Positions 1 to 51,051 of a DNA stretch of 51,051 nt are shown here, one piece after another. The notes beneath the pieces were generated by a model. That model was not told the DNA's origin. It made no database searches and worked only from the letters and a program-made list of their open reading frames with translations. Position 1 is the stretch's first letter; each line of letters opens with the position of its first letter. A program made the position numbers and the translations under genes. Origin of the DNA: Bacteroidales bacterium. Its GTDB lineage: Bacteria; Bacteroidota; Bacteroidia; Bacteroidales; P3. The stretch covers positions 1 to 51,051 of the forward strand of contig JAFSQF010000039.1 of the NCBI GenBank assembly GCA_017446745.1, given 5' to 3'.

Positions 1-950
1 TATCCGCCATTGTCTTCAAAGTAGGTGCTGTCGACAATAGTACCGGCAGCGGGGTCGGCCCATTTGGCAAAGTCGCCGTCGTGAAGCTGGCTGTAGAGGC
101 CCATGCCATATTCGCCGTTGGTTTTATGCTCGAAGTAGTTATAGGGGGTGACGCCGAGCGTGTCGGTGCCGTTGACGAAACGGATGTCGCTGAGGTAGCC
201 ATAACTGTTGAGGGAATAGCTGAAGCGCGGGTCGGCGCTCTGGATGTCGTTCATCACAGCACTGAGAGCCACGGCGTCGCCGTCGAAGCGGTAGCCCCAT
301 GCCAGGGCGGTGTCGGCCCAGTTCACGGCGAAGACCACCTCGTTGCTGCCCGTGCCAACCCAGTAGAGGATATCGCTTGCCGCGATGGTGGCCTCCTCAG
401 GACCATTGGAGGTTGAGGGTACAGGCACCGGCACTGGCGTCTTGGTCCATGCCGAAAGACCGCAGTATCCGCCATAATCCTGCACACAAACACGTGTGGG
501 CGAGGCAAGGTCGCCATATTTGAAGACATCGCCATCGTGAAGCACCTCGTTGGCACCACCAAACGAGGTGGCTCCGTTGATGTTGGCCTCCCAATAGTTG
601 AAAGGCACTTCCGCCGAGGTGCCCGAAAGGCTCAGGGTGTCGTTGTTGTCCATCACGTAGAAGATGTCGCCCTGCGGATACCACGAAGGCAGACCCACGA
701 CCCAGAAGCGGGGGTCGTTGACGGTGATGGAATCGGTCATCTGCTGCACCGTGGCAGTGCCGTTGAAGCGGAAGCCCCAGGCCAGCGCAGTGTCGGGAAT
801 ACCGAAATTAACAATAAGTACGGCACGATTGCTGCCCGTACCCACCCAGTAGAGGATGTCGTTGGTGTCGATAGTGGCATCGACAGGGGTCTGCGCCTTC
901 GCACCGAAAGCGCAGATAAACATGAGTGTAGTTAATAAAAGCTTTTTCAT
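1..950 (-). CDS. Secreted two-repeat protein under a cobalamin riboswitch (3' end outside window)
   Basis: The frame is open from the ATG at 950 to the window edge, giving about 316 visible residues. An N-terminal signal peptide ends in GAKAQ (residues 16-20) and has no lipobox cysteine, so signal peptidase I export is likely. Two copies of one domain follow, starting near residues 31 and 193. Each begins DILYWVGTGSN and continues with a hydrophobic strand and TALAWG[FY]RF; a proline-rich linker (about 171-182) separates them. The gene lies downstream of a cobalamin riboswitch on the same strand, so expression should rise when B12 is scarce. I infer a role in corrinoid capture or handling at the cell surface, as for the BtuG and BtuH proteins of gut Bacteroides, but I do not recognise this as either family. 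The missing C-terminus could carry a sorting domain. Confidence 0.8.
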   Translation of the reverse strand, partial: MKKLLLTTLMFICAFGAKAQTPVDATIDTNDILYWVGTGSNRAVLIVNFGIPDTALAWGFRFNGTATVQQMTDSITVNDPRFWVVGLPSWYPQGDIFYVMDNNDTLSLSGTSAEVPFNYWEANINGATSFGGANEVLHDGDVFKYGDLASPTRVCVQDYGGYCGLSAWTKTPVPVPVPSTSNGPEEATIAASDILYWVGTGSNEVVFAVNWADTALAWGYRFDGDAVALSAVMNDIQSADPRFSYSLNSYGYLSDIRFVNGTDTLGVTPYNYFEHKTNGEYGMGLYSQLHDGDFAKWADPAAGTIVDSTYFEDNGG

Positions 951-1167
951 CTATTATGAAGTTTAAGAGTTTATTTGTCACAGTTCATCAGCCCCGCTGG
1001 CGTCGCAGCCCACAGCCAGCGTGCAACGCCCTCCGGGCGCCGCCAATCGGCTCAGCTTCAAACAAAGAAAAAAGCAGTGGAAAAACAGGCACAACTATTC
1101 TTCGCCACAGGCGACAACCGTCCTGTTTCTCGGGCACTTTTTCCTCGAAAGCGAACCGAATTTCTCA

Positions 1168-1330
1168 GATTTGGCAGGTCTTCTGACTCGTTCTCCACCC
1201 GTCGGCCTTCCCACATTCCTATGGCGTAATGCAGTGGCTATATCGTTGACAGACAGACTACTGAACTCACAGCAGCGGGACTGTTCAGGACTCTCACCTG
1301 ATTCCCTTTTCATGCCCCTAAGGGCAACCA
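1168..1330 (-). promoter_or_regulatory. Cobalamin (adenosylcobalamin-type) riboswitch
   Basis: Read on the minus strand, the segment carries the hallmark order of the class: a GGGAATCAGGTGAGAGTCCTG core, ACAGTCCCGCTGCTGTGA, the B12-box-like GCCACTG (complement of 1232-1238), GGGAAGGCCGACGG, and GAGTCAGAAGACCTGCC at the 3' end. These are family-defining conserved blocks. The RNA would be the leader of the secreted-protein gene starting at 950. Between aptamer and start codon (951-1167) are two GC-rich hairpins: CGCTGGC (995-1001) with GCCAGCG (1015-1021), and CGCCC/GGGCG (1027-1039). They may belong to the expression platform. No other gene is visible in 951-1552. Confidence 0.95.
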
Positions 1331-1339
1331 AATCGGCTG

Positions 1340-1347
1340 CAAAAATA
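1340..1347 (-). promoter_or_regulatory. -7 promoter box for the riboswitch transcript
   Basis: The minus strand reads TATTTTTG, matching the Bacteroidota -7 consensus TAnnTTTG, immediately upstream of the riboswitch aptamer. No good -33 TTTG is visible. Confidence 0.6.
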
Positions 1348-1431
1348 CAACATTTTTTTTATTCCACTGCATTGTTGATAATTTTTTTATATATTGTCAA
1401 CAACTATAATATTTCTAATCAAATATTTTAG

Positions 1432-1439
1432 TATCTTTG
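1432..1439 (+). promoter_or_regulatory. -7 promoter box for the coiled-coil gene at 1553
   Basis: TATCTTTG matches TAnnTTTG. It is divergent from the riboswitch promoter about 90 bp away and would give a leader of roughly 110 nt. Confidence 0.6.
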
Positions 1440-1552
1440 CAAACAGTTTAAAACCTACTATTGCACACTTTCAATACAAATAAAGAAAACTATTTCAATA
1501 GCTTAAACAACCCAATAAAACTTTTTCGTTACCTCGAAAAAGGGTATCATTC

Positions 1553-2242
1553 ATGCCTCCAACGGATTATACTTTAAATATGGCCTTACGGAATCTTCAC
1601 GGCAACACAGCCTCCAATTTGGAGGATGTAGCGTGGAATACCGTATACCAACTGATTGACATAATCAAAGCGCAAAAGAATGATATCGAAGAACTGCAGA
1701 GCAAATTGTCGAAATCCGAACTTCGAGAGGCCAAGAAAGATGGCATTATCGAGCTTCTGACCAAAGAGAACGAGATGCTCCGCAGCAAGCAGCAGCAAAA
1801 CGCGGCGCCCCCTGTTGCAGCGTTGCCACCCGACAGCGAAGCCCCCTCTCCTGCCCAGCGCTATCGGTCGTCGAAAAAATCCAAACCCATCGACCCTGAT
1901 GTCGTTGCCCGCATCAAGCAAACCCGCGACCACGCCGCGGTGTGCGACAAGGCATTGACGCACTGGCAACGTCTGGTAGACGCCGGCCTGATTAACGAAA
2001 ACCTGATGCCCACCACACATTGCGGCGTAACCACGGCGGCACGCATCGTGTGCCGTCTGCAAACCGAGGTGGACGACAGCATCAAATGGTCGTTCTTCGA
2101 AAGACGCTGGAAAATATCGCACCTCCAGAGCAGCCTGAGCCGCACTGCCTACAAGGACATGAAATACTATGCTTTGGTGAACCGCGCCTTCAACCTGGCC
2201 GACGATGCCCCCTTCGTCTGCAAGAACAACCGGGCTCAATAA
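1553..2242 (+). CDS. Coiled-coil protein of unknown function
   Basis: A 229-residue soluble protein with no signal peptide. Residues about 25-85 are a charged heptad-rich helix (for example IKAQKNDIEELQSKLSKSEL), typical of a coiled coil. A Pro/Ala-rich linker (about 86-105) leads to a basic, probably helical domain of about 115 residues containing THWQRLVDAGLI and WSFFERRWKI. ATG 1553 is the first start after the promoter at 1432; ATG 1580 is an alternative. I do not recognise the family. It opens an accessory block with an HTH protein and a DUF6266 protein, so a mobile or accessory origin is possible. Confidence 0.6.
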   Translation: MPPTDYTLNMALRNLHGNTASNLEDVAWNTVYQLIDIIKAQKNDIEELQSKLSKSELREAKKDGIIELLTKENEMLRSKQQQNAAPPVAALPPDSEAPSPAQRYRSSKKSKPIDPDVVARIKQTRDHAAVCDKALTHWQRLVDAGLINENLMPTTHCGVTTAARIVCRLQTEVDDSIKWSFFERRWKISHLQSSLSRTAYKDMKYYALVNRAFNLADDAPFVCKNNRAQ

Positions 2243-2387
2243 ATGGTTCGCCGACGGTTCAGCACCTTTCCTTCCGCAACTTTCTGGCAATGCCTTCGAC
2301 TGTTGTCAACCACATTTATTTTCATTACCTTTTTTCGGTATAGACAACAACCTATCACACAGGACGATAAAGCTAAATCTCGAACAT

Positions 2388-2438
2388 TTGCAAACCTCTT
2401 GCAAAAAACTGTTGCAATATGTTGCGAAAGTGTTGCGA
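2388..2438 (+). repeat. Five TTGCRA motifs spaced 10-13 bp apart
   Basis: TTGCAA occurs at 2388, 2399 and 2412, and TTGCGA at 2422 and 2433 (steps of 11, 13, 10 and 11 bp, about one helical turn). A further TTGCGA lies at 2515. The array sits in the 340-bp gene-free stretch 2243-2583, just upstream of the promoter of the HTH gene, so it could be an operator array; this is inference. Otherwise that stretch shows only the promoter at 2550. Confidence 0.55.
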
Positions 2439-2549
2439 CTATAAGACCGCCGCTCCTGCATATCTAACGGCATTTAAGCATCTTACAATTATTTCGGCAA
2501 GAATAGCGACCCCGTTGCGAGTGTTTCGCTCTATACTGTTTTATCATGC

Positions 2550-2557
2550 TACTTTTG
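2550..2557 (+). promoter_or_regulatory. -7 promoter box for the HTH gene at 2584
   Basis: TACTTTTG matches TAnnTTTG, with a TTTC about 22 bp upstream (2524-2527) as a possible -33 element. The predicted leader is about 20 nt. Confidence 0.6.
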
Positions 2558-2583
2558 CAGCAAAATTTTAAAACACAAAAACT

Positions 2584-2877
2584 ATGAGTTCTATTCTTAA
2601 TGAAGTGGCCGCTGCAGCCACCAGCGTCAAGCAACAAAGCAGCAACGAGGCCCCGTGCCAATGGATAACCGTAGAGCAGGTGGAACACAAGCTCCGAATC
2701 ACGCGCAGCACCATATATAGGTGGCGGCGCTTAGGGGTGCTGAGAGGCTACCGCCTGAAAGGGACACGCAGCGTATATTTCCTTGAAAGCGAAGTGGACG
2801 ACTTCCTGCGCCAGAACCCCATCACCGAGAAAGGAAGACTTGACAAAACTGGGCTGCTACTGCATCCAACCAACTGA
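2584..2877 (+). CDS. Excisionase/MerR-like helix-turn-helix protein
   Basis: A 97-residue protein. Residues about 27-76 form the helix-turn-helix of the excisionase-family domain (HTH_17): a WITVEQVEHKL helix, the recognition part ITRSTIYRWRRLGVL, then a YRLKGTRSVYF wing and a final helix EVDDFLRQN. This small Bacteroidota class occurs in mobile elements and as a local regulator. The gene has its own promoter (2550) and a perfect terminator 20 nt after the stop, so it is a single-gene unit. The upstream TTGCRA array may be its operator, but nothing in the sequence proves that. Confidence 0.75.
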   Translation: MSSILNEVAAAATSVKQQSSNEAPCQWITVEQVEHKLRITRSTIYRWRRLGVLRGYRLKGTRSVYFLESEVDDFLRQNPITEKGRLDKTGLLLHPTN

Positions 2878-2897
2878 ACAAAACAGACTTATGAAAG

Positions 2898-2923
2898 GCG
2901 TGACGTTGTCACGCTTTTTTTTT
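2898..2923 (+). terminator. Intrinsic terminator after the HTH gene
   Basis: A perfect 7-bp stem GCGTGAC/GTCACGC (2898-2904, 2908-2914) with loop GTT is followed by nine T residues. Confidence 0.9.
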
Positions 2924-3063
2924 CCCATTTTTCAGATTTCGGAGAGGGAAGAGCCTGTTTTCTACGGCTTTTCTGCCATGTGTCATTATGTGCCATTATT
3001 GTTCATACGCGCTCAAACGACTGTATATGAGGTCAATTTATCAAAAGGTGGTGTTCAGCGTGC

Positions 3064-3071
3064 TATTTTTG
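3064..3071 (+). promoter_or_regulatory. -7 promoter box for the DUF6266 gene
   Basis: TATTTTTG matches TAnnTTTG and lies 109 bp before the ATG at 3180. The rest of the roughly 300-bp stretch 2878-3179 holds only the terminator of the previous gene. Confidence 0.5.
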
Positions 3072-3179
3072 CATCGTCTTTCGCAGGAAGAAAGGCAGGT
3101 CGTCCGGAAGACCTGTCGCGGAAACGGCGGGAGGCACGTGAACTAACATTATTTATCAACCCTTAAAAATTGAACAACA

Positions 3180-3815
3180 ATGGGTAAAATCAAACAAGGA
3201 ATCCTTGGAGGATTCAGCGGTAAGGTAGGTCCCGTCATCGGCACCTCATGGAAAGGTAAAGCAGTCATGCGCGCCATCGCGCTCAGCCACAACGACGCCA
3301 ACAGCGTGGCGCAGCAGCAGCAACGCCTCAAGTTCAAACTTCTGATTCAGTTCTTGGCAGAAGTCAACGGCTTCATCGAGCGTGGTTTCCGCAACCGTGC
3401 CGTGGGCATGACGGCCCCCAACGCTGCCATGCGCCTCAACCTCGACGGCGCCATCAGCGGCGACTGGCCCAACTACAAGGTGGCCTACGACAAGGTCATG
3501 GTCTCCAACGGCGTCATCGACCTGCCCTACAGCCCTGTAGGGACGCTGGACGGCAGCGACATCAGCGCCACATGGTCCGACAACAGCGGCTTGGGCAACG
3601 CCGATGCGGCCGACAAGGCGATGATGCTGGTCTACAACCCCGCGAAACGCCAGAGCATCTACAACACCAACGTGGCAGAACGCTCCGAACGCAGCGCCGT
3701 GATCTCCACTCCGGCAGCATGGAGCGGCGACACCGTGGAAGCATGGCTCGCCATGCGCCGCGAGAAGGACGGCGAGACAAGCAAGTCGTTCTACCTCGGC
3801 AGCTTCAACCTCTAA
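3180..3815 (+). CDS. DUF6266 family protein
   Basis: A 211-residue protein that starts with the family signature MGKIKQGILGGFSGKVGPVI followed by GTSWKGKAVMR. The family is common in Bacteroidota and has no known function. Several features suggest a structural, perhaps particle- or phage-related protein: the Gly-rich basic N-terminus, a central segment rich in short hydrophobic strands (VSNGVIDLPYSPVG), and the tail AWLAMRREKDGETSKSFYLG. That reading is weak. There is no signal peptide. It has its own promoter (3064) and terminator (3836), and the unknown 175-residue protein follows directly. Confidence 0.8.
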   Translation: MGKIKQGILGGFSGKVGPVIGTSWKGKAVMRAIALSHNDANSVAQQQQRLKFKLLIQFLAEVNGFIERGFRNRAVGMTAPNAAMRLNLDGAISGDWPNYKVAYDKVMVSNGVIDLPYSPVGTLDGSDISATWSDNSGLGNADAADKAMMLVYNPAKRQSIYNTNVAERSERSAVISTPAAWSGDTVEAWLAMRREKDGETSKSFYLGSFNL

Positions 3816-3835
3816 TGCTTCCCCCACTCCAAGCA

Positions 3836-3864
3836 AGAGCGGCATCCGTGCCGCTCTTTTTTTT
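3836..3864 (+). terminator. Intrinsic terminator after the DUF6266 gene
   Basis: A 9-bp stem AGAGCGGCA/TGCCGCTCT with loop TCCG is followed by a T tract. Confidence 0.9.
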
Positions 3865-3893
3865 CTCATTCAAAACAATAAAACAGCTCAACA

Positions 3894-4421
3894 ATGCGAC
3901 CTTCAAATTATCTTTATGCCTTAGTGCGTGCCTACGACAACAATACCCAACCGGTTGGCACCATAGAGGAATTCCGGCAGCAGTCGCGCGACTTCGCCGA
4001 ACAGATTATGCCCTACGCCCAGGCCGTGGGCGACGACCTCTTCGGCCACGAGAGCCGCGGCGACTGCACCCTCCAGTGGCGCTACGATGCCTTAGTGAGC
4101 ATAGCCTACGACATGGGGCTCGACCTCTTCTATGCCACCAAGCTGCCCGAGATGGTACGCCAACACGCCTGCAACAAGCACATCAAGCAGGCCATCCTCG
4201 CCACTCCGAGTTTCAACGACACGCTGCGCGACGACCTGTTGCAGCAACTGTCGCTCTACCGCCTCGAGGCCCTTCCGCGACGCATGGTGGAATACAAACT
4301 CTATTGCGGCGAGCCTCTCTTCACCATAGGCCGCACCAAGCAGAACGGACAGATTGTCTTCGCCCCCTCGGTGCTGCACCCCGTCTACACCTTCCTGACG
4401 GCCTTGGCCAACAAACGCTGA
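3894..4421 (+). CDS. Protein of unknown function next to DUF6266
   Basis: A 175-residue soluble protein without signal peptide or TM segment. It appears mainly helical: RPSNYLYALVRAYDN, EEFRQQSRDFAEQIMPYAQ, WRYDALVSIAYDMGLDLFYA. It ends in a short strand-rich part with LFTIGRTKQNGQIVFAPS. I do not recognise a family. The phrase DALVSIAYDMG faintly recalls phage lysozymes, but the catalytic pattern is not there. The gene starts 78 bp after the DUF6266 stop, beyond a strong terminator, so it probably uses its own promoter or readthrough. A bidirectional terminator closes it against the convergent proS. Confidence 0.6.
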   Translation: MRPSNYLYALVRAYDNNTQPVGTIEEFRQQSRDFAEQIMPYAQAVGDDLFGHESRGDCTLQWRYDALVSIAYDMGLDLFYATKLPEMVRQHACNKHIKQAILATPSFNDTLRDDLLQQLSLYRLEALPRRMVEYKLYCGEPLFTIGRTKQNGQIVFAPSVLHPVYTFLTALANKR

Positions 4422-4434
4422 AAGGTGACGCCGC

Positions 4435-4470
4435 AAAAAAAACGACCGCGTTCCACGGTCGTTTTTTTTT
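4435..4470. terminator. Bidirectional terminator between the unknown gene and proS
   Basis: The stem AACGACCG/CGGTCGTT (4441-4448, 4456-4463) has an A run on the left and nine T residues on the right. It can therefore end transcripts from both directions, although proS stops 160 bp away. Confidence 0.85.
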
Positions 4471-4631
4471 GCGGCTTTGCAATATCTATTTACAGTTTGA
4501 AGACTTACTCAACTTTCGCAAGTTCTATGTTGGTGATAATGAGTGTCGCTTCGCGACAGAAATCTCGCAAATCCTTTCAAATCTTTCAATATTTATCTGT
4601 TTGGCGAGGATATAGGGAGTGGAGCCCCGCA

Positions 4632-6104
4632 TCAATAGGCGCGGGCGAAGATTACGCGGCGGTGGCTGGGACGTCCACTATAGATGCAACGGCCTTCCTC
4701 GGCGGGAGCGTCGTAAGGGATGCAGCGAATGGTGGCCTTGGTCTCTTCTTTGATGCGCTCCTCGGTCTCGGCGGTACCGTCCCAGTGGCAGAGGAGGAAG
4801 CCGTTCTTCTCTATCTCGACCTTGAAGTCGTCCCAGGAATCCACCTTGCGGGTGTTGGCCAGACGGAAATCGAGGGCACGCTGATAGATAGAGTGCTGAA
4901 TGTCGGCGAGCAGCTTTTCCACATGGTCGGCGATGCCATCGATAGGCATGGTCTCCTTGGCGAGGGTGTCGCGGCGGCACACTTCGCATGTGCCGTTCTC
5001 CAGGTCGCGGGGGCCAACGGCGAGGCGTACCGGCACGCCCTTGAACTCGTACTCGGTGAATTTCCAGCCGGGTTTGTATTCGCGGCGGTTGTCGTACTTT
5101 ACGCTGATGCCACGCTGGCGCAGGGCATCGATGACGGGCTGCACATGAGCGTCGACGCTGGCATACTGCTCCTCGTTCTTGCAAATAGGCACGATAGCCA
5201 CCTGGATGGGGGCCAATTTGGGAGGCAGCACCAGGCCGTTGTCGTCGCTGTGGGTCATGATGAGGGCTCCCATCAGGCGGGTGGAGACGCCCCACGATGT
5301 GGCCCACACATATTCCAGCTTGTTCTCTTTGTTGAGGAACTGCACATCGAAAGCCTTGGCGAAGTTCTGGCCGAGGAAATGGCTGGTGCCGGCCTGCAGG
5401 GCCTTGCCGTCCTGCATCATAGCCTCGATGCAGAAAGTGTCGAGGGCACCGGCGAAGCGCTCGTTGGGCGACTTTACGCCCTTGACGACGGGCACGGCCA
5501 TCCAGTTGTTGGCGAAATCAGCGTAGACATCGAGCATGCGACGGGCCTCTTCCTCGGCCTCCTGACGTGTGGCATGAGCCGTGTGGCCCTCCTGCCAGAG
5601 GAATTCGGCGGTGCGGAGGAACATGCGGGTGCGCATCTCCCAGCGCACCACGTTGGCCCATTGGTTGCAAAGGATGGGAAGGTCGCGGTACGATTTGATC
5701 CAGTTCTTATAAGTGCTCCAAATGATAGTCTCGGAAGTGGGACGCACTATGAGCTCTTCCTCAAGGCGCGCCTCGGGGTCCACCACAACGCCGGTGCCTT
5801 CCTCGTTGGTCTTCAGACGATAGTGGGTCACCACGGCACATTCCTTGGCGAAGCCTTTCACATGGTCGGCCTCACGGCTGAGGAACGATTTGGGAATGAA
5901 GAGAGGGAAGTAGGCGTTTTGATGGCCGGTGTCCTTAAACATCTTATCCAGAGCGTCGTGCATCTTTTCCCATATAGCATAGCCATAGGGTTTAATCACC
6001 ATACAGCCGCGCACGGCCGAGTTTTCGGCCAAGTCGGCCCGAACCACAAGTTCATTATACCATTCCGAGAAATTCTCGGAGCGAGAGACGAAATCTTTTG
6101 CCAT
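4632..6104 (-). CDS. proS: Prolyl-tRNA synthetase (short, archaeal/eukaryal type)
   Basis: 490 residues. The enzyme charges tRNA-Pro with proline in the cytoplasm. Class II motifs are clear: [10 protein letters not shown] (the TxE loop), then [20 protein letters not shown], and the [15 protein letters not shown] segment. The C-terminal anticodon-binding domain (PIQVAIVPI) follows, then the extra zinc-binding-like tail (GTCEVCRRD) that ends in Tyr, as in the ProS type-3 family of archaea, eukaryotes and some bacteria. It lacks the insertion domain of the long bacterial type. I start at 6104 (MAKDFVSRS): the upstream in-frame ATG at 6290 lies beyond the likely transcription start. It is monocistronic, with a divergent promoter region shared with the gene at 6303. 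Confidence 0.95.
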
Positions 6105-6215
6105 TGTGTTTTTTTTAGCTGTTCGCGAGAGACCACGAGGTCCTGTAGAAACTATATTTTTTAAAAGTTGAACAATTTTTTTTGATGAATAACGTTTCGT
6201 TATGTGAAAAATGCG

Positions 6216-6223
6216 TATTTTTG
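6216..6223 (+). promoter_or_regulatory. -7 promoter box for the gene at 6303
   Basis: TATTTTTG matches TAnnTTTG, with TTTCG about 17-18 bp upstream as a possible -33 element. Confidence 0.6.
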
Positions 6224-6242
6224 CACGCAATATTTCGGGTTG

Positions 6243-6250
6243 CAAAATTA
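6243..6250 (-). promoter_or_regulatory. -7 promoter box for proS
   Basis: The minus strand reads TAATTTTG (TAnnTTTG). It overlaps the divergent promoter of the gene at 6303 by only about 20 bp, so the two may compete. The predicted leader of about 130 nt contains a small GACC-TCGT-GGTC hairpin. Confidence 0.5.
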
Positions 6251-6302
6251 CTAAATAATTGTGAATTTTAAAGCACTTAACTGGGAACATAAAAATTCAT
6301 CA

Positions 6303-7595
6303 ATGATGAAAAGACTAAATATCAACATCCTGACTGCATTATTTTTGTTGACGGCTACTGCCGCCAACGCCATGTCGCAGACTGCCAACGACGGCGTTCA
6401 CTACTATTCGGACCCTCAAAATGGAATAAAACCCACCGTTCCGACACCCTATGTGGACACGGCGATAGCACAAAAGAGCGACAATATCACCGTTGAGATC
6501 ACCAGCACGGTGCGCGACACCACGCCCAAGCAAAGCACCGCCACAGCCGGCCCACGGCATTTGCAGGCCGACACCACACTGAGCCTTTGCAACAACCCCT
6601 ACCACATGGGCCGTGGCGTGCTGATGGTGGAGGCCGACCCCTGGCTTAGCCCCTACGTGGGGTGGTACTACCCGGGCTGGTACGGCAGCCGTTGGCATGT
6701 GGGCCTGGGCTGGAGTTGGGGCTGGGGCCCCTACTGCAGCATCGGATGGGGATGGGACCCCTACTGGAGCTGGTGGTACGACCCGTATTATGCCTGGCAT
6801 TGGGGCTGGTATGGCTGGGGTGGCTACTACGGCTGGGGCTATCCCTATGGCTGGGGTGGTTACTATGGCTGGGCTTGGGGCGGCTACTACGGCTGGTATG
6901 GCTATCCCCATTATGGCCACGGCGGCCACTGGGGGCATGGCTTCGCCGGCGCGACGCGCCGCAGCAACACCCCGCAGCGTAGCAGCTCCATGATTGGCCA
7001 AAGAGGCCCTAATGGTGGCGGACTGACATCACGCCGTGGTGGCGTTGACCTGAACCGCGACGGACGTGGCTCGCGCGGCAACGTTAGCGGCACACGCACC
7101 ATGAACAGACGCGGAACAGTCGTCGACGGAAACAGACAGACATCCTCACGCTCGGCTTCGGGAAGCCGCTACGCAAAACCGGCAGGCGTCAACACTGGCC
7201 GCGAAGGCGTCAGAACAGCCTCAGCAAGCCGCAGCACCTACAGCAATAACAGCCGCAGCACCTACAGCAATAACAGCCGCAGCTCGTACAACAGCAACAG
7301 CCGCAGCTCGTACAGCAACAGCAGCCGCAGCTCGTACAACAGCAATAGCCGCAGCTCGTACAATAACAGCAGCCGCAGCTCGTACAACAACAGCAGCCGC
7401 AGCAGTTCAAGCAGAAGCACTTACAGCTCGCCAAGCAGGAGCAGTTCAAGTCGCAGCACCTACAGCTCTCCCAGCCGCAGCAGCAGTTCGAGCAGCCGAA
7501 GCAGCTTCGGAGGCGGTTCCAGCAGTCGCAGCAGCTTCGGAGGCGGTTCCAGCAGCCGCAGCAGCGGCGGCTCGCGCAGCGGCGGAAGAAGATAA
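6303..7595 (+). CDS. Secreted low-complexity protein, Gly/Trp/Tyr-rich and Ser/Arg/Tyr repeats
   Basis: About 430 residues. ATG 6303 (or 6306) is preferred over 6261 because a typical signal peptide starts there (MKRLNINILTALFLL...ANA). After a Thr-rich segment comes a striking region of about 90 residues made almost only of Gly, Trp, Tyr and Pro (for example YGWGGYYGWGYPYGW). A basic Arg/Gly/Asn stretch follows, then tandem SRSSYNN/SRSTYS units. No catalytic domain is visible. It is probably an exported surface or matrix protein; aromatic/Gly repeats of this kind often self-associate, but that is inference. The alkaline phosphatase gene follows 94 bp later. Confidence 0.75.
   Translation: MMKRLNINILTALFLLTATAANAMSQTANDGVHYYSDPQNGIKPTVPTPYVDTAIAQKSDNITVEITSTVRDTTPKQSTATAGPRHLQADTTLSLCNNPYHMGRGVLMVEADPWLSPYVGWYYPGWYGSRWHVGLGWSWGWGPYCSIGWGWDPYWSWWYDPYYAWHWGWYGWGGYYGWGYPYGWGGYYGWAWGGYYGWYGYPHYGHGGHWGHGFAGATRRSNTPQRSSSMIGQRGPNGGGLTSRRGGVDLNRDGRGSRGNVSGTRTMNRRGTVVDGNRQTSSRSASGSRYAKPAGVNTGREGVRTASASRSTYSNNSRSTYSNNSRSSYNSNSRSSYSNSSRSSYNSNSRSSYNNSSRSSYNNSSRSSSSRSTYSSPSRSSSSRSTYSSPSRSSSSSSRSSFGGGSSSRSSFGGGSSSRSSGGSRSGGRR
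7237..7570 (+). repeat. In-gene tandem repeats encoding Ser-Arg-Ser-Tyr units
   Basis: Units of about 21-24 bp around CCGCAGCTCGTACAACAGCA recur at least eight times, then degrade into GGCGGTTCCAGCAGTCGCAG copies. All keep frame in the secreted protein. Such arrays vary in length by slippage. Confidence 0.8.
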
Positions 7596-7611
7596 ATAAC
7601 TCGCCTTTTAA

Positions 7612-7670
7612 TTTAGAAAATCTAGAAGCTCTGGAAATTCTATAAATTCTATAAAATATAGAGAATCAAA
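7612..7670 (+). repeat. Periodic TCTA-rich spacer
   Basis: TCTAGAA, TTCTATAA, TTCTATAA and ATATAGA motifs recur about every 10 bp between the secreted-protein gene and the phosphatase gene. A similar array lies at 9633-9690, again between two envelope genes. Function unknown. Confidence 0.4.
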
Positions 7671-7689
7671 AAAAAAAAAAACATAATTA

Positions 7690-8760
7690 ATGAAGAAAGC
7701 TTTTTGTTTGTTGGCATTGTGGCTTACGATAATAGCCGGGGCGGCCATGGCTCAAAAAGCCAAGAACGTGATTGTTATCATAGGTGATGGCATGGGCACC
7801 GCACAGGTCTACGCCTCGGTGGTGAACCAGCGGGACGGCTCCAATTTCCTGCGGTTCCCCTATTCGGGTTTCTCGCGCACTTTCTCCAATAATAAATACA
7901 CCACCGACAGCGGAGCCGGAGGCACAGCCATCGTGACGGGCCACAAGACCGACAACAGGCACATAGGGGTAAAGCCCGACGGGAGCCCGGTGAAATCTAT
8001 CCTCTCGATATGCAAGGAGCGCGGCATGGGAGCCGGCTTTGTGGTGACCAGCAGCGTGCTTGATGCCACGCCGGCAAGCACCTATGCCCATGTGCCCGAC
8101 CGCAAGATGTACGATTCGATAAGCCTGCACATGTCCCAGTGCGACTTCGACGTGATGATAGGCGGCGGCCTCACCAATTTCCGACCCGAGAACCGCAAGG
8201 ACGGGCTCAACCCCCTCGATACGCTCCTGAAACGGGGCTACGAGGTTACCTACAGCCTTGAGGAAATGAAAAAATCAAAGAGCTCTAAGCTGGTGACATT
8301 CTTCTGCGAGAACTACTACGGCCCCGTGGCTCCAGGCCGCGACCCCGTGCTGGTGGAAGGCACAAAAAAAGCTCTTGAAATCCTCGCCAAGAATCCTAAA
8401 GGCTTCTGCATGATGATAGAAGGGTCGCAGATTGACTGGGGATGCCACAACAACGACCAGGCGTATATGGAGGCCGAGCTGGCCGACTTCGAGAAGATGC
8501 TCGCCGTGGTGCTCGACTTCGCCGAGAAGGACGGCAACACCCTGGTGGTGGTCACCGCCGACCACGAAACTGGCGGCCTGGTGCTGCTCAGCGGCAACAT
8601 CGAGAAGGGCAAGAACGAATGCAAATACACCACCGACGGCCACTCGGGCGTCATGGTACCTGTGTTCTCCTACGGCCCCGGAGCAGAAAACTTCTCCGGC
8701 ATCCAAAACAACATTGACCTAATGCCTAAAATGCTCAAAGCATTAAAAATAAAGAACTAA
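7690..8760 (+). CDS. Alkaline phosphatase (PhoA superfamily), secreted
   Basis: 356 residues including a signal peptide that ends AMAQ (residues 19-22). It hydrolyses phosphate monoesters outside the cytoplasm with two zinc ions and one magnesium. Visible catalytic elements are GDGMG (32-36), the nucleophile loop TDSGAGG with Ser74, DATPASTYAHVPDR with the phosphate-binding Arg139 (about 126-139), MIEGSQIDWGCH with E244, D249 and H253, TADHETGG with D291-H292, and DGHSG with H318. At 356 residues it is shorter than E. coli PhoA (about 470), as many Bacteroidota enzymes are, through loss of peripheral loops. The full metal-ligand set looks intact, so it should be active. A periodic TCTATAA-rich spacer lies just upstream. 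Confidence 0.95.
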   Translation: MKKAFCLLALWLTIIAGAAMAQKAKNVIVIIGDGMGTAQVYASVVNQRDGSNFLRFPYSGFSRTFSNNKYTTDSGAGGTAIVTGHKTDNRHIGVKPDGSPVKSILSICKERGMGAGFVVTSSVLDATPASTYAHVPDRKMYDSISLHMSQCDFDVMIGGGLTNFRPENRKDGLNPLDTLLKRGYEVTYSLEEMKKSKSSKLVTFFCENYYGPVAPGRDPVLVEGTKKALEILAKNPKGFCMMIEGSQIDWGCHNNDQAYMEAELADFEKMLAVVLDFAEKDGNTLVVVTADHETGGLVLLSGNIEKGKNECKYTTDGHSGVMVPVFSYGPGAENFSGIQNNIDLMPKMLKALKIKN

Positions 8761-8836
8761 AACACATTGAATCATTAAACTGCTTAATTGTTTAATTATT
8801 TGACTGTTTAATTGTTGTCTGCAAATCCATCACATC

Positions 8837-9631
8837 TTGAAAAAGCTCTTCTTTCTAACTATATGTATACTCGCAAACGGGTTGGCCTGGGGGCAATTGA
8901 AGCTGACTGTCGACACCATGGCAACTCCTTATGTGGGTTTTGATTTCGGGACAGTGTTTGCCAGCGACAAACTGTCGTCAGAGAATGGCATGCACGACCT
9001 CTACAAAAACCCCTATCTGAATTTCGGCCTCGATGCCGGCTATAAATTCAAGAGCAACTGGCTGGTGAGCATCGACGGGAGCCTGATTTTCGGCAACGAC
9101 GTGCGCGACAAGGAGAAACGTATGCCCGCCGTCTTCAGCCGCGACGCCGCACCCATCATCATAGGCTCCAACGGCACCGACGCCCACCCCTCGGTCTACA
9201 ACAGGGCGTTATCACTGCGCCTCGGTGGAGGACGCATCTTCACCCTTGGCAACAACCCCAATTCCGGACTGACGCTTCGCCTCTTCGGGGGATTCATGCA
9301 ACAGAAAACCATCTTCAAGATGTATCAGGAACGCGCCCCACAGTTGGAAAACGACTATGCACGCCTCTACGACCACAAACGCCGCGGCATGACCATCACC
9401 GAGAGCATCGGCTACTGGTACATGAGCAACACAAGCAACTACTTCAACTTTTATATAGCACTGGAAGCCACACAATGCTGGAACAGGTCGGCACGAGAAT
9501 ACGTGATTGACGACCTCATGGGCCTCTACGGACCCGACGACACCCACTATTTCGACATGCTCTTCACCCTGAAGCTATGCTGGCTCTTCCCTCTGGCAGG
9601 CAAGACCGCCTATGACTATTATTTCTTTTAA
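8837..9631 (+). CDS. Outer-membrane beta-barrel-like protein of unknown function
   Basis: 264 residues, starting at TTG 8837 (MKKLFFLTICILANGLAWGQ), which gives a complete signal peptide; no ATG fits. The mature part alternates short amphipathic strands: YVGFDFGTVFA, LNFGLDAGYKF, WLVSIDGSLIFG, LSLRLGGGRIF, SGLTLRLFGGFMQ, YFNFYIALEATQCW, MLFTLKLCWLFPL. It ends in two Phe residues, the usual C-terminal signature of outer-membrane barrels. I do not recognise a named family. It sits between the phosphatase and the LPS gene waaA, and an AT-rich spacer with TTAATTGTTTAATT repeats precedes it. Confidence 0.7.
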   Translation: MKKLFFLTICILANGLAWGQLKLTVDTMATPYVGFDFGTVFASDKLSSENGMHDLYKNPYLNFGLDAGYKFKSNWLVSIDGSLIFGNDVRDKEKRMPAVFSRDAAPIIIGSNGTDAHPSVYNRALSLRLGGGRIFTLGNNPNSGLTLRLFGGFMQQKTIFKMYQERAPQLENDYARLYDHKRRGMTITESIGYWYMSNTSNYFNFYIALEATQCWNRSAREYVIDDLMGLYGPDDTHYFDMLFTLKLCWLFPLAGKTAYDYYFF

Positions 9632-9632
9632 A

Positions 9633-9690
9633 CAATTATAGAAAGTCTATATAATCTAGATAATCTATAAGTTCTAGAAACCCTAGAATT
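9633..9690 (+). repeat. Second periodic TCTA-rich spacer
   Basis: TTATAGAA, TCTATATA, TCTAGATA, TCTATAAG, TCTAGAAA and CCTAGAA occur in succession at about 10-bp steps upstream of waaA. It resembles the spacer at 7612-7670. Confidence 0.4.
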
Positions 9691-9709
9691 TCAAAAAAAA
9701 ACAAAAAAA

Positions 9710-10972
9710 ATGCGACTTATATATTCTTTTGCCATATCCATCTATGCGCTGGGAGTGCGAATGGCATCACCGTTCAACGAAAAAGCACGACAGATGCGCG
9801 ACGGGTGGCGGCATTGGCAAAAGAGACTGTCGCAGTTCGTCGGTCAACAGTCGCAACGCCAAAGTGGCCGTTCACGAACGGTATGGTTCCATGCCTCCTC
9901 GTTGGGCGAGTTCGAGCAGGCGCGTCCGGTATTGGAGCAGTTCCGACGTTCCAGGCCCGACTGGAAGGTGGTGCTGACGTTCTTTTCCCCCTCGGGCTAC
10001 GAGGTGCGCAAGAATTACGACCAAGCCGACCTGGTGATGTACCTGCCCATCGACACCCGCCGCAACGCCCGCCAATTTGTGGAGCTGCTACAGCCCGACA
10101 TGGCCCTGTTCGTGAAATACGACTTCTGGTTCAACTACCTCAACGAGCTTAAGAAACGTGGCACCCCTACCCTGCTCTTCTCCTCCATCTTCAGGCCCGG
10201 ACAGTACTTCTTCCGTTGGTATGGCGCTTGGTTCGCACGCCAGCTGCAATGCTACAGCCACATCTTCGTGCAGAACGAAGAGTCGGTGCGTCTGCTCGCC
10301 GGCGTAGGTTACCGCCACACCACTCTGGCTGGCGACACCCGCTTCGACCGCGTGTTCGACATCGCCGCACAGGCAAAACGCTTTGAAGGCGTAGAGAGAT
10401 TTGTGGGCGACAACCCCGTGCTGATGGCCGGCTCGAGCTGGGAACCCGACGAGAGCAACATCAAACAGTTCGCCGACAGCTACGACAAACCACTGAAAAT
10501 CATCCTTGCACCCCACATGATAGGTGCCGGCCACCTGAACCAGATCGAACATCTGATGGGCCCTGAGCAATGCCTCCGCTATTCGCAATTAGTAAGTGCA
10601 GAAGCCAGCCAGCTCAACCGTAAAGTATTGATTATAGACAATATCGGAATGCTCTCTTCACTCTATCGCTATGCCACCGTGGCCTACATCGGCGGCGGCT
10701 TCGGCAAAGGCATCCACAACATTCTGGAAGCCGCTGTGTTCGGCACCCCCGTATGCTTCGGACCCAACTACGGCAAATTCCAGGAGGCCAACGATATGAT
10801 TGCCTGCGGCGGAGCACGGAGCTACAACACAGCCGAAGAACTGTCGCAACTGCTGGGACGGTGGCTCGACGACAGCAACGAGAGAAAACGCGCAGCACAG
10901 GCTGCCATGAAATATATGGAAGAGCACCGCGGCTCGACGGCAAAGATTATGGAAAGGGTTGAGAAACTATGA
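9710..10972 (+). CDS. waaA: 3-deoxy-D-manno-octulosonic acid (Kdo) transferase
   Basis: 420 residues. It transfers Kdo from CMP-Kdo to lipid A precursors at the inner membrane. An N-terminal membrane anchor (LIYSFAISIYALGVRMASPF) is followed by the donor-binding and acceptor half with HASSLGEFEQARP (the catalytic Glu is in GEFE), FFSPSGYEVRKNY, and KYDFWFNYLNELKKRG. The GT-B C-terminal half has AGSSWEPDE, LAPHMI and AYIGGGFGKGIHNILEAAVFGTPV, all typical of the family. The stop overlaps the start of the TamL-like gene by 4 nt (ATGA), so the two envelope genes are translationally coupled. Confidence 0.95.
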   Translation: MRLIYSFAISIYALGVRMASPFNEKARQMRDGWRHWQKRLSQFVGQQSQRQSGRSRTVWFHASSLGEFEQARPVLEQFRRSRPDWKVVLTFFSPSGYEVRKNYDQADLVMYLPIDTRRNARQFVELLQPDMALFVKYDFWFNYLNELKKRGTPTLLFSSIFRPGQYFFRWYGAWFARQLQCYSHIFVQNEESVRLLAGVGYRHTTLAGDTRFDRVFDIAAQAKRFEGVERFVGDNPVLMAGSSWEPDESNIKQFADSYDKPLKIILAPHMIGAGHLNQIEHLMGPEQCLRYSQLVSAEASQLNRKVLIIDNIGMLSSLYRYATVAYIGGGFGKGIHNILEAAVFGTPVCFGPNYGKFQEANDMIACGGARSYNTAEELSQLLGRWLDDSNERKRAAQAAMKYMEEHRGSTAKIMERVEKL

Positions 10973-13392
10973 GGAGGTGGCTGAGACCTGCATGCCGCAT
11001 TGCCAGGCTGTCGCTGATGGCGATGGCCATGACACCATTGGTGTGCTCGTGCTTCAGCCTGAAAAAGCACGTGAACGAGGGCGAGAAAGTGCTGAACAAA
11101 AACCAGTTCGAAATAGTGATGCCCGATGGTCAGGAACCGCCAAAAGAAATCTATGAAGCCCTGACCGACATGAAGAAATACACTCAGCAGAAGCCCAACA
11201 GCCACGTGCTGGGCTTCGGTCCAAGAGTGTCGATGAGGATTTACTGCCTCTCGAATCCAAAGAAGGGCAATTTCTGGCACAACTACCTGCGGCGCAAGGG
11301 GCAAGAGCCTGTGATATACGACAGTAACGCCACGATGAAGACCTGTTCGGAAATAGCGGGATTGCTTGAATCGAAGGGCTGTTTCGGGTCGGACGTGACG
11401 TTCGACACCTTTGAGAAAGGGCTTTACGACATCAACGTGATTTACAAAGTGCGTCCCCGGCAGCGCTACAACATCAGCCGCGTCAGCTTCCGCGCCGAGA
11501 CCCGCGCCGTCGACAGCCTGCTACAGGTGTGGCGGAGCGAGAGCCTGCTGCAAGAGGGCGACTGGTACGACCAGGAGAAAATGGGCGAAGAACGCAAACG
11601 CATTGTGGAACGCCTGCGCAACGAAGGCTACTACTACGCCTCCACCGACTTGATCACCTACATCGTCGACACCGCCTTCGACGACCACAAGCTGACCATA
11701 CGGCTCAACCTCCGCAACCCCATGCTGCTTCAACCCGACCGGAGCTCCAAAGCAAGCCCTCTGCAACGCTACAGGATAGACAACATACTTATCTATCCCA
11801 ACACCTCCACCATAGGTCAAGAAAGCCATTTCGACACTCTCAGCACAACGCTGAACTTCCGCGACCGCATCACCAACTACAGCTACCTCTACGACAAACC
11901 CATGACGCTGAACCCCAACGTCATCAACCGTTCCCTCTTCCTCTTCAGGGGGCAGACTTTCCGCACGCGCAACATCGAACGCACCTATAGCTCGCTCCTG
12001 AGCCTTAGAAACTTCAAATACATTCATATAACCTTCAGCGAATCGCCTTTCAGCAACGACACCAACCGCCTGCTCGACGCCAAAGTGAGCCTGCTGACAG
12101 CACAACGGCAGCGCCTCTCGCTATCGTTGGAGCTGAACAACTCGTCGCCCTTCGGACAAGACCTGGGCGTGGAAGGCCTCACCAGCGGCAATTTCGGCAC
12201 CGAGCTGAAACTGAGCTACCAAAACAAAAACATTTTCGGCGGCGCCGAGCAATTCAAGGCCGAAGTGTCGCTCCTGGCTGAGCTGCCAAAGCTGATATTC
12301 AAGGAGAGCGACAGCGAACTGAGAAACAATATCGTCAACCTGGAGACCGGCGTAAACCTCTCGATAGACTTCCCCACTTTCCTGTTCCCCTTCACGCGCG
12401 ACGTTCTCTGGCAACGCATGAGGCCCCACACCATGGTGAGCTTCGGCGCCAACTATCAGCTCCACAGCTATTTCGAGCGGCTGCTCATGAATGTGGGCTT
12501 CGGCTACAACTGGCACCAGAACCGCGTAACCCATCAGCTGCTGCCTATCGATATGACCTTCGTGCGCTTCTTCAACATCGACACCGCCTTCAAAGGCCGC
12601 CTGCTGAGGACCAACGACATGAGGGTAAAATACCAATACAGCGACCACTTCATCTTCGACACACGCTACGACTTCACCTACAACACCCAGACCTACGGCA
12701 CACGTAACAATTTCGACTACCTGTACGTGTCGCTGGAAAGTGCCGGCAACCTTCTGGCCGGGCTGAGCCGCCTCGGCAACGGCACGACAGACACCAACGG
12801 CATACGGCAAATTTTCGGCGTGCCCTATTCCCAATATGTGCGACTTACGACAGAATACAAGCACTATTTCTATATCGGACAGCGCAGCACGCTGGTGGCA
12901 CGCGCCATGGTGGGCATTGGCGTGCCCTATGGCAATTCCTCGGCGATGCCCTACGAGAAAGGCTTTTACGGCGGCGGCCCCACCACATTGAGGGCATGGC
13001 ACCTGCGCCGCCTCGGCCCCGGACTGTTCCAAGCCGGCGACAACCAGATGCTTGAACGCATTGGCGACATCCAGCTGGTTATGAACCTCGAGCACCGTTT
13101 CCCCCTGTTTTCCATCCTCGAGGGGGCACTGTTTGCCGACATGGGCAATGTGTGGCTGATGCACGAATCCGAAGAATTCCCCAACGGCAGACTGAAACTC
13201 AGCGACCTGCCCAAAAGCATAGCTCTTGGTATGGGCCTGGGCATCAGAGCCAACATCAGTATCGTGACAGTGCGCCTGGACCTTGCCATGCCATTCTACG
13301 ACCCCGGCATGGAAAGCTCCGCACGCTGGCGCCCCCCCTATTGGAAATTAAACCAGTTGACAGCCAATTTCGGTATAGACTACCCTTTTTAG
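10969..13392 (+). CDS. BamA/TamA-family outer-membrane lipoprotein (TamL-like)
   Basis: 807 residues. The N-terminus is a lipoprotein signal with cysteines in TPLVCSC, as in TamL, the lipidated TamA homologue of Bacteroidota. POTRA-like repeats occupy about 45-400: VTFDTFEKGLYDINVIYKV, RYRIDNILIYPN, RTRNIERTYSSLLSLRNFKYIHI. The C-terminal half is an Omp85 16-strand barrel: SLSLELNNSSPFGQ, FYGGGPTTLRAWHLRRLGPG (the GRGxxRG-like loop 6 region), ALFADMGNVW, GMGLGIR, ending NFGIDYPF. The family inserts or assembles outer-membrane proteins. Coupling with waaA fits an envelope-biogenesis unit. Confidence 0.9.
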   Translation: MRRWLRPACRIARLSLMAMAMTPLVCSCFSLKKHVNEGEKVLNKNQFEIVMPDGQEPPKEIYEALTDMKKYTQQKPNSHVLGFGPRVSMRIYCLSNPKKGNFWHNYLRRKGQEPVIYDSNATMKTCSEIAGLLESKGCFGSDVTFDTFEKGLYDINVIYKVRPRQRYNISRVSFRAETRAVDSLLQVWRSESLLQEGDWYDQEKMGEERKRIVERLRNEGYYYASTDLITYIVDTAFDDHKLTIRLNLRNPMLLQPDRSSKASPLQRYRIDNILIYPNTSTIGQESHFDTLSTTLNFRDRITNYSYLYDKPMTLNPNVINRSLFLFRGQTFRTRNIERTYSSLLSLRNFKYIHITFSESPFSNDTNRLLDAKVSLLTAQRQRLSLSLELNNSSPFGQDLGVEGLTSGNFGTELKLSYQNKNIFGGAEQFKAEVSLLAELPKLIFKESDSELRNNIVNLETGVNLSIDFPTFLFPFTRDVLWQRMRPHTMVSFGANYQLHSYFERLLMNVGFGYNWHQNRVTHQLLPIDMTFVRFFNIDTAFKGRLLRTNDMRVKYQYSDHFIFDTRYDFTYNTQTYGTRNNFDYLYVSLESAGNLLAGLSRLGNGTTDTNGIRQIFGVPYSQYVRLTTEYKHYFYIGQRSTLVARAMVGIGVPYGNSSAMPYEKGFYGGGPTTLRAWHLRRLGPGLFQAGDNQMLERIGDIQLVMNLEHRFPLFSILEGALFADMGNVWLMHESEEFPNGRLKLSDLPKSIALGMGLGIRANISIVTVRLDLAMPFYDPGMESSARWRPPYWKLNQLTANFGIDYPF

Positions 13393-13400
13393 CAACCATC

Positions 13401-13408
13401 TATTTTTG
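13401..13408 (+). promoter_or_regulatory. Possible -7 box for the polyprenyl synthetase gene
   Basis: TATTTTTG directly after the stop of the TamL-like gene, 72 bp before the ATG at 13480. Confidence 0.4.
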
Positions 13409-13479
13409 TATCATTAATTTATCGAAAACGGCAAGACAACAAGACAACGAAACATAGACAAATCTGAAAAAACAACATA

Positions 13480-14454
13480 ATGTATACATTAAAAGAACTG
13501 TCAGAAAAAGTAAAGGCCTATTTTGAAGCCGAGAGCTTCATGGGGAAACCCGAGCACCTCTACGAACCTATTGCATATACGATGAAGCAAAGTGGCAAAC
13601 GTATCAGACCCACCATGTTGTTGGCCGCCACACAGCTGTTTGGAGGCGATGTGGAGCAGGCTCGCTTCGCGGCTATAGGCATAGAGACCTTCCACAACTT
13701 CACCCTGCTGCACGACGACCTGATGGACCGCTCGCCGATGCGCAGAGGCATGCCCACCGTCTACCGCAAATGGGACGAGAACAGGGCCATCCTGTCGGGC
13801 GACGCCATGGAAATAATGGCATTACACTACTTTCTGCTGCTGCCCCATAAAAACATACAGCAAATACTGCAGACCTTTGAACGCACCGGTATGGAGATTT
13901 GCGAGGGACAGCAGTACGACATGGATTTCGAGCACCGCGACGACGTGAGCATCAGCGAATATATGGAAATGATACGTCTGAAAACGGCCGTGCTACTTGG
14001 CGGGGCTCTGAAGATGGGAGCCCTCTATGCCGATGCCTCTGTGGCCGAACAAGAGGCAATCTACCGCTTCGGCATCGACCTGGGGCTGGCCTTCCAGCTC
14101 CGCGACGACTATCTGGACGCCTGGGGCGACCCCAAGACTTTCGGCAAGCAGACCGGCACCGACATAAAGGACAACAAGAAAACCTATCTGGTGCTGAGAG
14201 CATTGGAAAAAGGCAACGCCACACAACGGCAAAGGCTCCTGAATCTTTTCCACAACACGCCCGACGACCCCACGGAGAAGATAGCCGAAGTGATGCAAAT
14301 CTATGAAGCTCTGGAAATCAAGAAAGATGTGGAGCACGAGGTGGAACGATACAGCGAGGCGGCCCTACAGCATCTGGCCAGCATAGAACGTCAAGAAGAG
14401 GCCAAAAAGCCGTTGCAGGACCTGGCCCAGACCATGATGGCAAGAGAGAAATAA
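13480..14454 (+). CDS. Polyprenyl (trans-isoprenyl) diphosphate synthase
   Basis: 324 residues, the usual length of the family. It condenses isopentenyl diphosphate with an allylic diphosphate in the cytoplasm, for quinone side chains or short-chain prenyl diphosphates. The first aspartate motif is DDLMD (79-83) inside LLHDDLMDRSPMRRGMPT, and the second is DDYLD in FQLRDDYLDAWGDPKTFGKQ, followed by KDNKKTYL. The upstream KQSGKRIRPTMLL segment binds IPP. Chain length cannot be read reliably. Residue positions before the first motif hold FHNFTLLH, with Phe at positions that often shorten the product, so a farnesyl or geranylgeranyl product is possible. Confidence 0.9.
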   Translation: MYTLKELSEKVKAYFEAESFMGKPEHLYEPIAYTMKQSGKRIRPTMLLAATQLFGGDVEQARFAAIGIETFHNFTLLHDDLMDRSPMRRGMPTVYRKWDENRAILSGDAMEIMALHYFLLLPHKNIQQILQTFERTGMEICEGQQYDMDFEHRDDVSISEYMEMIRLKTAVLLGGALKMGALYADASVAEQEAIYRFGIDLGLAFQLRDDYLDAWGDPKTFGKQTGTDIKDNKKTYLVLRALEKGNATQRQRLLNLFHNTPDDPTEKIAEVMQIYEALEIKKDVEHEVERYSEAALQHLASIERQEEAKKPLQDLAQTMMAREK

Positions 14455-14602
14455 TGCTTGAATTGTAGCCCCTGCCTGAACGCTTTCGGGCACAAAATAA
14501 TGACAAGACAAAGAACAAACAAATAACACTATATTTATCAATTGATTAAAAACACAAGAAGCGATAATAACACATAAAAATCGAAAAAAAAACGAAAAAA
14601 AA

Positions 14603-14633
14603 TTTCTCAGTTGCAAACTTATTACTAAATTTG
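14603..14633 (+). promoter_or_regulatory. Promoter of the ExbB-ExbD operon
   Basis: TTTC (14603-14606) is followed after 19 bp by TAAATTTG (14626-14633), a good -33/-7 pair of the Bacteroidota type. The predicted leader is about 60 nt. The TTGCAAAC sequences at 14611 and 14631 are 20 bp apart. Confidence 0.6.
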
Positions 14634-14700
14634 CAAACATATTGTGACAATGCATAAATAGATTAACTAATTAATAATTAACACAATTTAAAAACGAACC

Positions 14701-15531
14701 ATGAAAAAAGTAATTGCATTAATGTCGGTAATTGGATTATTGACATTCACCAATCTCAACAATGTGATGGCTCAGGATACTGCCGCCGACGCGGCCGCCG
14801 CCACCGAACAGGTAACCGATGATTCGGCAGCCATGGCTGAAGCAGAAGCCGAAGCTGCAGCCCCCGTGGCCCCCGCAGTCCAGGACGACGCCGTGGAATC
14901 CAAATCGTTCCACGAAGTCCTGAAAGAGAAGTATATCCAGGGAGGTGCCGGCTGGATGACCCCCGTGCTTCTGTGCTTGATCCTCGGTATGGCACTGGTT
15001 ATCGAGCGTATCATCTACCTGAACATGGCCACCACCAATGTCAACGCACTGCTCGAAGGCATTGAGGGCAACGTGAAGAAAGGTGACTACAATGCCGCCA
15101 AAGAGCTCTGCCGCAACACCCGTGGTCCCGTGGCCAGCATCTTCTACCAGGGTCTGGACCGCGTTGACGAAGGTCTGGAGAACGTCGAGAAAGCCGTCAC
15201 CAGCTACGGTGGCGTGCAGATGGCCCGCCTTGAAGCCAACCTGACGTGGATTGCCCTGTTCATCGCTCTGGCTCCCTCCTTCGGATTCCTCGGCACCGTT
15301 ATCGGTATGGTGCAGGCCTTCGACGACATCGAGAAAGCCGGTGATATCAGCCCGACGGTTGTCGCTGGTGGTATGAAGGTCGCTCTGTTGACCACCGTGT
15401 TCGGCCTTATCGTCGCTATCATCCTTCAGATTTTCTACAACTATCTGCTTACCAAGATCGAAGGCCTTGTGGCTCAGATGGAAGACGGTTCCATCTCGTT
15501 CATGGACATCCTGGTGAAAAACAAGAAATAA
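14701..15531 (+). CDS. exbB: MotA/TolQ/ExbB proton channel protein
   Basis: 276 residues. It forms the proton-conducting ring that, with ExbD, energises TonB-dependent outer-membrane transport. Residues 1-24 look like a signal or first TM segment, followed by an unusual Ala/Glu-rich acidic linker (about 27-65). The three family TM segments follow: WMTPVLLCLILGMALVIERI (about 85-104), WIALFIALAPSFGFLGTVIG (about 181-200) and KVALLTTVFGLIVAIILQIF (about 226-245). LGTVIGMVQAF is the family hallmark. First gene of a four-gene operon with a membrane protein and two ExbD genes. Confidence 0.92.
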   Translation: MKKVIALMSVIGLLTFTNLNNVMAQDTAADAAAATEQVTDDSAAMAEAEAEAAAPVAPAVQDDAVESKSFHEVLKEKYIQGGAGWMTPVLLCLILGMALVIERIIYLNMATTNVNALLEGIEGNVKKGDYNAAKELCRNTRGPVASIFYQGLDRVDEGLENVEKAVTSYGGVQMARLEANLTWIALFIALAPSFGFLGTVIGMVQAFDDIEKAGDISPTVVAGGMKVALLTTVFGLIVAIILQIFYNYLLTKIEGLVAQMEDGSISFMDILVKNKK

Positions 15532-15625
15532 TCTTTCTTGCGCGAAAAAGCGAAGGGCAGAGAGACAAACAAAGAACACCACTCTGCAACCTTTAAAACT
15601 TTAAACCCTTAAACAAAAAAAAATC

Positions 15626-16054
15626 ATGCAAGAAAAGACAAGAAAACTCATAATGTTGATAAGCCTGGCCGTGGCAGTAGTTGTGGCGGTCTGTGCTATC
15701 CTCTTTGCAGCCAACCAGGAGAAGTTCGGCGGCCTGTTCGACGTGGCTTTCTGGGTGCTGGTATGCTATATTGTGTGCAGTCTGCTGATATGGCTTTTCT
15801 ATGGCATCATCAGCGTCACGAAGAAGCCCAAGAAAGCGGGCATATTTGCCGGCGTAGTGGTGTTGGTCATCGTGGCCGGCGTACTGCTGGGTCTCACCGA
15901 CTCGGCCATGCCTACCGACCTGCTGCAGAAATACAGCGTCTCGGTGTCGGCGTCGAAGCTGATAGGCATAGCCTGCTACATAACCTACATCACCGTCATC
16001 GGTGCCCTGGTGCTGATGATCTATTCCGCAGTTTCTAAAGCTCTTAAAAAGTAA
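15626..16054 (+). CDS. Small four-TM membrane protein between exbB and exbD
   Basis: 142 residues with four hydrophobic segments: LIMLISLAVAVVVAVCAILF (about 8-27), VAFWVLVCYIVCSLLIWLFY (about 40-59), AGIFAGVVVLVIVAGVLLGL (about 72-91) and LIGIACYITYITVIGALVLM (about 112-131). There is no catalytic motif. The position between exbB and exbD genes, with 94 bp before and 8 bp after, implies a part of, or partner in, the same energy-transduction complex. I know no function for it. Confidence 0.75.
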   Translation: MQEKTRKLIMLISLAVAVVVAVCAILFAANQEKFGGLFDVAFWVLVCYIVCSLLIWLFYGIISVTKKPKKAGIFAGVVVLVIVAGVLLGLTDSAMPTDLLQKYSVSVSASKLIGIACYITYITVIGALVLMIYSAVSKALKK

Positions 16055-16062
16055 GTATCACT

Positions 16063-16623
16063 ATGGGTAAAAAATCAACTCCTGGCTTAAATACCAGCGC
16101 CATGTCCGACATCTCGTTCCTGTTGTTGGCCTTCTTCCTGATGACCTCCAACATCAACACGGATATGGGTATAGCCCGACGCCTGCCGCAGCCGCTGCCG
16201 CCGGACTTCAAACCGCCAGAAGTTCGTGAACGTAACATCTTTCAGGTGAAAATCAACCGCAACGACCGCATCCTGTTCAACAAGGAGGTGGGCGATGTGA
16301 GCTTGCTGAAGGACCGCGCCAAGGAATTCCTTGGCAACCCGACAGACCGCCCGGACCTGCCAGAGAAAGTGATTATCGATATCCCCTACATCGGCAATTA
16401 TCCGGTATCGAAAGGTGTTATCTCGTTGCAGAACGACCGTGGTACTTCGTACGAAACCTACTTCAAGGTGCAGAACGAACTCACGGCAGCCATCAACGAG
16501 ATGCGTGACGAACTCTCGCGCAGCAAATTCAGTAGACCATATAAAGATTTGGACGAGGACCGCCGCGACGCCATAGACAAAGCAATCCCTGTGGCTATCT
16601 CGGAGGCCGAGCCTAAAAAATAA
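16063..16623 (+). CDS. exbD: ExbD/TolR family protein (first copy)
   Basis: 186 residues. One N-terminal TM helix follows a short cytoplasmic tail: NTSAMSDISFLLLAFFLMTS (about 10-29) with the essential Asp in SDISF. The periplasmic domain is longer than usual (about 150 residues) and carries the KVIIDIPYIGNYPVSKGVIS segment and a charged C-terminus. It couples proton flow through ExbB to an outer-membrane client such as TonB. Starts 8 bp after the small membrane protein. Confidence 0.9.
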   Translation: MGKKSTPGLNTSAMSDISFLLLAFFLMTSNINTDMGIARRLPQPLPPDFKPPEVRERNIFQVKINRNDRILFNKEVGDVSLLKDRAKEFLGNPTDRPDLPEKVIIDIPYIGNYPVSKGVISLQNDRGTSYETYFKVQNELTAAINEMRDELSRSKFSRPYKDLDEDRRDAIDKAIPVAISEAEPKK

Positions 16624-16640
16624 GAGAGGAGAAAAGAATA

Positions 16641-17111
16641 ATGGCACGTTTTAAACAAAAGAACGACAAAGGCACACCCGGCCTGAACATGGGTTCGATG
16701 TCCGACATTATCTTCATGCTCCTGTTCTTCTTCATGGTCATCACCACCATGCGTGAAAGCTCTCTGTATGTGAAGATCGTTCCCCCCAAGGGCTCCGAGG
16801 TCACTAAACTCGAGAAGAAGAGCTTGGTGAGCTACATCAACATCGGTGTTCCCCTGGACAGCTATCAGGCCAAGTACGGTACCGAGCCCCGCATCCAGCT
16901 CAACGACCAAATTGCCGATGTCAACGACATCCGCCAGTTTGTGGAACTCGAGAAAGGTGCCCGCACCGAAGCCGACAGCAAGCTTCTGACTTTCGCCATC
17001 AAAGCCGACGGCAAGGTTAGAATGGGTATGATCAGCGACATCAAGATGGAGCTTCGCAGCGCCAGCGCACTGAAGATATTCTACAACGCTTCGAAAGACG
17101 CAAAGAAGTGA
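16641..17111 (+). CDS. exbD: ExbD/TolR family protein (second copy)
   Basis: 156 residues. The N-terminus GLNMGSMSDIIFMLLFFFMV holds the TM helix and the conserved SDI Asp, as in the first copy. The periplasmic domain contains RIQLNDQIADVNDIRQFVEL and ends LTFAIKADGKVRMGMISDIK, the usual ExbD fold region. Two dissimilar ExbD proteins after one ExbB is a common Bacteroidota arrangement, and heteromeric assembly is possible. A strong terminator follows 33 bp after the stop. Confidence 0.9.
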   Translation: MARFKQKNDKGTPGLNMGSMSDIIFMLLFFFMVITTMRESSLYVKIVPPKGSEVTKLEKKSLVSYINIGVPLDSYQAKYGTEPRIQLNDQIADVNDIRQFVELEKGARTEADSKLLTFAIKADGKVRMGMISDIKMELRSASALKIFYNASKDAKK

Positions 17112-17144
17112 ACGCCCCGGGATACCCCGGAAGAAATAAAACAC

Positions 17145-17179
17145 AAAAAGAGAGCCACAGCAATGGCTCTCTTTTTTTT
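17145..17179 (+). terminator. Intrinsic terminator of the ExbB-ExbD operon
   Basis: A 13-bp stem (17145-17157 with 17164-17176) containing AGAGAGCCA/TGGCTCTCT and a 6-nt loop CAGCAA runs into a T tract. Confidence 0.92.
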
Positions 17180-17192
17180 GTTTAATGGTTAA

Positions 17193-17484
17193 TAGGAGGC
17201 TATGATTTCCGCCTTCGCTTTGGTCGGGCTGGGAAGCCCGACCTCCTACTGTAGGAGGCAAAGCTTCCCAGCTTTGCCAATGCAATGGCATCCAACGCCA
17301 TGCTATGCCACGCCCTACCCTACCCACTGTCTTCGCTTTGGTCGGGCTGGGAAGCCCAACCTCCTACTGTAGGAGGCAAAGCTTCCCAGCTTTGCCAATA
17401 CAATGGCATCCAACGCCATGCTATACCACGCCCTACCCTACCCACTGTCTTCGCTTTGGTCGGGCTGGGAAGCCCGACCTCCTA
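17193..17484 (+). repeat. 118-bp tandem repeats, cluster 1 (2.3 copies), downstream of truA
   Basis: Identical landmarks recur exactly 118 bp apart (T of GGTCGGG at 17224, 17342 and 17460). Each unit contains three adjacent hairpins: GGTCGGGCT-GGGA-AGCCCGACC, CCTCCTAC-T-GTAGGAGG and GGCAAAGCT-TCCC-AGCTTTGCC, then a spacer with ATGGCATCCAACGCCAT and CCCTACCCTACCCA. The core GCTGGGAAGC of hairpin 1 is the reverse complement of GCTTCCCAGC in hairpin 3, so the unit can also fold as one long palindrome. The third copy breaks off at the truA stop codon. A fragment TAGGAGGC (17193) precedes copy 1. Confidence 0.9.
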
Positions 17485-18207
17485 ATATTCCACCTTAGCG
17501 AGGAAGAGGCCCTGGGCGGGCATGCTGACGCCGGCGGCGCAACGGTTCTTGGCTTCCACGATGGCGCGAAGACCATCGATGGTCAGCTTGCCACGGCCTA
17601 CATCGAGCAACGTACCTGTGACAGAACGTACCATATTGCGCAGAAAACGGTTGGAGGTGATGGTGAAACGCAGCATGCCGTCGTCCTGACGTGTCCAGCG
17701 CGCTTGGGTCAGGTGGCAGATATTGGTCTTGTTGTCGGTATGAAGCTTGGCGAAGCTGGTGAAGTCGTCGTACTGCATCAACACCTCGGCGGCCTGGTTC
17801 ATAAGGTCGACATCGGGGTCGAAGTATATGCGGCAGTACAGGCCCTGACGGAACGGCAGGCGCAGCTGTGAGACGTAGTAGTGGTAGGTGCGCGACAGAG
17901 CCGAGAAACGGGCATGGAAATTGTCGGCCACAGGGCGTATGTCGAAGATGGCTATGTCGGGAGGCAGGAAATTGTTGAGTTTGAACACCAGTTGGGTATC
18001 CACGGACATTTCGTAGTCGAAATGGGCATAGAAATCGCTGGCATGGACGCCGCTGTCGGTGCGTCCGCAACCCACCACGGCGATAGGCATGCGCAGCAGG
18101 GTGGTCAGAGCCTTCTCGAGGGTCTCCTGAACGGTGGGCAGCTCGGGCTGCGTCTGCCAGCCACAATAATTGGCGCCATTATAGGCAAGATGTATAGCGT
18201 AGCGCAT
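17482..18207 (-). CDS. truA: tRNA pseudouridine(38-40) synthase TruA
   Basis: 241 residues. It isomerises uridines 38-40 in the anticodon arm of many tRNAs. The catalytic Asp is D51 in GCGRTDSGVHA. Other family blocks are RYAIHLAYNGANYCGWQTQP at the N-terminus, FHARFSALSRTYHYY, and FLRNMVRSVTGTLLDVGRGK near the C-terminus. Length is typical. Its stop codon (TAG, 17482-17484 complement) falls within the truncated third copy of the 118-bp repeat, so the element inserted at, or supplies, the very end of the gene. Repeats of the same family also lie upstream. Confidence 0.96.
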   Translation of the reverse strand: MRYAIHLAYNGANYCGWQTQPELPTVQETLEKALTTLLRMPIAVVGCGRTDSGVHASDFYAHFDYEMSVDTQLVFKLNNFLPPDIAIFDIRPVADNFHARFSALSRTYHYYVSQLRLPFRQGLYCRIYFDPDVDLMNQAAEVLMQYDDFTSFAKLHTDNKTNICHLTQARWTRQDDGMLRFTITSNRFLRNMVRSVTGTLLDVGRGKLTIDGLRAIVEAKNRCAAGVSMPAQGLFLAKVEY

Positions 18208-18292
18208 AGCGTGATATGTTACAGAAGGGCAGTCAATCCATTAACGATTACATTTATTAACGCTCATTAGAAGAAAAAATTTCGTTCACTGT

Positions 18293-18328
18293 CCAAAAAT
18301 TACACAATTTCCAAAAATTACACAATTT
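18293..18328 (+). repeat. Perfect 18-bp tandem duplication
   Basis: CCAAAAATTACACAATTT occurs twice in succession (18293-18310 and 18311-18328) in the leader side of truA. Confidence 0.9.
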
Positions 18329-18345
18329 GTTTTTTCATTTACCCC

Positions 18346-18600
18346 ACCTGTCCTCGCTTTGGTCGGGCTGGGTTGTCCTCGCTTTGGTCGGGCTGGGAAG
18401 CCCGACCTCCTACTGTAGGAGGCAAAGCTTCCCAGCTTTGCCAATGCGACAGCATCCAATGCCATGCAATGCCACGCCCTACCCTACCCATCGTCTTCGC
18501 TTTGGTCGGGCTGGGAAGCCCGACCTCCTAATGTAGGAGGCAAAGCTTCCCAGCTTTGCCAATGCGACAGCATCCAACGCCATGCTATACCCGTCTTCGC
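18346..18600 (+). repeat. 118-bp tandem repeats, cluster 2, upstream of truA
   Basis: Two units of the same family as 17193-17484 and in the same orientation, again with a 118-bp period (18388 and 18506). Before them is a 25-bp mini-duplication of TCCTCGCTTTGGTCGGGCTG. Small variants occur in the spacer (GCGACAGCATCC instead of GCAATGGCATCC) while the three hairpins are kept. Together with the 18-bp duplication and the terminator at 18676 this accounts for most of the gene-free stretch 18208-18769. Confidence 0.9.
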
Positions 18601-18675
18601 CTTGTCAGGGTGGAACTTACATCACTACAGGCATATCCTTTTGTCCGGTTACTTACTTTCACAAAGGAGGGAACG

Positions 18676-18707
18676 AAAAAACGCAGCAGAGGGGTGGCTC
18701 TGCTGCG
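18676..18707 (-). terminator. Intrinsic terminator of the flavodoxin gene
   Basis: On the minus strand CGCAGCAGAG pairs with CTCTGCTGCG (18682-18691 and 18698-18707) around a 6-nt loop and is followed by a T run. Confidence 0.85.
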
Positions 18708-18769
18708 CTGTGGGGTGATGGGTCGAAGCGGGTTCTGTAGGTCGAAGCCACGGGCCCGGTGAATGGCCT

Positions 18770-19318
18770 TTAGTTCATCAGGCGGCTTTCGCCCCAGGTG
18801 TATTGTGGGTAGGCTTTCTTGAGGTCTTTGGCCGAGCCGGAAACGCCGCTGCCGCCGCTGGTGGCGAAGACGTTAATCACCTTGCCGCTGAGGTCGTGGG
18901 CCTCGATGAAGGTGTTGATGATGGTGGGGGCTGTGTACCACCAGACGGGGAAGCCGATCCACACGGTGTCGTAGTCAGCGATGTTGGAGCAGGTGCCCTT
19001 AATGGCGGGACGCGAGGTCTTGTCCTGCATCTCCTTGGTGGAGCGGCTCTGCTTGTCGCGCCAGTCGAGGTCGGCGGAGCTATAGGGCACCTCTGGGGCA
19101 ATCTCGAAGAGGTCGGCGTTCTTTTCTTTGGCCAGCTTTTGGGCTGCGGCCTTAGTGGTTCCGGTGGCCGAGAAATAGGCCACAAGTGTCTTGTTCATAT
19201 TGTTTCCTTTCTGTTTTTGATTGTTTTCTTTGGGGGTTTGTGCGCAGGCTGTAAGCATAAGGCAGCAGGCTGTAAGCATAAGGCAGCAGGCTGCGAGAAA
19301 TATTGCTAAACGTTTCAT
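18770..19318 (-). CDS. Flavodoxin family protein with lipoprotein-like signal
   Basis: 182 residues. The FMN-binding flavodoxin fold starts at about residue 42: KTLVAYFSATGTTKAAAQKL (phosphate loop SATGTT), then DTVWIGFPVWWYTAPTIINT (isoalloxazine-binding aromatics) and VINVFATSGGSGVSGSAKDL. The EIAPEVPYSSADLDW stretch is typical of the Flavodoxin_4 type that reduces small substrates. The N-terminus is a hydrophobic export signal with lipobox-like LTAC, in which a 7-residue unit CCLMLTA is duplicated. An exported flavodoxin is unusual; translation could also begin at the internal Met at 19199. It has its own terminator. Confidence 0.85.
   Translation of the reverse strand: MKRLAIFLAACCLMLTACCLMLTACAQTPKENNQKQKGNNMNKTLVAYFSATGTTKAAAQKLAKEKNADLFEIAPEVPYSSADLDWRDKQSRSTKEMQDKTSRPAIKGTCSNIADYDTVWIGFPVWWYTAPTIINTFIEAHDLSGKVINVFATSGGSGVSGSAKDLKKAYPQYTWGESRLMN
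19244..19285 (-). repeat. 21-bp tandem duplication inside the flavodoxin signal peptide
   Basis: Two perfect copies of a 21-bp unit (19244-19264 and 19265-19285) encode the repeated CCLMLTA in frame. A third partial copy starts at 19286. It lengthens the hydrophobic core and creates two lipobox-like LTAC sites. Confidence 0.85.
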
Positions 19319-19361
19319 TGTCTGTTAACGTATAAAATTGGTATATATAGTTTCTTCTTGT

Positions 19362-19453
19362 TGTGTGTCGCCCTTACAGGGCTCAAAAAAACATGTTGAC
19401 CTCTACCGTGGGCGCGAGCCCACGGCTATTATATGCCGCCCATACGGGGCTAT
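19362..19453. repeat. Triple-hairpin intergenic element
   Basis: Three hairpins lie in 90 bp: GCCCT-TAC-AGGGC (19370-19382), CCGTGGGC-GCGA-GCCCACGG with a GNRA-type loop (19406-19425), and GCCC-ATACG-GGGC (19438-19450). No gene overlaps it. It looks like a dispersed structured repeat of the kind scattered in Bacteroidales genomes, but only one copy is in this window. Confidence 0.55.
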
Positions 19454-19521
19454 GTTAGGAGGCAATTTCTTTTTTGGACAGTTACTTGACATTAAATATA
19501 TCTATGCATCGGTTGTTTTTT

Positions 19522-19749
19522 TCACTCCATCGTGTGTTCCCATTCGCCGCGGGTGTCGATGCCGGTCTGGTCGGCGAGGGTTTCGAGGCGGGCGACCTCA
19601 TCGGGGGTGAGGGCGATGCGGGCGGCAGCGGCGGCCTCGAAGACGGGGCGCAGCGTCTCCTCGCTGGTCTTGACGCCATAGACGGCATCGCCGCCAAAAG
19701 CTCCCGAACCCCAGGCCCAAGTACCCAGTGCAATCTTTGTTTCTTTCAT
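19522..19749 (-). pseudogene. Aldo/keto reductase gene with an internal deletion
   Basis: The 75-codon frame starts MKETKIALGTWAWGSGAFGG, the N-terminus of an aldo/keto reductase (first strand plus the start of the cofactor barrel), then runs DAVYGVKTSEETLRPVFEAA. It jumps straight to IALTPDEVARLETLADQTG, the C-terminal helix of the same family. A normal enzyme is about 300 residues, so roughly 225 residues including the catalytic Tyr and Lys are missing while the reading frame is kept. It has an intact promoter (19795) divergent from the AraC gene, which probably once regulated it. Confidence 0.8.
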
Positions 19750-19794
19750 ATTGTCAATGTTTTGCATAATCATTATTTTTCTATTTTCCGTTTG

Positions 19795-19802
19795 CAAAAG
19801 TA
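19795..19802 (-). promoter_or_regulatory. -7 promoter box for the aldo/keto reductase remnant
   Basis: The minus strand reads TACTTTTG. Because this box overlaps an upstream in-frame ATG (19797), translation must start at the later ATG, 19749. Confidence 0.65.
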
Positions 19803-19877
19803 CATCCTTTTTCCATGTCGGCTGTTATCCATTTTACGGAACAATTAACATATTTTACCGATTCGGATATTTTTTCT

Positions 19878-19885
19878 TATCTTTG
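19878..19885 (+). promoter_or_regulatory. -7 promoter box for the AraC-type gene
   Basis: TATCTTTG, 30 bp before the ATG at 19915 and divergent from the aldo/keto reductase promoter. Confidence 0.65.
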
Positions 19886-19914
19886 CAACCCGAAAACAAC
19901 AAGACCCAACGCCA

Positions 19915-20799
19915 ATGGAGAAGATACTCAAAGTGCACAATGTCAACGACTACGCCCGCTATATCGGGGCTCCCGTGCTGCATCCGCTGGTCAGCGTCAT
20001 CCACTACGACGAGCTGCAGCATTGCCGCCACAGCCTGAACAGCTACGATGTCTACGGCATCTTCATCGCCGACGAGGGGCTGGAGGCTCTCTCCTACGGG
20101 CAGCTGCGCTACGACATGCCAAGCCACACGCTGATGTGCGTCGCGCCAGGCCAGATTGGCGGCAAGACCGACACCGGCGAAGAGATTCAGGCCAAGGGGT
20201 GGGCGCTGCTTTTCGCACCCGAGCTACTGCATGGACGAGAACTGGGACGGCGGATGGCGGGCTACACCTATTTCACCTACAACGTCAGCGAGACGCTGGC
20301 ACTCACCGACGCGTGGCACGCCACACTGGTGCGCCTGCTCGAGGAGATGCGCCTCGAACTACAGCAGCCCGCTGCCGACGGCCACACCACCAATATCGTC
20401 TGCGCACGTCTGGCCCTGGTGCTGGAATACATAGCCCGCTACTATGCGGCACAGATGCAGACCACCTTCGGACAGCCGCAGGGGCTGCTGCAGCGGCTCG
20501 AGAGGCTGCTGGGCGACTACTATTCCCGTGGGCTCCAGCGCGAACAAGGGCTGCCTACGGTGCGCTACTGTGCCCGCGAGTTGTGCCTCTCGCCCAACTA
20601 CTTCGGCGACCTTATGAAGACCCTCACGGGCGAGTCGGCCACCCTCTTCCTGCGCCGTTTCCTGATGGCGCGAGCCGACGAGCTGCTGGCCGGCGGAAGC
20701 ACGGTGGGCGAAGTCTCCGACGCCCTCGGCTACAACTACCCGCAGCATTTCAGCCGCGTCTACAAGCAGCACTTCGGCTTCCCGCCCAGCCGCAAGTGA
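19915..20799 (+). CDS. AraC family transcriptional regulator
   Basis: 294 residues. The N-terminal effector domain resembles a cupin (LMCVAPGQIGGKTDT, GWALLFAPELLHG). The C-terminal 100 residues hold two helix-turn-helix motifs: VRYCARELCLSPNYFGDLMK (about 224-243) and VGEVSDALGYNYPQHFSRVY followed by KQHFGFPPSRK, the classic AraC signature. It is transcribed away from the aldo/keto reductase remnant with a shared 130-bp promoter region, the usual layout for a regulator of an oxidoreductase or flavodoxin locus. The flavodoxin at 18770 may be another target. Confidence 0.93.
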   Translation: MEKILKVHNVNDYARYIGAPVLHPLVSVIHYDELQHCRHSLNSYDVYGIFIADEGLEALSYGQLRYDMPSHTLMCVAPGQIGGKTDTGEEIQAKGWALLFAPELLHGRELGRRMAGYTYFTYNVSETLALTDAWHATLVRLLEEMRLELQQPAADGHTTNIVCARLALVLEYIARYYAAQMQTTFGQPQGLLQRLERLLGDYYSRGLQREQGLPTVRYCARELCLSPNYFGDLMKTLTGESATLFLRRFLMARADELLAGGSTVGEVSDALGYNYPQHFSRVYKQHFGFPPSRK

Positions 20800-21010
20800 T
20801 AATCGGAAGAATGGGAAGAAATAATGATTAATATTGTAACATTATTAACGACCAACCGGACGAAACCTGCTGACTAAATCGAAAGAAATGAATACTTTAA
20901 CAAAAGAAAAAAAAAGCGAAACCGTTTATCAAATGTGCCAGCCTTCATTTTTCAACAGTCACACAATAAATCATTTCATTTCTCGTTTTGGATAGTAAAT
21001 AAAACTGTTT

Positions 21011-21847
21011 ATGATACAGGACGTCAAAGAACGCTATATCAACCCCTACACCGACTTTGGCTTCAAGAAGCTGTTCGGCACCGAGATGAACAAGGACCTG
21101 CTCATCAGTTTCCTCAACGCCCTGCTGGTGGGCAGCAAGAAGGAGATTGAGGATATACAGTACCTCAACGGCGAGAACCTGGGCGACGGCTATGGTGACC
21201 GCCGTTCGATCTTCGATGTTTACTGCGTGGCCAAGGACGGCAGCCGCTTCATCGTCGAGATGCAAAAGGCAGAGCAGACCTACTTCAAGGACCGCAGCGT
21301 CTACTACGCCACCGCACCTATCCGTCAGCAGGCACCCAAGGGCGAATGGGACTACCACCTCGACGACGTCTACACCGTGGGCATTATGAACTTCGAGTTC
21401 CCCAACGGGGAGTACCCGGCCGACAGCTACCGCCACGAAATCAAGTTAAAAGACATCGAGGACAACCACGTCTTCTACGACAAGCTGACGTTCATCTACC
21501 TCGAAATGCCCAAATTCTCCAAAAACGAATTGGAGCTGGAGACGATGTTCGACAAGTGGATGTTCGTGCTGCGCAACCTGTCGCGATTGCTGGAGCGTCC
21601 TGTGGCCTTGCAGGACCGCGTGTTCCAGAAGCTCTTCGAGCAGGCAGAGATAGCGCGCTACTCCGAGTCGGAGCGCCGCCAGTACGAGGAGAGCAAGAAA
21701 TTATTCTGGGACAACTACAGCACCCTGAAGACGGCCGAGAGAAATGGAGTGCTCAAAATTGCCCGGAAAATGAAAGATGACGGAATGTCGGTCGATTTGA
21801 TAGCAAAATACACAGGGCTTACTGTCAAGGAAATAGAATCGCTTTAA
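21011..21847 (+). CDS. Rpn/PD-(D/E)XK nuclease family transposase-like protein
   Basis: 278 residues. The N-terminus YINPYTDFGFKKLFGTEMNK and the following LLISFLNALL are the signature of the PDDEXK_2/Rpn family, which promotes RecA-independent recombination or acts in nuclease-based conflict. Catalytic residues are visible as SIFDVYC (Asp) and FIVEMQKAEQ (Glu...Gln). The C-terminus DDGMSVDLIAKYTGLTVKEI is a helix-turn-helix-like tail found in many members. The 211 bp upstream (20800-21010) hold no recognisable promoter. The R-M-type gene starts 11 bp downstream. Confidence 0.9.
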   Translation: MIQDVKERYINPYTDFGFKKLFGTEMNKDLLISFLNALLVGSKKEIEDIQYLNGENLGDGYGDRRSIFDVYCVAKDGSRFIVEMQKAEQTYFKDRSVYYATAPIRQQAPKGEWDYHLDDVYTVGIMNFEFPNGEYPADSYRHEIKLKDIEDNHVFYDKLTFIYLEMPKFSKNELELETMFDKWMFVLRNLSRLLERPVALQDRVFQKLFEQAEIARYSESERRQYEESKKLFWDNYSTLKTAERNGVLKIARKMKDDGMSVDLIAKYTGLTVKEIESL

Positions 21848-21858
21848 TAGTATTGCTT

Positions 21859-22602
21859 ATGACCCAGACGCAGGCAGTCATAGAAACCATCAACAAACTT
21901 GGAGGCATTGCAACGCTCAACCAAATAAACCAACATGTCTTTGAAATAAAAGATTGTGTTTGGAAAACAAAAACTCCGTTCGCAAGTGTCCGCCGAATAG
22001 TGCAACTTACAAATGGCATCTACAAGATAAAGCCTGGCCTTTACGCACTTGAATCACACCGAAAACTGTTGGAACAGGAGGGCATATATGAACAGACAGA
22101 GAAAAACAAGAATTCAGAAGAGGTAAAGACATTCAATCATTCATATTACCAAGGCCTTCTGCTTGAGATTGGAAGAATGCGACATTTGGACACCTTCGTT
22201 CCAAATCAGGATAAGAATAAGAAATTCTTAAAAACACCGTTAGGAGATATCCGTACATTGCAATCCATTCCACAATACTCATATCCCAACCTTGTGGAGC
22301 GTAGTTCCACGATAGATGTCATCTGGTTTAACAATCATAAAATGCCGCATTCGTTTTACGAAATTGAGCACTCGACAGATATTCAGAACTCTCTACTCAA
22401 GTTTGACGATCTAAGAGACTTCTCGGCTCGTATGGTTATTGTAGCTGACGAGAAACGACACTTGGAATTTATCACAAAAATGGGATACGCAGCGTTTAAT
22501 GCGCTTCGAGAAAACAAGCGAGTGGACTTTTTGAGTTATGCATCGCTCGACAAGCAATACGAGCAGGAAATGCAAAGGCAAAATATGGACTTTATTTTAT
22601 AA
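21859..22602 (+). CDS. Probable restriction-endonuclease-like protein with N-terminal winged helix
   Basis: 247 residues from ATG 21859; TTG 21853 is an alternative. Residues about 1-65 (TQAVIETINKLGGIATLNQI, VRRIVQLTNGIYKIKPGLY) look like a HARE-type winged helix, common at the edges of restriction systems. The C-terminal half has a PD-(D/E)XK-like pattern: STIDVIWFNN (Asp), then FYEIEHSTDI with EIEH where ExK is usual, then ARMVIVADEKRH. It is visibly richer in A+T than its neighbours, a sign of transfer. The DNA methyltransferase follows after 271 bp, so I read the pair as a restriction-modification module; the nuclease role is inference. Confidence 0.65.
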   Translation: MTQTQAVIETINKLGGIATLNQINQHVFEIKDCVWKTKTPFASVRRIVQLTNGIYKIKPGLYALESHRKLLEQEGIYEQTEKNKNSEEVKTFNHSYYQGLLLEIGRMRHLDTFVPNQDKNKKFLKTPLGDIRTLQSIPQYSYPNLVERSSTIDVIWFNNHKMPHSFYEIEHSTDIQNSLLKFDDLRDFSARMVIVADEKRHLEFITKMGYAAFNALRENKRVDFLSYASLDKQYEQEMQRQNMDFIL

Positions 22603-22698
22603 AACAGATAATAATATAAAACAATACGACATAACGAGAGATATAGATAATTCATAATATAAATAAACGTTTGCTATTTGCTCTATTCGCATTGGAAC

Positions 22699-22881
22699 CT
22701 AGGAAATTTCAAAGGAATGGTATAAGGTAAGCAAATCGGAAACGACCGTCAATGCGGGCGTGATTTGTCCTATACTGGGCTTTCCTAGGGCCTCAATGCG
22801 AGCAATCATTGCCCGCATCTTTTGTGCCCTAAGGGAATCCATAGGCATGTAGCAGACATCAAAAACTGCTACTATGGACAA
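22699..22881 (-). other. Possible 60-codon ORF or gene fragment between nuclease and methylase
   Basis: A minus-strand frame with sensible composition (MDSLRAQKMRAMIARIEALG, then PALTVVSDLLTLYHSF) in the otherwise empty gap before the methyltransferase, overlapping its first codons. It may be a degraded gene end or chance. I see no homologue. Confidence 0.25.
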
Positions 22882-24298
22882 TGGTATTTTTAATCATTTG
22901 GCCTTGGATGGTCAATTGAAAGAGTATGGTACTATACACTTTACACCACATTTCGTATCTACCGACCACTACTTCAACTTGCTCTGTGGCGACACGTTCG
23001 AGTTGCTTCCGCAGTTCTCGTTCAAGTTCGACATGATATTTGCCGACCCGCCTTATTTCCTGTCGAGCGGAGGTATTAGCGTGCAGAGCGGCAAGGTGGT
23101 GTGCGTGGACAAGGGCGACTGGGACAAGTCGATGTCTCCAGAGGATATCAACGCCTTCAATCTGAAATGGCTGTCGCTGTGTCGCGATAAATTGAAGGAC
23201 AACGGCACTATCTGGATAAGCGGCACCTACCACAACATCTTTTCGGTTGCCAATTGTCTGACACAACTTGGGTACAAGATTCTCAACGTGATAACGTGGG
23301 CCAAGACCAATCCACCGCCCAACATTTCTTGTCGCTACTTCACTTATTCAACAGAATTCATAATCTGGGCAAGGAAGTCACAGAAAGTGCCCCACTACTA
23401 CAACTATGAGCTGATGAAGCACATCAACGGCGACACGCAGATGACCGACGTGTGGCGCCTGCCAGCCATCGCCCCTTGGGAGAAGACCTGCACGAAACAT
23501 CCCACGCAGAAACCCTTGAGCCTGCTGAGCCGCATCATCATGGCATCGACAGAGGCGGGAGCGTGGATTCTTGACCCCTTTGCAGGCAGCAGCACCACTG
23601 GCATCGCCGCCAACCTACTTGGTCGTCGCTTCCTAGGCATTGAGAAAGAAGTGGATTTTGCAAATATCAGCAAAGCCCGTCGCGAGGAGATAGAGGACGT
23701 GAGGACGTTTGCAACGTTCAAGAAGAAGATACCCGACATCGTGAAAGCTGAGGACACACAGACGGACCTGTTTGTTTGCCACGAAGCAGATGATGCCGTT
23801 CGCTTGCCGTTCTTGGAATACGATGACTCCTCGTCAAAACAAAATGAAACCACAAGCATTCAATCAGAGATGGCGAAGCAAAAAACGGATAAGGACTCGG
23901 CTGATGATGCGAATGTTTTAATGTATGCAATTGGTGCCAATTCAAGTAAGAAAACCGAACAGGCCGGGAAAATTGCATTGGGGCTCAAACAAGGCTCTCT
24001 TTCTGACGAAGAAACAAAAAATATTGGCTATCTGATATTCCACTACTGGAATAACGAAAAGGCGCATATCTACAAATTGAACAGAAAACCAATGATTGTT
24101 TCAAGGCAAGATGTCCCGCAGGAATACCTGTTACGCCAAGAAAAGGGTGCAGATAAATTTATCCTGCTGGATTTTGCGCCCGGCATTCCCACAGACATCG
24201 GCTCATTCGACATTATGAAAGTTCAGAGGAAAGGCAAAGGGCGTTATATGCCATTTATAACACATCTGGAAAGTATAAAAAACGGTGTGGCAAAATAA
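22874..24298 (+). CDS. Site-specific DNA methyltransferase (class beta, N6-adenine or N4-cytosine)
   Basis: 474 residues. The catalytic motif IV is DPPY (58-61) in MIFADPPYFLSSGGI, followed by motif blocks WLSLCRDKLKDNGTIWISGT, NVITWAKTNPPPNISCRYF, then HPTQKPLSLLSRII and motif I WILDPFAGSSTTGIAA (about 235-250). The IV...I order is the beta class, and the GDWDKSM stretch recalls GAAGA-type (MboII-like) adenine methylases. The C-terminal 150 residues (from about 320) are an extra domain (YAIGANSSKKTEQAGKIALG, WNNEKAHIYKLNRK, FILLDFAPGIPTDIGSFDI) that I do not recognise. It probably protects sites against the nuclease-like protein upstream. Confidence 0.88.
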   Translation: MDNGIFNHLALDGQLKEYGTIHFTPHFVSTDHYFNLLCGDTFELLPQFSFKFDMIFADPPYFLSSGGISVQSGKVVCVDKGDWDKSMSPEDINAFNLKWLSLCRDKLKDNGTIWISGTYHNIFSVANCLTQLGYKILNVITWAKTNPPPNISCRYFTYSTEFIIWARKSQKVPHYYNYELMKHINGDTQMTDVWRLPAIAPWEKTCTKHPTQKPLSLLSRIIMASTEAGAWILDPFAGSSTTGIAANLLGRRFLGIEKEVDFANISKARREEIEDVRTFATFKKKIPDIVKAEDTQTDLFVCHEADDAVRLPFLEYDDSSSKQNETTSIQSEMAKQKTDKDSADDANVLMYAIGANSSKKTEQAGKIALGLKQGSLSDEETKNIGYLIFHYWNNEKAHIYKLNRKPMIVSRQDVPQEYLLRQEKGADKFILLDFAPGIPTDIGSFDIMKVQRKGKGRYMPFITHLESIKNGVAK

Positions 24299-24375
24299 TC
24301 GCGTTCGATGCTCGATGGGTGGGCGTTCAGCAACTGCAAAAACACATAATAAAAACCGGAACTGCACATTAATGA

Positions 24376-24483
24376 GAACTCGCTGTGTCGCGTTTCTTCG
24401 CCGAACATGCCGACCGCGAAATGGACCGCCTTTGGGACGAGGGCGTCATCAATGAGCAGGTCCTCGAGGAGTGGAAACAGTGA
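24376..24483 (+). pseudogene. C-terminal remnant of an unidentified gene
   Basis: An open frame without a start codon encodes about 35 residues, including SRFFAEHADREMDRLWDEGV and NEQVLEEWKQ-stop, with very regular coding character. A TGA stops the frame just upstream (24373). It looks like the 3' end of a gene whose body was lost, near the edge of the restriction-modification module. The rest of 24299-24586 shows nothing. Confidence 0.5.
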
Positions 24484-24586
24484 ATGGATAGACACTAATC
24501 CAGGCTCTCAAGATTCAAAAAAGTAGGTGTGCGAAATCTCCGCTACGGCATAAATGATTGTCCGCAAACGGCAAAATCTTTTTCCT

Positions 24587-25123
24587 TCAGGCGTTGCGGC
24601 CCATCTCATAGGCCTCGTGCAGCTTGGCGTTGCCGGCAATATCGCCCGGGGCTCCCACGCCGCCGCAGAAGAGGTGGCCTTTGAGGGACGACTTGCCGTA
24701 GCAGTCTATCCAGCCCTGCAATCCGCTCTCGGCACGCTGGGGGACGAAGGGCTCGGCCTCGGCGGCGGTGGTCAGCAGGTAGATGTCGCGGAAACGGTAG
24801 TCCTTGGGGTACATGGCGTTCATGCGGTCGATGAGGGTCTTCATCTGGCCGCTCATCTCGTAGTAGTAGATGGGCGTGGCCCAGCAGACCACGTCGGCCT
24901 GGAGGACGCTCTCCATGATGGCCGGCACATCGTCGTTGAAGACGCAGGCTCCCGTCTGCTGGCAGGCAAGGCAACCGACGCAGAACCGAATCTCTTTGCC
25001 ACGCAGCGAGACAAGCTCCACCTGATGTCCGGCGGCTTGGGCACCCTTGGCGAACTGCTCCGCCAACGCATGGCTGTTCGAGGCGTGGCGGAGACTGGTT
25101 GATATGACGACTACTTTCTTCAT
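24587..25123 (-). CDS. NADPH-dependent FMN reductase / iron-sulfur flavoprotein-like
   Basis: 178 residues. The flavodoxin-like fold begins KKVVVISTSLRHASNSHALA (phosphate-binding loop TSLRHASNS). It continues with the cysteine cluster FCVGCLACQQTGACVF, the CX2CX2CX4-7C pattern that binds a 4Fe-4S cluster in Isf-type flavoproteins (the fourth Cys is in GACVF). Then come ADVVCWATPIYYYEMSGQMK and LIDRMNA, typical of flavin reductases. A two-electron redox role is likely; the substrate is unknown. Promoter at 25198 on the same strand. Confidence 0.85.
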   Translation of the reverse strand: MKKVVVISTSLRHASNSHALAEQFAKGAQAAGHQVELVSLRGKEIRFCVGCLACQQTGACVFNDDVPAIMESVLQADVVCWATPIYYYEMSGQMKTLIDRMNAMYPKDYRFRDIYLLTTAAEAEPFVPQRAESGLQGWIDCYGKSSLKGHLFCGGVGAPGDIAGNAKLHEAYEMGRNA

Positions 25124-25197
25124 AAATCGTTATTCCAATTTGATAAACATTATTTTATGGGTCCGTTAGTTATATTTTCTTCGACCCGTTGCGGCTG

Positions 25198-25205
25198 CAA
25201 AGTTA
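25198..25205 (-). promoter_or_regulatory. -7 promoter box for the flavoprotein gene
   Basis: The minus strand reads TAACTTTG (TAnnTTTG), 75 bp upstream of the start codon at 25123. Confidence 0.6.
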
Positions 25206-25246
25206 CATAAAATATTTGAAAGCCATGATTTCCCTATATGTCACTT

Positions 25247-25335
25247 CTTCGCAGAATGCGAAGAACTCCTTGCGAAGAACCCACCTTGCGAAGAACCCCT
25301 TGCGAAGAGCCCCCTTGCGAAATGTTCCTTGCGAA
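25247..25335 (+). repeat. Array of six TGCGAA(GAACCCC) units, about 14-bp period
   Basis: TGCGAA occurs at 25257, 25271, 25287, 25301, 25316 and 25330, separated by 14-16 bp, with the fuller unit CCTTGCGAAGAACCC. The first unit is part of an inverted pair TTCGCA-GAA-TGCGAA. The array fills part of the gene-free stretch 25124-25545; the remainder is A+T-rich with scattered CAATGATAATTG-like motifs. A related single element is at 26487. Confidence 0.85.
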
Positions 25336-25545
25336 ATGCTCCATAAGAGATTATTTCGTATTTTTGCATTTTCAAAACATAAACAACCAATCATAGTCAT
25401 TTGACATCAATGATAATTGTGAGACAATCAATCATGTGTTGAAAAATAATCATTTATTACTGATTGCTGGTCATTTATGGTAATTGCTGTTTAATGAAAA
25501 AAAAAATTAAATTTTGTCAGTAACTTATTAAAAATAACATCGGAA

Positions 25546-26325
25546 ATGGACAGGGCAACAGACATATTGGATCATCTGAAAGATGTGGAGCAGGAACATC
25601 AGGTGCGTATTTTGCTTGCCGTCGAGTCGGGCAGCAGGGCATGGGGCTTCGAGTCGGCCAACAGCGACTGGGATGTACGCTTCATATATGTGCACCGGCC
25701 GGAGTGGTACTTCAGGGTCGAGCCGCAGCATGACGTCATAGAGGTGATGGACAACGACCTCGACCTCGCCGGCTGGGAGCTGCGCAAGGCACTGGGGCTG
25801 CTGAAACGCAGCAACCCATCCATTATGGAATGGCTGAACTCGCCCGTTATATATAGCGTCGACGAGGCGTTCCTGAAACGCATAAAGGAGGTGGAACCCC
25901 TCTGTTTCAACCCCACAGCGTCGTTGTACCACTATATGCACATGTATGCCAAGCACGACGGACGCTACCTTCAGAGGGAGGACTGCACGATGAAACGTTT
26001 CCTCTACTACCTGCGCGGCATCCTTGCGTGCGTATGGATATCGGAGCGCCGGACGCTGCCGCCGGTGTCGTTCGTCGAGCTGGTCGACGGAACCGTCAGT
26101 AGCCAAGATATGCGGGCGAAGATACATGCTCTTGTCGGCCTCAAAAAGAGCGGCGAGGAACACAGCCTGGCCGTGGTCGACAGCGAACTGGCCCAATATG
26201 CGAAAGATATGGCCGAAAGGATAAAAGCCCTTGCCGACACTTTCCGTCCCAAACGTCCGGCAGTAGACAACGCTGCCCTCGATGCCATCCTGTACGACAT
26301 GGCCATGGCACCGAGCGTTTCGTAA
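25546..26325 (+). CDS. RlaP-like nucleotidyltransferase
   Basis: 259 residues. The nucleotidyltransferase core is near the N-terminus: AVESGSRAWGFESANSDWDV, with GSR (29-31) and the metal-binding pair D41/D43. This is the pattern of the DNA-polymerase-beta superfamily group PF10127 (RlaP, linked to RNA repair in other bacteria). The rest is helical: LAGWELRKALGLLKRSNPSI, YLQREDCTMKRFLYYLRGIL. It is flanked on both sides by the TTCGCAGAATGCGAA element (25248 and 26488). No RNA ligase gene is beside it, so an RNA-repair role is uncertain. Confidence 0.85.
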   Translation: MDRATDILDHLKDVEQEHQVRILLAVESGSRAWGFESANSDWDVRFIYVHRPEWYFRVEPQHDVIEVMDNDLDLAGWELRKALGLLKRSNPSIMEWLNSPVIYSVDEAFLKRIKEVEPLCFNPTASLYHYMHMYAKHDGRYLQREDCTMKRFLYYLRGILACVWISERRTLPPVSFVELVDGTVSSQDMRAKIHALVGLKKSGEEHSLAVVDSELAQYAKDMAERIKALADTFRPKRPAVDNAALDAILYDMAMAPSVS

Positions 26326-26486
26326 GGAGCGTTTCACATTCATTTTTCTGCTCAAGGTGTTTTCTTCACAATCATCATTAGCAATAGTTATTTCTGTCAC
26401 GAAGTGACACTCGTTTACAGGGGATTTACCGTATCCAAAACTTTAGTTACTGATTAAGAATAAAGGACTTTTTGAGTTTTTTTACC

Positions 26487-26512
26487 TTCGCAGAATGCGA
26501 AAATCTCCTTGC
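26487..26512 (+). repeat. Second copy of the TTCGCA-GAA-TGCGAA element
   Basis: CTTCGCAGAATGCGAA followed by AATCTCCTTGC matches 25247-25272 with few changes. It lies in the 500-bp gene-free stretch 26326-26825, which otherwise holds an AT-rich segment, the promoter at 26697 and short repeats. Confidence 0.75.
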
Positions 26513-26696
26513 ACGGCGGCATTGATTTTTGCTATATTGTCATACTCTTTTCGGCAGCAGAACGGCCTTCTCGCCATGCTCAAAAAGTTAAAATTCAAAA
26601 AAGTTTCAAAAAGAAAGTGAGTTTTTTCCGCATTGCTTACCCAAAAGTAAGTGGCTTACCATCGGGTACCCTCTTGCGGGGTTTTGGAAAGTATTG

Positions 26697-26704
26697 TACT
26701 TTTG
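26697..26704 (+). promoter_or_regulatory. -7 promoter box for the cupin gene
   Basis: TACTTTTG matches TAnnTTTG. The AACGATAACGATAACG motif starts 15 bp downstream, within the leader. Confidence 0.65.
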
Positions 26705-26718
26705 CAACCGAATTTAGA

Positions 26719-26815
26719 ACGATAACGATAACGAACATCCATCCTCTTAATAACAACGAAACTTCCTCCTCTTAAAAATAACGAAATTCCATCCCTTAAA
26801 AATAATCTTTAAACT
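26719..26815 (+). repeat. AACGATAACG motifs and three imperfect 24-bp repeats in the cupin leader
   Basis: AACGATAACGATAACGAAC is followed by three tandem units of the form CATCC-TCTTAA-AATAACGAAA-TTC. They may be binding sites or slippage products. The AACGATAACG core returns downstream of the gene. Confidence 0.55.
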
Positions 26816-26825
26816 TTATACCGCA

Positions 26826-27278
26826 ATGAGAACAATAGAAACCATCAAGAGTGGCCGCAACTACAAGGCCATAAGCGTAGGAGCAATAGACCAGATTATC
26901 GAGCACGAACTGCCGATGGGTCCCAACGTCATCCAGGGCAAGGTCTTCGCGGGCCAGGCCGTAGGCGCCACGGGCAGCGAGCTGTCGTTCCAGACCCTCG
27001 TCCCCGGCCAGGACAGCGGATTCCTCCACACCCACAAAACCCACGAGGAGCTCTACATCATCCTCCGCGGCCAAGGCACCTACCAGGTCGACGGCGAGCA
27101 GTTCCCCGTCGCCGAGGGCACCATCGTCCGCGTCAGCCCCGACGGCCGCCGCGCACTGAAGAACACCGGCACGGAGAACCTCACCATGCTCTGCATCCAG
27201 TACAAAGCCAACAACTTCACCGAGGCCGACAGCCCCATGACCGACGGCAACATCCTCCCCGACCCACTGAATTGGTAA
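26826..27278 (+). CDS. Cupin-domain protein
   Basis: 150 residues. A single Cupin_2 barrel occupies about 55-130: SGFLHTHKTHEELYIILRGQ holds the metal-binding HTH...E set and GTYQVDGEQFPVAEGTIVRV the second strand pair. Such small cupins bind a metal or a small ligand and are often isomerases, dioxygenases or sensors; the substrate cannot be read. It is probably transcribed alone: own promoter upstream, and a long inverted repeat directly after the stop. AACGATAACG motifs flank it. Confidence 0.85.
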   Translation: MRTIETIKSGRNYKAISVGAIDQIIEHELPMGPNVIQGKVFAGQAVGATGSELSFQTLVPGQDSGFLHTHKTHEELYIILRGQGTYQVDGEQFPVAEGTIVRVSPDGRRALKNTGTENLTMLCIQYKANNFTEADSPMTDGNILPDPLNW

Positions 27279-27279
27279 A

Positions 27280-27367
27280 CGTTAAGCTTAACGAAAACGA
27301 TAACGAAAACGATAACTTTATTGATATCTTTATTAAAGTATGTCTGCATATAGTTATCGTTTTCGTT
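27280..27367. repeat. Palindrome, tandem 12-mers and a 16-bp inverted repeat after the cupin gene
   Basis: CGTTAAGCTTAACG (27280-27293) is a perfect palindrome. AACGAAAACGAT is repeated in tandem (27290-27313). AACGAAAACGATAACT (27302-27317) pairs perfectly with 27352-27367 across a 34-nt loop, and a TTTTT run follows. It could be a terminator for the cupin gene, an operator for the next promoter (27382), or both. Confidence 0.7.
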
Positions 27368-27381
27368 TTTAGAATAAATCG

Positions 27382-27389
27382 TACTTTTG
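27382..27389 (+). promoter_or_regulatory. -7 promoter box, predicted leaderless transcript
   Basis: TACTTTTG ends only 4 bp before the ATG at 27394. Transcription normally begins about 5-7 nt after this box, so the mRNA of the five-gene macrodomain/sirtuin operon would start at or next to the ATG. Confidence 0.65.
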
Positions 27390-27393
27390 CACC

Positions 27394-27843
27394 ATGAAAG
27401 AACAGGCATTGGAATTTCTTAACACTCACGCTGAAGGCGTATTGGCCACTGTCGACGGCGACCGGCCCTGCCTCCGAGCCTTCCAGATTATGAAGCAGGA
27501 GGGCACGACCCTCTTTTTCGCCACCTCCGAGCACAAGGAGGTGTACCGCCAGCTACGGCAGAACCCGAACGCGGAATTCCTCGTGATGCACGAGGGCGTG
27601 TCGGTGCGCTGCACGGGGAAGGCCGACTTCGACGTGGCCGACAGCGACAAGCGCTGGATCTACGACCACAACGAGGTGCTGCGCCGCCTCTACCCGAGCT
27701 ACGACACGATGGTCTACTTCCGCCTCCCCATCGAGCACATGGACTACTACGACCTGCGCCCCACCCCTCCCCTACACAAGATGTTCAACCTCGTCACCGG
27801 CGAGACACGCGACGGCTTCGTCGGCTCTCGATTCACCAAATAA
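27394..27843 (+). CDS. Pyridoxamine 5'-phosphate oxidase-like FMN-binding protein
   Basis: 149 residues with a split-barrel flavin-binding fold. It begins EQALEFLNTHAEGVLATVDG, then RPCLRAFQIMKQEGTTLFFA and PNAEFLVMHEGVSVRCTGKA, the usual order of the general-stress/PNPOx-like family. It binds FMN or F420-like cofactors and reduces small molecules; the substrate is unknown. First gene of an operon (12 bp before the macrodomain gene), possibly giving redox input. The ATG must be the start because homologous sequence begins immediately. Confidence 0.85.
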   Translation: MKEQALEFLNTHAEGVLATVDGDRPCLRAFQIMKQEGTTLFFATSEHKEVYRQLRQNPNAEFLVMHEGVSVRCTGKADFDVADSDKRWIYDHNEVLRRLYPSYDTMVYFRLPIEHMDYYDLRPTPPLHKMFNLVTGETRDGFVGSRFTK

Positions 27844-27854
27844 CAGCACGCATT

Positions 27855-28622
27855 ATGGACCGACTGGAAAACTTAGACTTTTGCATCCGCTACCTGATGC
27901 GTCAGAACGGCATAGATGCCGATGTGCCGACGACACTCAAAGACAGACAACTGCTGCTGCGTGCCCTGATGAATGTCTGGCAGCCGCAGCCGCTGAGCGA
28001 GGAGTTCCTCTGGGCGCAGGACGCCGAGCTGCAGGCACAGCTGCAAGACAAGGGAATAGTGACTTTGGAAGAGGGCACCACGCCTGGCAACACATTGCTC
28101 CTCTATCAGGGCGACATCACGTGCCTGCGCGTCGACGCCATCGTCAACGCTGCCAACAGCATGGGCCTCGGCTGCTGGCATCCCCTGCACAAATGCATCG
28201 ACAACGCCATCCATAGCGCCGCCGGACTGCAGCTGCGACAGGAGTGCCACCGCCTGCTTGCCGGCAGCGAGATAGCCACCGGCGAAGCCATCATCACGCC
28301 GGCCTACAACCTGCCGGCACGCTACGTGGTCCACACCGTAGGCCCCATCATTCCCGACGGCCTGCCCACGTACGAACAGGAAGAGCAACTGGCCAACTGC
28401 TACCTGAACAGCCTCCGGCTGGCCGAAGCCAACGGCTGCCACAGCATAGCCTTTTGCTGCATCTCGACGGGCGAATTTCATTTCCCCAACCGCCGCGCCG
28501 CCGAGATTGCCGTAGCCACAGTAAGACAGTACGAGTTTAAAGACAAGAGGTTCACCGTAGTCTTCAATGTCTTCAAAGATATAGACCATGACATCTACCG
28601 ACAGTTACTCGGCGCGCATTGA
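27855..28622 (+). CDS. Zinc-type macrodomain, protein ADP-ribosylhydrolase
   Basis: 255 residues. A helical N-terminal extension (1-75) precedes a macrodomain: LLLYQGDITCLRVDAIVNAA (ADP-ribose-binding GDIT and NAAN), then NSMGLGCWHPLHKCIDNAIH. Cys107, His112 and Cys114 are in the positions of the zinc ligands of the sirtuin-linked zinc macrodomains. FCCISTGEFHFPNRRAAEIA is the phosphate loop. The enzyme should remove mono-ADP-ribose from protein. It overlaps the class-M sirtuin gene by 35 bp, the same writer/eraser pairing known from Staphylococcus and Streptococcus operons. Confidence 0.93.
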   Translation: MDRLENLDFCIRYLMRQNGIDADVPTTLKDRQLLLRALMNVWQPQPLSEEFLWAQDAELQAQLQDKGIVTLEEGTTPGNTLLLYQGDITCLRVDAIVNAANSMGLGCWHPLHKCIDNAIHSAAGLQLRQECHRLLAGSEIATGEAIITPAYNLPARYVVHTVGPIIPDGLPTYEQEEQLANCYLNSLRLAEANGCHSIAFCCISTGEFHFPNRRAAEIAVATVRQYEFKDKRFTVVFNVFKDIDHDIYRQLLGAH

Positions 28623-29433
28623 ATCCTTGCGCCAGGCCATTGCCGAAGCCGACCATATCGTCATCGGTGCCGGAGCGGGACTCAGCACCGCCGCCGGGCT
28701 CGACTATGCCGGCGAGGATTTCCGCCGCGAGTTCGCCCCCTGGATCGAGCGTTACGGCATCACCGACCTCTACACCGCCGGCTTTTATCCCTTCGAGAGC
28801 CAGGAAGAATACTGGGCCTTCTGGGCCAAGCATATATGGTTCTGCCGCTATCGCACCGGGGCTTTGCCACTCTACAGCAAGCTGGCCTCCATGTTCCCCG
28901 ACGCTTTCGTGGTCACCACCAATGTCGACGCCCAATTCTTGCTGGCGGGCTTCCCCGCCGCGAACATCTTCGCCACGCAGGGCGACTACGGCTGCTTCCA
29001 GCCCGCCTCAGGCTCGCCCAAGAAGCTGGTGTCCAATCGCGAATGGGTAGAGAAAGTGCTGCCCCGCATCAACGATTGCCGTATCCCGACCGATATGCTG
29101 CCCACCATGCCCGACGGCAGCCCGGTGGCGATGAACCTGCGTGTGGACGACACCTTCGTCGAGGACTTCCGCTGGCAGCAGCAGGCTCGCCGCTACACCG
29201 ATTTCGTTGGCTCGGCCTCGCAGGAGCGCCTGCTGCTCCTCGAATTCGGCATAGGCTACAACACCCCCGGCATCATACGCCTCCCTTTCGAACAGTTCGC
29301 TCAGAAGTTTCCCCACACCACCCTCGTCCGCTTCAACCCCAACCATCCCGACCCCTACCTCCAGGACCTGCCCAGCTTCGTAGCATTCACCGAAGATATC
29401 AACCAAATACTGAATGATATAAGCAAATCGTAA
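28588..29433 (+). CDS. Class-M sirtuin (SirTM), probable protein mono-ADP-ribosyltransferase
   Basis: 281 residues. The NAD-binding start is HIVIGAGAGLSTAAGLDYAG (about 23-42). TTNVDAQFLLAGF stands where deacetylase sirtuins have QNID-LH, as in SirTM proteins, which ADP-ribosylate rather than deacetylate. NLRVDDTFVEDFRW and LLLLEFGIGYNTPGIIRLPF are family blocks. The structural zinc site is absent: no CxxC pair exists, and the usual positions read FQPASGS and TMPDGSPV. The known partners GcvH-L and LplA2 are not nearby. The start at 28588 overlaps the macrodomain gene; TTG 28627 is an alternative. Confidence 0.9.
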   Translation: MTSTDSYSARIESLRQAIAEADHIVIGAGAGLSTAAGLDYAGEDFRREFAPWIERYGITDLYTAGFYPFESQEEYWAFWAKHIWFCRYRTGALPLYSKLASMFPDAFVVTTNVDAQFLLAGFPAANIFATQGDYGCFQPASGSPKKLVSNREWVEKVLPRINDCRIPTDMLPTMPDGSPVAMNLRVDDTFVEDFRWQQQARRYTDFVGSASQERLLLLEFGIGYNTPGIIRLPFEQFAQKFPHTTLVRFNPNHPDPYLQDLPSFVAFTEDINQILNDISKS

Positions 29434-29435
29434 TC

Positions 29436-29918
29436 ATGCAAGAATTCCTGTTCAAATATGTAGAGGAGACCGACAGTTTCTGCGCCATCCACTATCAGGG
29501 CGACGAAGCCGATGTGGTCATACCCCCCGTCCATTGGGGCAAGCCGGTGACCATCCTTTTCGACGACCTCTTCAAAGGCCACCCCGAGATACGCTCGGTA
29601 AGCCTCCCCGACACTGTGACCGAAATAGGAGGCTTCGTCTTCGACGGCTGCAACAGCCTGAATCACGTCGAGCTGCCCGCTGCGCTCGAGAGCATGTGGC
29701 AGTACGCCTTCGCCCGCTGCGGCATAGAGACCATCGTCTTGCCCGACCGCTACACTCAGATCATACCCTACACGTTCCTCGACTGCACGGCCCTGCGCCA
29801 GGTGGTGTGCGGCAGCGGGATGCAAAAAATCTACCCCCACGCCTTCCGGGGATGCCGCAGCCTGACCCTCCTGCAATGCAGCCCCACAGTGGACATCGCA
29901 TCAGATTATAAAGATTGA
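29436..29918 (+). CDS. Leucine-rich-repeat (BspA/LRR_5-type) protein
   Basis: 160 residues without a signal peptide, so cytoplasmic, unlike most BspA proteins. LRR_5 units of about 23 residues run through the chain: IRSVSLPDTVTEIGGFVFDG, CNSLNHVELPAALESMWQYA, FARCGIETIVLPDRYTQIIP, CTALRQVVCGSGMQKIYPHA. It is a protein-binding scaffold by analogy. It starts 3 bp after the sirtuin stop, so it belongs to the ADP-ribosylation operon and is a candidate substrate or adaptor (inference). Confidence 0.8.
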   Translation: MQEFLFKYVEETDSFCAIHYQGDEADVVIPPVHWGKPVTILFDDLFKGHPEIRSVSLPDTVTEIGGFVFDGCNSLNHVELPAALESMWQYAFARCGIETIVLPDRYTQIIPYTFLDCTALRQVVCGSGMQKIYPHAFRGCRSLTLLQCSPTVDIASDYKD

Positions 29919-29923
29919 AAATC

Positions 29924-30301
29924 ATGCATATAAACTTCATTCAAGACCCCATCTTCCCCGAATGCCCCATACGCAACGTGCTGGCGCGCATTGGCAACAA
30001 ATGGACCCTCGCGGCCCTCTACACCCTCAGGGCAAGCAAGGGCGCGCCCATGCGCTTCCGCGACATCGCCGCCGCCAACCCCGACTGCTCGCAGAAGATG
30101 CTCACGCAGACCCTCCGCGGCCTCGAAGCCGACGGCCTCATCTGCCGCAAGGTCTATCCGGAGATGCCACCCCGCGTGGAATACGAGCTCACCGACCGCG
30201 GCCAGAGCTTCATGCCCGTCATGCAGCAACTGATAGACTGGGCCTACCACAACCTCCACGCCATCGTCACCGACCGCGAAAGATACATGAGCCAGCAGTG
30301 A
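29924..30301 (+). CDS. HxlR-family transcriptional regulator
   Basis: About 125 residues from ATG 29924; TTG 29915 is an alternative overlapping the previous stop. It has the HxlR winged helix: CPIRNVLARIGNKWTLAALY with the redox-active N-terminal Cys, RFRDIAAANPDCSQKMLTQT, then LRGLEADGLICRKVYPEMPP and VEYELTDRGQSFMPVM. HxlR proteins sense aldehydes, quinones or disulfide stress. As the last gene of the macrodomain/sirtuin operon it may autoregulate the unit or control the MFS gene that converges on it. Confidence 0.9.
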   Translation: MHINFIQDPIFPECPIRNVLARIGNKWTLAALYTLRASKGAPMRFRDIAAANPDCSQKMLTQTLRGLEADGLICRKVYPEMPPRVEYELTDRGQSFMPVMQQLIDWAYHNLHAIVTDRERYMSQQ

Positions 30302-30310
30302 CGGCATGGC

Positions 30311-31501
30311 CTATGCCGGAGGCAAGGCATGCTGACGACGAGTGAGGTAGACCTGCAGCAAGAAGACCACGGCTATGCACATAGCCACGATATAAGGCGC
30401 ATTCGCTGTGCCTATGGCTGCGGCTATAGGCGACACAACGAGGGGCGAAAGGAACTGGCCGAGGTAGAGTGCCGCAGAGATGAGGGGCATCACGGTGATG
30501 GCGGCATCACGTCCTCCCTTGATGCTGGCAATAGTGTTGACGTAGGGCACCCCGACGCCGTTGGCAATGCCTATAAGTGCCGAGCCCACAAGCATTCCCG
30601 CTCCCCAAGGCAGAAAGGAGAGAGCGGCATAGCCCAAGAGGAAAAAGAGCGGCGCGCCATACTTCATCGGCCGCCGCAGATGGTGCATCAGCCACCCGAA
30701 GACAAGCCCCACAAGAAAAGCCACCACGTCAAGCCCCATCATGACTACCGTGGTGGTGATGCCATCCACGCCATGCTCCATGCTGGTCAGCGCGAAGTTG
30801 GTGGGATAGACAAAAAAGAGCAGCATTATCAATAGCATAGCCGTCACCGACGGGTGGAAGCGCAGCAGGGTCTTCAGCTCCAGACGGCTGCCCGGCGTGG
30901 CTAGGCGCTCGTTGGGCAGCTTGGCGGCAACAAGGACGATGGCCAGCAGGCCAGCCAGGTAGACAAGGAAGGCATAGCGCCACTCCACCGTGGCAAGCAC
31001 CCCGGCAAGCAACGTGGCCACCACGCCGCCAAGCTGGTTCATGGCCGCCGAGAGCCCCATCAGGCGCCCCTGCTCCTCGGGAGGATAATAGAACGACAGC
31101 AGCCCCGTCGACAGCGGCATAATCATTCCCACGCTGACGCCCAACAGGGCACGCAACACCAGCAGCAAGCCTATGCCGTCGACAAAGAAAGCCCCGGCAC
31201 CCGAAACCACATAGAGCGTCAGCCCTGTAAGCGCCAAGGTCCGCGTCGGCATCAGCCTACACAGCGGGCGGAAAAAGAAAGTGGTGACGATAATCAGCAG
31301 CGCCGGCAGACTGACGATGAGCTGCACCGTCAGCGGACTGCACGAAGCGAAATGTTCCTTGATGGCCCCCAGAGCCGGAGCCATGGCGGCCCCTGCCATA
31401 ACGGTAAGCAAACTGATGGAAAGAATGGCGGAGGCGGTCCACGCTCCTGGCCCCTCTACACGTCGCGCAGGGACTTCTACCCCACGAATGTTTTTCTTCA
31501 T
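30311..31501 (-). CDS. Major facilitator superfamily transporter
   Basis: 396 residues with 12 predicted TM helices. It starts TASAILSISLLTVMAGAAMA, and the loop-2/3 region RPLCRLMPTRTLALTGLTLY carries the basic motif A variant. VLRALLGVSVGMIMPLSTGL is the motif B-like TM4, and MGLSAAMNQLGGVVATLLAG is motif C-like TM5, which suggests a drug/H+ antiporter. I start at 31501 (MKKNIRGVEV) rather than 31576, because the extra 25 residues are unlike a transporter N-terminus. It converges on the HxlR gene with only 9 bp between stops and no clear terminator. Confidence 0.88.
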   Translation of the reverse strand: MKKNIRGVEVPARRVEGPGAWTASAILSISLLTVMAGAAMAPALGAIKEHFASCSPLTVQLIVSLPALLIIVTTFFFRPLCRLMPTRTLALTGLTLYVVSGAGAFFVDGIGLLLVLRALLGVSVGMIMPLSTGLLSFYYPPEEQGRLMGLSAAMNQLGGVVATLLAGVLATVEWRYAFLVYLAGLLAIVLVAAKLPNERLATPGSRLELKTLLRFHPSVTAMLLIMLLFFVYPTNFALTSMEHGVDGITTTVVMMGLDVVAFLVGLVFGWLMHHLRRPMKYGAPLFFLLGYAALSFLPWGAGMLVGSALIGIANGVGVPYVNTIASIKGGRDAAITVMPLISAALYLGQFLSPLVVSPIAAAIGTANAPYIVAMCIAVVFLLQVYLTRRQHALPPA

Positions 31502-31601
31502 TTTTTCTGAATTTTTATTAATGAAACAATGTGGAGTAACCTGCTCTACCAAGCATGAAAACAGGAGGTTATACATTGTTTAACCCCCCATTTTCCATTT
31601 G

Positions 31602-31609
31602 CAAAAATA
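31602..31609 (-). promoter_or_regulatory. -7 promoter box for the MFS gene
   Basis: The minus strand reads TATTTTTG, about 100 bp upstream of the chosen start. Confidence 0.55.
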
Positions 31610-31655
31610 CTTTTTTTTTGATTTCCCCGGCAGCCGTCGAGGGGAAAAAAATCGA

Positions 31656-32258
31656 TTAGAGGCTCTTCAGCCACTTCTCCACCTTGGCTTTGCCGCCGCG
31701 GACTTCATGACCATAGATGTCGAAGCCTTTGGTGACATTGGCCTTGGGGAAGGCCTTCTTGACGTCGCCGACGCAACTGGCCAGGCCGCTGCCCTCGTGG
31801 GTGGTGAAGGGAATGACGGTCTTGCCGTCAAGGTTGATGTCGCGGAAGAGGGTGAACATCACCTGCGGATAGGTGCCCCACCACACAGGGCCGCCGATGA
31901 AAACGGTGTCGTACTTCGTGAGGTCGGGTGCCTGGCCCTCGTAGGGCGGCAGCTCGCCAGCGGCGGCTTCCTTCTTGGCCAGGTCGATGAGGGGCATATA
32001 GGCCATGCCATCGTACTTGTGGGTGACGATCTCGAATTGGTCGGCACCGGTGATTTCGCTGATGTAGTCGGCCACAATCTTGGTGTTGCCCACCTCGATG
32101 TTGCCCACGCTGTAGTTGTCGCCAGCGTGCGAGAAAAAGATAACTATTGCATTCATTTTCTTGTTGTTTGAGGATTTTACTTCTTGTTTGTTTTGTGCAT
32201 TGCAGCCGGTAGTCATCAGAAGTGCCAGGGCTGCTGCGAGGATGTTCTTAAGTTTCAT
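31656..32258 (-). CDS. Lipoprotein flavodoxin
   Basis: 200 residues. The signal ends ALALLMTTGCNAQ with lipobox TTGC, so the flavodoxin is exported and lipid-anchored. The FMN-binding region starts about residue 37: NAIVIFFSHAGDNYSVGNIE (phosphate loop SHAGDNY), then DTVFIGGPVWWGTYPQVMFT and TVIPFTTHEGSGLASCVGDV. It is similar in plan to the flavodoxin at 18770, but they are not recent duplicates. Probably monocistronic, upstream of the MFS promoter. Confidence 0.88.
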   Translation of the reverse strand: MKLKNILAAALALLMTTGCNAQNKQEVKSSNNKKMNAIVIFFSHAGDNYSVGNIEVGNTKIVADYISEITGADQFEIVTHKYDGMAYMPLIDLAKKEAAAGELPPYEGQAPDLTKYDTVFIGGPVWWGTYPQVMFTLFRDINLDGKTVIPFTTHEGSGLASCVGDVKKAFPKANVTKGFDIYGHEVRGGKAKVEKWLKSL

Positions 32259-32324
32259 ATGTCTATTTTTGATTTACACATAATAATTTGTTGTCAATTA
32301 AGGGATAATATGTGGCAACACGTG

Positions 32325-32762
32325 TTAGTAGGTGCTTGCCGTGGAGTAGGTGAATAGCCAGCGGCCATCTTGCTTGCGGAGTTTGAAGGTGAGCTGCAGG
32401 CGCCAGGTGTGCTTGCCGCCGCCGTAGACGGCTGCCAACACACGGCTGCGACCCGTAAGGGTGGCGCTGTCGCCGTCGACTTTTACATCCAGCTGCTCGG
32501 TCTGGCAGCTGTAGTAGTTCAGCGTGCCGTCGGCGATGGCTTCCAGATACTGCTGGCGGTTCTGACGTGTGCCCGTCATGTGCACCAGGTAGAAGTCGTC
32601 GGCGAACATGGACTGCATGGCGGCGGTGTCCTTGGCGATCATTGCGCGGTACATATGCTCGTAGAGCTGCTCAATCTGCTGCTAGTCAGTGACTTGCGCC
32701 TGTGTTGTCAGTGCGGTCATAGTCAATAGAGTAGATAGTGCTAATGAAATCAGTCGTCTCAT
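32325..32762 (-). pseudogene. SnoaL/DUF4440-like secreted protein with an amber codon after the signal peptide
   Basis: The frame starts at 32762 with a signal peptide (RRLISLALSTLLTMTALTTQ, then AQVTD), meets TAG at codon 27 (32682-32684 complement), and continues in the same frame QQIEQLYEHMYRAMIAKDTA to the natural stop at 32325. The body is an NTF2-like fold: MFADDFYLVHMTGTRQNRQQ, WRLQLTFKLRKQDGRWLFTY. One base change (CAG to TAG) would make it intact. The remaining part could start at the internal Met (32654), but would not be exported. It lies directly beside the SDR remnant. Confidence 0.8.
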
Positions 32763-32763
32763 T

Positions 32764-33032
32764 TCAATGCGTTGCTTTTAGATATTGCAGGTCGCCGTAC
32801 CAGTAGCTGGCAGTGCATCCGCCGTCGATGAGCAAGTCGGCGCCGCTGATGAAGCGTCCGCGGCTGCTCATCAGGAACTCGGCCAGGTCGCCCACCTCGT
32901 CGGGGGTGCCTGCTCCGCGTTCTGCTGCGAATAGTCGGCCAGCACGATATGCTTGCCTGCCGAGACGCGGCGTATGATAGCCAGCCCGATGCTGCCCGCA
33001 CCCATCAATACCGATACTTGTTTATTGTTCAT
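32764..33032 (-). pseudogene. Short-chain dehydrogenase/reductase with an internal deletion
   Basis: The 5' part encodes the Rossmann start MNNKQVSVLMGAGSIGLAII followed by RRVSAGKHIVLADYSQQNAE. The 3' part, in another frame, encodes the family C-terminus GTPDEVGDLAEFLMSSRGRF and ISGADLLIDGGCTASYW. The roughly 170 residues between, including the catalytic Ser-Tyr-Lys, are gone, and the join (about 32900-32930) shifts frame. It is clearly non-functional. It has a promoter at 33078. The SnoaL-like gene starts 1 bp after its stop, so they were one operon. Confidence 0.85.
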
Positions 33033-33077
33033 TATTTCAACAGTTTGCAGATGATAATATCTTTACGTTTCGAAATG

Positions 33078-33085
33078 CAAAAGTA
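33078..33085 (-). promoter_or_regulatory. -7 promoter box for the SDR/SnoaL remnants
   Basis: The minus strand reads TACTTTTG, 46 bp upstream of the ATG at 33032. Confidence 0.6.
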
Positions 33086-33171
33086 CAAACATATCCTCAC
33101 ACAGCGGTTGCACAAATCGCAGCAAATGTTTCACATTTTGCAATTATGTGTATTATCATCAGAAAATAAAT

Positions 33172-33201
33172 TTTGCCAAACAAAAAAATGTCGTATCTTT
33201 G
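33172..33201 (+). promoter_or_regulatory. Promoter of the MNT/HEPN pair
   Basis: A TTTG at 33172-33175 and TATCTTTG at 33194-33201, 18 bp apart, form one of the best -33/-7 pairs in the window. Confidence 0.75.
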
Positions 33202-33230
33202 CAAATCGAAATCAGCATAGTAAAAAGCCT

Positions 33231-33539
33231 ATGAACACTCAAGCGATGACCAAAATAATAGCCGACTATTTCAGGACGCAGCCCGTCCTGAAAGCTTGGC
33301 TGTTCGGCTCCTTCGCCCGTGGCGAGGAAACGCCCCGCAGCGATGTGGATATCCTTTTTGTCCCTGACCGTTCAGGCAAGCCATTTACGCTTTTTACCCA
33401 CGGTGGAATGCTTATGGACCTGCAAGAACTGCTAGGACGTGAAGTAGACTTGGTGGAGGAAGGTTCACTTCGTCCCTATGCCGCTGAAACAGCTAATCGC
33501 GATAAAATTTTAATCTATGAGAGAAAGGGCACGAGATAA
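33231..33539 (+). CDS. MNT-type nucleotidyltransferase antitoxin
   Basis: 102 residues. The minimal nucleotidyltransferase core is complete: KAWLFGSFARGEETPRSDVD with GS (26-27) and the two metal-binding Asp (D38, D40), then LMDLQELLGREVDLVEEGSL. Proteins of this type AMPylate and silence the HEPN toxin encoded next to them. The HEPN gene overlaps its 3' end by 23 bp, as is normal for the pair, but is truncated here, so this antitoxin may be an orphan. Confidence 0.88.
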   Translation: MNTQAMTKIIADYFRTQPVLKAWLFGSFARGEETPRSDVDILFVPDRSGKPFTLFTHGGMLMDLQELLGREVDLVEEGSLRPYAAETANRDKILIYERKGTR

Positions 33540-33747
33540 AGGGCGGCTGGAAGACATTGTTGAGTACTCCAACAATGTGTCGGTGCTTATAGAAGGGCAC
33601 ACGTTCGAGTCGTTTGTCAGCGACAAGAGCACCTACTATTCCGTGATGAAAAACGTTGAGATAGGTGAGAACTGCTACTGGACTGAAATCGTGCGACTCA
33701 TGCAGACACAGAAACTTGTCACCACTGGCGGCAATCAACCCGTTTGA
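33517..33747 (+). pseudogene. Truncated HEPN (DUF86) toxin
   Basis: The start MRERARDKGRLEDIVEYSNN followed by VSVLIEGHTFESFVSDKSTY is the first part of a HEPN/DUF86 toxin (normal length about 110-120). Homology ends near residue 50; the last about 25 residues are unrelated and the chain stops at 33747. The HEPN active-site R-X4-6-H motif is missing, so RNase activity should be lost. An IS1634-like transposase remnant begins at the break. Confidence 0.75.
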
Positions 33748-33839
33748 CGAGGTGGTCGAAACACGCATCTGCAGCCTGCCCACCAAAGCCGCGGCAGACA
33801 TCTACGACAAACTCGGCTATCGCCACTACCCATTCCGAA
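33743..33839 (+). mobile_element. C-terminal remnant of an IS1634-like transposase (copy A)
   Basis: 97 bp almost identical to 50955-51051 (two visible differences). The frame reads FDEVVETRICSLPTKAAADI, YDKLGYRHYPFRK and stop, which resembles the C-terminal tail of Bacteroidota IS1634-family transposases (RxCSxPTxxAxxIYdaLgyxxxPF). The match to that tail is from memory. The following 140 bp to 33986 hold a 12-bp palindrome CGATTCGAATCG (33949-33960) and no gene. Confidence 0.65.
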
Positions 33840-33986
33840 AATGAAAATCTGTAGTACCCAAACATGAAACCATGAAGCGCCAAATCGCTCAAGACAGGAT
33901 AGTTAGATTAAGCAAGGGGGTGAACTTGGGCTAATTCCAAACCGGGGACGATTCGAATCGGCGATTATAGGAGAGAAGAGAGGATG

Positions 33987-35327
33987 TCACCAAGTGACGG
34001 TATGCACATCGCTTTGTGCAGCCCAAGAATTGCCGCCATCGAACGATACAGCGACGAAGATTTTCACCTCATTACGTTGAAGGTTCTTAGCCTTGAAAAT
34101 CCTCATATTGTCCACCATGAAGCGCACGTCGCTGAAATTGGAGTTGTCGTGAGACGGGGTGACAGTGGTCGAGGCTGTAACCCACGTGCCATTGGCATCG
34201 AGCAATTGTGTGGTGCCGTCGGCGTTGTAATAGAGGGCGCAGACCTGCACCTGGCTGTCTTTTTTGCCACGGATGTCGACATCGACATGGAAAACCGTTT
34301 TTCTGCGGCCATCGCCGCCAATGACATTATGCTCGAGGCGTACATTATTGATTTCTACTTGAGGTTGGGCGACGACAGCCTGTGCTGGCCGGCCTTCCTG
34401 CGAAACATGGACGCGGACCGAATTTCCACCGTCGCGCGGCTTGATGGTGAGGACGGCACTACGAGGCGAAGTGCTTTCATTCTCAGTGACGAAGATGGAA
34501 GCCTGCGTGGTTTCAATCCATGAGGGGACGTCAAGCCACTGCAAGCCGCCACACACCTTGATATCGAACGACTCCATGGATTCCTGATAGTCAAGATACA
34601 GCCGTCGGTCGGTGATATCATTGTCAACATAGAGCGTTATGGGTTCTGTGAGGACACCACCGCTGAACGTGCCACCAGATATAGGGGAGTCTGGACTGTC
34701 TTCCTGATAGATGTTGAGGATAATGTCAAAGGGCTGTTCCTCATAATTTTGGAGATCCATGGCGGCGAAAGGTACAAAGAAGACATCCGTAAAGTTCTCG
34801 TAGCCAGTTTCGACGCCGAGAATGCGCCCCTTCTGTCCTGGCATTCCGTGGACATCGAACTCAGTGCCACGGTAACGGTCGGACATCGTGGTGCTTTCCT
34901 TTGGACGTACTATACATTCAGCGTAAATCGACTGGCCTTTAAGGTTTTCCGCATAAAAATCGGCAGTAACTTCGATACCCTGCCGGCTATGGAAACAGCC
35001 AATGCGCATAGAGGCGTTGAAGCGTTGTATACGAGGCTTTTTAGCCGTCGGCGTGTCTGCTGGCTTCTCTTCGGGCTTGGGGGCAGGCTTTGCGGGTTGC
35101 CTCTGTGACATCTTAGCTTTGCAGTCGGCAATTTTTTTCTGAACCAATTTCTTGGAGTTGGCGCTGGCGTCGGGGCAATCCAAAGCAACGCTGAAATACT
35201 GCAGAGCCTTGCTATACTCTTTTTTGTTATAGTGCTTTTCGCCTTGGACGTAGTTTTTCTTGAAACACTGAGCGGAAAGCATTCCGGCAAAAAGAATTAA
35301 AACAAAGAAAATGGCTGTTCTTTTCAT
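33987..35327 (-). CDS. Secreted TPR/BACON-domain protein of the FHA-kinase island
   Basis: 446 residues from ATG 35327, which gives a clean signal peptide (MKRTAIFFVLILFAGMLSAQ). Residues about 21-75 are a TPR-like helical pair (GEKHYNKKEYSKALQYFSVA). A Pro/Lys-rich linker leads to a beta-rich domain (ADFYAENLKGQSIYAECIVR). Next is a BACON domain at about 275-345: GGLQWLDVPSWIETTQASIF, SPRSAVLTIKPRDGGN, VHVSQEG. The C-terminal domain repeats the earlier beta pattern (RIFKAKNLQRNEVKIFVAVS). BACON domains bind glycans or mucin in some proteins. It is the last gene of the island, 23 bp after the kinase, and may be the exported or periplasmic part. Confidence 0.85.
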   Translation of the reverse strand: MKRTAIFFVLILFAGMLSAQCFKKNYVQGEKHYNKKEYSKALQYFSVALDCPDASANSKKLVQKKIADCKAKMSQRQPAKPAPKPEEKPADTPTAKKPRIQRFNASMRIGCFHSRQGIEVTADFYAENLKGQSIYAECIVRPKESTTMSDRYRGTEFDVHGMPGQKGRILGVETGYENFTDVFFVPFAAMDLQNYEEQPFDIILNIYQEDSPDSPISGGTFSGGVLTEPITLYVDNDITDRRLYLDYQESMESFDIKVCGGLQWLDVPSWIETTQASIFVTENESTSPRSAVLTIKPRDGGNSVRVHVSQEGRPAQAVVAQPQVEINNVRLEHNVIGGDGRRKTVFHVDVDIRGKKDSQVQVCALYYNADGTTQLLDANGTWVTASTTVTPSHDNSNFSDVRFMVDNMRIFKAKNLQRNEVKIFVAVSFDGGNSWAAQSDVHTVTW

Positions 35328-35350
35328 ATTCGTCAAATAAAAATTCAGGT

Positions 35351-36799
35351 TTATAAATTGCAGCCAAAGAGGCTTGCTTCGTCGCGTATGGACGCATCGT
35401 CGAACAGTTTGACCGAGAGGGAATAGAATTCGCATGCCGTGACGGTATCGCCCAGTTCGGACACCTGTGTGAAAGCCATCTCCGCCCAACTTTTAGCGGC
35501 CTCCTTCAGTTTGGGGCCCAACGCCTTGCGGAGCTCGGAACTGCGGTTAAAGACCTCGGGCATTTCGGCTGCGTATTTTGTCTCATATCCTATGATGGCG
35601 CTATCGATAAAAGCCCTTGTCTGTAACAATTTTTCCGGTTTAGAGCCATCTGCCAACTTTATCATGACCTGGCATTTTTCCACCTTCTCGTTATACTCGG
35701 CAATGGCGATATCCATTTCATTATTGTTAGAAAGAAACAATTTGACGGCCACCAGCGATGCCAGCACGATCACAACGACAGGGATGATAATCCAAATGGC
35801 CTTGGTTTTCTTATTCGCCCCGGCAGGTTGAGGTGTAGTGCTCTTTTCCGCCTTAGGTGGCTGTGCATTTTGTGGCTTTGCGTTGACCTCAGCAGAGGGC
35901 GTGTTCGAGGCAGAGGGTTTTACGTTGCGAAGGTCGTCCATAAATTCGGCAATGCTTTGATGACGGTCTTGCGATTTGAGTTGCATGGCCTTCATTATGG
36001 TACGGTTAGCCTCGGGAGGGAGGCTAGGATTGAGGTCTTTCGGTTCGGGCATCTGTTCGGTGATGCGTGCTGCAGCCTCGTAGGGTACCTTTCCGGTAAG
36101 GACGAAATAGAGTGTGGCACCGATAGCGTAGATGTCGGTATAGGCGCCTTTGCGGCTGTTGCGCGTATACTGTTCGGTCGGGGCATAGCCATGAGTGACC
36201 ATAGATGTTTGTGCCTGTGTCTTGTCCTCCTCAAATTCGCGTGCCGAGCCGAAATCAATCAGAACGGCCTTGAAATCGGCGGTTATCATGATATTGTCCG
36301 GCTTGATGTCGCGGTGGAGGATATGGCGGTCGTGGATGTAACCCACAGCATTGGCAACCTGGGCGATATAGTTCACCGCTTCTGGGTAAGAGAGAGGTCC
36401 ATTTTGATCGACAATAGACTGAAGACTACGTCCTTCGATGAAAGGCATGACCATGTAAGAGGTGTTGTTCTCGTCGAAGATATCTATAACCTCAACAATA
36501 CCCTGATGATGAAGAGCGGCAAGTGTTTGGGCCTCTTTGACGAAAGCCTTGCGGAAGCGTTCGAAGCGGTCCTCGTCGATGCCCTGAAGGTGTATCGTTT
36601 TGGCATAGGTGTCGCGTATGCAGCCTCCCGCAAGGAAATATTCCTTGATGCAGACTGCGCGATTTAAGCCCGACTGGACGGCACGGTAGGTGATGCCGAA
36701 GCCTCCTTCTCCTATTTTCTTCTCGATAATATACTTGCCGTCGCAAAGGCCAGTACCCGGCTGCAATTCTTTGTAGATAGCATTATTAGTGTCAGACAT
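35351..36799 (-). CDS. Ser/Thr protein kinase with C-terminal TM segment (kinase 2)
   Basis: 482 residues from 36799. The kinase domain (about 23-305) is intact: glycine loop IGEGGFGITY (29-38), K52, catalytic HRDIKPDN (162-169), DFG (182-184), and an activation segment with SMVTHGYAPTEQYT where APE becomes APT-E. A low-complexity Pro/Ala/Lys linker is followed by one TM helix (AIWIIIPVVVIVLASLVAVK, about 338-357) and an extracytoplasmic helical domain. The layout is like PknB-type receptors with an outward sensor. It should phosphorylate FHA-binding Thr sites in the island. Confidence 0.93.
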   Translation of the reverse strand: MSDTNNAIYKELQPGTGLCDGKYIIEKKIGEGGFGITYRAVQSGLNRAVCIKEYFLAGGCIRDTYAKTIHLQGIDEDRFERFRKAFVKEAQTLAALHHQGIVEVIDIFDENNTSYMVMPFIEGRSLQSIVDQNGPLSYPEAVNYIAQVANAVGYIHDRHILHRDIKPDNIMITADFKAVLIDFGSAREFEEDKTQAQTSMVTHGYAPTEQYTRNSRKGAYTDIYAIGATLYFVLTGKVPYEAAARITEQMPEPKDLNPSLPPEANRTIMKAMQLKSQDRHQSIAEFMDDLRNVKPSASNTPSAEVNAKPQNAQPPKAEKSTTPQPAGANKKTKAIWIIIPVVVIVLASLVAVKLFLSNNNEMDIAIAEYNEKVEKCQVMIKLADGSKPEKLLQTRAFIDSAIIGYETKYAAEMPEVFNRSSELRKALGPKLKEAAKSWAEMAFTQVSELGDTVTACEFYSLSVKLFDDASIRDEASLFGCNL

Positions 36800-36870
36800 A
36801 TTTATGAGTAGGTATGTTGTATTGTTTAAATGTTTTTTCAAAAAAAATACACAATCGATGCATTCGTTGA

Positions 36871-37683
36871 TCACGAGAAGCGAGCGCCGCAGCCATAAGG
36901 GCATTTACCGTCGGCGAGGAGTTTTTTCCAGTGGAGGTCGAGACTATAGTCCTTACCGCATTTAGGACAACGGTACTGTTTTTGATATTTGAGTTGCAGG
37001 TCAAGAATAGCCTCTGTAGTCTTTTCCTTTTTCTTGTTGCCACGCCCCATAGTGAGGGTACCTATAAGGCCTGTCAGCACCGAGCCGGCCGACATAGCCA
37101 CGATACGCATCGTCATGTCGGTAGAAACAAGCATAACAACAACACCTAAAGTTATAGGTATCAATGACAAGAGAGTACGGAGCAACTGTTGACCAATATT
37201 TGATCTATTGGTGATTTTTTCCAATTCTTCATGATAGTCGATATAAGCCCTTTTCAACCCGGCGAACTCATTAGAGAAGTCCGTGCGTTCGCCGGCGGCG
37301 GGCTGTCGATGCGTGGCAACATATTGCGGAGAACCCGTTGGTGCAACAGGAGGCACAGCGGAATGTGGGGCCCGTGCGGCAGGAGCTTGGCGATAGGGTG
37401 CCAACAAACTCCTCATATCGAGGCTATAGCAATGATTGTCCGTGCCATTGCCTCCAAGCCACACCGTATCATTTTCCGAGACAGGGGCTTGCGAGATGCG
37501 TCGACCATTAACGTAAGTTCCGTTGGTAGAGCCATTGTCGACAATAGTGGCGCGGACATCGCCGTCTGCGAGCCCCTCGACATAGATGGTGGCATGGTTG
37601 CGGCTTACCTTGGCAAATGACGGAGGAACAGAGAAAGAGTCAGAACCTTGAAGACCACGGCCTATTTTAATTTCGGTATTCAT
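36871..37683 (-). CDS. FHA / two-TM / zinc-ribbon protein
   Basis: 270 residues. An N-terminal FHA domain (1-90: KIGRGLQGSDSFSV, KVSRNHATIYV, NGSTNGTYVNGRR) has the Arg, Ser-Arg-xx-His and Asn residues that bind phosphothreonine. A Pro/Ala linker, a helix (EFAGLKRAYIDYHEELEKIT) and two TM helices follow (LLSLIPITLGVVVMLVSTDM and IVAMSAGSVLTGLIGTLTMG). The tail is a zinc ribbon, YRCPKCGKDY...GKCPYGCG. It can tether a phosphoprotein to the membrane. It overlaps nothing and lies 71 bp from the kinase and 24 bp from the long WXG-like gene. Confidence 0.88.
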   Translation of the reverse strand: MNTEIKIGRGLQGSDSFSVPPSFAKVSRNHATIYVEGLADGDVRATIVDNGSTNGTYVNGRRISQAPVSENDTVWLGGNGTDNHCYSLDMRSLLAPYRQAPAARAPHSAVPPVAPTGSPQYVATHRQPAAGERTDFSNEFAGLKRAYIDYHEELEKITNRSNIGQQLLRTLLSLIPITLGVVVMLVSTDMTMRIVAMSAGSVLTGLIGTLTMGRGNKKKEKTTEAILDLQLKYQKQYRCPKCGKDYSLDLHWKKLLADGKCPYGCGARFS

Positions 37684-37707
37684 AAAGATGAGATACTTAA
37701 TCTATTA

Positions 37708-38505
37708 CTAATCATTATCTGGTACACATTTGAATAGGAGCTCGCCCGTTATTTCGCTGGAATCCGAACCGCTGTTATAGGAACCATTAACCTCACCGCC
37801 AGCAGACGCCTTTGCTATTTTTTTCCAAGGCCACTCCACTCCTGCGTTCAGTTTGCCGCCTACCGAGAAGTTTCCTCCCTGTTCAACAGTTCTAAATGTC
37901 AAAGGAAAATCAGCGTCATCTGCACCAGCAAGTTTAGCTCGGAAGTTGTTGCTTCCATTGTCCCTTTTGCATATTTCGTCAGCCTGGTCAAAAACCTTTT
38001 TCACCTGAGCTGAGGGTTCTGAATCACTTTTTGGTGCCATACCCGAGGGGCCTCCGGCAAAGGGGGTTCCTTTCCTCGTTGCATTAGAGGCACTGTTTTT
38101 TTTGATTAATGCGTCAAGTTGAGCTGCAACGCTTGATGGGGTCGAGACTGCCGCCGCAGAGGCGGCTGCCGCTGAAGCTGCCGCAGGAGCCGAGCCTATG
38201 CCAGAACCAATGCCAGAGCCCGAGACATCTGTCCGCTCCGTCTTGATTACCTGGTCAATGGTCTGCTGCAACACAGAAGTACACCAATTTCTGTAGTTGG
38301 CTGCTATTTCTTGACATTTGGCTATTTGTGGGCCATAGCCCTGCTTAAATTCTTCATACTTCGCGTCTTGCCAAAACTCGTTAACGCGATTCATCTGCTG
38401 AACCATAGTGTTGTATAGTTCCTCAAGCGAAGATGACAATTGTCGGATTTCAGTTTGTAGATTGGTGAGGACATCAGATCCTACATATACGCCGGAGACT
38501 GCCAT
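37708..38505 (-). CDS. Long WXG100-like protein
   Basis: 265 residues from 38505. Residues 1-90 form a helical hairpin like a WXG100 subunit: AVSGVYVGSDVLTNLQTEIR, then the turn NEFWQDAKYEEF with W45-x-D47, then ANYRNWCTSVLQQTI. The following Ala/Ser/Gly-rich linker (about 95-150) joins a C-terminal beta-like domain (NFSVGGKLNAGVEWPW, GSYNSGSDSSEITGELLFKC) that could be the effector or cargo part. There is no signal peptide, as expected for a substrate of a T7-like ATPase. Its first residues MAVSG-Y are shared with the protein at 38846. Confidence 0.7.
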   Translation of the reverse strand: MAVSGVYVGSDVLTNLQTEIRQLSSSLEELYNTMVQQMNRVNEFWQDAKYEEFKQGYGPQIAKCQEIAANYRNWCTSVLQQTIDQVIKTERTDVSGSGIGSGIGSAPAAASAAAASAAAVSTPSSVAAQLDALIKKNSASNATRKGTPFAGGPSGMAPKSDSEPSAQVKKVFDQADEICKRDNGSNNFRAKLAGADDADFPLTFRTVEQGGNFSVGGKLNAGVEWPWKKIAKASAGGEVNGSYNSGSDSSEITGELLFKCVPDND

Positions 38506-38543
38506 AATAAAAAAAATATAGAATAAAATGATTTGATTAATTG

Positions 38544-38789
38544 TCAGAGAAGAGAATTCATTTCCTGAAGATGGTTGTCCATTTGTGAGAGGAGTTGCTC
38601 GAGGCCAAGACCTGAGATACCCTCGCCTGTGATGTACTGGTCGAAGAAATGCAAGAACGGCACCATGGCACCGTCGTTGAAACCGCTGGCCACGGAATCC
38701 TTCCAACCTTGACGGACAGAAAGCCATTGTTGTTCGACAAGAGACTGGACTTCACGGGTTTTGTTTACAAAATCAGGATTGTTAGGCAT
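38544..38789 (-). CDS. Small WXG100-like protein
   Basis: 81 residues, all predicted helix: NNPDFVNKTREVQSLVEQQW, then LSVRQGWKDSVASGF with W29-x-D31 at the bend, then FDQYITGEGISGLGLEQLLS. Size, helical hairpin and central W-x-D match WXG100 proteins, although Gly is Asp. The start at 38789 (MPNNPDF) follows from the signature; earlier in-frame ATGs would add unrelated sequence that overlaps the previous gene. I infer a secreted or structural component. Confidence 0.65.
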   Translation of the reverse strand: MPNNPDFVNKTREVQSLVEQQWLSVRQGWKDSVASGFNDGAMVPFLHFFDQYITGEGISGLGLEQLLSQMDNHLQEMNSLL

Positions 38790-38845
38790 GATTGATACAT
38801 TGGTTGTAATGGGTAGCCCCATCAGGGCCGATAAAATGACTTCTT

Positions 38846-39556
38846 TCAAACAGCATTGCACGTGCATAACAGATAAGGTCGCCCGCACCTTGGGCAGCGA
38901 GATGAGGCCGGTGTCTGTGTGGAGCGGGCATGAGGACTTTGAAGGTTAGGGAGTGCTGCCGGCTGAAAAGTGTGCCGGACTGGGGCTGACAGTGATTCCG
39001 AGGACGAATCTGTGCCCGATAGAGTTGATGATGCCTGTGTGCTGATGGTTGTGACCTCGAGGTTGGCGTTTAGCATCTCCCATATTTTTGCCTGGTTTTC
39101 AGAGAGGAAGTGCGAGATGGCAGGCTGATGGTTGTGAACGACATCGCTCACCAGACGATGACCGCCGCAAGCGTAGTCGTTGATTTCCTGTAGGCTTTGT
39201 GACAGTATTTGCTGACCGCGCCCATAGCGGTAACGCCATTTGTCGGCCTCTTGCTGCGCATTGTTCAGTTCAGTCTCCTCGCAGAGGCAATCGGGCACAA
39301 GGCCGAGTTCGGGGACGAAGACCTGTACGGCATGGCAGGCTTCCAGCGCCACACGTGCGTTTTCCAAGCGCATCTCGGCAGCCTGCAGATTCTGATTGAT
39401 AATGTCGAGTTGTCTTTCCAAGTTGTCACGAACATCGTTCAGATAGTCCGATACCATGTGGTCAATATTGCTGAGTTCGGTGGCCGAGCTGCGGACAACA
39501 TCGTCGAGTTGAGCAAGGAGATTGACATCGCTGATATAGGTGCCAGAAACAGCCAT
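38846..39556 (-). CDS. Helical protein with C-terminal zinc ribbon (WXG-cluster member)
   Basis: 236 residues. It begins MAVSGTYISDVNLLAQLDDV, sharing MAVSG-Y with the protein at 37708. Long helices follow (about 20-160, for example DYLNDVRDNLERQLDIINQN), so a helical bundle is likely. A Ser/Thr/Pro-rich linker ends in a zinc ribbon SRCPRCGRPYLLCTC at the very C-terminus. There is no W-x-D. Two Cys in VPDCLCEE may form a second site. It probably belongs to the same complex as the neighbouring WXG-like proteins, as a longer adaptor. Confidence 0.65.
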   Translation of the reverse strand: MAVSGTYISDVNLLAQLDDVVRSSATELSNIDHMVSDYLNDVRDNLERQLDIINQNLQAAEMRLENARVALEACHAVQVFVPELGLVPDCLCEETELNNAQQEADKWRYRYGRGQQILSQSLQEINDYACGGHRLVSDVVHNHQPAISHFLSENQAKIWEMLNANLEVTTISTQASSTLSGTDSSSESLSAPVRHTFQPAALPNLQSPHARSTQTPASSRCPRCGRPYLLCTCNAV

Positions 39557-39572
39557 AAGCAGATTTGTGCAG

Positions 39573-39866
39573 TTAGTTGAGACGAATCATAGATTGGCAG
39601 AGGTACTGGTTCATATTTTCCTCAAGGCGGTAGAGGATGTCGTCCCTATAGGTTTCGAGGACTTTGCAGAGTGGTAGGATAAGTTCTTTATCCTTGCCGA
39701 AATTCTCCTGGAATTGCTGGAACTGGGCGTCTTTCCATCCCTGACTTACTGTGCTGATGGCATCTTCCGTACGACGCATTTGGTTTCTGAGATTTTCGAC
39801 AGCATCGTTTATTTCGCTGCGGTATGAGCGGATAAGCGAAGGGTCGTTGATTAATCCTGTTGCCAT
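39573..39866 (-). CDS. WXG100-like protein
   Basis: 97 residues, the canonical WXG100 length. Helix one (PSLIRSYRSEINDAVENLRN), the bend STVSQGWKDAQFQQF with W44-x-D46 exactly mid-chain, and helix two (ILPLCKVLETYRDDILYRLE) fit the fold. The usual WxG is W-x-D, as in the two sibling proteins. It is encoded directly after the FtsK-like ATPase gene (81 bp), which is how EsxA-type partners lie next to EssC in T7SS loci. Function in export is inference. Confidence 0.72.
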   Translation of the reverse strand: MATGLINDPSLIRSYRSEINDAVENLRNQMRRTEDAISTVSQGWKDAQFQQFQENFGKDKELILPLCKVLETYRDDILYRLEENMNQYLCQSMIRLN

Positions 39867-39947
39867 AATAAGATTATTTAATTGATTAAAAACAAATTTT
39901 ATTATTTTAACATTCCACCCATTTGGGGGTGTAATACGTAGCCTCTA

Positions 39948-42900
39948 TTAGGTTATGCTGTAAGGTTTGAGTTTAGACAAAGAGTTTGTGACCTCGTTAT
40001 AGTAGAGCACCCGGAAATTGGAGGAGGGACGGTTGAGAATGAGGAGTTTGTTGGCCGAAGCGTTGCCTACGATCTTTTCGGAGTCGCGCTCCGACATCTG
40101 TAGTGCCACACGATGGCAGAAGAGATTTTGAGCGTTGTAGCCAAGGCGAGTGAGATTGGCAAGATTGTCGACCTGCAGGAAAGTAAACACTCCCACCATA
40201 GGGCCATTTTTTAGGATATATTCGAGCAGTCGTGCACATTCCGACTGAAGGTCGCCGCGCGAGCCTGAGCCGTCGAACATTCGTGCTCGTTGGAAGTCGA
40301 AGAATGTGAGATAGAAATGATAGTAGGGCTCGGAAGGATTGTTCTTGCGCGCGTCAACCACGTTGTCCTTGATATAGAGGAGGTAATCCTTAACCTGGTC
40401 GGGCGACTGCGGAGAGTTGAGGTTGCAATAGTCGGAAGCCGATGAAAAGAGTTTGCCTCGCAGTAGAGATTGTGACGGGTCGTCGTCGGTCATGAAATTG
40501 AAAAGGAATACGTAGCACATCTTCTCTGTGTGTGCTGCGATTGCTGAGATCATGGAATGGAAAGTGATTCCCTTGGCAATTTGAGGAAGTCCGCCGATGA
40601 CAAGAAGATTGTTGTTGCTGTCCTTTGTCAAGGGGGCGAAGACATGAGTGGGGGCTATGGCGATGCTTTCGCCAAGGTAGATGCCCACCTCGCGAGGGAG
40701 GTCGGAGGGGGTGCTATGTCCATCAGCCACAATGCGGCGGGTGAACCTTGGCAGTTCGTCGCTGCGGAACACGCGCAGAGGCTCGTCAGAAAGTGCTTCC
40801 GGGTGCATGGCTGCAAACTCCGTCAGTTGGTTGAGGATTGCTTCAAGCTCGCCGGAGGCGTTGATGAAGTACGAGCGTGCCAAACTGTTGGCCATCTCGG
40901 CACCGGACTCGTTGTTGTAGATGCACATGCCGGTCTGCAACCGTGGTGCAGGAGTGTTGTGAGGCCAGCGGATGAGGTTGTTGAAATCGTTCGGGTCGCT
41001 CTTGAAGACCACTCGGTTGGCTATCAAGTCGTATGGCACGATATTCTTGGCAGGCAGCTTCTGCGTAGCCAAAATGAGGTTAATGCCGAACTTGCGGTAT
41101 TCCTGAATGATGGCGTGGATTTTGGCGTTGGCCTCCTTGCTGATGTTGTCGTTCTCTATTTCAAAGATTTTCTGGAACTCATCGACAACCACGAGGAGGC
41201 GAGGGACGATAATATCGGGGTTGGAACGTTTTAGCTCCACAATGTTGGTCACCCCATTCTGGCGGCACAGGGCCATGCGCCGGTTGCCCTCCTCGAAAAC
41301 CTCGCGGAGTATGCTGAGCCCGAACTCGCGTTCCGCCTCGGGTGCTATGACTCGCGCGTGTGGCAATTTATGTTTCGCATAAACATTGAATTCCACACCG
41401 GAGAAATCCAAGAGATAGAGTTGCAGCTCGGCAGGCGAATAGCGAGTGATGGCGCTGGCGATGATGGTGTGAAGGAATACGCTCTTGCCCGAGCCGGGGA
41501 TGCCGATGACGATGGCTGTGTTCTGTCCGCTCTCTTGGGTGATTTGCAGTGCCGCCGTCTTCATTTCCTGCGTAAGACCGAAGGCAAGGTCGATGCGGTT
41601 CGCGCTCAAACCCGTCCACCATTCATTTGTCGGAAGCATATACTCGCCGAACCTCAGAATTGTCTCCGTCTTCACCTCCAAGCTCTTGTTGACTTTAGCC
41701 ACCACGGCCGATATGATGCCCGGCGAGAATTTCTCATAATGGTATTTGGGGGCGATGTTATCGCCACCGGGTGATGAGGTGAAATCGTATGTCTCACATT
41801 GAGCCGAAGTGAATGCATCCTCAAGTTGTTGCAAGGTGTTGTTGAACTCCTGGGAGAGGCTTGCCGCGTCGGTGTCGGCCAGCACCACAATGGAGACGCC
41901 AGCCTTGGGCCCGGTGCGCAACAGTTTGGCAATACGTGCCGGCAAATCGCCTCCGAAACCGGCAGGGACATCCTTGAGGACAACAACCTCGAAAGGCACT
42001 TTCTCTGTCTTGCCAAGATTGTACTCTGCTATGTTGAGGATATCGCCCTGCAGCAGGTTTTGGATTATATTCTCGGTGTGGGAAGCGAGTGCATTGACGA
42101 GACTGACAAAGTCATCGTAGCGCGACACAATTCGGAATAGTTTCTTGTCCAGCCCTTTCATCTGCGAACTTGTGCCTTCCATCTCGGCGGGGTCTACCAT
42201 GGTGACACGGACATTACCTCCCGGGGCGGCAGCGAGCATACGTGCCAAGAGCGTATTCACCGCTTCGAAGCATGACTGCCTGGTTTTCTTTGAATAGCGG
42301 AAAAGCAAGTTGCCTCCATAAATGCTCTGGCAATACTGCCTTTGCCGCAACTCTACGGGTTCGCCAAGAATCCTGTAGTGTATCGTCTTCATGCCGAGCA
42401 GGAACGTCTTCTGGATGTCGACCGAGCTGCGCGGCAAAGTGTCCCAGACATCCGACTCGGCGGTGGCCAGTTCCATACGTCTCCCAAAGAAAGGTGGGTT
42501 TTTGGTGTAATAATCGTCGATGATAGCGTTGACCCATGGAAGTACCGTCTTGCGCATTTCGGTGAGGCGTTGATGCATGAGGTCCTTCCTTTGGTCCACC
42601 TCGGCCAAAGCGGCGGCCAGTTCCGCCTCGCCGCGGCTGCCGGCGAGGCGGAACTGGTATGTCACATCCAGCTTCTTCATATCTGCCTCATAGCTCTCCT
42701 GGAACGTCGAGCATTCTTTCTCAAACCTTTTCAACAGTCCGTCGATTCGAGAACCGACGAAGTCGTAGCGTTCGATAAGGAGGTCCAGCACATCTTCGGA
42801 AAAATGACGAGGAGCGGAGTGCCGCCGGACGGGGAGTTCCTCTGATCTGAAAGTATCTATAATGGATTTCAGCTTGGTTGTCTCGGAAGAGAAAATGGCA

Positions 42901-43262
42901 TCGACATCGGTGGTGAAGTCGTAGAGCACCGACGCGGGGATTACCGTCGGTGCGGCTTGTTGAGGAGGAGGTGTCGGGGTGGCAGGTTTCGGATGGCTTG
43001 CAGCCGGTTTGCGGCTGGCTAAAATTTCATTCCAATTGCCAGGTAGAGGGACATTGGCGAGCATAATACGGTCACCCGGGCGTATGGGCAAAGGCGATTT
43101 CACCTTGCGTCCATTGACGAAAGTGCCGTTGACACTCTGGAGGTCTACGATCTGGACAATGCCGTCGTCGCCGGAAACAATTTTGGCATGATGACGCCCC
43201 ACCTTAGGGCTGTCTATGACAATATCGTTGTCTGGATGTCTTCCTATGGTTAACTCTTTCAT
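39948..43262 (-). CDS. FHA-FtsK/SpoIIIE ATPase (EssC-like), 1104 residues
   Basis: The N-terminus is an FHA domain (1-75: TIGRHPDNDIVI, VGRHHAKIVS, VNGTFVNGR). After a Pro-rich linker comes a long helical region (about 110-290), a first degenerate ATPase-like region (about 340-560), an intact FtsK/SpoIIIE domain with Walker A GIPGSGKS (587-594) and Walker B LLVVVDEF (D694, E695), and a second, degenerate one (IGGLPQIAKG, near 888). EssC of Firmicutes T7SS also has N-terminal FHA and several such domains, but it has two TM helices; no TM is visible here. It probably powers transport or remodelling of the WXG-like proteins. Confidence 0.88.
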   Translation of the reverse strand: MKELTIGRHPDNDIVIDSPKVGRHHAKIVSGDDGIVQIVDLQSVNGTFVNGRKVKSPLPIRPGDRIMLANVPLPGNWNEILASRKPAASHPKPATPTPPPQQAAPTVIPASVLYDFTTDVDAIFSSETTKLKSIIDTFRSEELPVRRHSAPRHFSEDVLDLLIERYDFVGSRIDGLLKRFEKECSTFQESYEADMKKLDVTYQFRLAGSRGEAELAAALAEVDQRKDLMHQRLTEMRKTVLPWVNAIIDDYYTKNPPFFGRRMELATAESDVWDTLPRSSVDIQKTFLLGMKTIHYRILGEPVELRQRQYCQSIYGGNLLFRYSKKTRQSCFEAVNTLLARMLAAAPGGNVRVTMVDPAEMEGTSSQMKGLDKKLFRIVSRYDDFVSLVNALASHTENIIQNLLQGDILNIAEYNLGKTEKVPFEVVVLKDVPAGFGGDLPARIAKLLRTGPKAGVSIVVLADTDAASLSQEFNNTLQQLEDAFTSAQCETYDFTSSPGGDNIAPKYHYEKFSPGIISAVVAKVNKSLEVKTETILRFGEYMLPTNEWWTGLSANRIDLAFGLTQEMKTAALQITQESGQNTAIVIGIPGSGKSVFLHTIIASAITRYSPAELQLYLLDFSGVEFNVYAKHKLPHARVIAPEAEREFGLSILREVFEEGNRRMALCRQNGVTNIVELKRSNPDIIVPRLLVVVDEFQKIFEIENDNISKEANAKIHAIIQEYRKFGINLILATQKLPAKNIVPYDLIANRVVFKSDPNDFNNLIRWPHNTPAPRLQTGMCIYNNESGAEMANSLARSYFINASGELEAILNQLTEFAAMHPEALSDEPLRVFRSDELPRFTRRIVADGHSTPSDLPREVGIYLGESIAIAPTHVFAPLTKDSNNNLLVIGGLPQIAKGITFHSMISAIAAHTEKMCYVFLFNFMTDDDPSQSLLRGKLFSSASDYCNLNSPQSPDQVKDYLLYIKDNVVDARKNNPSEPYYHFYLTFFDFQRARMFDGSGSRGDLQSECARLLEYILKNGPMVGVFTFLQVDNLANLTRLGYNAQNLFCHRVALQMSERDSEKIVGNASANKLLILNRPSSNFRVLYYNEVTNSLSKLKPYSIT

Positions 43263-43320
43263 GAGGCAAGGGTCGGTATTGAAATGTTTAACTTTTTAAT
43301 TGTTGCATGAAATCTATAAT

Positions 43321-44190
43321 TCATTTCCGTTCACTCATATAGGCACGAATCTGGTTGGCGAAGATTTCGCACGACTGGTAGCGCCTTTCAGGGAGTTTGG
43401 CAAGGGCACATTCTACGATGAACTGAAGCTTGGAAGAGATATGTGGGTAAAACTGATTCATCAGAGGGGTGGGTTGGAAGCGGATTTTGTCCATAATCTC
43501 GTGCCGGTATTGTCGGGGGTTGGGGTTGTCGGACGAGAAAGGTAGACGCCCGGTGAGCATCTCGAAGAGCATTACGCCAAGTGAGAAAATGTCGGTGTAT
43601 TTTCCAAGGCGCCCGCCAGACGACTGTTCGGGGGGCATATAGGCCGGGGTGCCAAAGCCCGTGCTGCTCTCCGAACCCATGCGCGAAGCGATGCCGAGGT
43701 CTATGAGTTTTATTTTCCCTTCGGGAGTCATCATGATATTGTTCGATTTGATGTCCAAATGCAGCACTCCGTCGTTGATGCCAAGGTGTGGGATGCGCAG
43801 GCGATGCAGGAAAGCCACGGTGTCCAGAATCTCTAAGAAAATTGGGAGCGCCTTCTGTTCAGGGATGAGGCCTATTTCGCGATAGATATAGTGTTCCAGG
43901 CTGCGCCCATCGATGAACTCCATGATAAGGAACATTTGGTTCTGTGCCGGGAGGTCGATGAAGTCCACCAGCTTTGGGATGTTGGGATGCTGTGCGTAGA
44001 GCATTAACTGCGTTTCCATGTTGCGGAAGTTTTCGCGCACTGCCGAGTTGCTCATATGGCGCAGCTTCAATTCCTTGATAGCCACAGGGAAGCCACTGCG
44101 GAGATCGATACCCCAATACACCTTAGCAGTACCTCCCTCGGCAATAAGGCGGTCGACATGATAATTGGCGATGTGAGGCAAGTCATTCAT
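43321..44190 (-). CDS. Ser/Thr protein kinase (kinase 1, soluble)
   Basis: 289 residues, a kinase domain only. Glycine loop IAEGGTAKVYWG, K39 in VAIKEL, catalytic HLDIKSNN (144-151; Leu replaces the Arg of HRD), DLG (164-166) in place of DFG, then TPAYMPPEQS as the P+1/APE region. The HLD and DLG changes leave the catalytic Asp and the metal-binding Asp in place, so activity is likely. Its absence of a TM segment contrasts with kinase 2. Its start overlaps the previous gene by 8 bp (ATGAATGA), so the two proteins are made together. Confidence 0.93.
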   Translation of the reverse strand: MNDLPHIANYHVDRLIAEGGTAKVYWGIDLRSGFPVAIKELKLRHMSNSAVRENFRNMETQLMLYAQHPNIPKLVDFIDLPAQNQMFLIMEFIDGRSLEHYIYREIGLIPEQKALPIFLEILDTVAFLHRLRIPHLGINDGVLHLDIKSNNIMMTPEGKIKLIDLGIASRMGSESSTGFGTPAYMPPEQSSGGRLGKYTDIFSLGVMLFEMLTGRLPFSSDNPNPRQYRHEIMDKIRFQPTPLMNQFYPHISSKLQFIVECALAKLPERRYQSCEIFANQIRAYMSERK

Positions 44191-45208
44191 CGGCTTTGGA
44201 TTTTTTAATGGTATTGATAATTGCTTGTCGTTTGTCGTTGCTGACGGCCTTGCTGAAAGTGTCGACAATTTTTCGGTAGCACTCGTTTTCTTTTCTGGAA
44301 GCTTCGATGCCCAAGGCCACGCAAACTTCCTTGAGGCGATTGTCGTCGCGGGCTTTATTTAGAGCTTCGTAGAATTGGGTGGTGAGCTTCGCCTGCAAAG
44401 CAGCATCGGAGGCTTTCTGAGCTTCGTCGTTGGCTCTCTGTTCAGCGACGTTGGCTCTCTCTGCTTCTTTTCGACTTTTATTTTCAGCATTCTGTACATC
44501 CTTTTTTGCCCTATCATTCTCAGCCTGTAATTCATTCACTTTGTCTTGCTCACCTTTCAATTGGTTCTCAAGTTTTTTCTTGTCCGAATTCAATGCGTTG
44601 ACTTTACTATTAGCCTGTGCAGCCTGCATCTTCAGCAAGTCGGCCTCTTGCCTGTCCCTCTCCGAATTGCTTTCAGCAGCCTTCCGCAGAGCTGCCTCGT
44701 ACTCAGCATTGGCGTTGGCAGCCTCGACAATGGCATCGTTGATTTCTTTTTCAAGGTTGTGATATTGTTCGTTCTTCTGAACCATGCGACGCGCATCCTC
44801 TTCACTTTGCTTGCTCCTGACGACAAAGAAGAGCACCACTGCGACAACAACGACCAAAGCCGCAACAACAGCGATAACTATCACACGATTAGATCGAGAA
44901 GACTTTCGCTTGGGTGCAGGAGAGGAAGATTCTTGCCTCGTGTGATTGCCATCCGGCAGATTGTCGGTGGTGAAATAGTCGAGCCACGGAATCGGGATGT
45001 CGCCAACAACGAGATTGTCGCCTGGTTTGATGGCGGCATGACCGGAAATACGGGAGCCATTAACGAAAGTTCCGTTTGCAGAATTAAGGTCGACAACGAC
45101 GTATTTGCCATCGTCGTCGCGAACCAGTTGGAGGTGCACACGGCTAACCTTGGGATTATTGATGACAATATCGTTGTCGGGGTTTCTTCCAAGTGTTTTG
45201 ACAATCAT
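44183..45208 (-). CDS. FHA / TM / coiled-coil protein
   Basis: 341 residues. FHA domain 1-75 (TLGRNPDNDIVINNPKVSRV, NSANGTFVNGSR), then an IPIPWLDYF strand, a basic linker (PKRKSSRSNR), one TM helix (VIVIAVVAALVVVVAVVLFF, about 109-128) and a very long coiled coil (about 135-270) rich in Glu, Lys, Asn and Ala. The C-terminal domain ends IINTIKKSKADE. With FHA inside and coiled coil outside, it could bridge the envelope and recruit phosphorylated partners. It is coupled by overlap to kinase 1. Confidence 0.9.
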   Translation of the reverse strand: MIVKTLGRNPDNDIVINNPKVSRVHLQLVRDDDGKYVVVDLNSANGTFVNGSRISGHAAIKPGDNLVVGDIPIPWLDYFTTDNLPDGNHTRQESSSPAPKRKSSRSNRVIVIAVVAALVVVVAVVLFFVVRSKQSEEDARRMVQKNEQYHNLEKEINDAIVEAANANAEYEAALRKAAESNSERDRQEADLLKMQAAQANSKVNALNSDKKKLENQLKGEQDKVNELQAENDRAKKDVQNAENKSRKEAERANVAEQRANDEAQKASDAALQAKLTTQFYEALNKARDDNRLKEVCVALGIEASRKENECYRKIVDTFSKAVSNDKRQAIINTIKKSKADE

Positions 45209-45250
45209 AGCGAAAAGTATTAGAAAAAATAATTGGGAAAGCGTAGCTCA

Positions 45251-46582
45251 TCAGATTTCCGTTTCCGGGATGTCTACATCTCTTTTGTTTTTCTTTAAGT
45301 CGTTGAGGTGTCGACGCAGCACAGCGAGAGAGTCGTTGACGGGAACTACATATTTTGCTTTGTATTCCTCACATTTCTTCTGTGCGTCGATTTTTTCAGC
45401 AGATGTGTTTTTTAGATTTTCCAACCTTTTATACTGTTTATACATTTTGTTGTACTCGTCGTTGTACTTAACGGAATCCTTTTGCAAGTGGTCGATTTCC
45501 TGTTGAATACGCTCGGCTTTCCTTGCGTTTGAGGCTGTACTCCCAAAGAAGTATGCGATGAGAACGGCAGCAACAACGATAACAGCCAAAGGGAGAAAGA
45601 TTTTCTTCCTTGATTTGCCGGAATTCGATTGGGCTGATGACGAAGATTGGTGAGTATCGCCGTCTTGAGGGTTACCGTAATGGTGGGATTGTTGCTGGAG
45701 TGGAGGGTGTGATTGCTGAGAAGAAGTCGAAGAGAAGGGCTGATGTACGGGCTGAGGAGTGGGCTGGGGGTTGAAGCTGTGGAACTGACTCTCCATCCAG
45801 TTGCTGCTGTCTATTTCGATAAGCTGCAGCGTGCAGTTGTCCTGACCTCCTGGCTTTACTGTCTCGCCTATCATGGCCAGTTCGATAAGGTGCTCGCCCT
45901 TCTCGTGCAGAGTGAGATTCTCGCCCAGTACCGCCTCGATTGTACGGTCGGGAATCATGCCGCTGAGGCCATCGCTACAGATGAGGAATATATCGCCATT
46001 TTTAGGGTGAATAGGGCGCGATTCAAAGTTGAACGTGGGGCTTAGTTCCGGCCGGATGCCCAAAGCTTTGAGGATGCGGTTCTTATTGGGGTGATGCTCT
46101 GCCTGGTCGTCGGTTATCTCGCCCGCATCAACCAGCGTCTGGACGTAGGAGTGATCCTTGGTGATGCGATGCAGAACCCTCTCCTTAGCAAGGTAAAGAT
46201 AGATGCGACTATCACCCACGTGGGCAATCCAGGCACCGTCGTCGTTGAGAAGAAGGATGCACGCCGTGGTACCCATACCCTTGTATTCGGGATGGTTGGT
46301 GGCATGCCCAAGAATTTGAGTGTTGGCAAACTGCAGTGCGCCATCCATGGCCTCCACCGGCGTGGGGTACTTCTGCGATGCTATATAATTGACAATGCTG
46401 TCGACAGCTATGCCCGAGGCCATGGCTCCACCCACATGGCCACCCATACCGTCACACACCACAAAGAGGTCGCCATTGGGTGTACCCAACCTGTAACCGT
46501 TGCTATCCTCCTGAGCCTTGCGGACATTACCAATTACGCCTTTGGCAAATATTTTGCTTTCGTTTCCTGTTATTAGACCCAT
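45251..46582 (-). CDS. PP2C-type Ser/Thr phosphatase with TM and C-terminal coil
   Basis: 443 residues. PP2C motifs with metal-binding Asp residues: KAQEDSNGY, FVVCDGMGGHVGGAMASG, KGMGTTACIL, AHVGDSRIYL, ICSDGLSGM and GGQDNCT. The catalytic domain ends about 260. A Gln/Ser/Pro/His-rich linker, one TM helix (IFLPLAVIVVAAVLIAYFFG) and a charged coiled coil follow. It would reverse the phosphorylation made by the two kinases. The TM-plus-coil plan matches the FHA protein at 44183, so the two may interact outside the membrane. It lies 42 bp from that gene and 25 bp from the FHA/TM gene. Confidence 0.94.
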   Translation of the reverse strand: MGLITGNESKIFAKGVIGNVRKAQEDSNGYRLGTPNGDLFVVCDGMGGHVGGAMASGIAVDSIVNYIASQKYPTPVEAMDGALQFANTQILGHATNHPEYKGMGTTACILLLNDDGAWIAHVGDSRIYLYLAKERVLHRITKDHSYVQTLVDAGEITDDQAEHHPNKNRILKALGIRPELSPTFNFESRPIHPKNGDIFLICSDGLSGMIPDRTIEAVLGENLTLHEKGEHLIELAMIGETVKPGGQDNCTLQLIEIDSSNWMESQFHSFNPQPTPQPVHQPFSSTSSQQSHPPLQQQSHHYGNPQDGDTHQSSSSAQSNSGKSRKKIFLPLAVIVVAAVLIAYFFGSTASNARKAERIQQEIDHLQKDSVKYNDEYNKMYKQYKRLENLKNTSAEKIDAQKKCEEYKAKYVVPVNDSLAVLRRHLNDLKKNKRDVDIPETEI

Positions 46583-46607
46583 AACGTTACTTTTATAATA
46601 GATTAAT

Positions 46608-47252
46608 CTATACTGTCATTATTATGATTTGTACCAATCCTACCCACGAGAAAATGCCATATATCACTTGAACAACGTTGAGCGAAAGTGCCGTTTTGGC
46701 GAACTTCATTGCTTTCGTTCCATCATTCTCGACGACTTTTGCATCAGCTCTTTTGGAAAAAAAGATAGCCAGGCCACCCAAAACAACCGCTATCAACAGC
46801 CTCACGAAGAACAGCCATCCACCCATGCACATAATCACAATAATAGGTAGCGACGATAGGGCCAACACGACGACCGATGTCGTTGTGCTGGAAAAAAACA
46901 CCGTTGTTCGCTCTGCAGACGCCTCTGAGGCTGCGGTAGCATCGTCAGTCGGGGTCACTGCCAAAGGCTCCGAATCCTCGTTGATTTCTGTATGTGGTAT
47001 TTGAGCCTGAACCTCGAAATAAGACATCCAGGGTATCGTCGTGTTGCCGATGCGAACAATATCGGTGGGTTTTAGGAGAATCTCGCCAGAGACTCTATTT
47101 CCGTTGACAAAAGTGCCATTGGAACTGCCGAAGTCGGAAAGAGAATAATGGCCATCGTCGTGACAAATTATTTGCAAATGATGCCGTGAAGCAAACTGGT
47201 CGGCAATCGTGACATCGTTGTCCTGACTTCTTCCGATAGTGACTACTTTCAT
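46608..47252 (-). CDS. FHA / membrane protein
   Basis: 214 residues from 47252. FHA domain (TIGRSQDNDVTI, FASRHHLQIICH, SSNGTFVNGNR) followed by TTIPWMSYF. A Thr/Ser-rich linker contains ERTTVF, which looks like a kinase and FHA target. Then come TM helices (SVVVLALSSLPIIVIMCMGG, LFFVRLLIAVVLGGLAIFFS and a third at the C-terminus, VVQVIYGIFSWVGLVQIIIM). The start was chosen because residues 1-5 are MKVVT, in line with the other FHA proteins of the island. Confidence 0.88.
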   Translation of the reverse strand: MKVVTIGRSQDNDVTIADQFASRHHLQIICHDDGHYSLSDFGSSNGTFVNGNRVSGEILLKPTDIVRIGNTTIPWMSYFEVQAQIPHTEINEDSEPLAVTPTDDATAASEASAERTTVFFSSTTTSVVVLALSSLPIIVIMCMGGWLFFVRLLIAVVLGGLAIFFSKRADAKVVENDGTKAMKFAKTALSLNVVQVIYGIFSWVGLVQIIIMTV

Positions 47253-47290
47253 TATGATATATCTATTAATAGGTTGAACACACAATGCTT

Positions 47291-48853
47291 CTATAGATAA
47301 AATGAGATGACGGCTTCGCCCAGGCAGAACACGTCGCCGCCCCGAAGAGGATGGCGCATGGCAAGCTGTCCGTTGACAATAATTCCCTGTGTATATGACT
47401 GACTGAGGTTAACCAGCATAAAATCAGCACCATCAAAGACTATTTCGGCATGAAGCCCAGAGACCGTCATATTGTCGAAAGTGTCGCTGCGCATACTAAA
47501 TGCCACGTCATTATCGTCATTACGCCCTAATGTGACCCGAGGTTTGGTGATGGAATAGGAGAAAACACTATTTCCAACCTTGCACTGTAGGCGAGGGTAA
47601 AGATTTTTACTCTGCATCAGGCTTGTAAGGCGCAGCGTTTCCTCCTCGCGCCGTTCTTGCTCTTGCTGTTGCTTGGCAGCAAATTCTTTTGCCTCTTGCT
47701 CTCGGCGCATTCCCTCTATGATGTCATGGCTTCGCATCTCGCTGTCACGTTGTTTTTGCAGCATTTCGGCATTGAGGTCTTCCTCAAACTGATGACGTTT
47801 CAGTCTACTGTTTTTCACAAGGTAGAGTACCAGCAGAACGATGCCTGCCAGCAAAACGACGAGCAGTGCCACGAGGACAATATGGCTGGAAAGCCACTGA
47901 CCAAGAGTAGGATTGGGAGCCTTGTAGGGAGGTATGCGGTAATCCACCCTGTCTGCGAGAAAGCGGAGGCGATGCATCTTACCGTCGCGCTGCGAGCTGG
48001 TTGTGAAGGTGAACTGGTAACTACGACCATAAAGACGGCGGTCAAAAAGACCATAGAAACCAGACAAAGCGTTAGATGCGGAATCGGCTTGAACAGTGGA
48101 GGCGACAAGACCATACGTGGACTTTGCCAATATGTTGACTTCAGGAGTGTTGCCAGAAATGGGATACTTTATGACATAGACCGGGATACCGGCCTCAAGA
48201 GCGTTACGACGAACTGTCTCCATCTCGGTGGAGGCTCCCGAAGCCTTCATGTTGAGCCCCGCCGTAACTACTATTATAACACCGGCCCTGTCGAGAGGCT
48301 GCTTCTTGAGGATGTCAACACCCTCGTTGATGGCCATGTAGAGGTCGCTTTGCATTGGAAAGTCGGAGAAAGTCTCATTGCCACCACGGTAGTTGTCGAG
48401 GGCATCGACAATTTTGGCGGGGTTGTTGGAGAAGTGGTCCATCAACAGGGTAAGCACGCCGGCTTTGGAGTCGCGATTACGATTGAAGACGGCAATGTTG
48501 AAACAGTCAGACTTTTGGATTCCTTTGCTTCTGAAGAAACGAGTGAGCATTTGGCGGGTGAACTCCGTTTGCCTGCTGTGACTTACCATATCCTCCCAGA
48601 GAATCAAGATGCTTTTGTTGAAATGGACACTTTGGTCGACAGGCAGAGCCTGAAGTGAGAAAGCAAGAGGCTCCCCATTTTCTGACAGGGCGAAGCGGTC
48701 GGCCTCCATCAGGTCGGGGTCGGCAGAGTTCCAGACAAAAGAGACCGTTGGGAAGTCGGTGACGTCATACATTCCCTGATAGCCACGCTGAGGCTGCGTC
48801 CAACCCACGAGGCAGTGGAAAAGTAAGAACCCGAAAAGAAAAAACCTATTCAT
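47291..48853 (-). CDS. Secreted-type VWA-like domain / TM / coil / FHA protein
   Basis: 520 residues from ATG 48853. The signal peptide (NRFFLFGFLLFHCLVGWTQ) exports a VWA-like domain (about 25-265: FNKSILILWEDMVSHSRQTE, RAGVIIVVTAGLNMKASGAS, AGIPVYVIKYPI). The MIDAS motif is weak, so metal binding is uncertain. A TM helix (about 305-330, VLVALLVVLLAGIVLLVLYL) and a cytoplasmic coiled coil (EMLQKQRDSEMRSHDIIEGM) precede a C-terminal FHA domain (VTLGRNDDNDVAF, GLHAEIVFDGADFML). It thus links the periplasm to phosphothreonine binding inside. Overlaps the first island gene by 4 bp (ATGA). Confidence 0.82.
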   Translation of the reverse strand: MNRFFLFGFLLFHCLVGWTQPQRGYQGMYDVTDFPTVSFVWNSADPDLMEADRFALSENGEPLAFSLQALPVDQSVHFNKSILILWEDMVSHSRQTEFTRQMLTRFFRSKGIQKSDCFNIAVFNRNRDSKAGVLTLLMDHFSNNPAKIVDALDNYRGGNETFSDFPMQSDLYMAINEGVDILKKQPLDRAGVIIVVTAGLNMKASGASTEMETVRRNALEAGIPVYVIKYPISGNTPEVNILAKSTYGLVASTVQADSASNALSGFYGLFDRRLYGRSYQFTFTTSSQRDGKMHRLRFLADRVDYRIPPYKAPNPTLGQWLSSHIVLVALLVVLLAGIVLLVLYLVKNSRLKRHQFEEDLNAEMLQKQRDSEMRSHDIIEGMRREQEAKEFAAKQQQEQERREEETLRLTSLMQSKNLYPRLQCKVGNSVFSYSITKPRVTLGRNDDNDVAFSMRSDTFDNMTVSGLHAEIVFDGADFMLVNLSQSYTQGIIVNGQLAMRHPLRGGDVFCLGEAVISFYL

Positions 48854-49587
48854 AATGAGGAGCGGAATTTGAAGACTGTATGTCCGATGCGAATAAGATC
48901 CCCATCGCAAAGGTAGCAGGGCTCTAATTCGATGTCTCGGTCGTTGACAAATGTACCGTGAGATGACTGACTGTCTGTGATAGAATATTTTCCGGCACGG
49001 AAAAGGAGGACTGCATGTTTGGAGGATACCCAATTGTCGTTTACGGTGACGCTGCAATCCTGGTCTCGCCCTATGATATTACGTCCTTCGTATAGTTTGA
49101 AGTCGACGCCCATCGGGTCTAATGAATAGCTCACAAGCCAGCCTACGAATTTGCGCATCTCGCGAAAAGCACTGGCATTGGCCTGCATGGGCGTGCCGTA
49201 AGGTGTGTCGTCGTCATCGCCAAAAACTGTACGTCCCGACATTGAAGCGCCACCATTGCCATAAGCATTGAACGGTGGTGTATATGACTGGCTATTATAC
49301 CCTGAAGGATTATAATTTGCCTGTTGATTGTCGATAACAGTTGTCTTTCCGCCGCCGTTGGCCTGTGCAGCCGGACGAGGGGTAGCATATGGCGAATTTG
49401 ATGTCGGTGCGTTTTCGGGGATGTTAAAATTCTCGGTTGGGCGAAGTGGTCCCCCATCGGGACTGTTGAAAATCTCTGTTTTTTGGGTTGTAATAGAGCC
49501 TTGATCATTGCCAACCGACTTACAAAAAGGGCAATGGTCACCTTGGTAATAATGTCCATTTGGACATTGCTTGTATTCGTTAGACAT
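48850..49587 (-). CDS. Zinc-ribbon / FHA protein, first gene of the island
   Basis: 245 residues. An N-terminal zinc ribbon (QCPNGHYYQGDHCPFCKS) leads to a long disordered linker with three Thr sites in hydrophobic/acidic settings: KTEIFNSPDG, KTTVIDNQQ and RTVFGDDDDTPYG. The FHA domain is C-terminal (about 160-245: GRDQDCSVTVNDNWVSSKHA, SQSSHGTFVNDRDI). A Thr-containing tail plus an FHA domain is the design of GarA/OdhI proteins, where the phosphorylated tail folds onto the FHA domain as a switch. That is an inference here. Promoter at 49620. Confidence 0.87.
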   Translation of the reverse strand: MSNEYKQCPNGHYYQGDHCPFCKSVGNDQGSITTQKTEIFNSPDGGPLRPTENFNIPENAPTSNSPYATPRPAAQANGGGKTTVIDNQQANYNPSGYNSQSYTPPFNAYGNGGASMSGRTVFGDDDDTPYGTPMQANASAFREMRKFVGWLVSYSLDPMGVDFKLYEGRNIIGRDQDCSVTVNDNWVSSKHAVLLFRAGKYSITDSQSSHGTFVNDRDIELEPCYLCDGDLIRIGHTVFKFRSSL

Positions 49588-49619
49588 GAAATTATGTATT
49601 GGTTTTAAATTATTTACTG

Positions 49620-49627
49620 CAAATATA
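49620..49627 (-). promoter_or_regulatory. -7 promoter box of the FHA-kinase island
   Basis: The minus strand reads TATATTTG (TAnnTTTG), 33 bp before the start codon. A TTTG about 24 bp farther upstream (49652-49655) is a loose -33 candidate. Confidence 0.6.
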
Positions 49628-49738
49628 ACTTGTAAGACAATTCTTTAATAACAAAATATTTCAAACATAGAAAAGGAAGCATGGGAAGCGGCGGAAAAGG
49701 GAGTGTAAAAAAAGCATAGAACCAAGTAGCTGTCAGTT

Positions 49739-49936
49739 CTACACCTTTAAGGCATCGCCAAACGCCTTCCCTAAGTAAAACCAATTCTGCACCTTATCTA
49801 TGCCTCCTATATGCAGTAAGTTTAAACCTATACATAAAGGCAAATAAAACAAGGCATCAGTATTAAAGTCCTTAGGATAAAAATTTGGCGAATTTCTAAA
49901 GGTAGACCTATACAAATGCTTTATGAGAAATTCTGG
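49739..49936 (-). other. Possible 65-codon gene remnant without a clear start
   Basis: The minus frame between two stops reads like coding sequence (ending KVQNWFYLGKAFGDALKV) but has no ATG. A TATATTTG-like box lies upstream (about 49963-49970, complement). It may be the degraded end of a gene. The rest of 49628-50119 is A+T-rich and shows nothing recognisable. Confidence 0.25.
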
Positions 49937-50119
49937 CTAAACTCGCGCCAAAATGCGATGCAAATATAAGACTAAATTTCGAAATGAAAACAAAAAAAAT
50001 CAAACATATTTATATAGTATTATTTATCAATTATTTAAAATAACAATTTAATCATCCCGGCCATTTTTTCCACATGGCCTACGATACATATTTGAACAAA
50101 ATAAAACATAAAAAATGGA

Positions 50120-50490
50120 GCAAACGCCGGTCTTAATGGTAGCGTCATCGTCAACGAAGTGAAGAACGGTGGGAACCGTGGCGGCACTTACGCCAACGGT
50201 TACTCAGACCACGGCTACAACGCTTGCGCCGAAAAGTACGTGAACCTCTTCCAGAGCGGCGTCATCGACCCAGCCAAGGAGCGAGAGTCCTGTGAACTCT
50301 CGCCGTGTGGCTCTTGAGAGCGCCGCCAGCATCGCCGGCATGCTGCTGACCACCGAGTGCGTCCTCTGCGACATCAAGGAACCCGTGCTATGGCGTCGGC
50401 CAGTCCGACAAACCTCAGCACCCCGCCAATCCCGGCATAGGTGGAATGGGCGGCATGGGTGGAATGTACCTAACCCAAGTTCAACCCTGA
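50120..50490 (+). pseudogene. Frameshifted 3' fragment of groEL
   Basis: Three frames in succession encode the C-terminal part of the chaperonin GroEL. First, ANAGLNGSVIVNEVKNGGNR and YNACAEKYVNLFQSGVIDPA (frame of 50120). After a frame change near 50281, NSRRVALESAASIAGMLLTT and ECVLCDIKEP. After another near 50395, NPGIGGMGGMGGMY, the typical Gly-Gly-Met tail. About 13 bp are extra around 50277-50290. The 5' four fifths of the gene are missing. It cannot be translated into a chaperonin. A functional groEL must be elsewhere. Confidence 0.9.
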
Positions 50491-50682
50491 TTTTTTTGGG
50501 GGGCATTTATCAACCAATCAGATTTGTAAAGTATTGATCTATAATAATACTTAGTCTGCAAAAAAGCAAAAGTCGGTCTGTACTACCCAAAGCGCATGAA
50601 ATAATGTTCCTTTTCAAGGGTCGTTTTCTCGCCTCAGCATAGTGCAAACACTTCGTGATTTGCCCTCTGCATTCGGCTTAAC

Positions 50683-50921
50683 GAAAACGTTCTCTTCGAC
50701 TTGACGAATTTTTATTTCGAGGGGCGCAAGGCCGCGAACCGCAAGGCCAAATTCGGGCGCAGCAAGGAGAAGCGCAGCGACTGCCGCCTGCTGGTGCTTG
50801 CGCTGTGCATCAACACCGACGGCTTCATACGCTACTCGGCCATACTCGAGGGCAACACCGCGGACCCCAAGCCCTTGCCCGCCATGGTGGACATAGAGCG
50901 CGTCGCGCGTGAGCATGGTAA
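50683..50921 (+). mobile_element. IS1634-like transposase fragment
   Basis: An open frame without a start reads NENVLFDLTNFYFEGRKAAN, then FGRSKEKRSDCRLLVLALCI, DGFIRYSAILEGNTADPKPL and AMVDIERVAREHG. It is the DDE-domain stretch of IS1634-family transposases, with the GRSK-DCR and EGNTAD blocks. Both the N-terminal region and everything after VAREHG are missing. Only 33 bp separate it from copy B of the transposase tail, so it is an internally deleted element. Confidence 0.85.
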
Positions 50922-50954
50922 ATACCCCTCGATATCACTATACTATGACATAGA

Positions 50955-51051
50955 TTTGACGATGTGGTCGAAACACGCATCTGCAGCCTGCCCACCAAAG
51001 CCGCGGCTGACATCTACGACAAACTCGGCTATCGCCACTACCCATTCCGAA
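50955..51051 (+). mobile_element. C-terminal remnant of an IS1634-like transposase (copy B), runs off the window
   Basis: 97 bp to the window end match 33743-33839 with two visible substitutions (GAGG to GATG, GCAGAC to GCTGAC). The frame encodes FDDVVETRICSLPTKAAADI and YDKLGYRHYPF. Same orientation as copy A, 17.2 kb away. Confidence 0.75.

What the first reader, a model, noticed from the sequence alone, without database searches (positions are those of the whole stretch)
33987..49587. A 14-gene FHA / kinase / phosphatase / WXG-like / FtsK-ATPase island: a candidate T7SS-like system in Bacteroidales
One strand, tiny gaps or 4-8 bp overlaps, and a single promoter (49620) join five FHA proteins plus an FHA-FtsK ATPase, two Ser/Thr kinases, one PP2C phosphatase, a VWA-like protein and four small helical proteins, three with W-x-D at the centre. 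In Actinobacteria and Firmicutes, WXG100 proteins and an FtsK/SpoIIIE ATPase define type VII secretion, and FHA domains occur on EssC. I know of no established T7SS of this composition in Bacteroidota. The density of phosphothreonine readers suggests a machine assembled or gated by phosphorylation.
Basis: partly seen in the sequence, partly recalled or inferred. Interest (0 to 1): 0.92.

Follow-up and report, generated by a model that had tools for sequence, protein, structure and literature searches.

The report
Gram-negative type VII-like toxin exporter
A Bacteroidales genome carries a motor protein and small partner proteins related to the type VII secretion machinery of Gram-positive bacteria, plugged into a separate protein-phosphorylation gene set; in relatives such partner proteins carry toxin domains, so it is probably an unstudied weapon-export or defence system.

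Summary
The 14-gene run is real (33987-49587, minus strand, gaps -8 to 81 bp) but is two modules. (1) A five-gene core: FHA-headed FtsK/HerA ATPase (g7), WXG100-like g8, coiled-coil g9, small W-x-D protein g10, W-x-D carrier g11. It recurs in 13 distinct Bacteroidales loci, in two gene orders (one lacks g11, one is cut). (2) A kinase/PP2C/FHA/VWA-like cassette that also occurs without the core. Six of 190 family genomes have the core; all six have the cassette marker, against 7 of 184 others. The ATPase is nearest to EccC/EssC/YukB, not FtsK translocases; g8 is weakly WXG100/Esx-like. In one relative each, a g11-type and a g9-type carrier bear a papain-fold toxin, followed by homologous immunity-like genes. 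Against a standard T7SS: no transmembrane helix in 13 of 13 ATPases, Walker A only in the middle domain, no YukC/YukD in the genome, no outer-membrane part recognised, no toxin in the window. A 2012 table note lists such 'mobile' T7SS in Bacteroidetes; kinase/FHA/vWA subtypes are known in Gram-positives. New here: swappable control heads (FHA cassette, or GYF with ThiF/JAB), toxin-immunity cassettes, anchorless motor. New variant of a known kind; secretion not shown.

The parts
39948..43262 (-). g7: FHA - coiled coil - FtsK/HerA-type ATPase, 1104 aa; one Walker A (GIPGSGKS at residue 587), in the middle domain
39573..39866 (-). g8: WXG100-like protein, 97 aa, W44-x-D46
   Evidence: 13 of 13 loci
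38846..39556 (-). g9: coiled-coil protein, 236 aa, with a C-terminal CPRCGRPYLLCTC cysteine module; its N-domain carries a papain-fold toxin in relative L054
38544..38789 (-). g10: 81-aa protein with W-x-D (start chosen at 38789; a longer reading frame exists)
37708..38505 (-). g11: WXG100-like N-domain (about 95 aa) - Gly/Ser/Ala linker - C-terminal domain of unknown function
48850..49587 (-). g1: N-terminal Cys/His (zinc-ribbon-like, by eye) stretch plus FHA
47291..48853 (-). g2: signal-peptide-like start (by eye), degenerate VWA-like domain, TM, FHA; marker of the signalling cassette
46608..47252 (-). g3: FHA plus C-terminal TM helices
45251..46582 (-). g4: PP2C phosphatase - TM - coiled coil
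44183..45208 (-). g5: FHA - TM - coiled coil
43321..44190 (-). g6: soluble Ser/Thr kinase
36871..37683 (-). g12: FHA - TM - C-terminal zinc-ribbon-like stretch (by eye)
35351..36799 (-). g13: Ser/Thr kinase - TM - coiled coil
33987..35327 (-). g14: signal-peptide-like start, BACON-like (4.4e-5, just under the cut-off) and weakly TPR-like protein

Best explanation
A type VII-like protein translocation module of a diderm bacterium. The cytosolic ATPase g7 is a relative of EccC/EssC whose middle domain is the one with an intact Walker A. It is inferred to dock through its FHA domain on phosphothreonines placed by the two kinases (and removed by the PP2C) on membrane-anchored FHA, PP2C, kinase and VWA-like proteins, so that phosphorylation assembles or opens the machine. 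It is inferred to move WXG100-like g8 together with the WXG-headed carrier g11 and g9/g10. In relatives, g11-type and g9-type carriers bear C-terminal toxins with an immunity-like gene behind them, so the likely job is delivery of antibacterial effectors. Shown: homology, synteny, module structure, fused toxin domains, shared immunity-like genes. Inferred: assembly by phosphorylation, direction of transport, and that transport happens at all. The window's own g11 carries no recognised toxin.
For: ATPase nearest to the EccCa/EccCb/EssC models (62.6/61.6/59.3 bits; FtsK translocase 17.2; all under their cut-offs) and, as a family profile, to EccC5 (1.7e-15), 4nh0 (5.3e-14; T. curvata EccC by recall) and YukB (1.8e-13) in the PDB, with FtsK at 4e-6. 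The 10 best PDB hits of the g8 profile are WXG100-family entries, led by S. aureus EsxA (8.4e-4; two S. agalactiae entries placed there from recall). g8 and the g11 N-domain are homologous (hhalign 95.1%, 3.1e-8). In 13 distinct loci, all found through the ATPase, leave-one-out profiles find g8 and g9 in 13 of 13, g10 in 12 of 12 testable, g11 in 11 of 12 testable. Carrier-toxin fusions: L031 g11-type with Gln_amidase (8.3e-18), L054 g9-type with Gln_amidase (2.9e-11); the two toxin regions are 46% identical over 267 aa and the small genes right behind them 52% (3e-28). g11 N-domains are conserved while most C-terminal parts are not alike. Link to the cassette: 6 of 6 core genomes have the marker g2, against 7 of 184 others (hypergeometric 2.8e-8, relatedness ignored).
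Against: No transmembrane segment predicted in 13 of 13 ATPases (crude hydropathy), whereas EccC/EssC are described as membrane-bound (PMC11217815); one more distant relative, G492, does have one predicted segment. No YukC or YukD match in the genome (both rang in the Bacillus subtilis control); the EccB search rang nowhere and is uninformative. No outer-membrane component was recognised among the 14 genes. The first ATPase domain is not detectably FtsK-like. The WXG100 evidence is weak: the 11th PDB hit, a designed coiled coil, scores almost as well as the 10th (0.0081 against 0.0074), and 8 of 13 members also match FliJ at E <= 1. No toxin recognised in the window. Distant relatives sit beside a Card1-like nuclease (Caballeronia plasmid) or Hsp70/GrpE (Rhodococcus plasmid; no core small protein recognised there).
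Confidence: 0.6

Rival explanations
1. An intracellular conflict or anti-phage system: the ATPase and WXG-headed effectors act inside the cell, the kinase/phosphatase/FHA set senses infection, and the toxin domains kill the host cell or the invader without export.
For: ATPase without a membrane anchor. A related ATPase with WXG100 lies beside Card1-like nuclease, VWA, PP2C and kinase genes on a Caballeronia plasmid. The GYF flavour carries ThiF and JAB genes. Kinase/PP2C/vWA sets occur in described conflict systems (PMC7159879, passages read). Of 10 window proteins scanned, both kinases match PADLOC kinase models (PD-T4-6, mad6) and the ATPase matches mad8 (1.2e-13) and SspH (7.5e-13); such matches are expected of kinases and FtsK/HerA ATPases in general.
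Against: The motor is EccC/EssC-like and its partners WXG100-like. Toxin-immunity cassettes behind two different carriers look like interbacterial polymorphic toxins. PADLOC gave no match that singles out one defence system. No phage test was possible.
Confidence: 0.22
2. Two unrelated neighbours: a Bacteroidales kinase/FHA/VWA-like signalling cassette into which a mobile WXG/ATPase element happened to insert; the two do not work together.
For: The cassette marker occurs in 7 of 184 genomes without the core. None of 7 other named core genomes has a match to that marker (the tool warns that nothing rang there, but the same query rang in 13 of 190). In G059 core and cassette are on different contigs.
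Against: Co-occurrence 6 of 6 against 7 of 184, also where not adjacent (G059). The ATPase itself carries an FHA domain. L053, L054 and L058 have a divergent kinase/FHA/PP2C set beside the core.
Confidence: 0.13
3. A DNA translocase or envelope-assembly motor that only resembles T7SS.
For: FtsK/HerA superfamily; no membrane anchor; only one Walker A.
Against: Profile scores favour EccC/EssC by more than 40 bits over the FtsK translocase model; WXG100-like genes stand beside the ATPase in 13 of 13 loci.
Confidence: 0.05

Closest known systems
'Mobile versions of T7SS': solo WXG proteins with a YueA-like ATPase of three HerA/FtsK domains, middle one active (Zhang et al. 2012, PMC3482391, table note 6; passages read)
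   Same: Bacteroidetes are named there; solo WXG; Walker A only in the middle domain (13 of 13)
T7SSc, T7SSd, T7SSe and T7SSj of Gram-positives (PMC11217815; abstract and passages read)
   Same: ATPase plus WXG100 with, between them, Ser/Thr kinase, PPM/PP2C phosphatase, vWA and FHA proteins; phospho-regulation is suggested there too
   Different: ATPases described as membrane-bound, most subtypes have a YukD-like protein, all in Bacillota or Actinomycetota; here the host is a diderm and the ATPase lacks a predicted TM
T7SSb (EssC/YukB) and T7SSa (EccC)
   Same: ATPase homology; WXG100 family; FHA at the ATPase N-terminus as in EssC
   Different: EssC has canonical Walker motifs in D1 and D2 (PMC9436818, passages read); no YukC or YukD match here
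Firmicutes LXG and actinobacterial WXG polymorphic toxins
   Same: N-terminal carrier plus swappable toxin plus small immunity gene
   Different: Carrier is a W-x-D WXG100-like or g9 domain; an FN[MLI] stretch follows it in 10 of 12 long carriers
Agrobacterium T6SS phosphothreonine/FHA switch (known only as cited in PMC11217815)
   Same: Kinase, FHA protein and membrane partner control a secretion machine of a Gram-negative
   Different: A T6SS; no part of it was recognised here

Membership tests
Type VII secretion system | EccC/EssC-lineage FtsK/SpoIIIE ATPase | tested here: met
   far better to EccC/EssC/YukB than to FtsK translocases; all below the curated cut-offs of the subtype models. 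No tree with the published subtypes was made
Type VII secretion system | ATPase is membrane-bound | tested here: not met
   no TM in 13 of 13 ATPases by hydropathy; the more distant G492 ATPase has one predicted segment
Type VII secretion system | WXG100 protein encoded beside the ATPase | tested here: met
   g8 in 13 of 13 loci; PF06013 in 12 of 13 members at E <= 1, best 1.1e-5, against FliJ in 8 of 13; Esx proteins are the best PDB hits, with a designed coiled coil close behind. The motif is W-x-D, not W-x-G
Type VII secretion system | Subtype components such as YukC/EssB or YukD/EsaB | tested here: not met
   no match in the genome, with the control ringing in B. subtilis; EccB inconclusive; genome 92% complete
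Type VII secretion system | ATP-dependent export of WXG100 proteins and effectors | not testable with these tools
   needs an export assay
'Mobile T7SS' ATPase class of Zhang et al. 2012 | Three HerA/FtsK domains, only the middle one active | tested here: inconclusive
   single Walker A in the middle domain in 13 of 13; third domain resembles the second (hhalign 70.9%, 3.8e-5); first domain not detected by sequence
'Mobile T7SS' ATPase class of Zhang et al. 2012 | Solo WXG proteins | tested here: met
   g8 in 13 of 13
Polymorphic toxin system | Shared N-terminal carrier with unlike C-terminal toxin domains and adjacent immunity genes | tested here: met
   in relatives only: one toxin family (Gln_amidase) is firmly recognised, in two loci; not met in the window itself

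The most novel reading that the evidence does not exclude
A separate class of type VII-like system in diderms built as a plug-in: an anchorless motor core (ATPase, WXG100, g9, g10, g11) that changes its control head. In one flavour an FHA head on the ATPase goes with a kinase/phosphatase/FHA/VWA-like membrane cassette; in another two GYF domains replace the FHA, and ThiF (E1-like) and JAB (deubiquitinase-like) genes stand where the kinases would be (no ubiquitin-like protein was recognised among those scanned). The motor would be brought to the membrane by a reversible protein mark, not by its own helices, and would deliver carrier-fused toxins.
Probability: 0.35. Interest if true: 0.88.

Novelty: new variant of a known kind. 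Interest (0 to 1): 0.74.

Why it matters
Type VII secretion is described from Bacillota and Actinomycetota. A WXG/ATPase module with toxin-immunity cassettes in Bacteroidales, several of them from ruminant guts, would add an antagonism or defence system to a phylum known for T6SS and T9SS. It would also make testable whether a type VII-like motor can be recruited by phosphothreonine marks, an idea raised for Gram-positive subtypes but, in the passages read, not tested.

Tried and rejected
One 14-gene machine: rejected because the cassette exists without the core and the core without the cassette's marker. g9 as a WXG protein: rejected (hhalign 1.1%). g10 as WXG100: left open (hhalign 38.8%). 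Defence-database filing: 10 of the 14 proteins were scanned against PADLOC; kinase and FtsK/HerA-type matches, plus two weak ones (E 0.0045 for the PP2C, 0.0069 for g11). Phage carriage: one viral contig carries a related core (L063), not followed further. Plasmids: 3 records match, none covers 80% of the ATPase. The phage collection was not searched. Phospholipase A2-like reading of two relative effectors (C-x2-H-D-x-C motif) rests on a recalled motif; Pfam gave no such match. The Lipase_3 match in L036 is under its cut-off. The FN[MLI] stretch (10 of 12 long carriers, shuffle mean 0.44, largest 3 of 2000 shuffles) was tested after it had been seen, on related sequences, and is missing in the window's g11.
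Full report
OBSERVATION. The window holds fourteen minus-strand genes between 33987 and 49587 with gaps of -8 to 81 bp (start codons chosen). Pfam confirms FHA in g1, g2, g3, g5, g7 and g12, protein kinases g6 and g13, PP2C in g4, and an FtsK_SpoIIIE domain in g7. A search of the held genome returned six FHA domains, all in this locus. g8, g10 and g11 have W-x-D; g9 does not. g2's VWA-like part is degenerate: 2 of the 10 members of its family match VWA, the window protein does not. The promoter claim was not shown.

TWO MODULES. ATPase orthologues of full length are in 6 of 190 genomes of the family, own genome included; three more (G053, G056, G067) have a divergent, shorter ATPase and are counted as core-free below. 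The g8 profile rings in the same 6 of 190 at E <= 1e-4; their sequences were in the profile, so what is informative is that no other genome rang. The cassette marker g2 rings in 13 of 190: those 6 and G053, G094, G103, G114, G116, G145 and G180. Gene calls in fetched stretches show kinase/PP2C/FHA genes without ATPase or WXG genes in G114, G103, G094, G180, G116 and G145, and in G059 on another contig than the core. The chance of 6 of 6 falling among 13 of 190 is 2.8e-8 if genomes were independent, which they are not.

CORE IN NAMED GENOMES. A scan of the named genome collection with a six-sequence ATPase alignment gave 12 distinct loci. Their titles name Bacteroidales, Prevotellaceae, Alistipes, Alloprevotella or Paludibacteraceae (order membership of the last four recalled); titles that name a source give goat, yak, roe deer and red deer. 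With the window this makes 13 distinct loci, all found through the ATPase. Leave-one-out profiles find g8 and g9 in 13 of 13; g10 in 12 of 12 where the contig goes on (L049 ends); g11 in 11 of 12 (missing in L034). The order is ATPase, g8, g9, g10, g11 in most; in L035, L055, L056 and L057 a short g11 lies between g8 and g9; L033 and L054 have extra small genes in between. Wider surveys returned 2 of 393 genomes of the order at E <= 1e-60 and 2 of 395 of the phylum at E <= 1e-30, own genome included each time: it is rare and patchy. The additional hits G492 and G445, viral contig L063 and a Caballeronia plasmid also show WXG100-like and g9-like genes near the ATPase, with g10-like genes in the first three; in Caballeronia they lie before the ATPase. 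In the ATPase tree the Alistipes and Alloprevotella copies are almost identical (end branches 0.055 and 0.065), which points to transfer between families or to misbinned contigs.

WHAT THE ATPASE IS. NCBIfam scores are 62.6 (EccCa), 61.6 (EccCb), 59.3 (EssC) and 17.2 bits (FtsK translocase), none over its curated cut-off. The 13-sequence profile finds EccC5 (1.7e-15), 4nh0 (5.3e-14; listed as FtsK/SpoIIIE, T. curvata EccC by recall) and YukB (1.8e-13) in the PDB, and FtsK at 4e-6. Each of 13 ATPases has one G-x4-G-K-[ST], in the middle domain. The third domain aligns with the second over the Walker A place (hhalign 70.9%, 3.8e-5); the first does not. No TM segment is predicted in any of the 13 (highest 19-residue hydropathy 1.65, at the Walker A helix); the more distant G492 ATPase has one predicted segment.

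WHAT THE SMALL PROTEINS ARE. g8 matches PF06013 below its cut-off (E 6e-4); 12 of 13 members match it at E <= 1, best 1.1e-5, while 8 of 13 also match FliJ, best 1.3e-4. The ten best PDB hits of the profile are WXG100-family entries, S. aureus EsxA first (8.4e-4), but the eleventh, a designed coiled coil, follows closely (0.0081 after 0.0074). W, D and a following F are invariant in 13 of 13. The first 95 residues of g11 are homologous to g8, with W-x-D in 14 of 14 aligned family members. g10 is only weakly similar (38.8%) and g9 not at all.

EFFECTORS. Among 11 g11-type proteins compared, the N-domain is 34-97% identical over 86-95 aligned residues, while the C-terminal parts mostly give only short, low-scoring matches. 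The window's C-terminal part is shared with L054 (52% over 98 aa) and weakly with L032 (28% over 95 aa), and has no known function. In L031 a second g11-type gene ends in a Gln_amidase papain-fold toxin (8.3e-18); in L054 a g9-type gene does (2.9e-11). The two toxin regions are 46% identical over 267 aa. Each is followed at once by a small gene, and these two are 52% identical, so a toxin-immunity pair sits behind two different carriers. An FN[MLI] stretch after the linker is in 10 of 12 long carriers and in none of the other 20 core proteins examined; in two cases the protein ends there (L032, L054). The L054 g9-type toxin protein also matches the g11 profile (1e-6), as if linker and toxin had been taken over together. 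Phospholipase-like and lipase-like readings of other relatives are weaker.

CONTROL HEADS. L055 and L056 ATPases have two GYF_2 matches in place of FHA (2.5e-10, 1e-9); L057 aligns with them. L055 and L056 have ThiF genes (9.8e-24, 3e-24) and L056 a Prok-JAB gene (1.5e-8); L057 has genes of the same lengths and order but was not scanned. No ubiquitin-like protein was recognised among the neighbours scanned. No FHA domain was returned for the genomes of L056 and L057; that of L055 has four. L053, L054 and L058 carry a divergent kinase/FHA/PP2C set and have no match to g2 (0 of 7 such genomes). In the tree the window's group (5 rows) and the GYF group (3 rows) are supported clades, but L035, with FHA, lies outside both FHA groups, and the tool warns of long branches among the distant rows.

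MECHANISM. Most likely the motor is cytosolic and is recruited by its FHA domain to phosphothreonines on the membrane proteins of the cassette, moves WXG-headed carriers, and in relatives delivers toxins. The recruitment and transport steps are inferences. How anything would cross the outer membrane is unexplained. The intracellular-defence reading is kept as the main rival because of the missing anchor and the company of distant relatives.

KNOWN WORK. Zhang et al. 2012 (PMC3482391; passages read) mention this ATPase class with solo WXG in a table note that names Bacteroidetes; [quoted passage not shown] PMC11217815 (abstract and passages read) describes Gram-positive T7SS subtypes with kinases, phosphatases, vWA and FHA and suggests phospho-regulation. 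PMC9436818 (passages) gives EssC's Walker motifs. PMC1779556 and PMC7159879 were read in passages. Eight searches listed no other paper that describes this system by title or abstract start; three listings were capped (20 of 1,187, 15 of 35 and 10 of 83 shown), and the library lacks most subscription journals and all bioRxiv preprints.

Noticed in passing
window 50150-51051: Upstream of the operon lie what look like a degraded groEL C-terminus and a transposase fragment (resemblance recalled, not searched).
   Followed up: no
L056:7629-8210: A NusG paralogue (PF02357, 3.6e-12) precedes the GYF/ThiF/JAB flavour of the operon, as if it were a long operon with its own antiterminator.
   Followed up: partly
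L032:15117-16145 and L054:16741-17367: DnaJ-type CXXCXGXG proteins with a predicted TM segment follow carriers that end at the FNLG stretch; L053 has an Hsp70-like gene and the Rhodococcus plasmid relative an Hsp70/GrpE pair.
   Followed up: partly
L036:4017-16000, L037, L038: A second, divergent WXG/ATPase locus type in the same genus; in L036 FHA, VWA-FHA and PP2C genes flank several WXG-like genes and a lipase-like effector.
   Followed up: partly
L062 (Caballeronia plasmid NZ_CP049321.1): VWA, WXG100, g9-like, FtsK ATPase, Card1-like nuclease, VWA, PP2C and kinase genes in one run.
   Followed up: partly
L063 (IMG/VR contig): A related core (ATPase, WXG, g11-, g9- and g10-like genes) on a contig classed as viral.
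   Followed up: no
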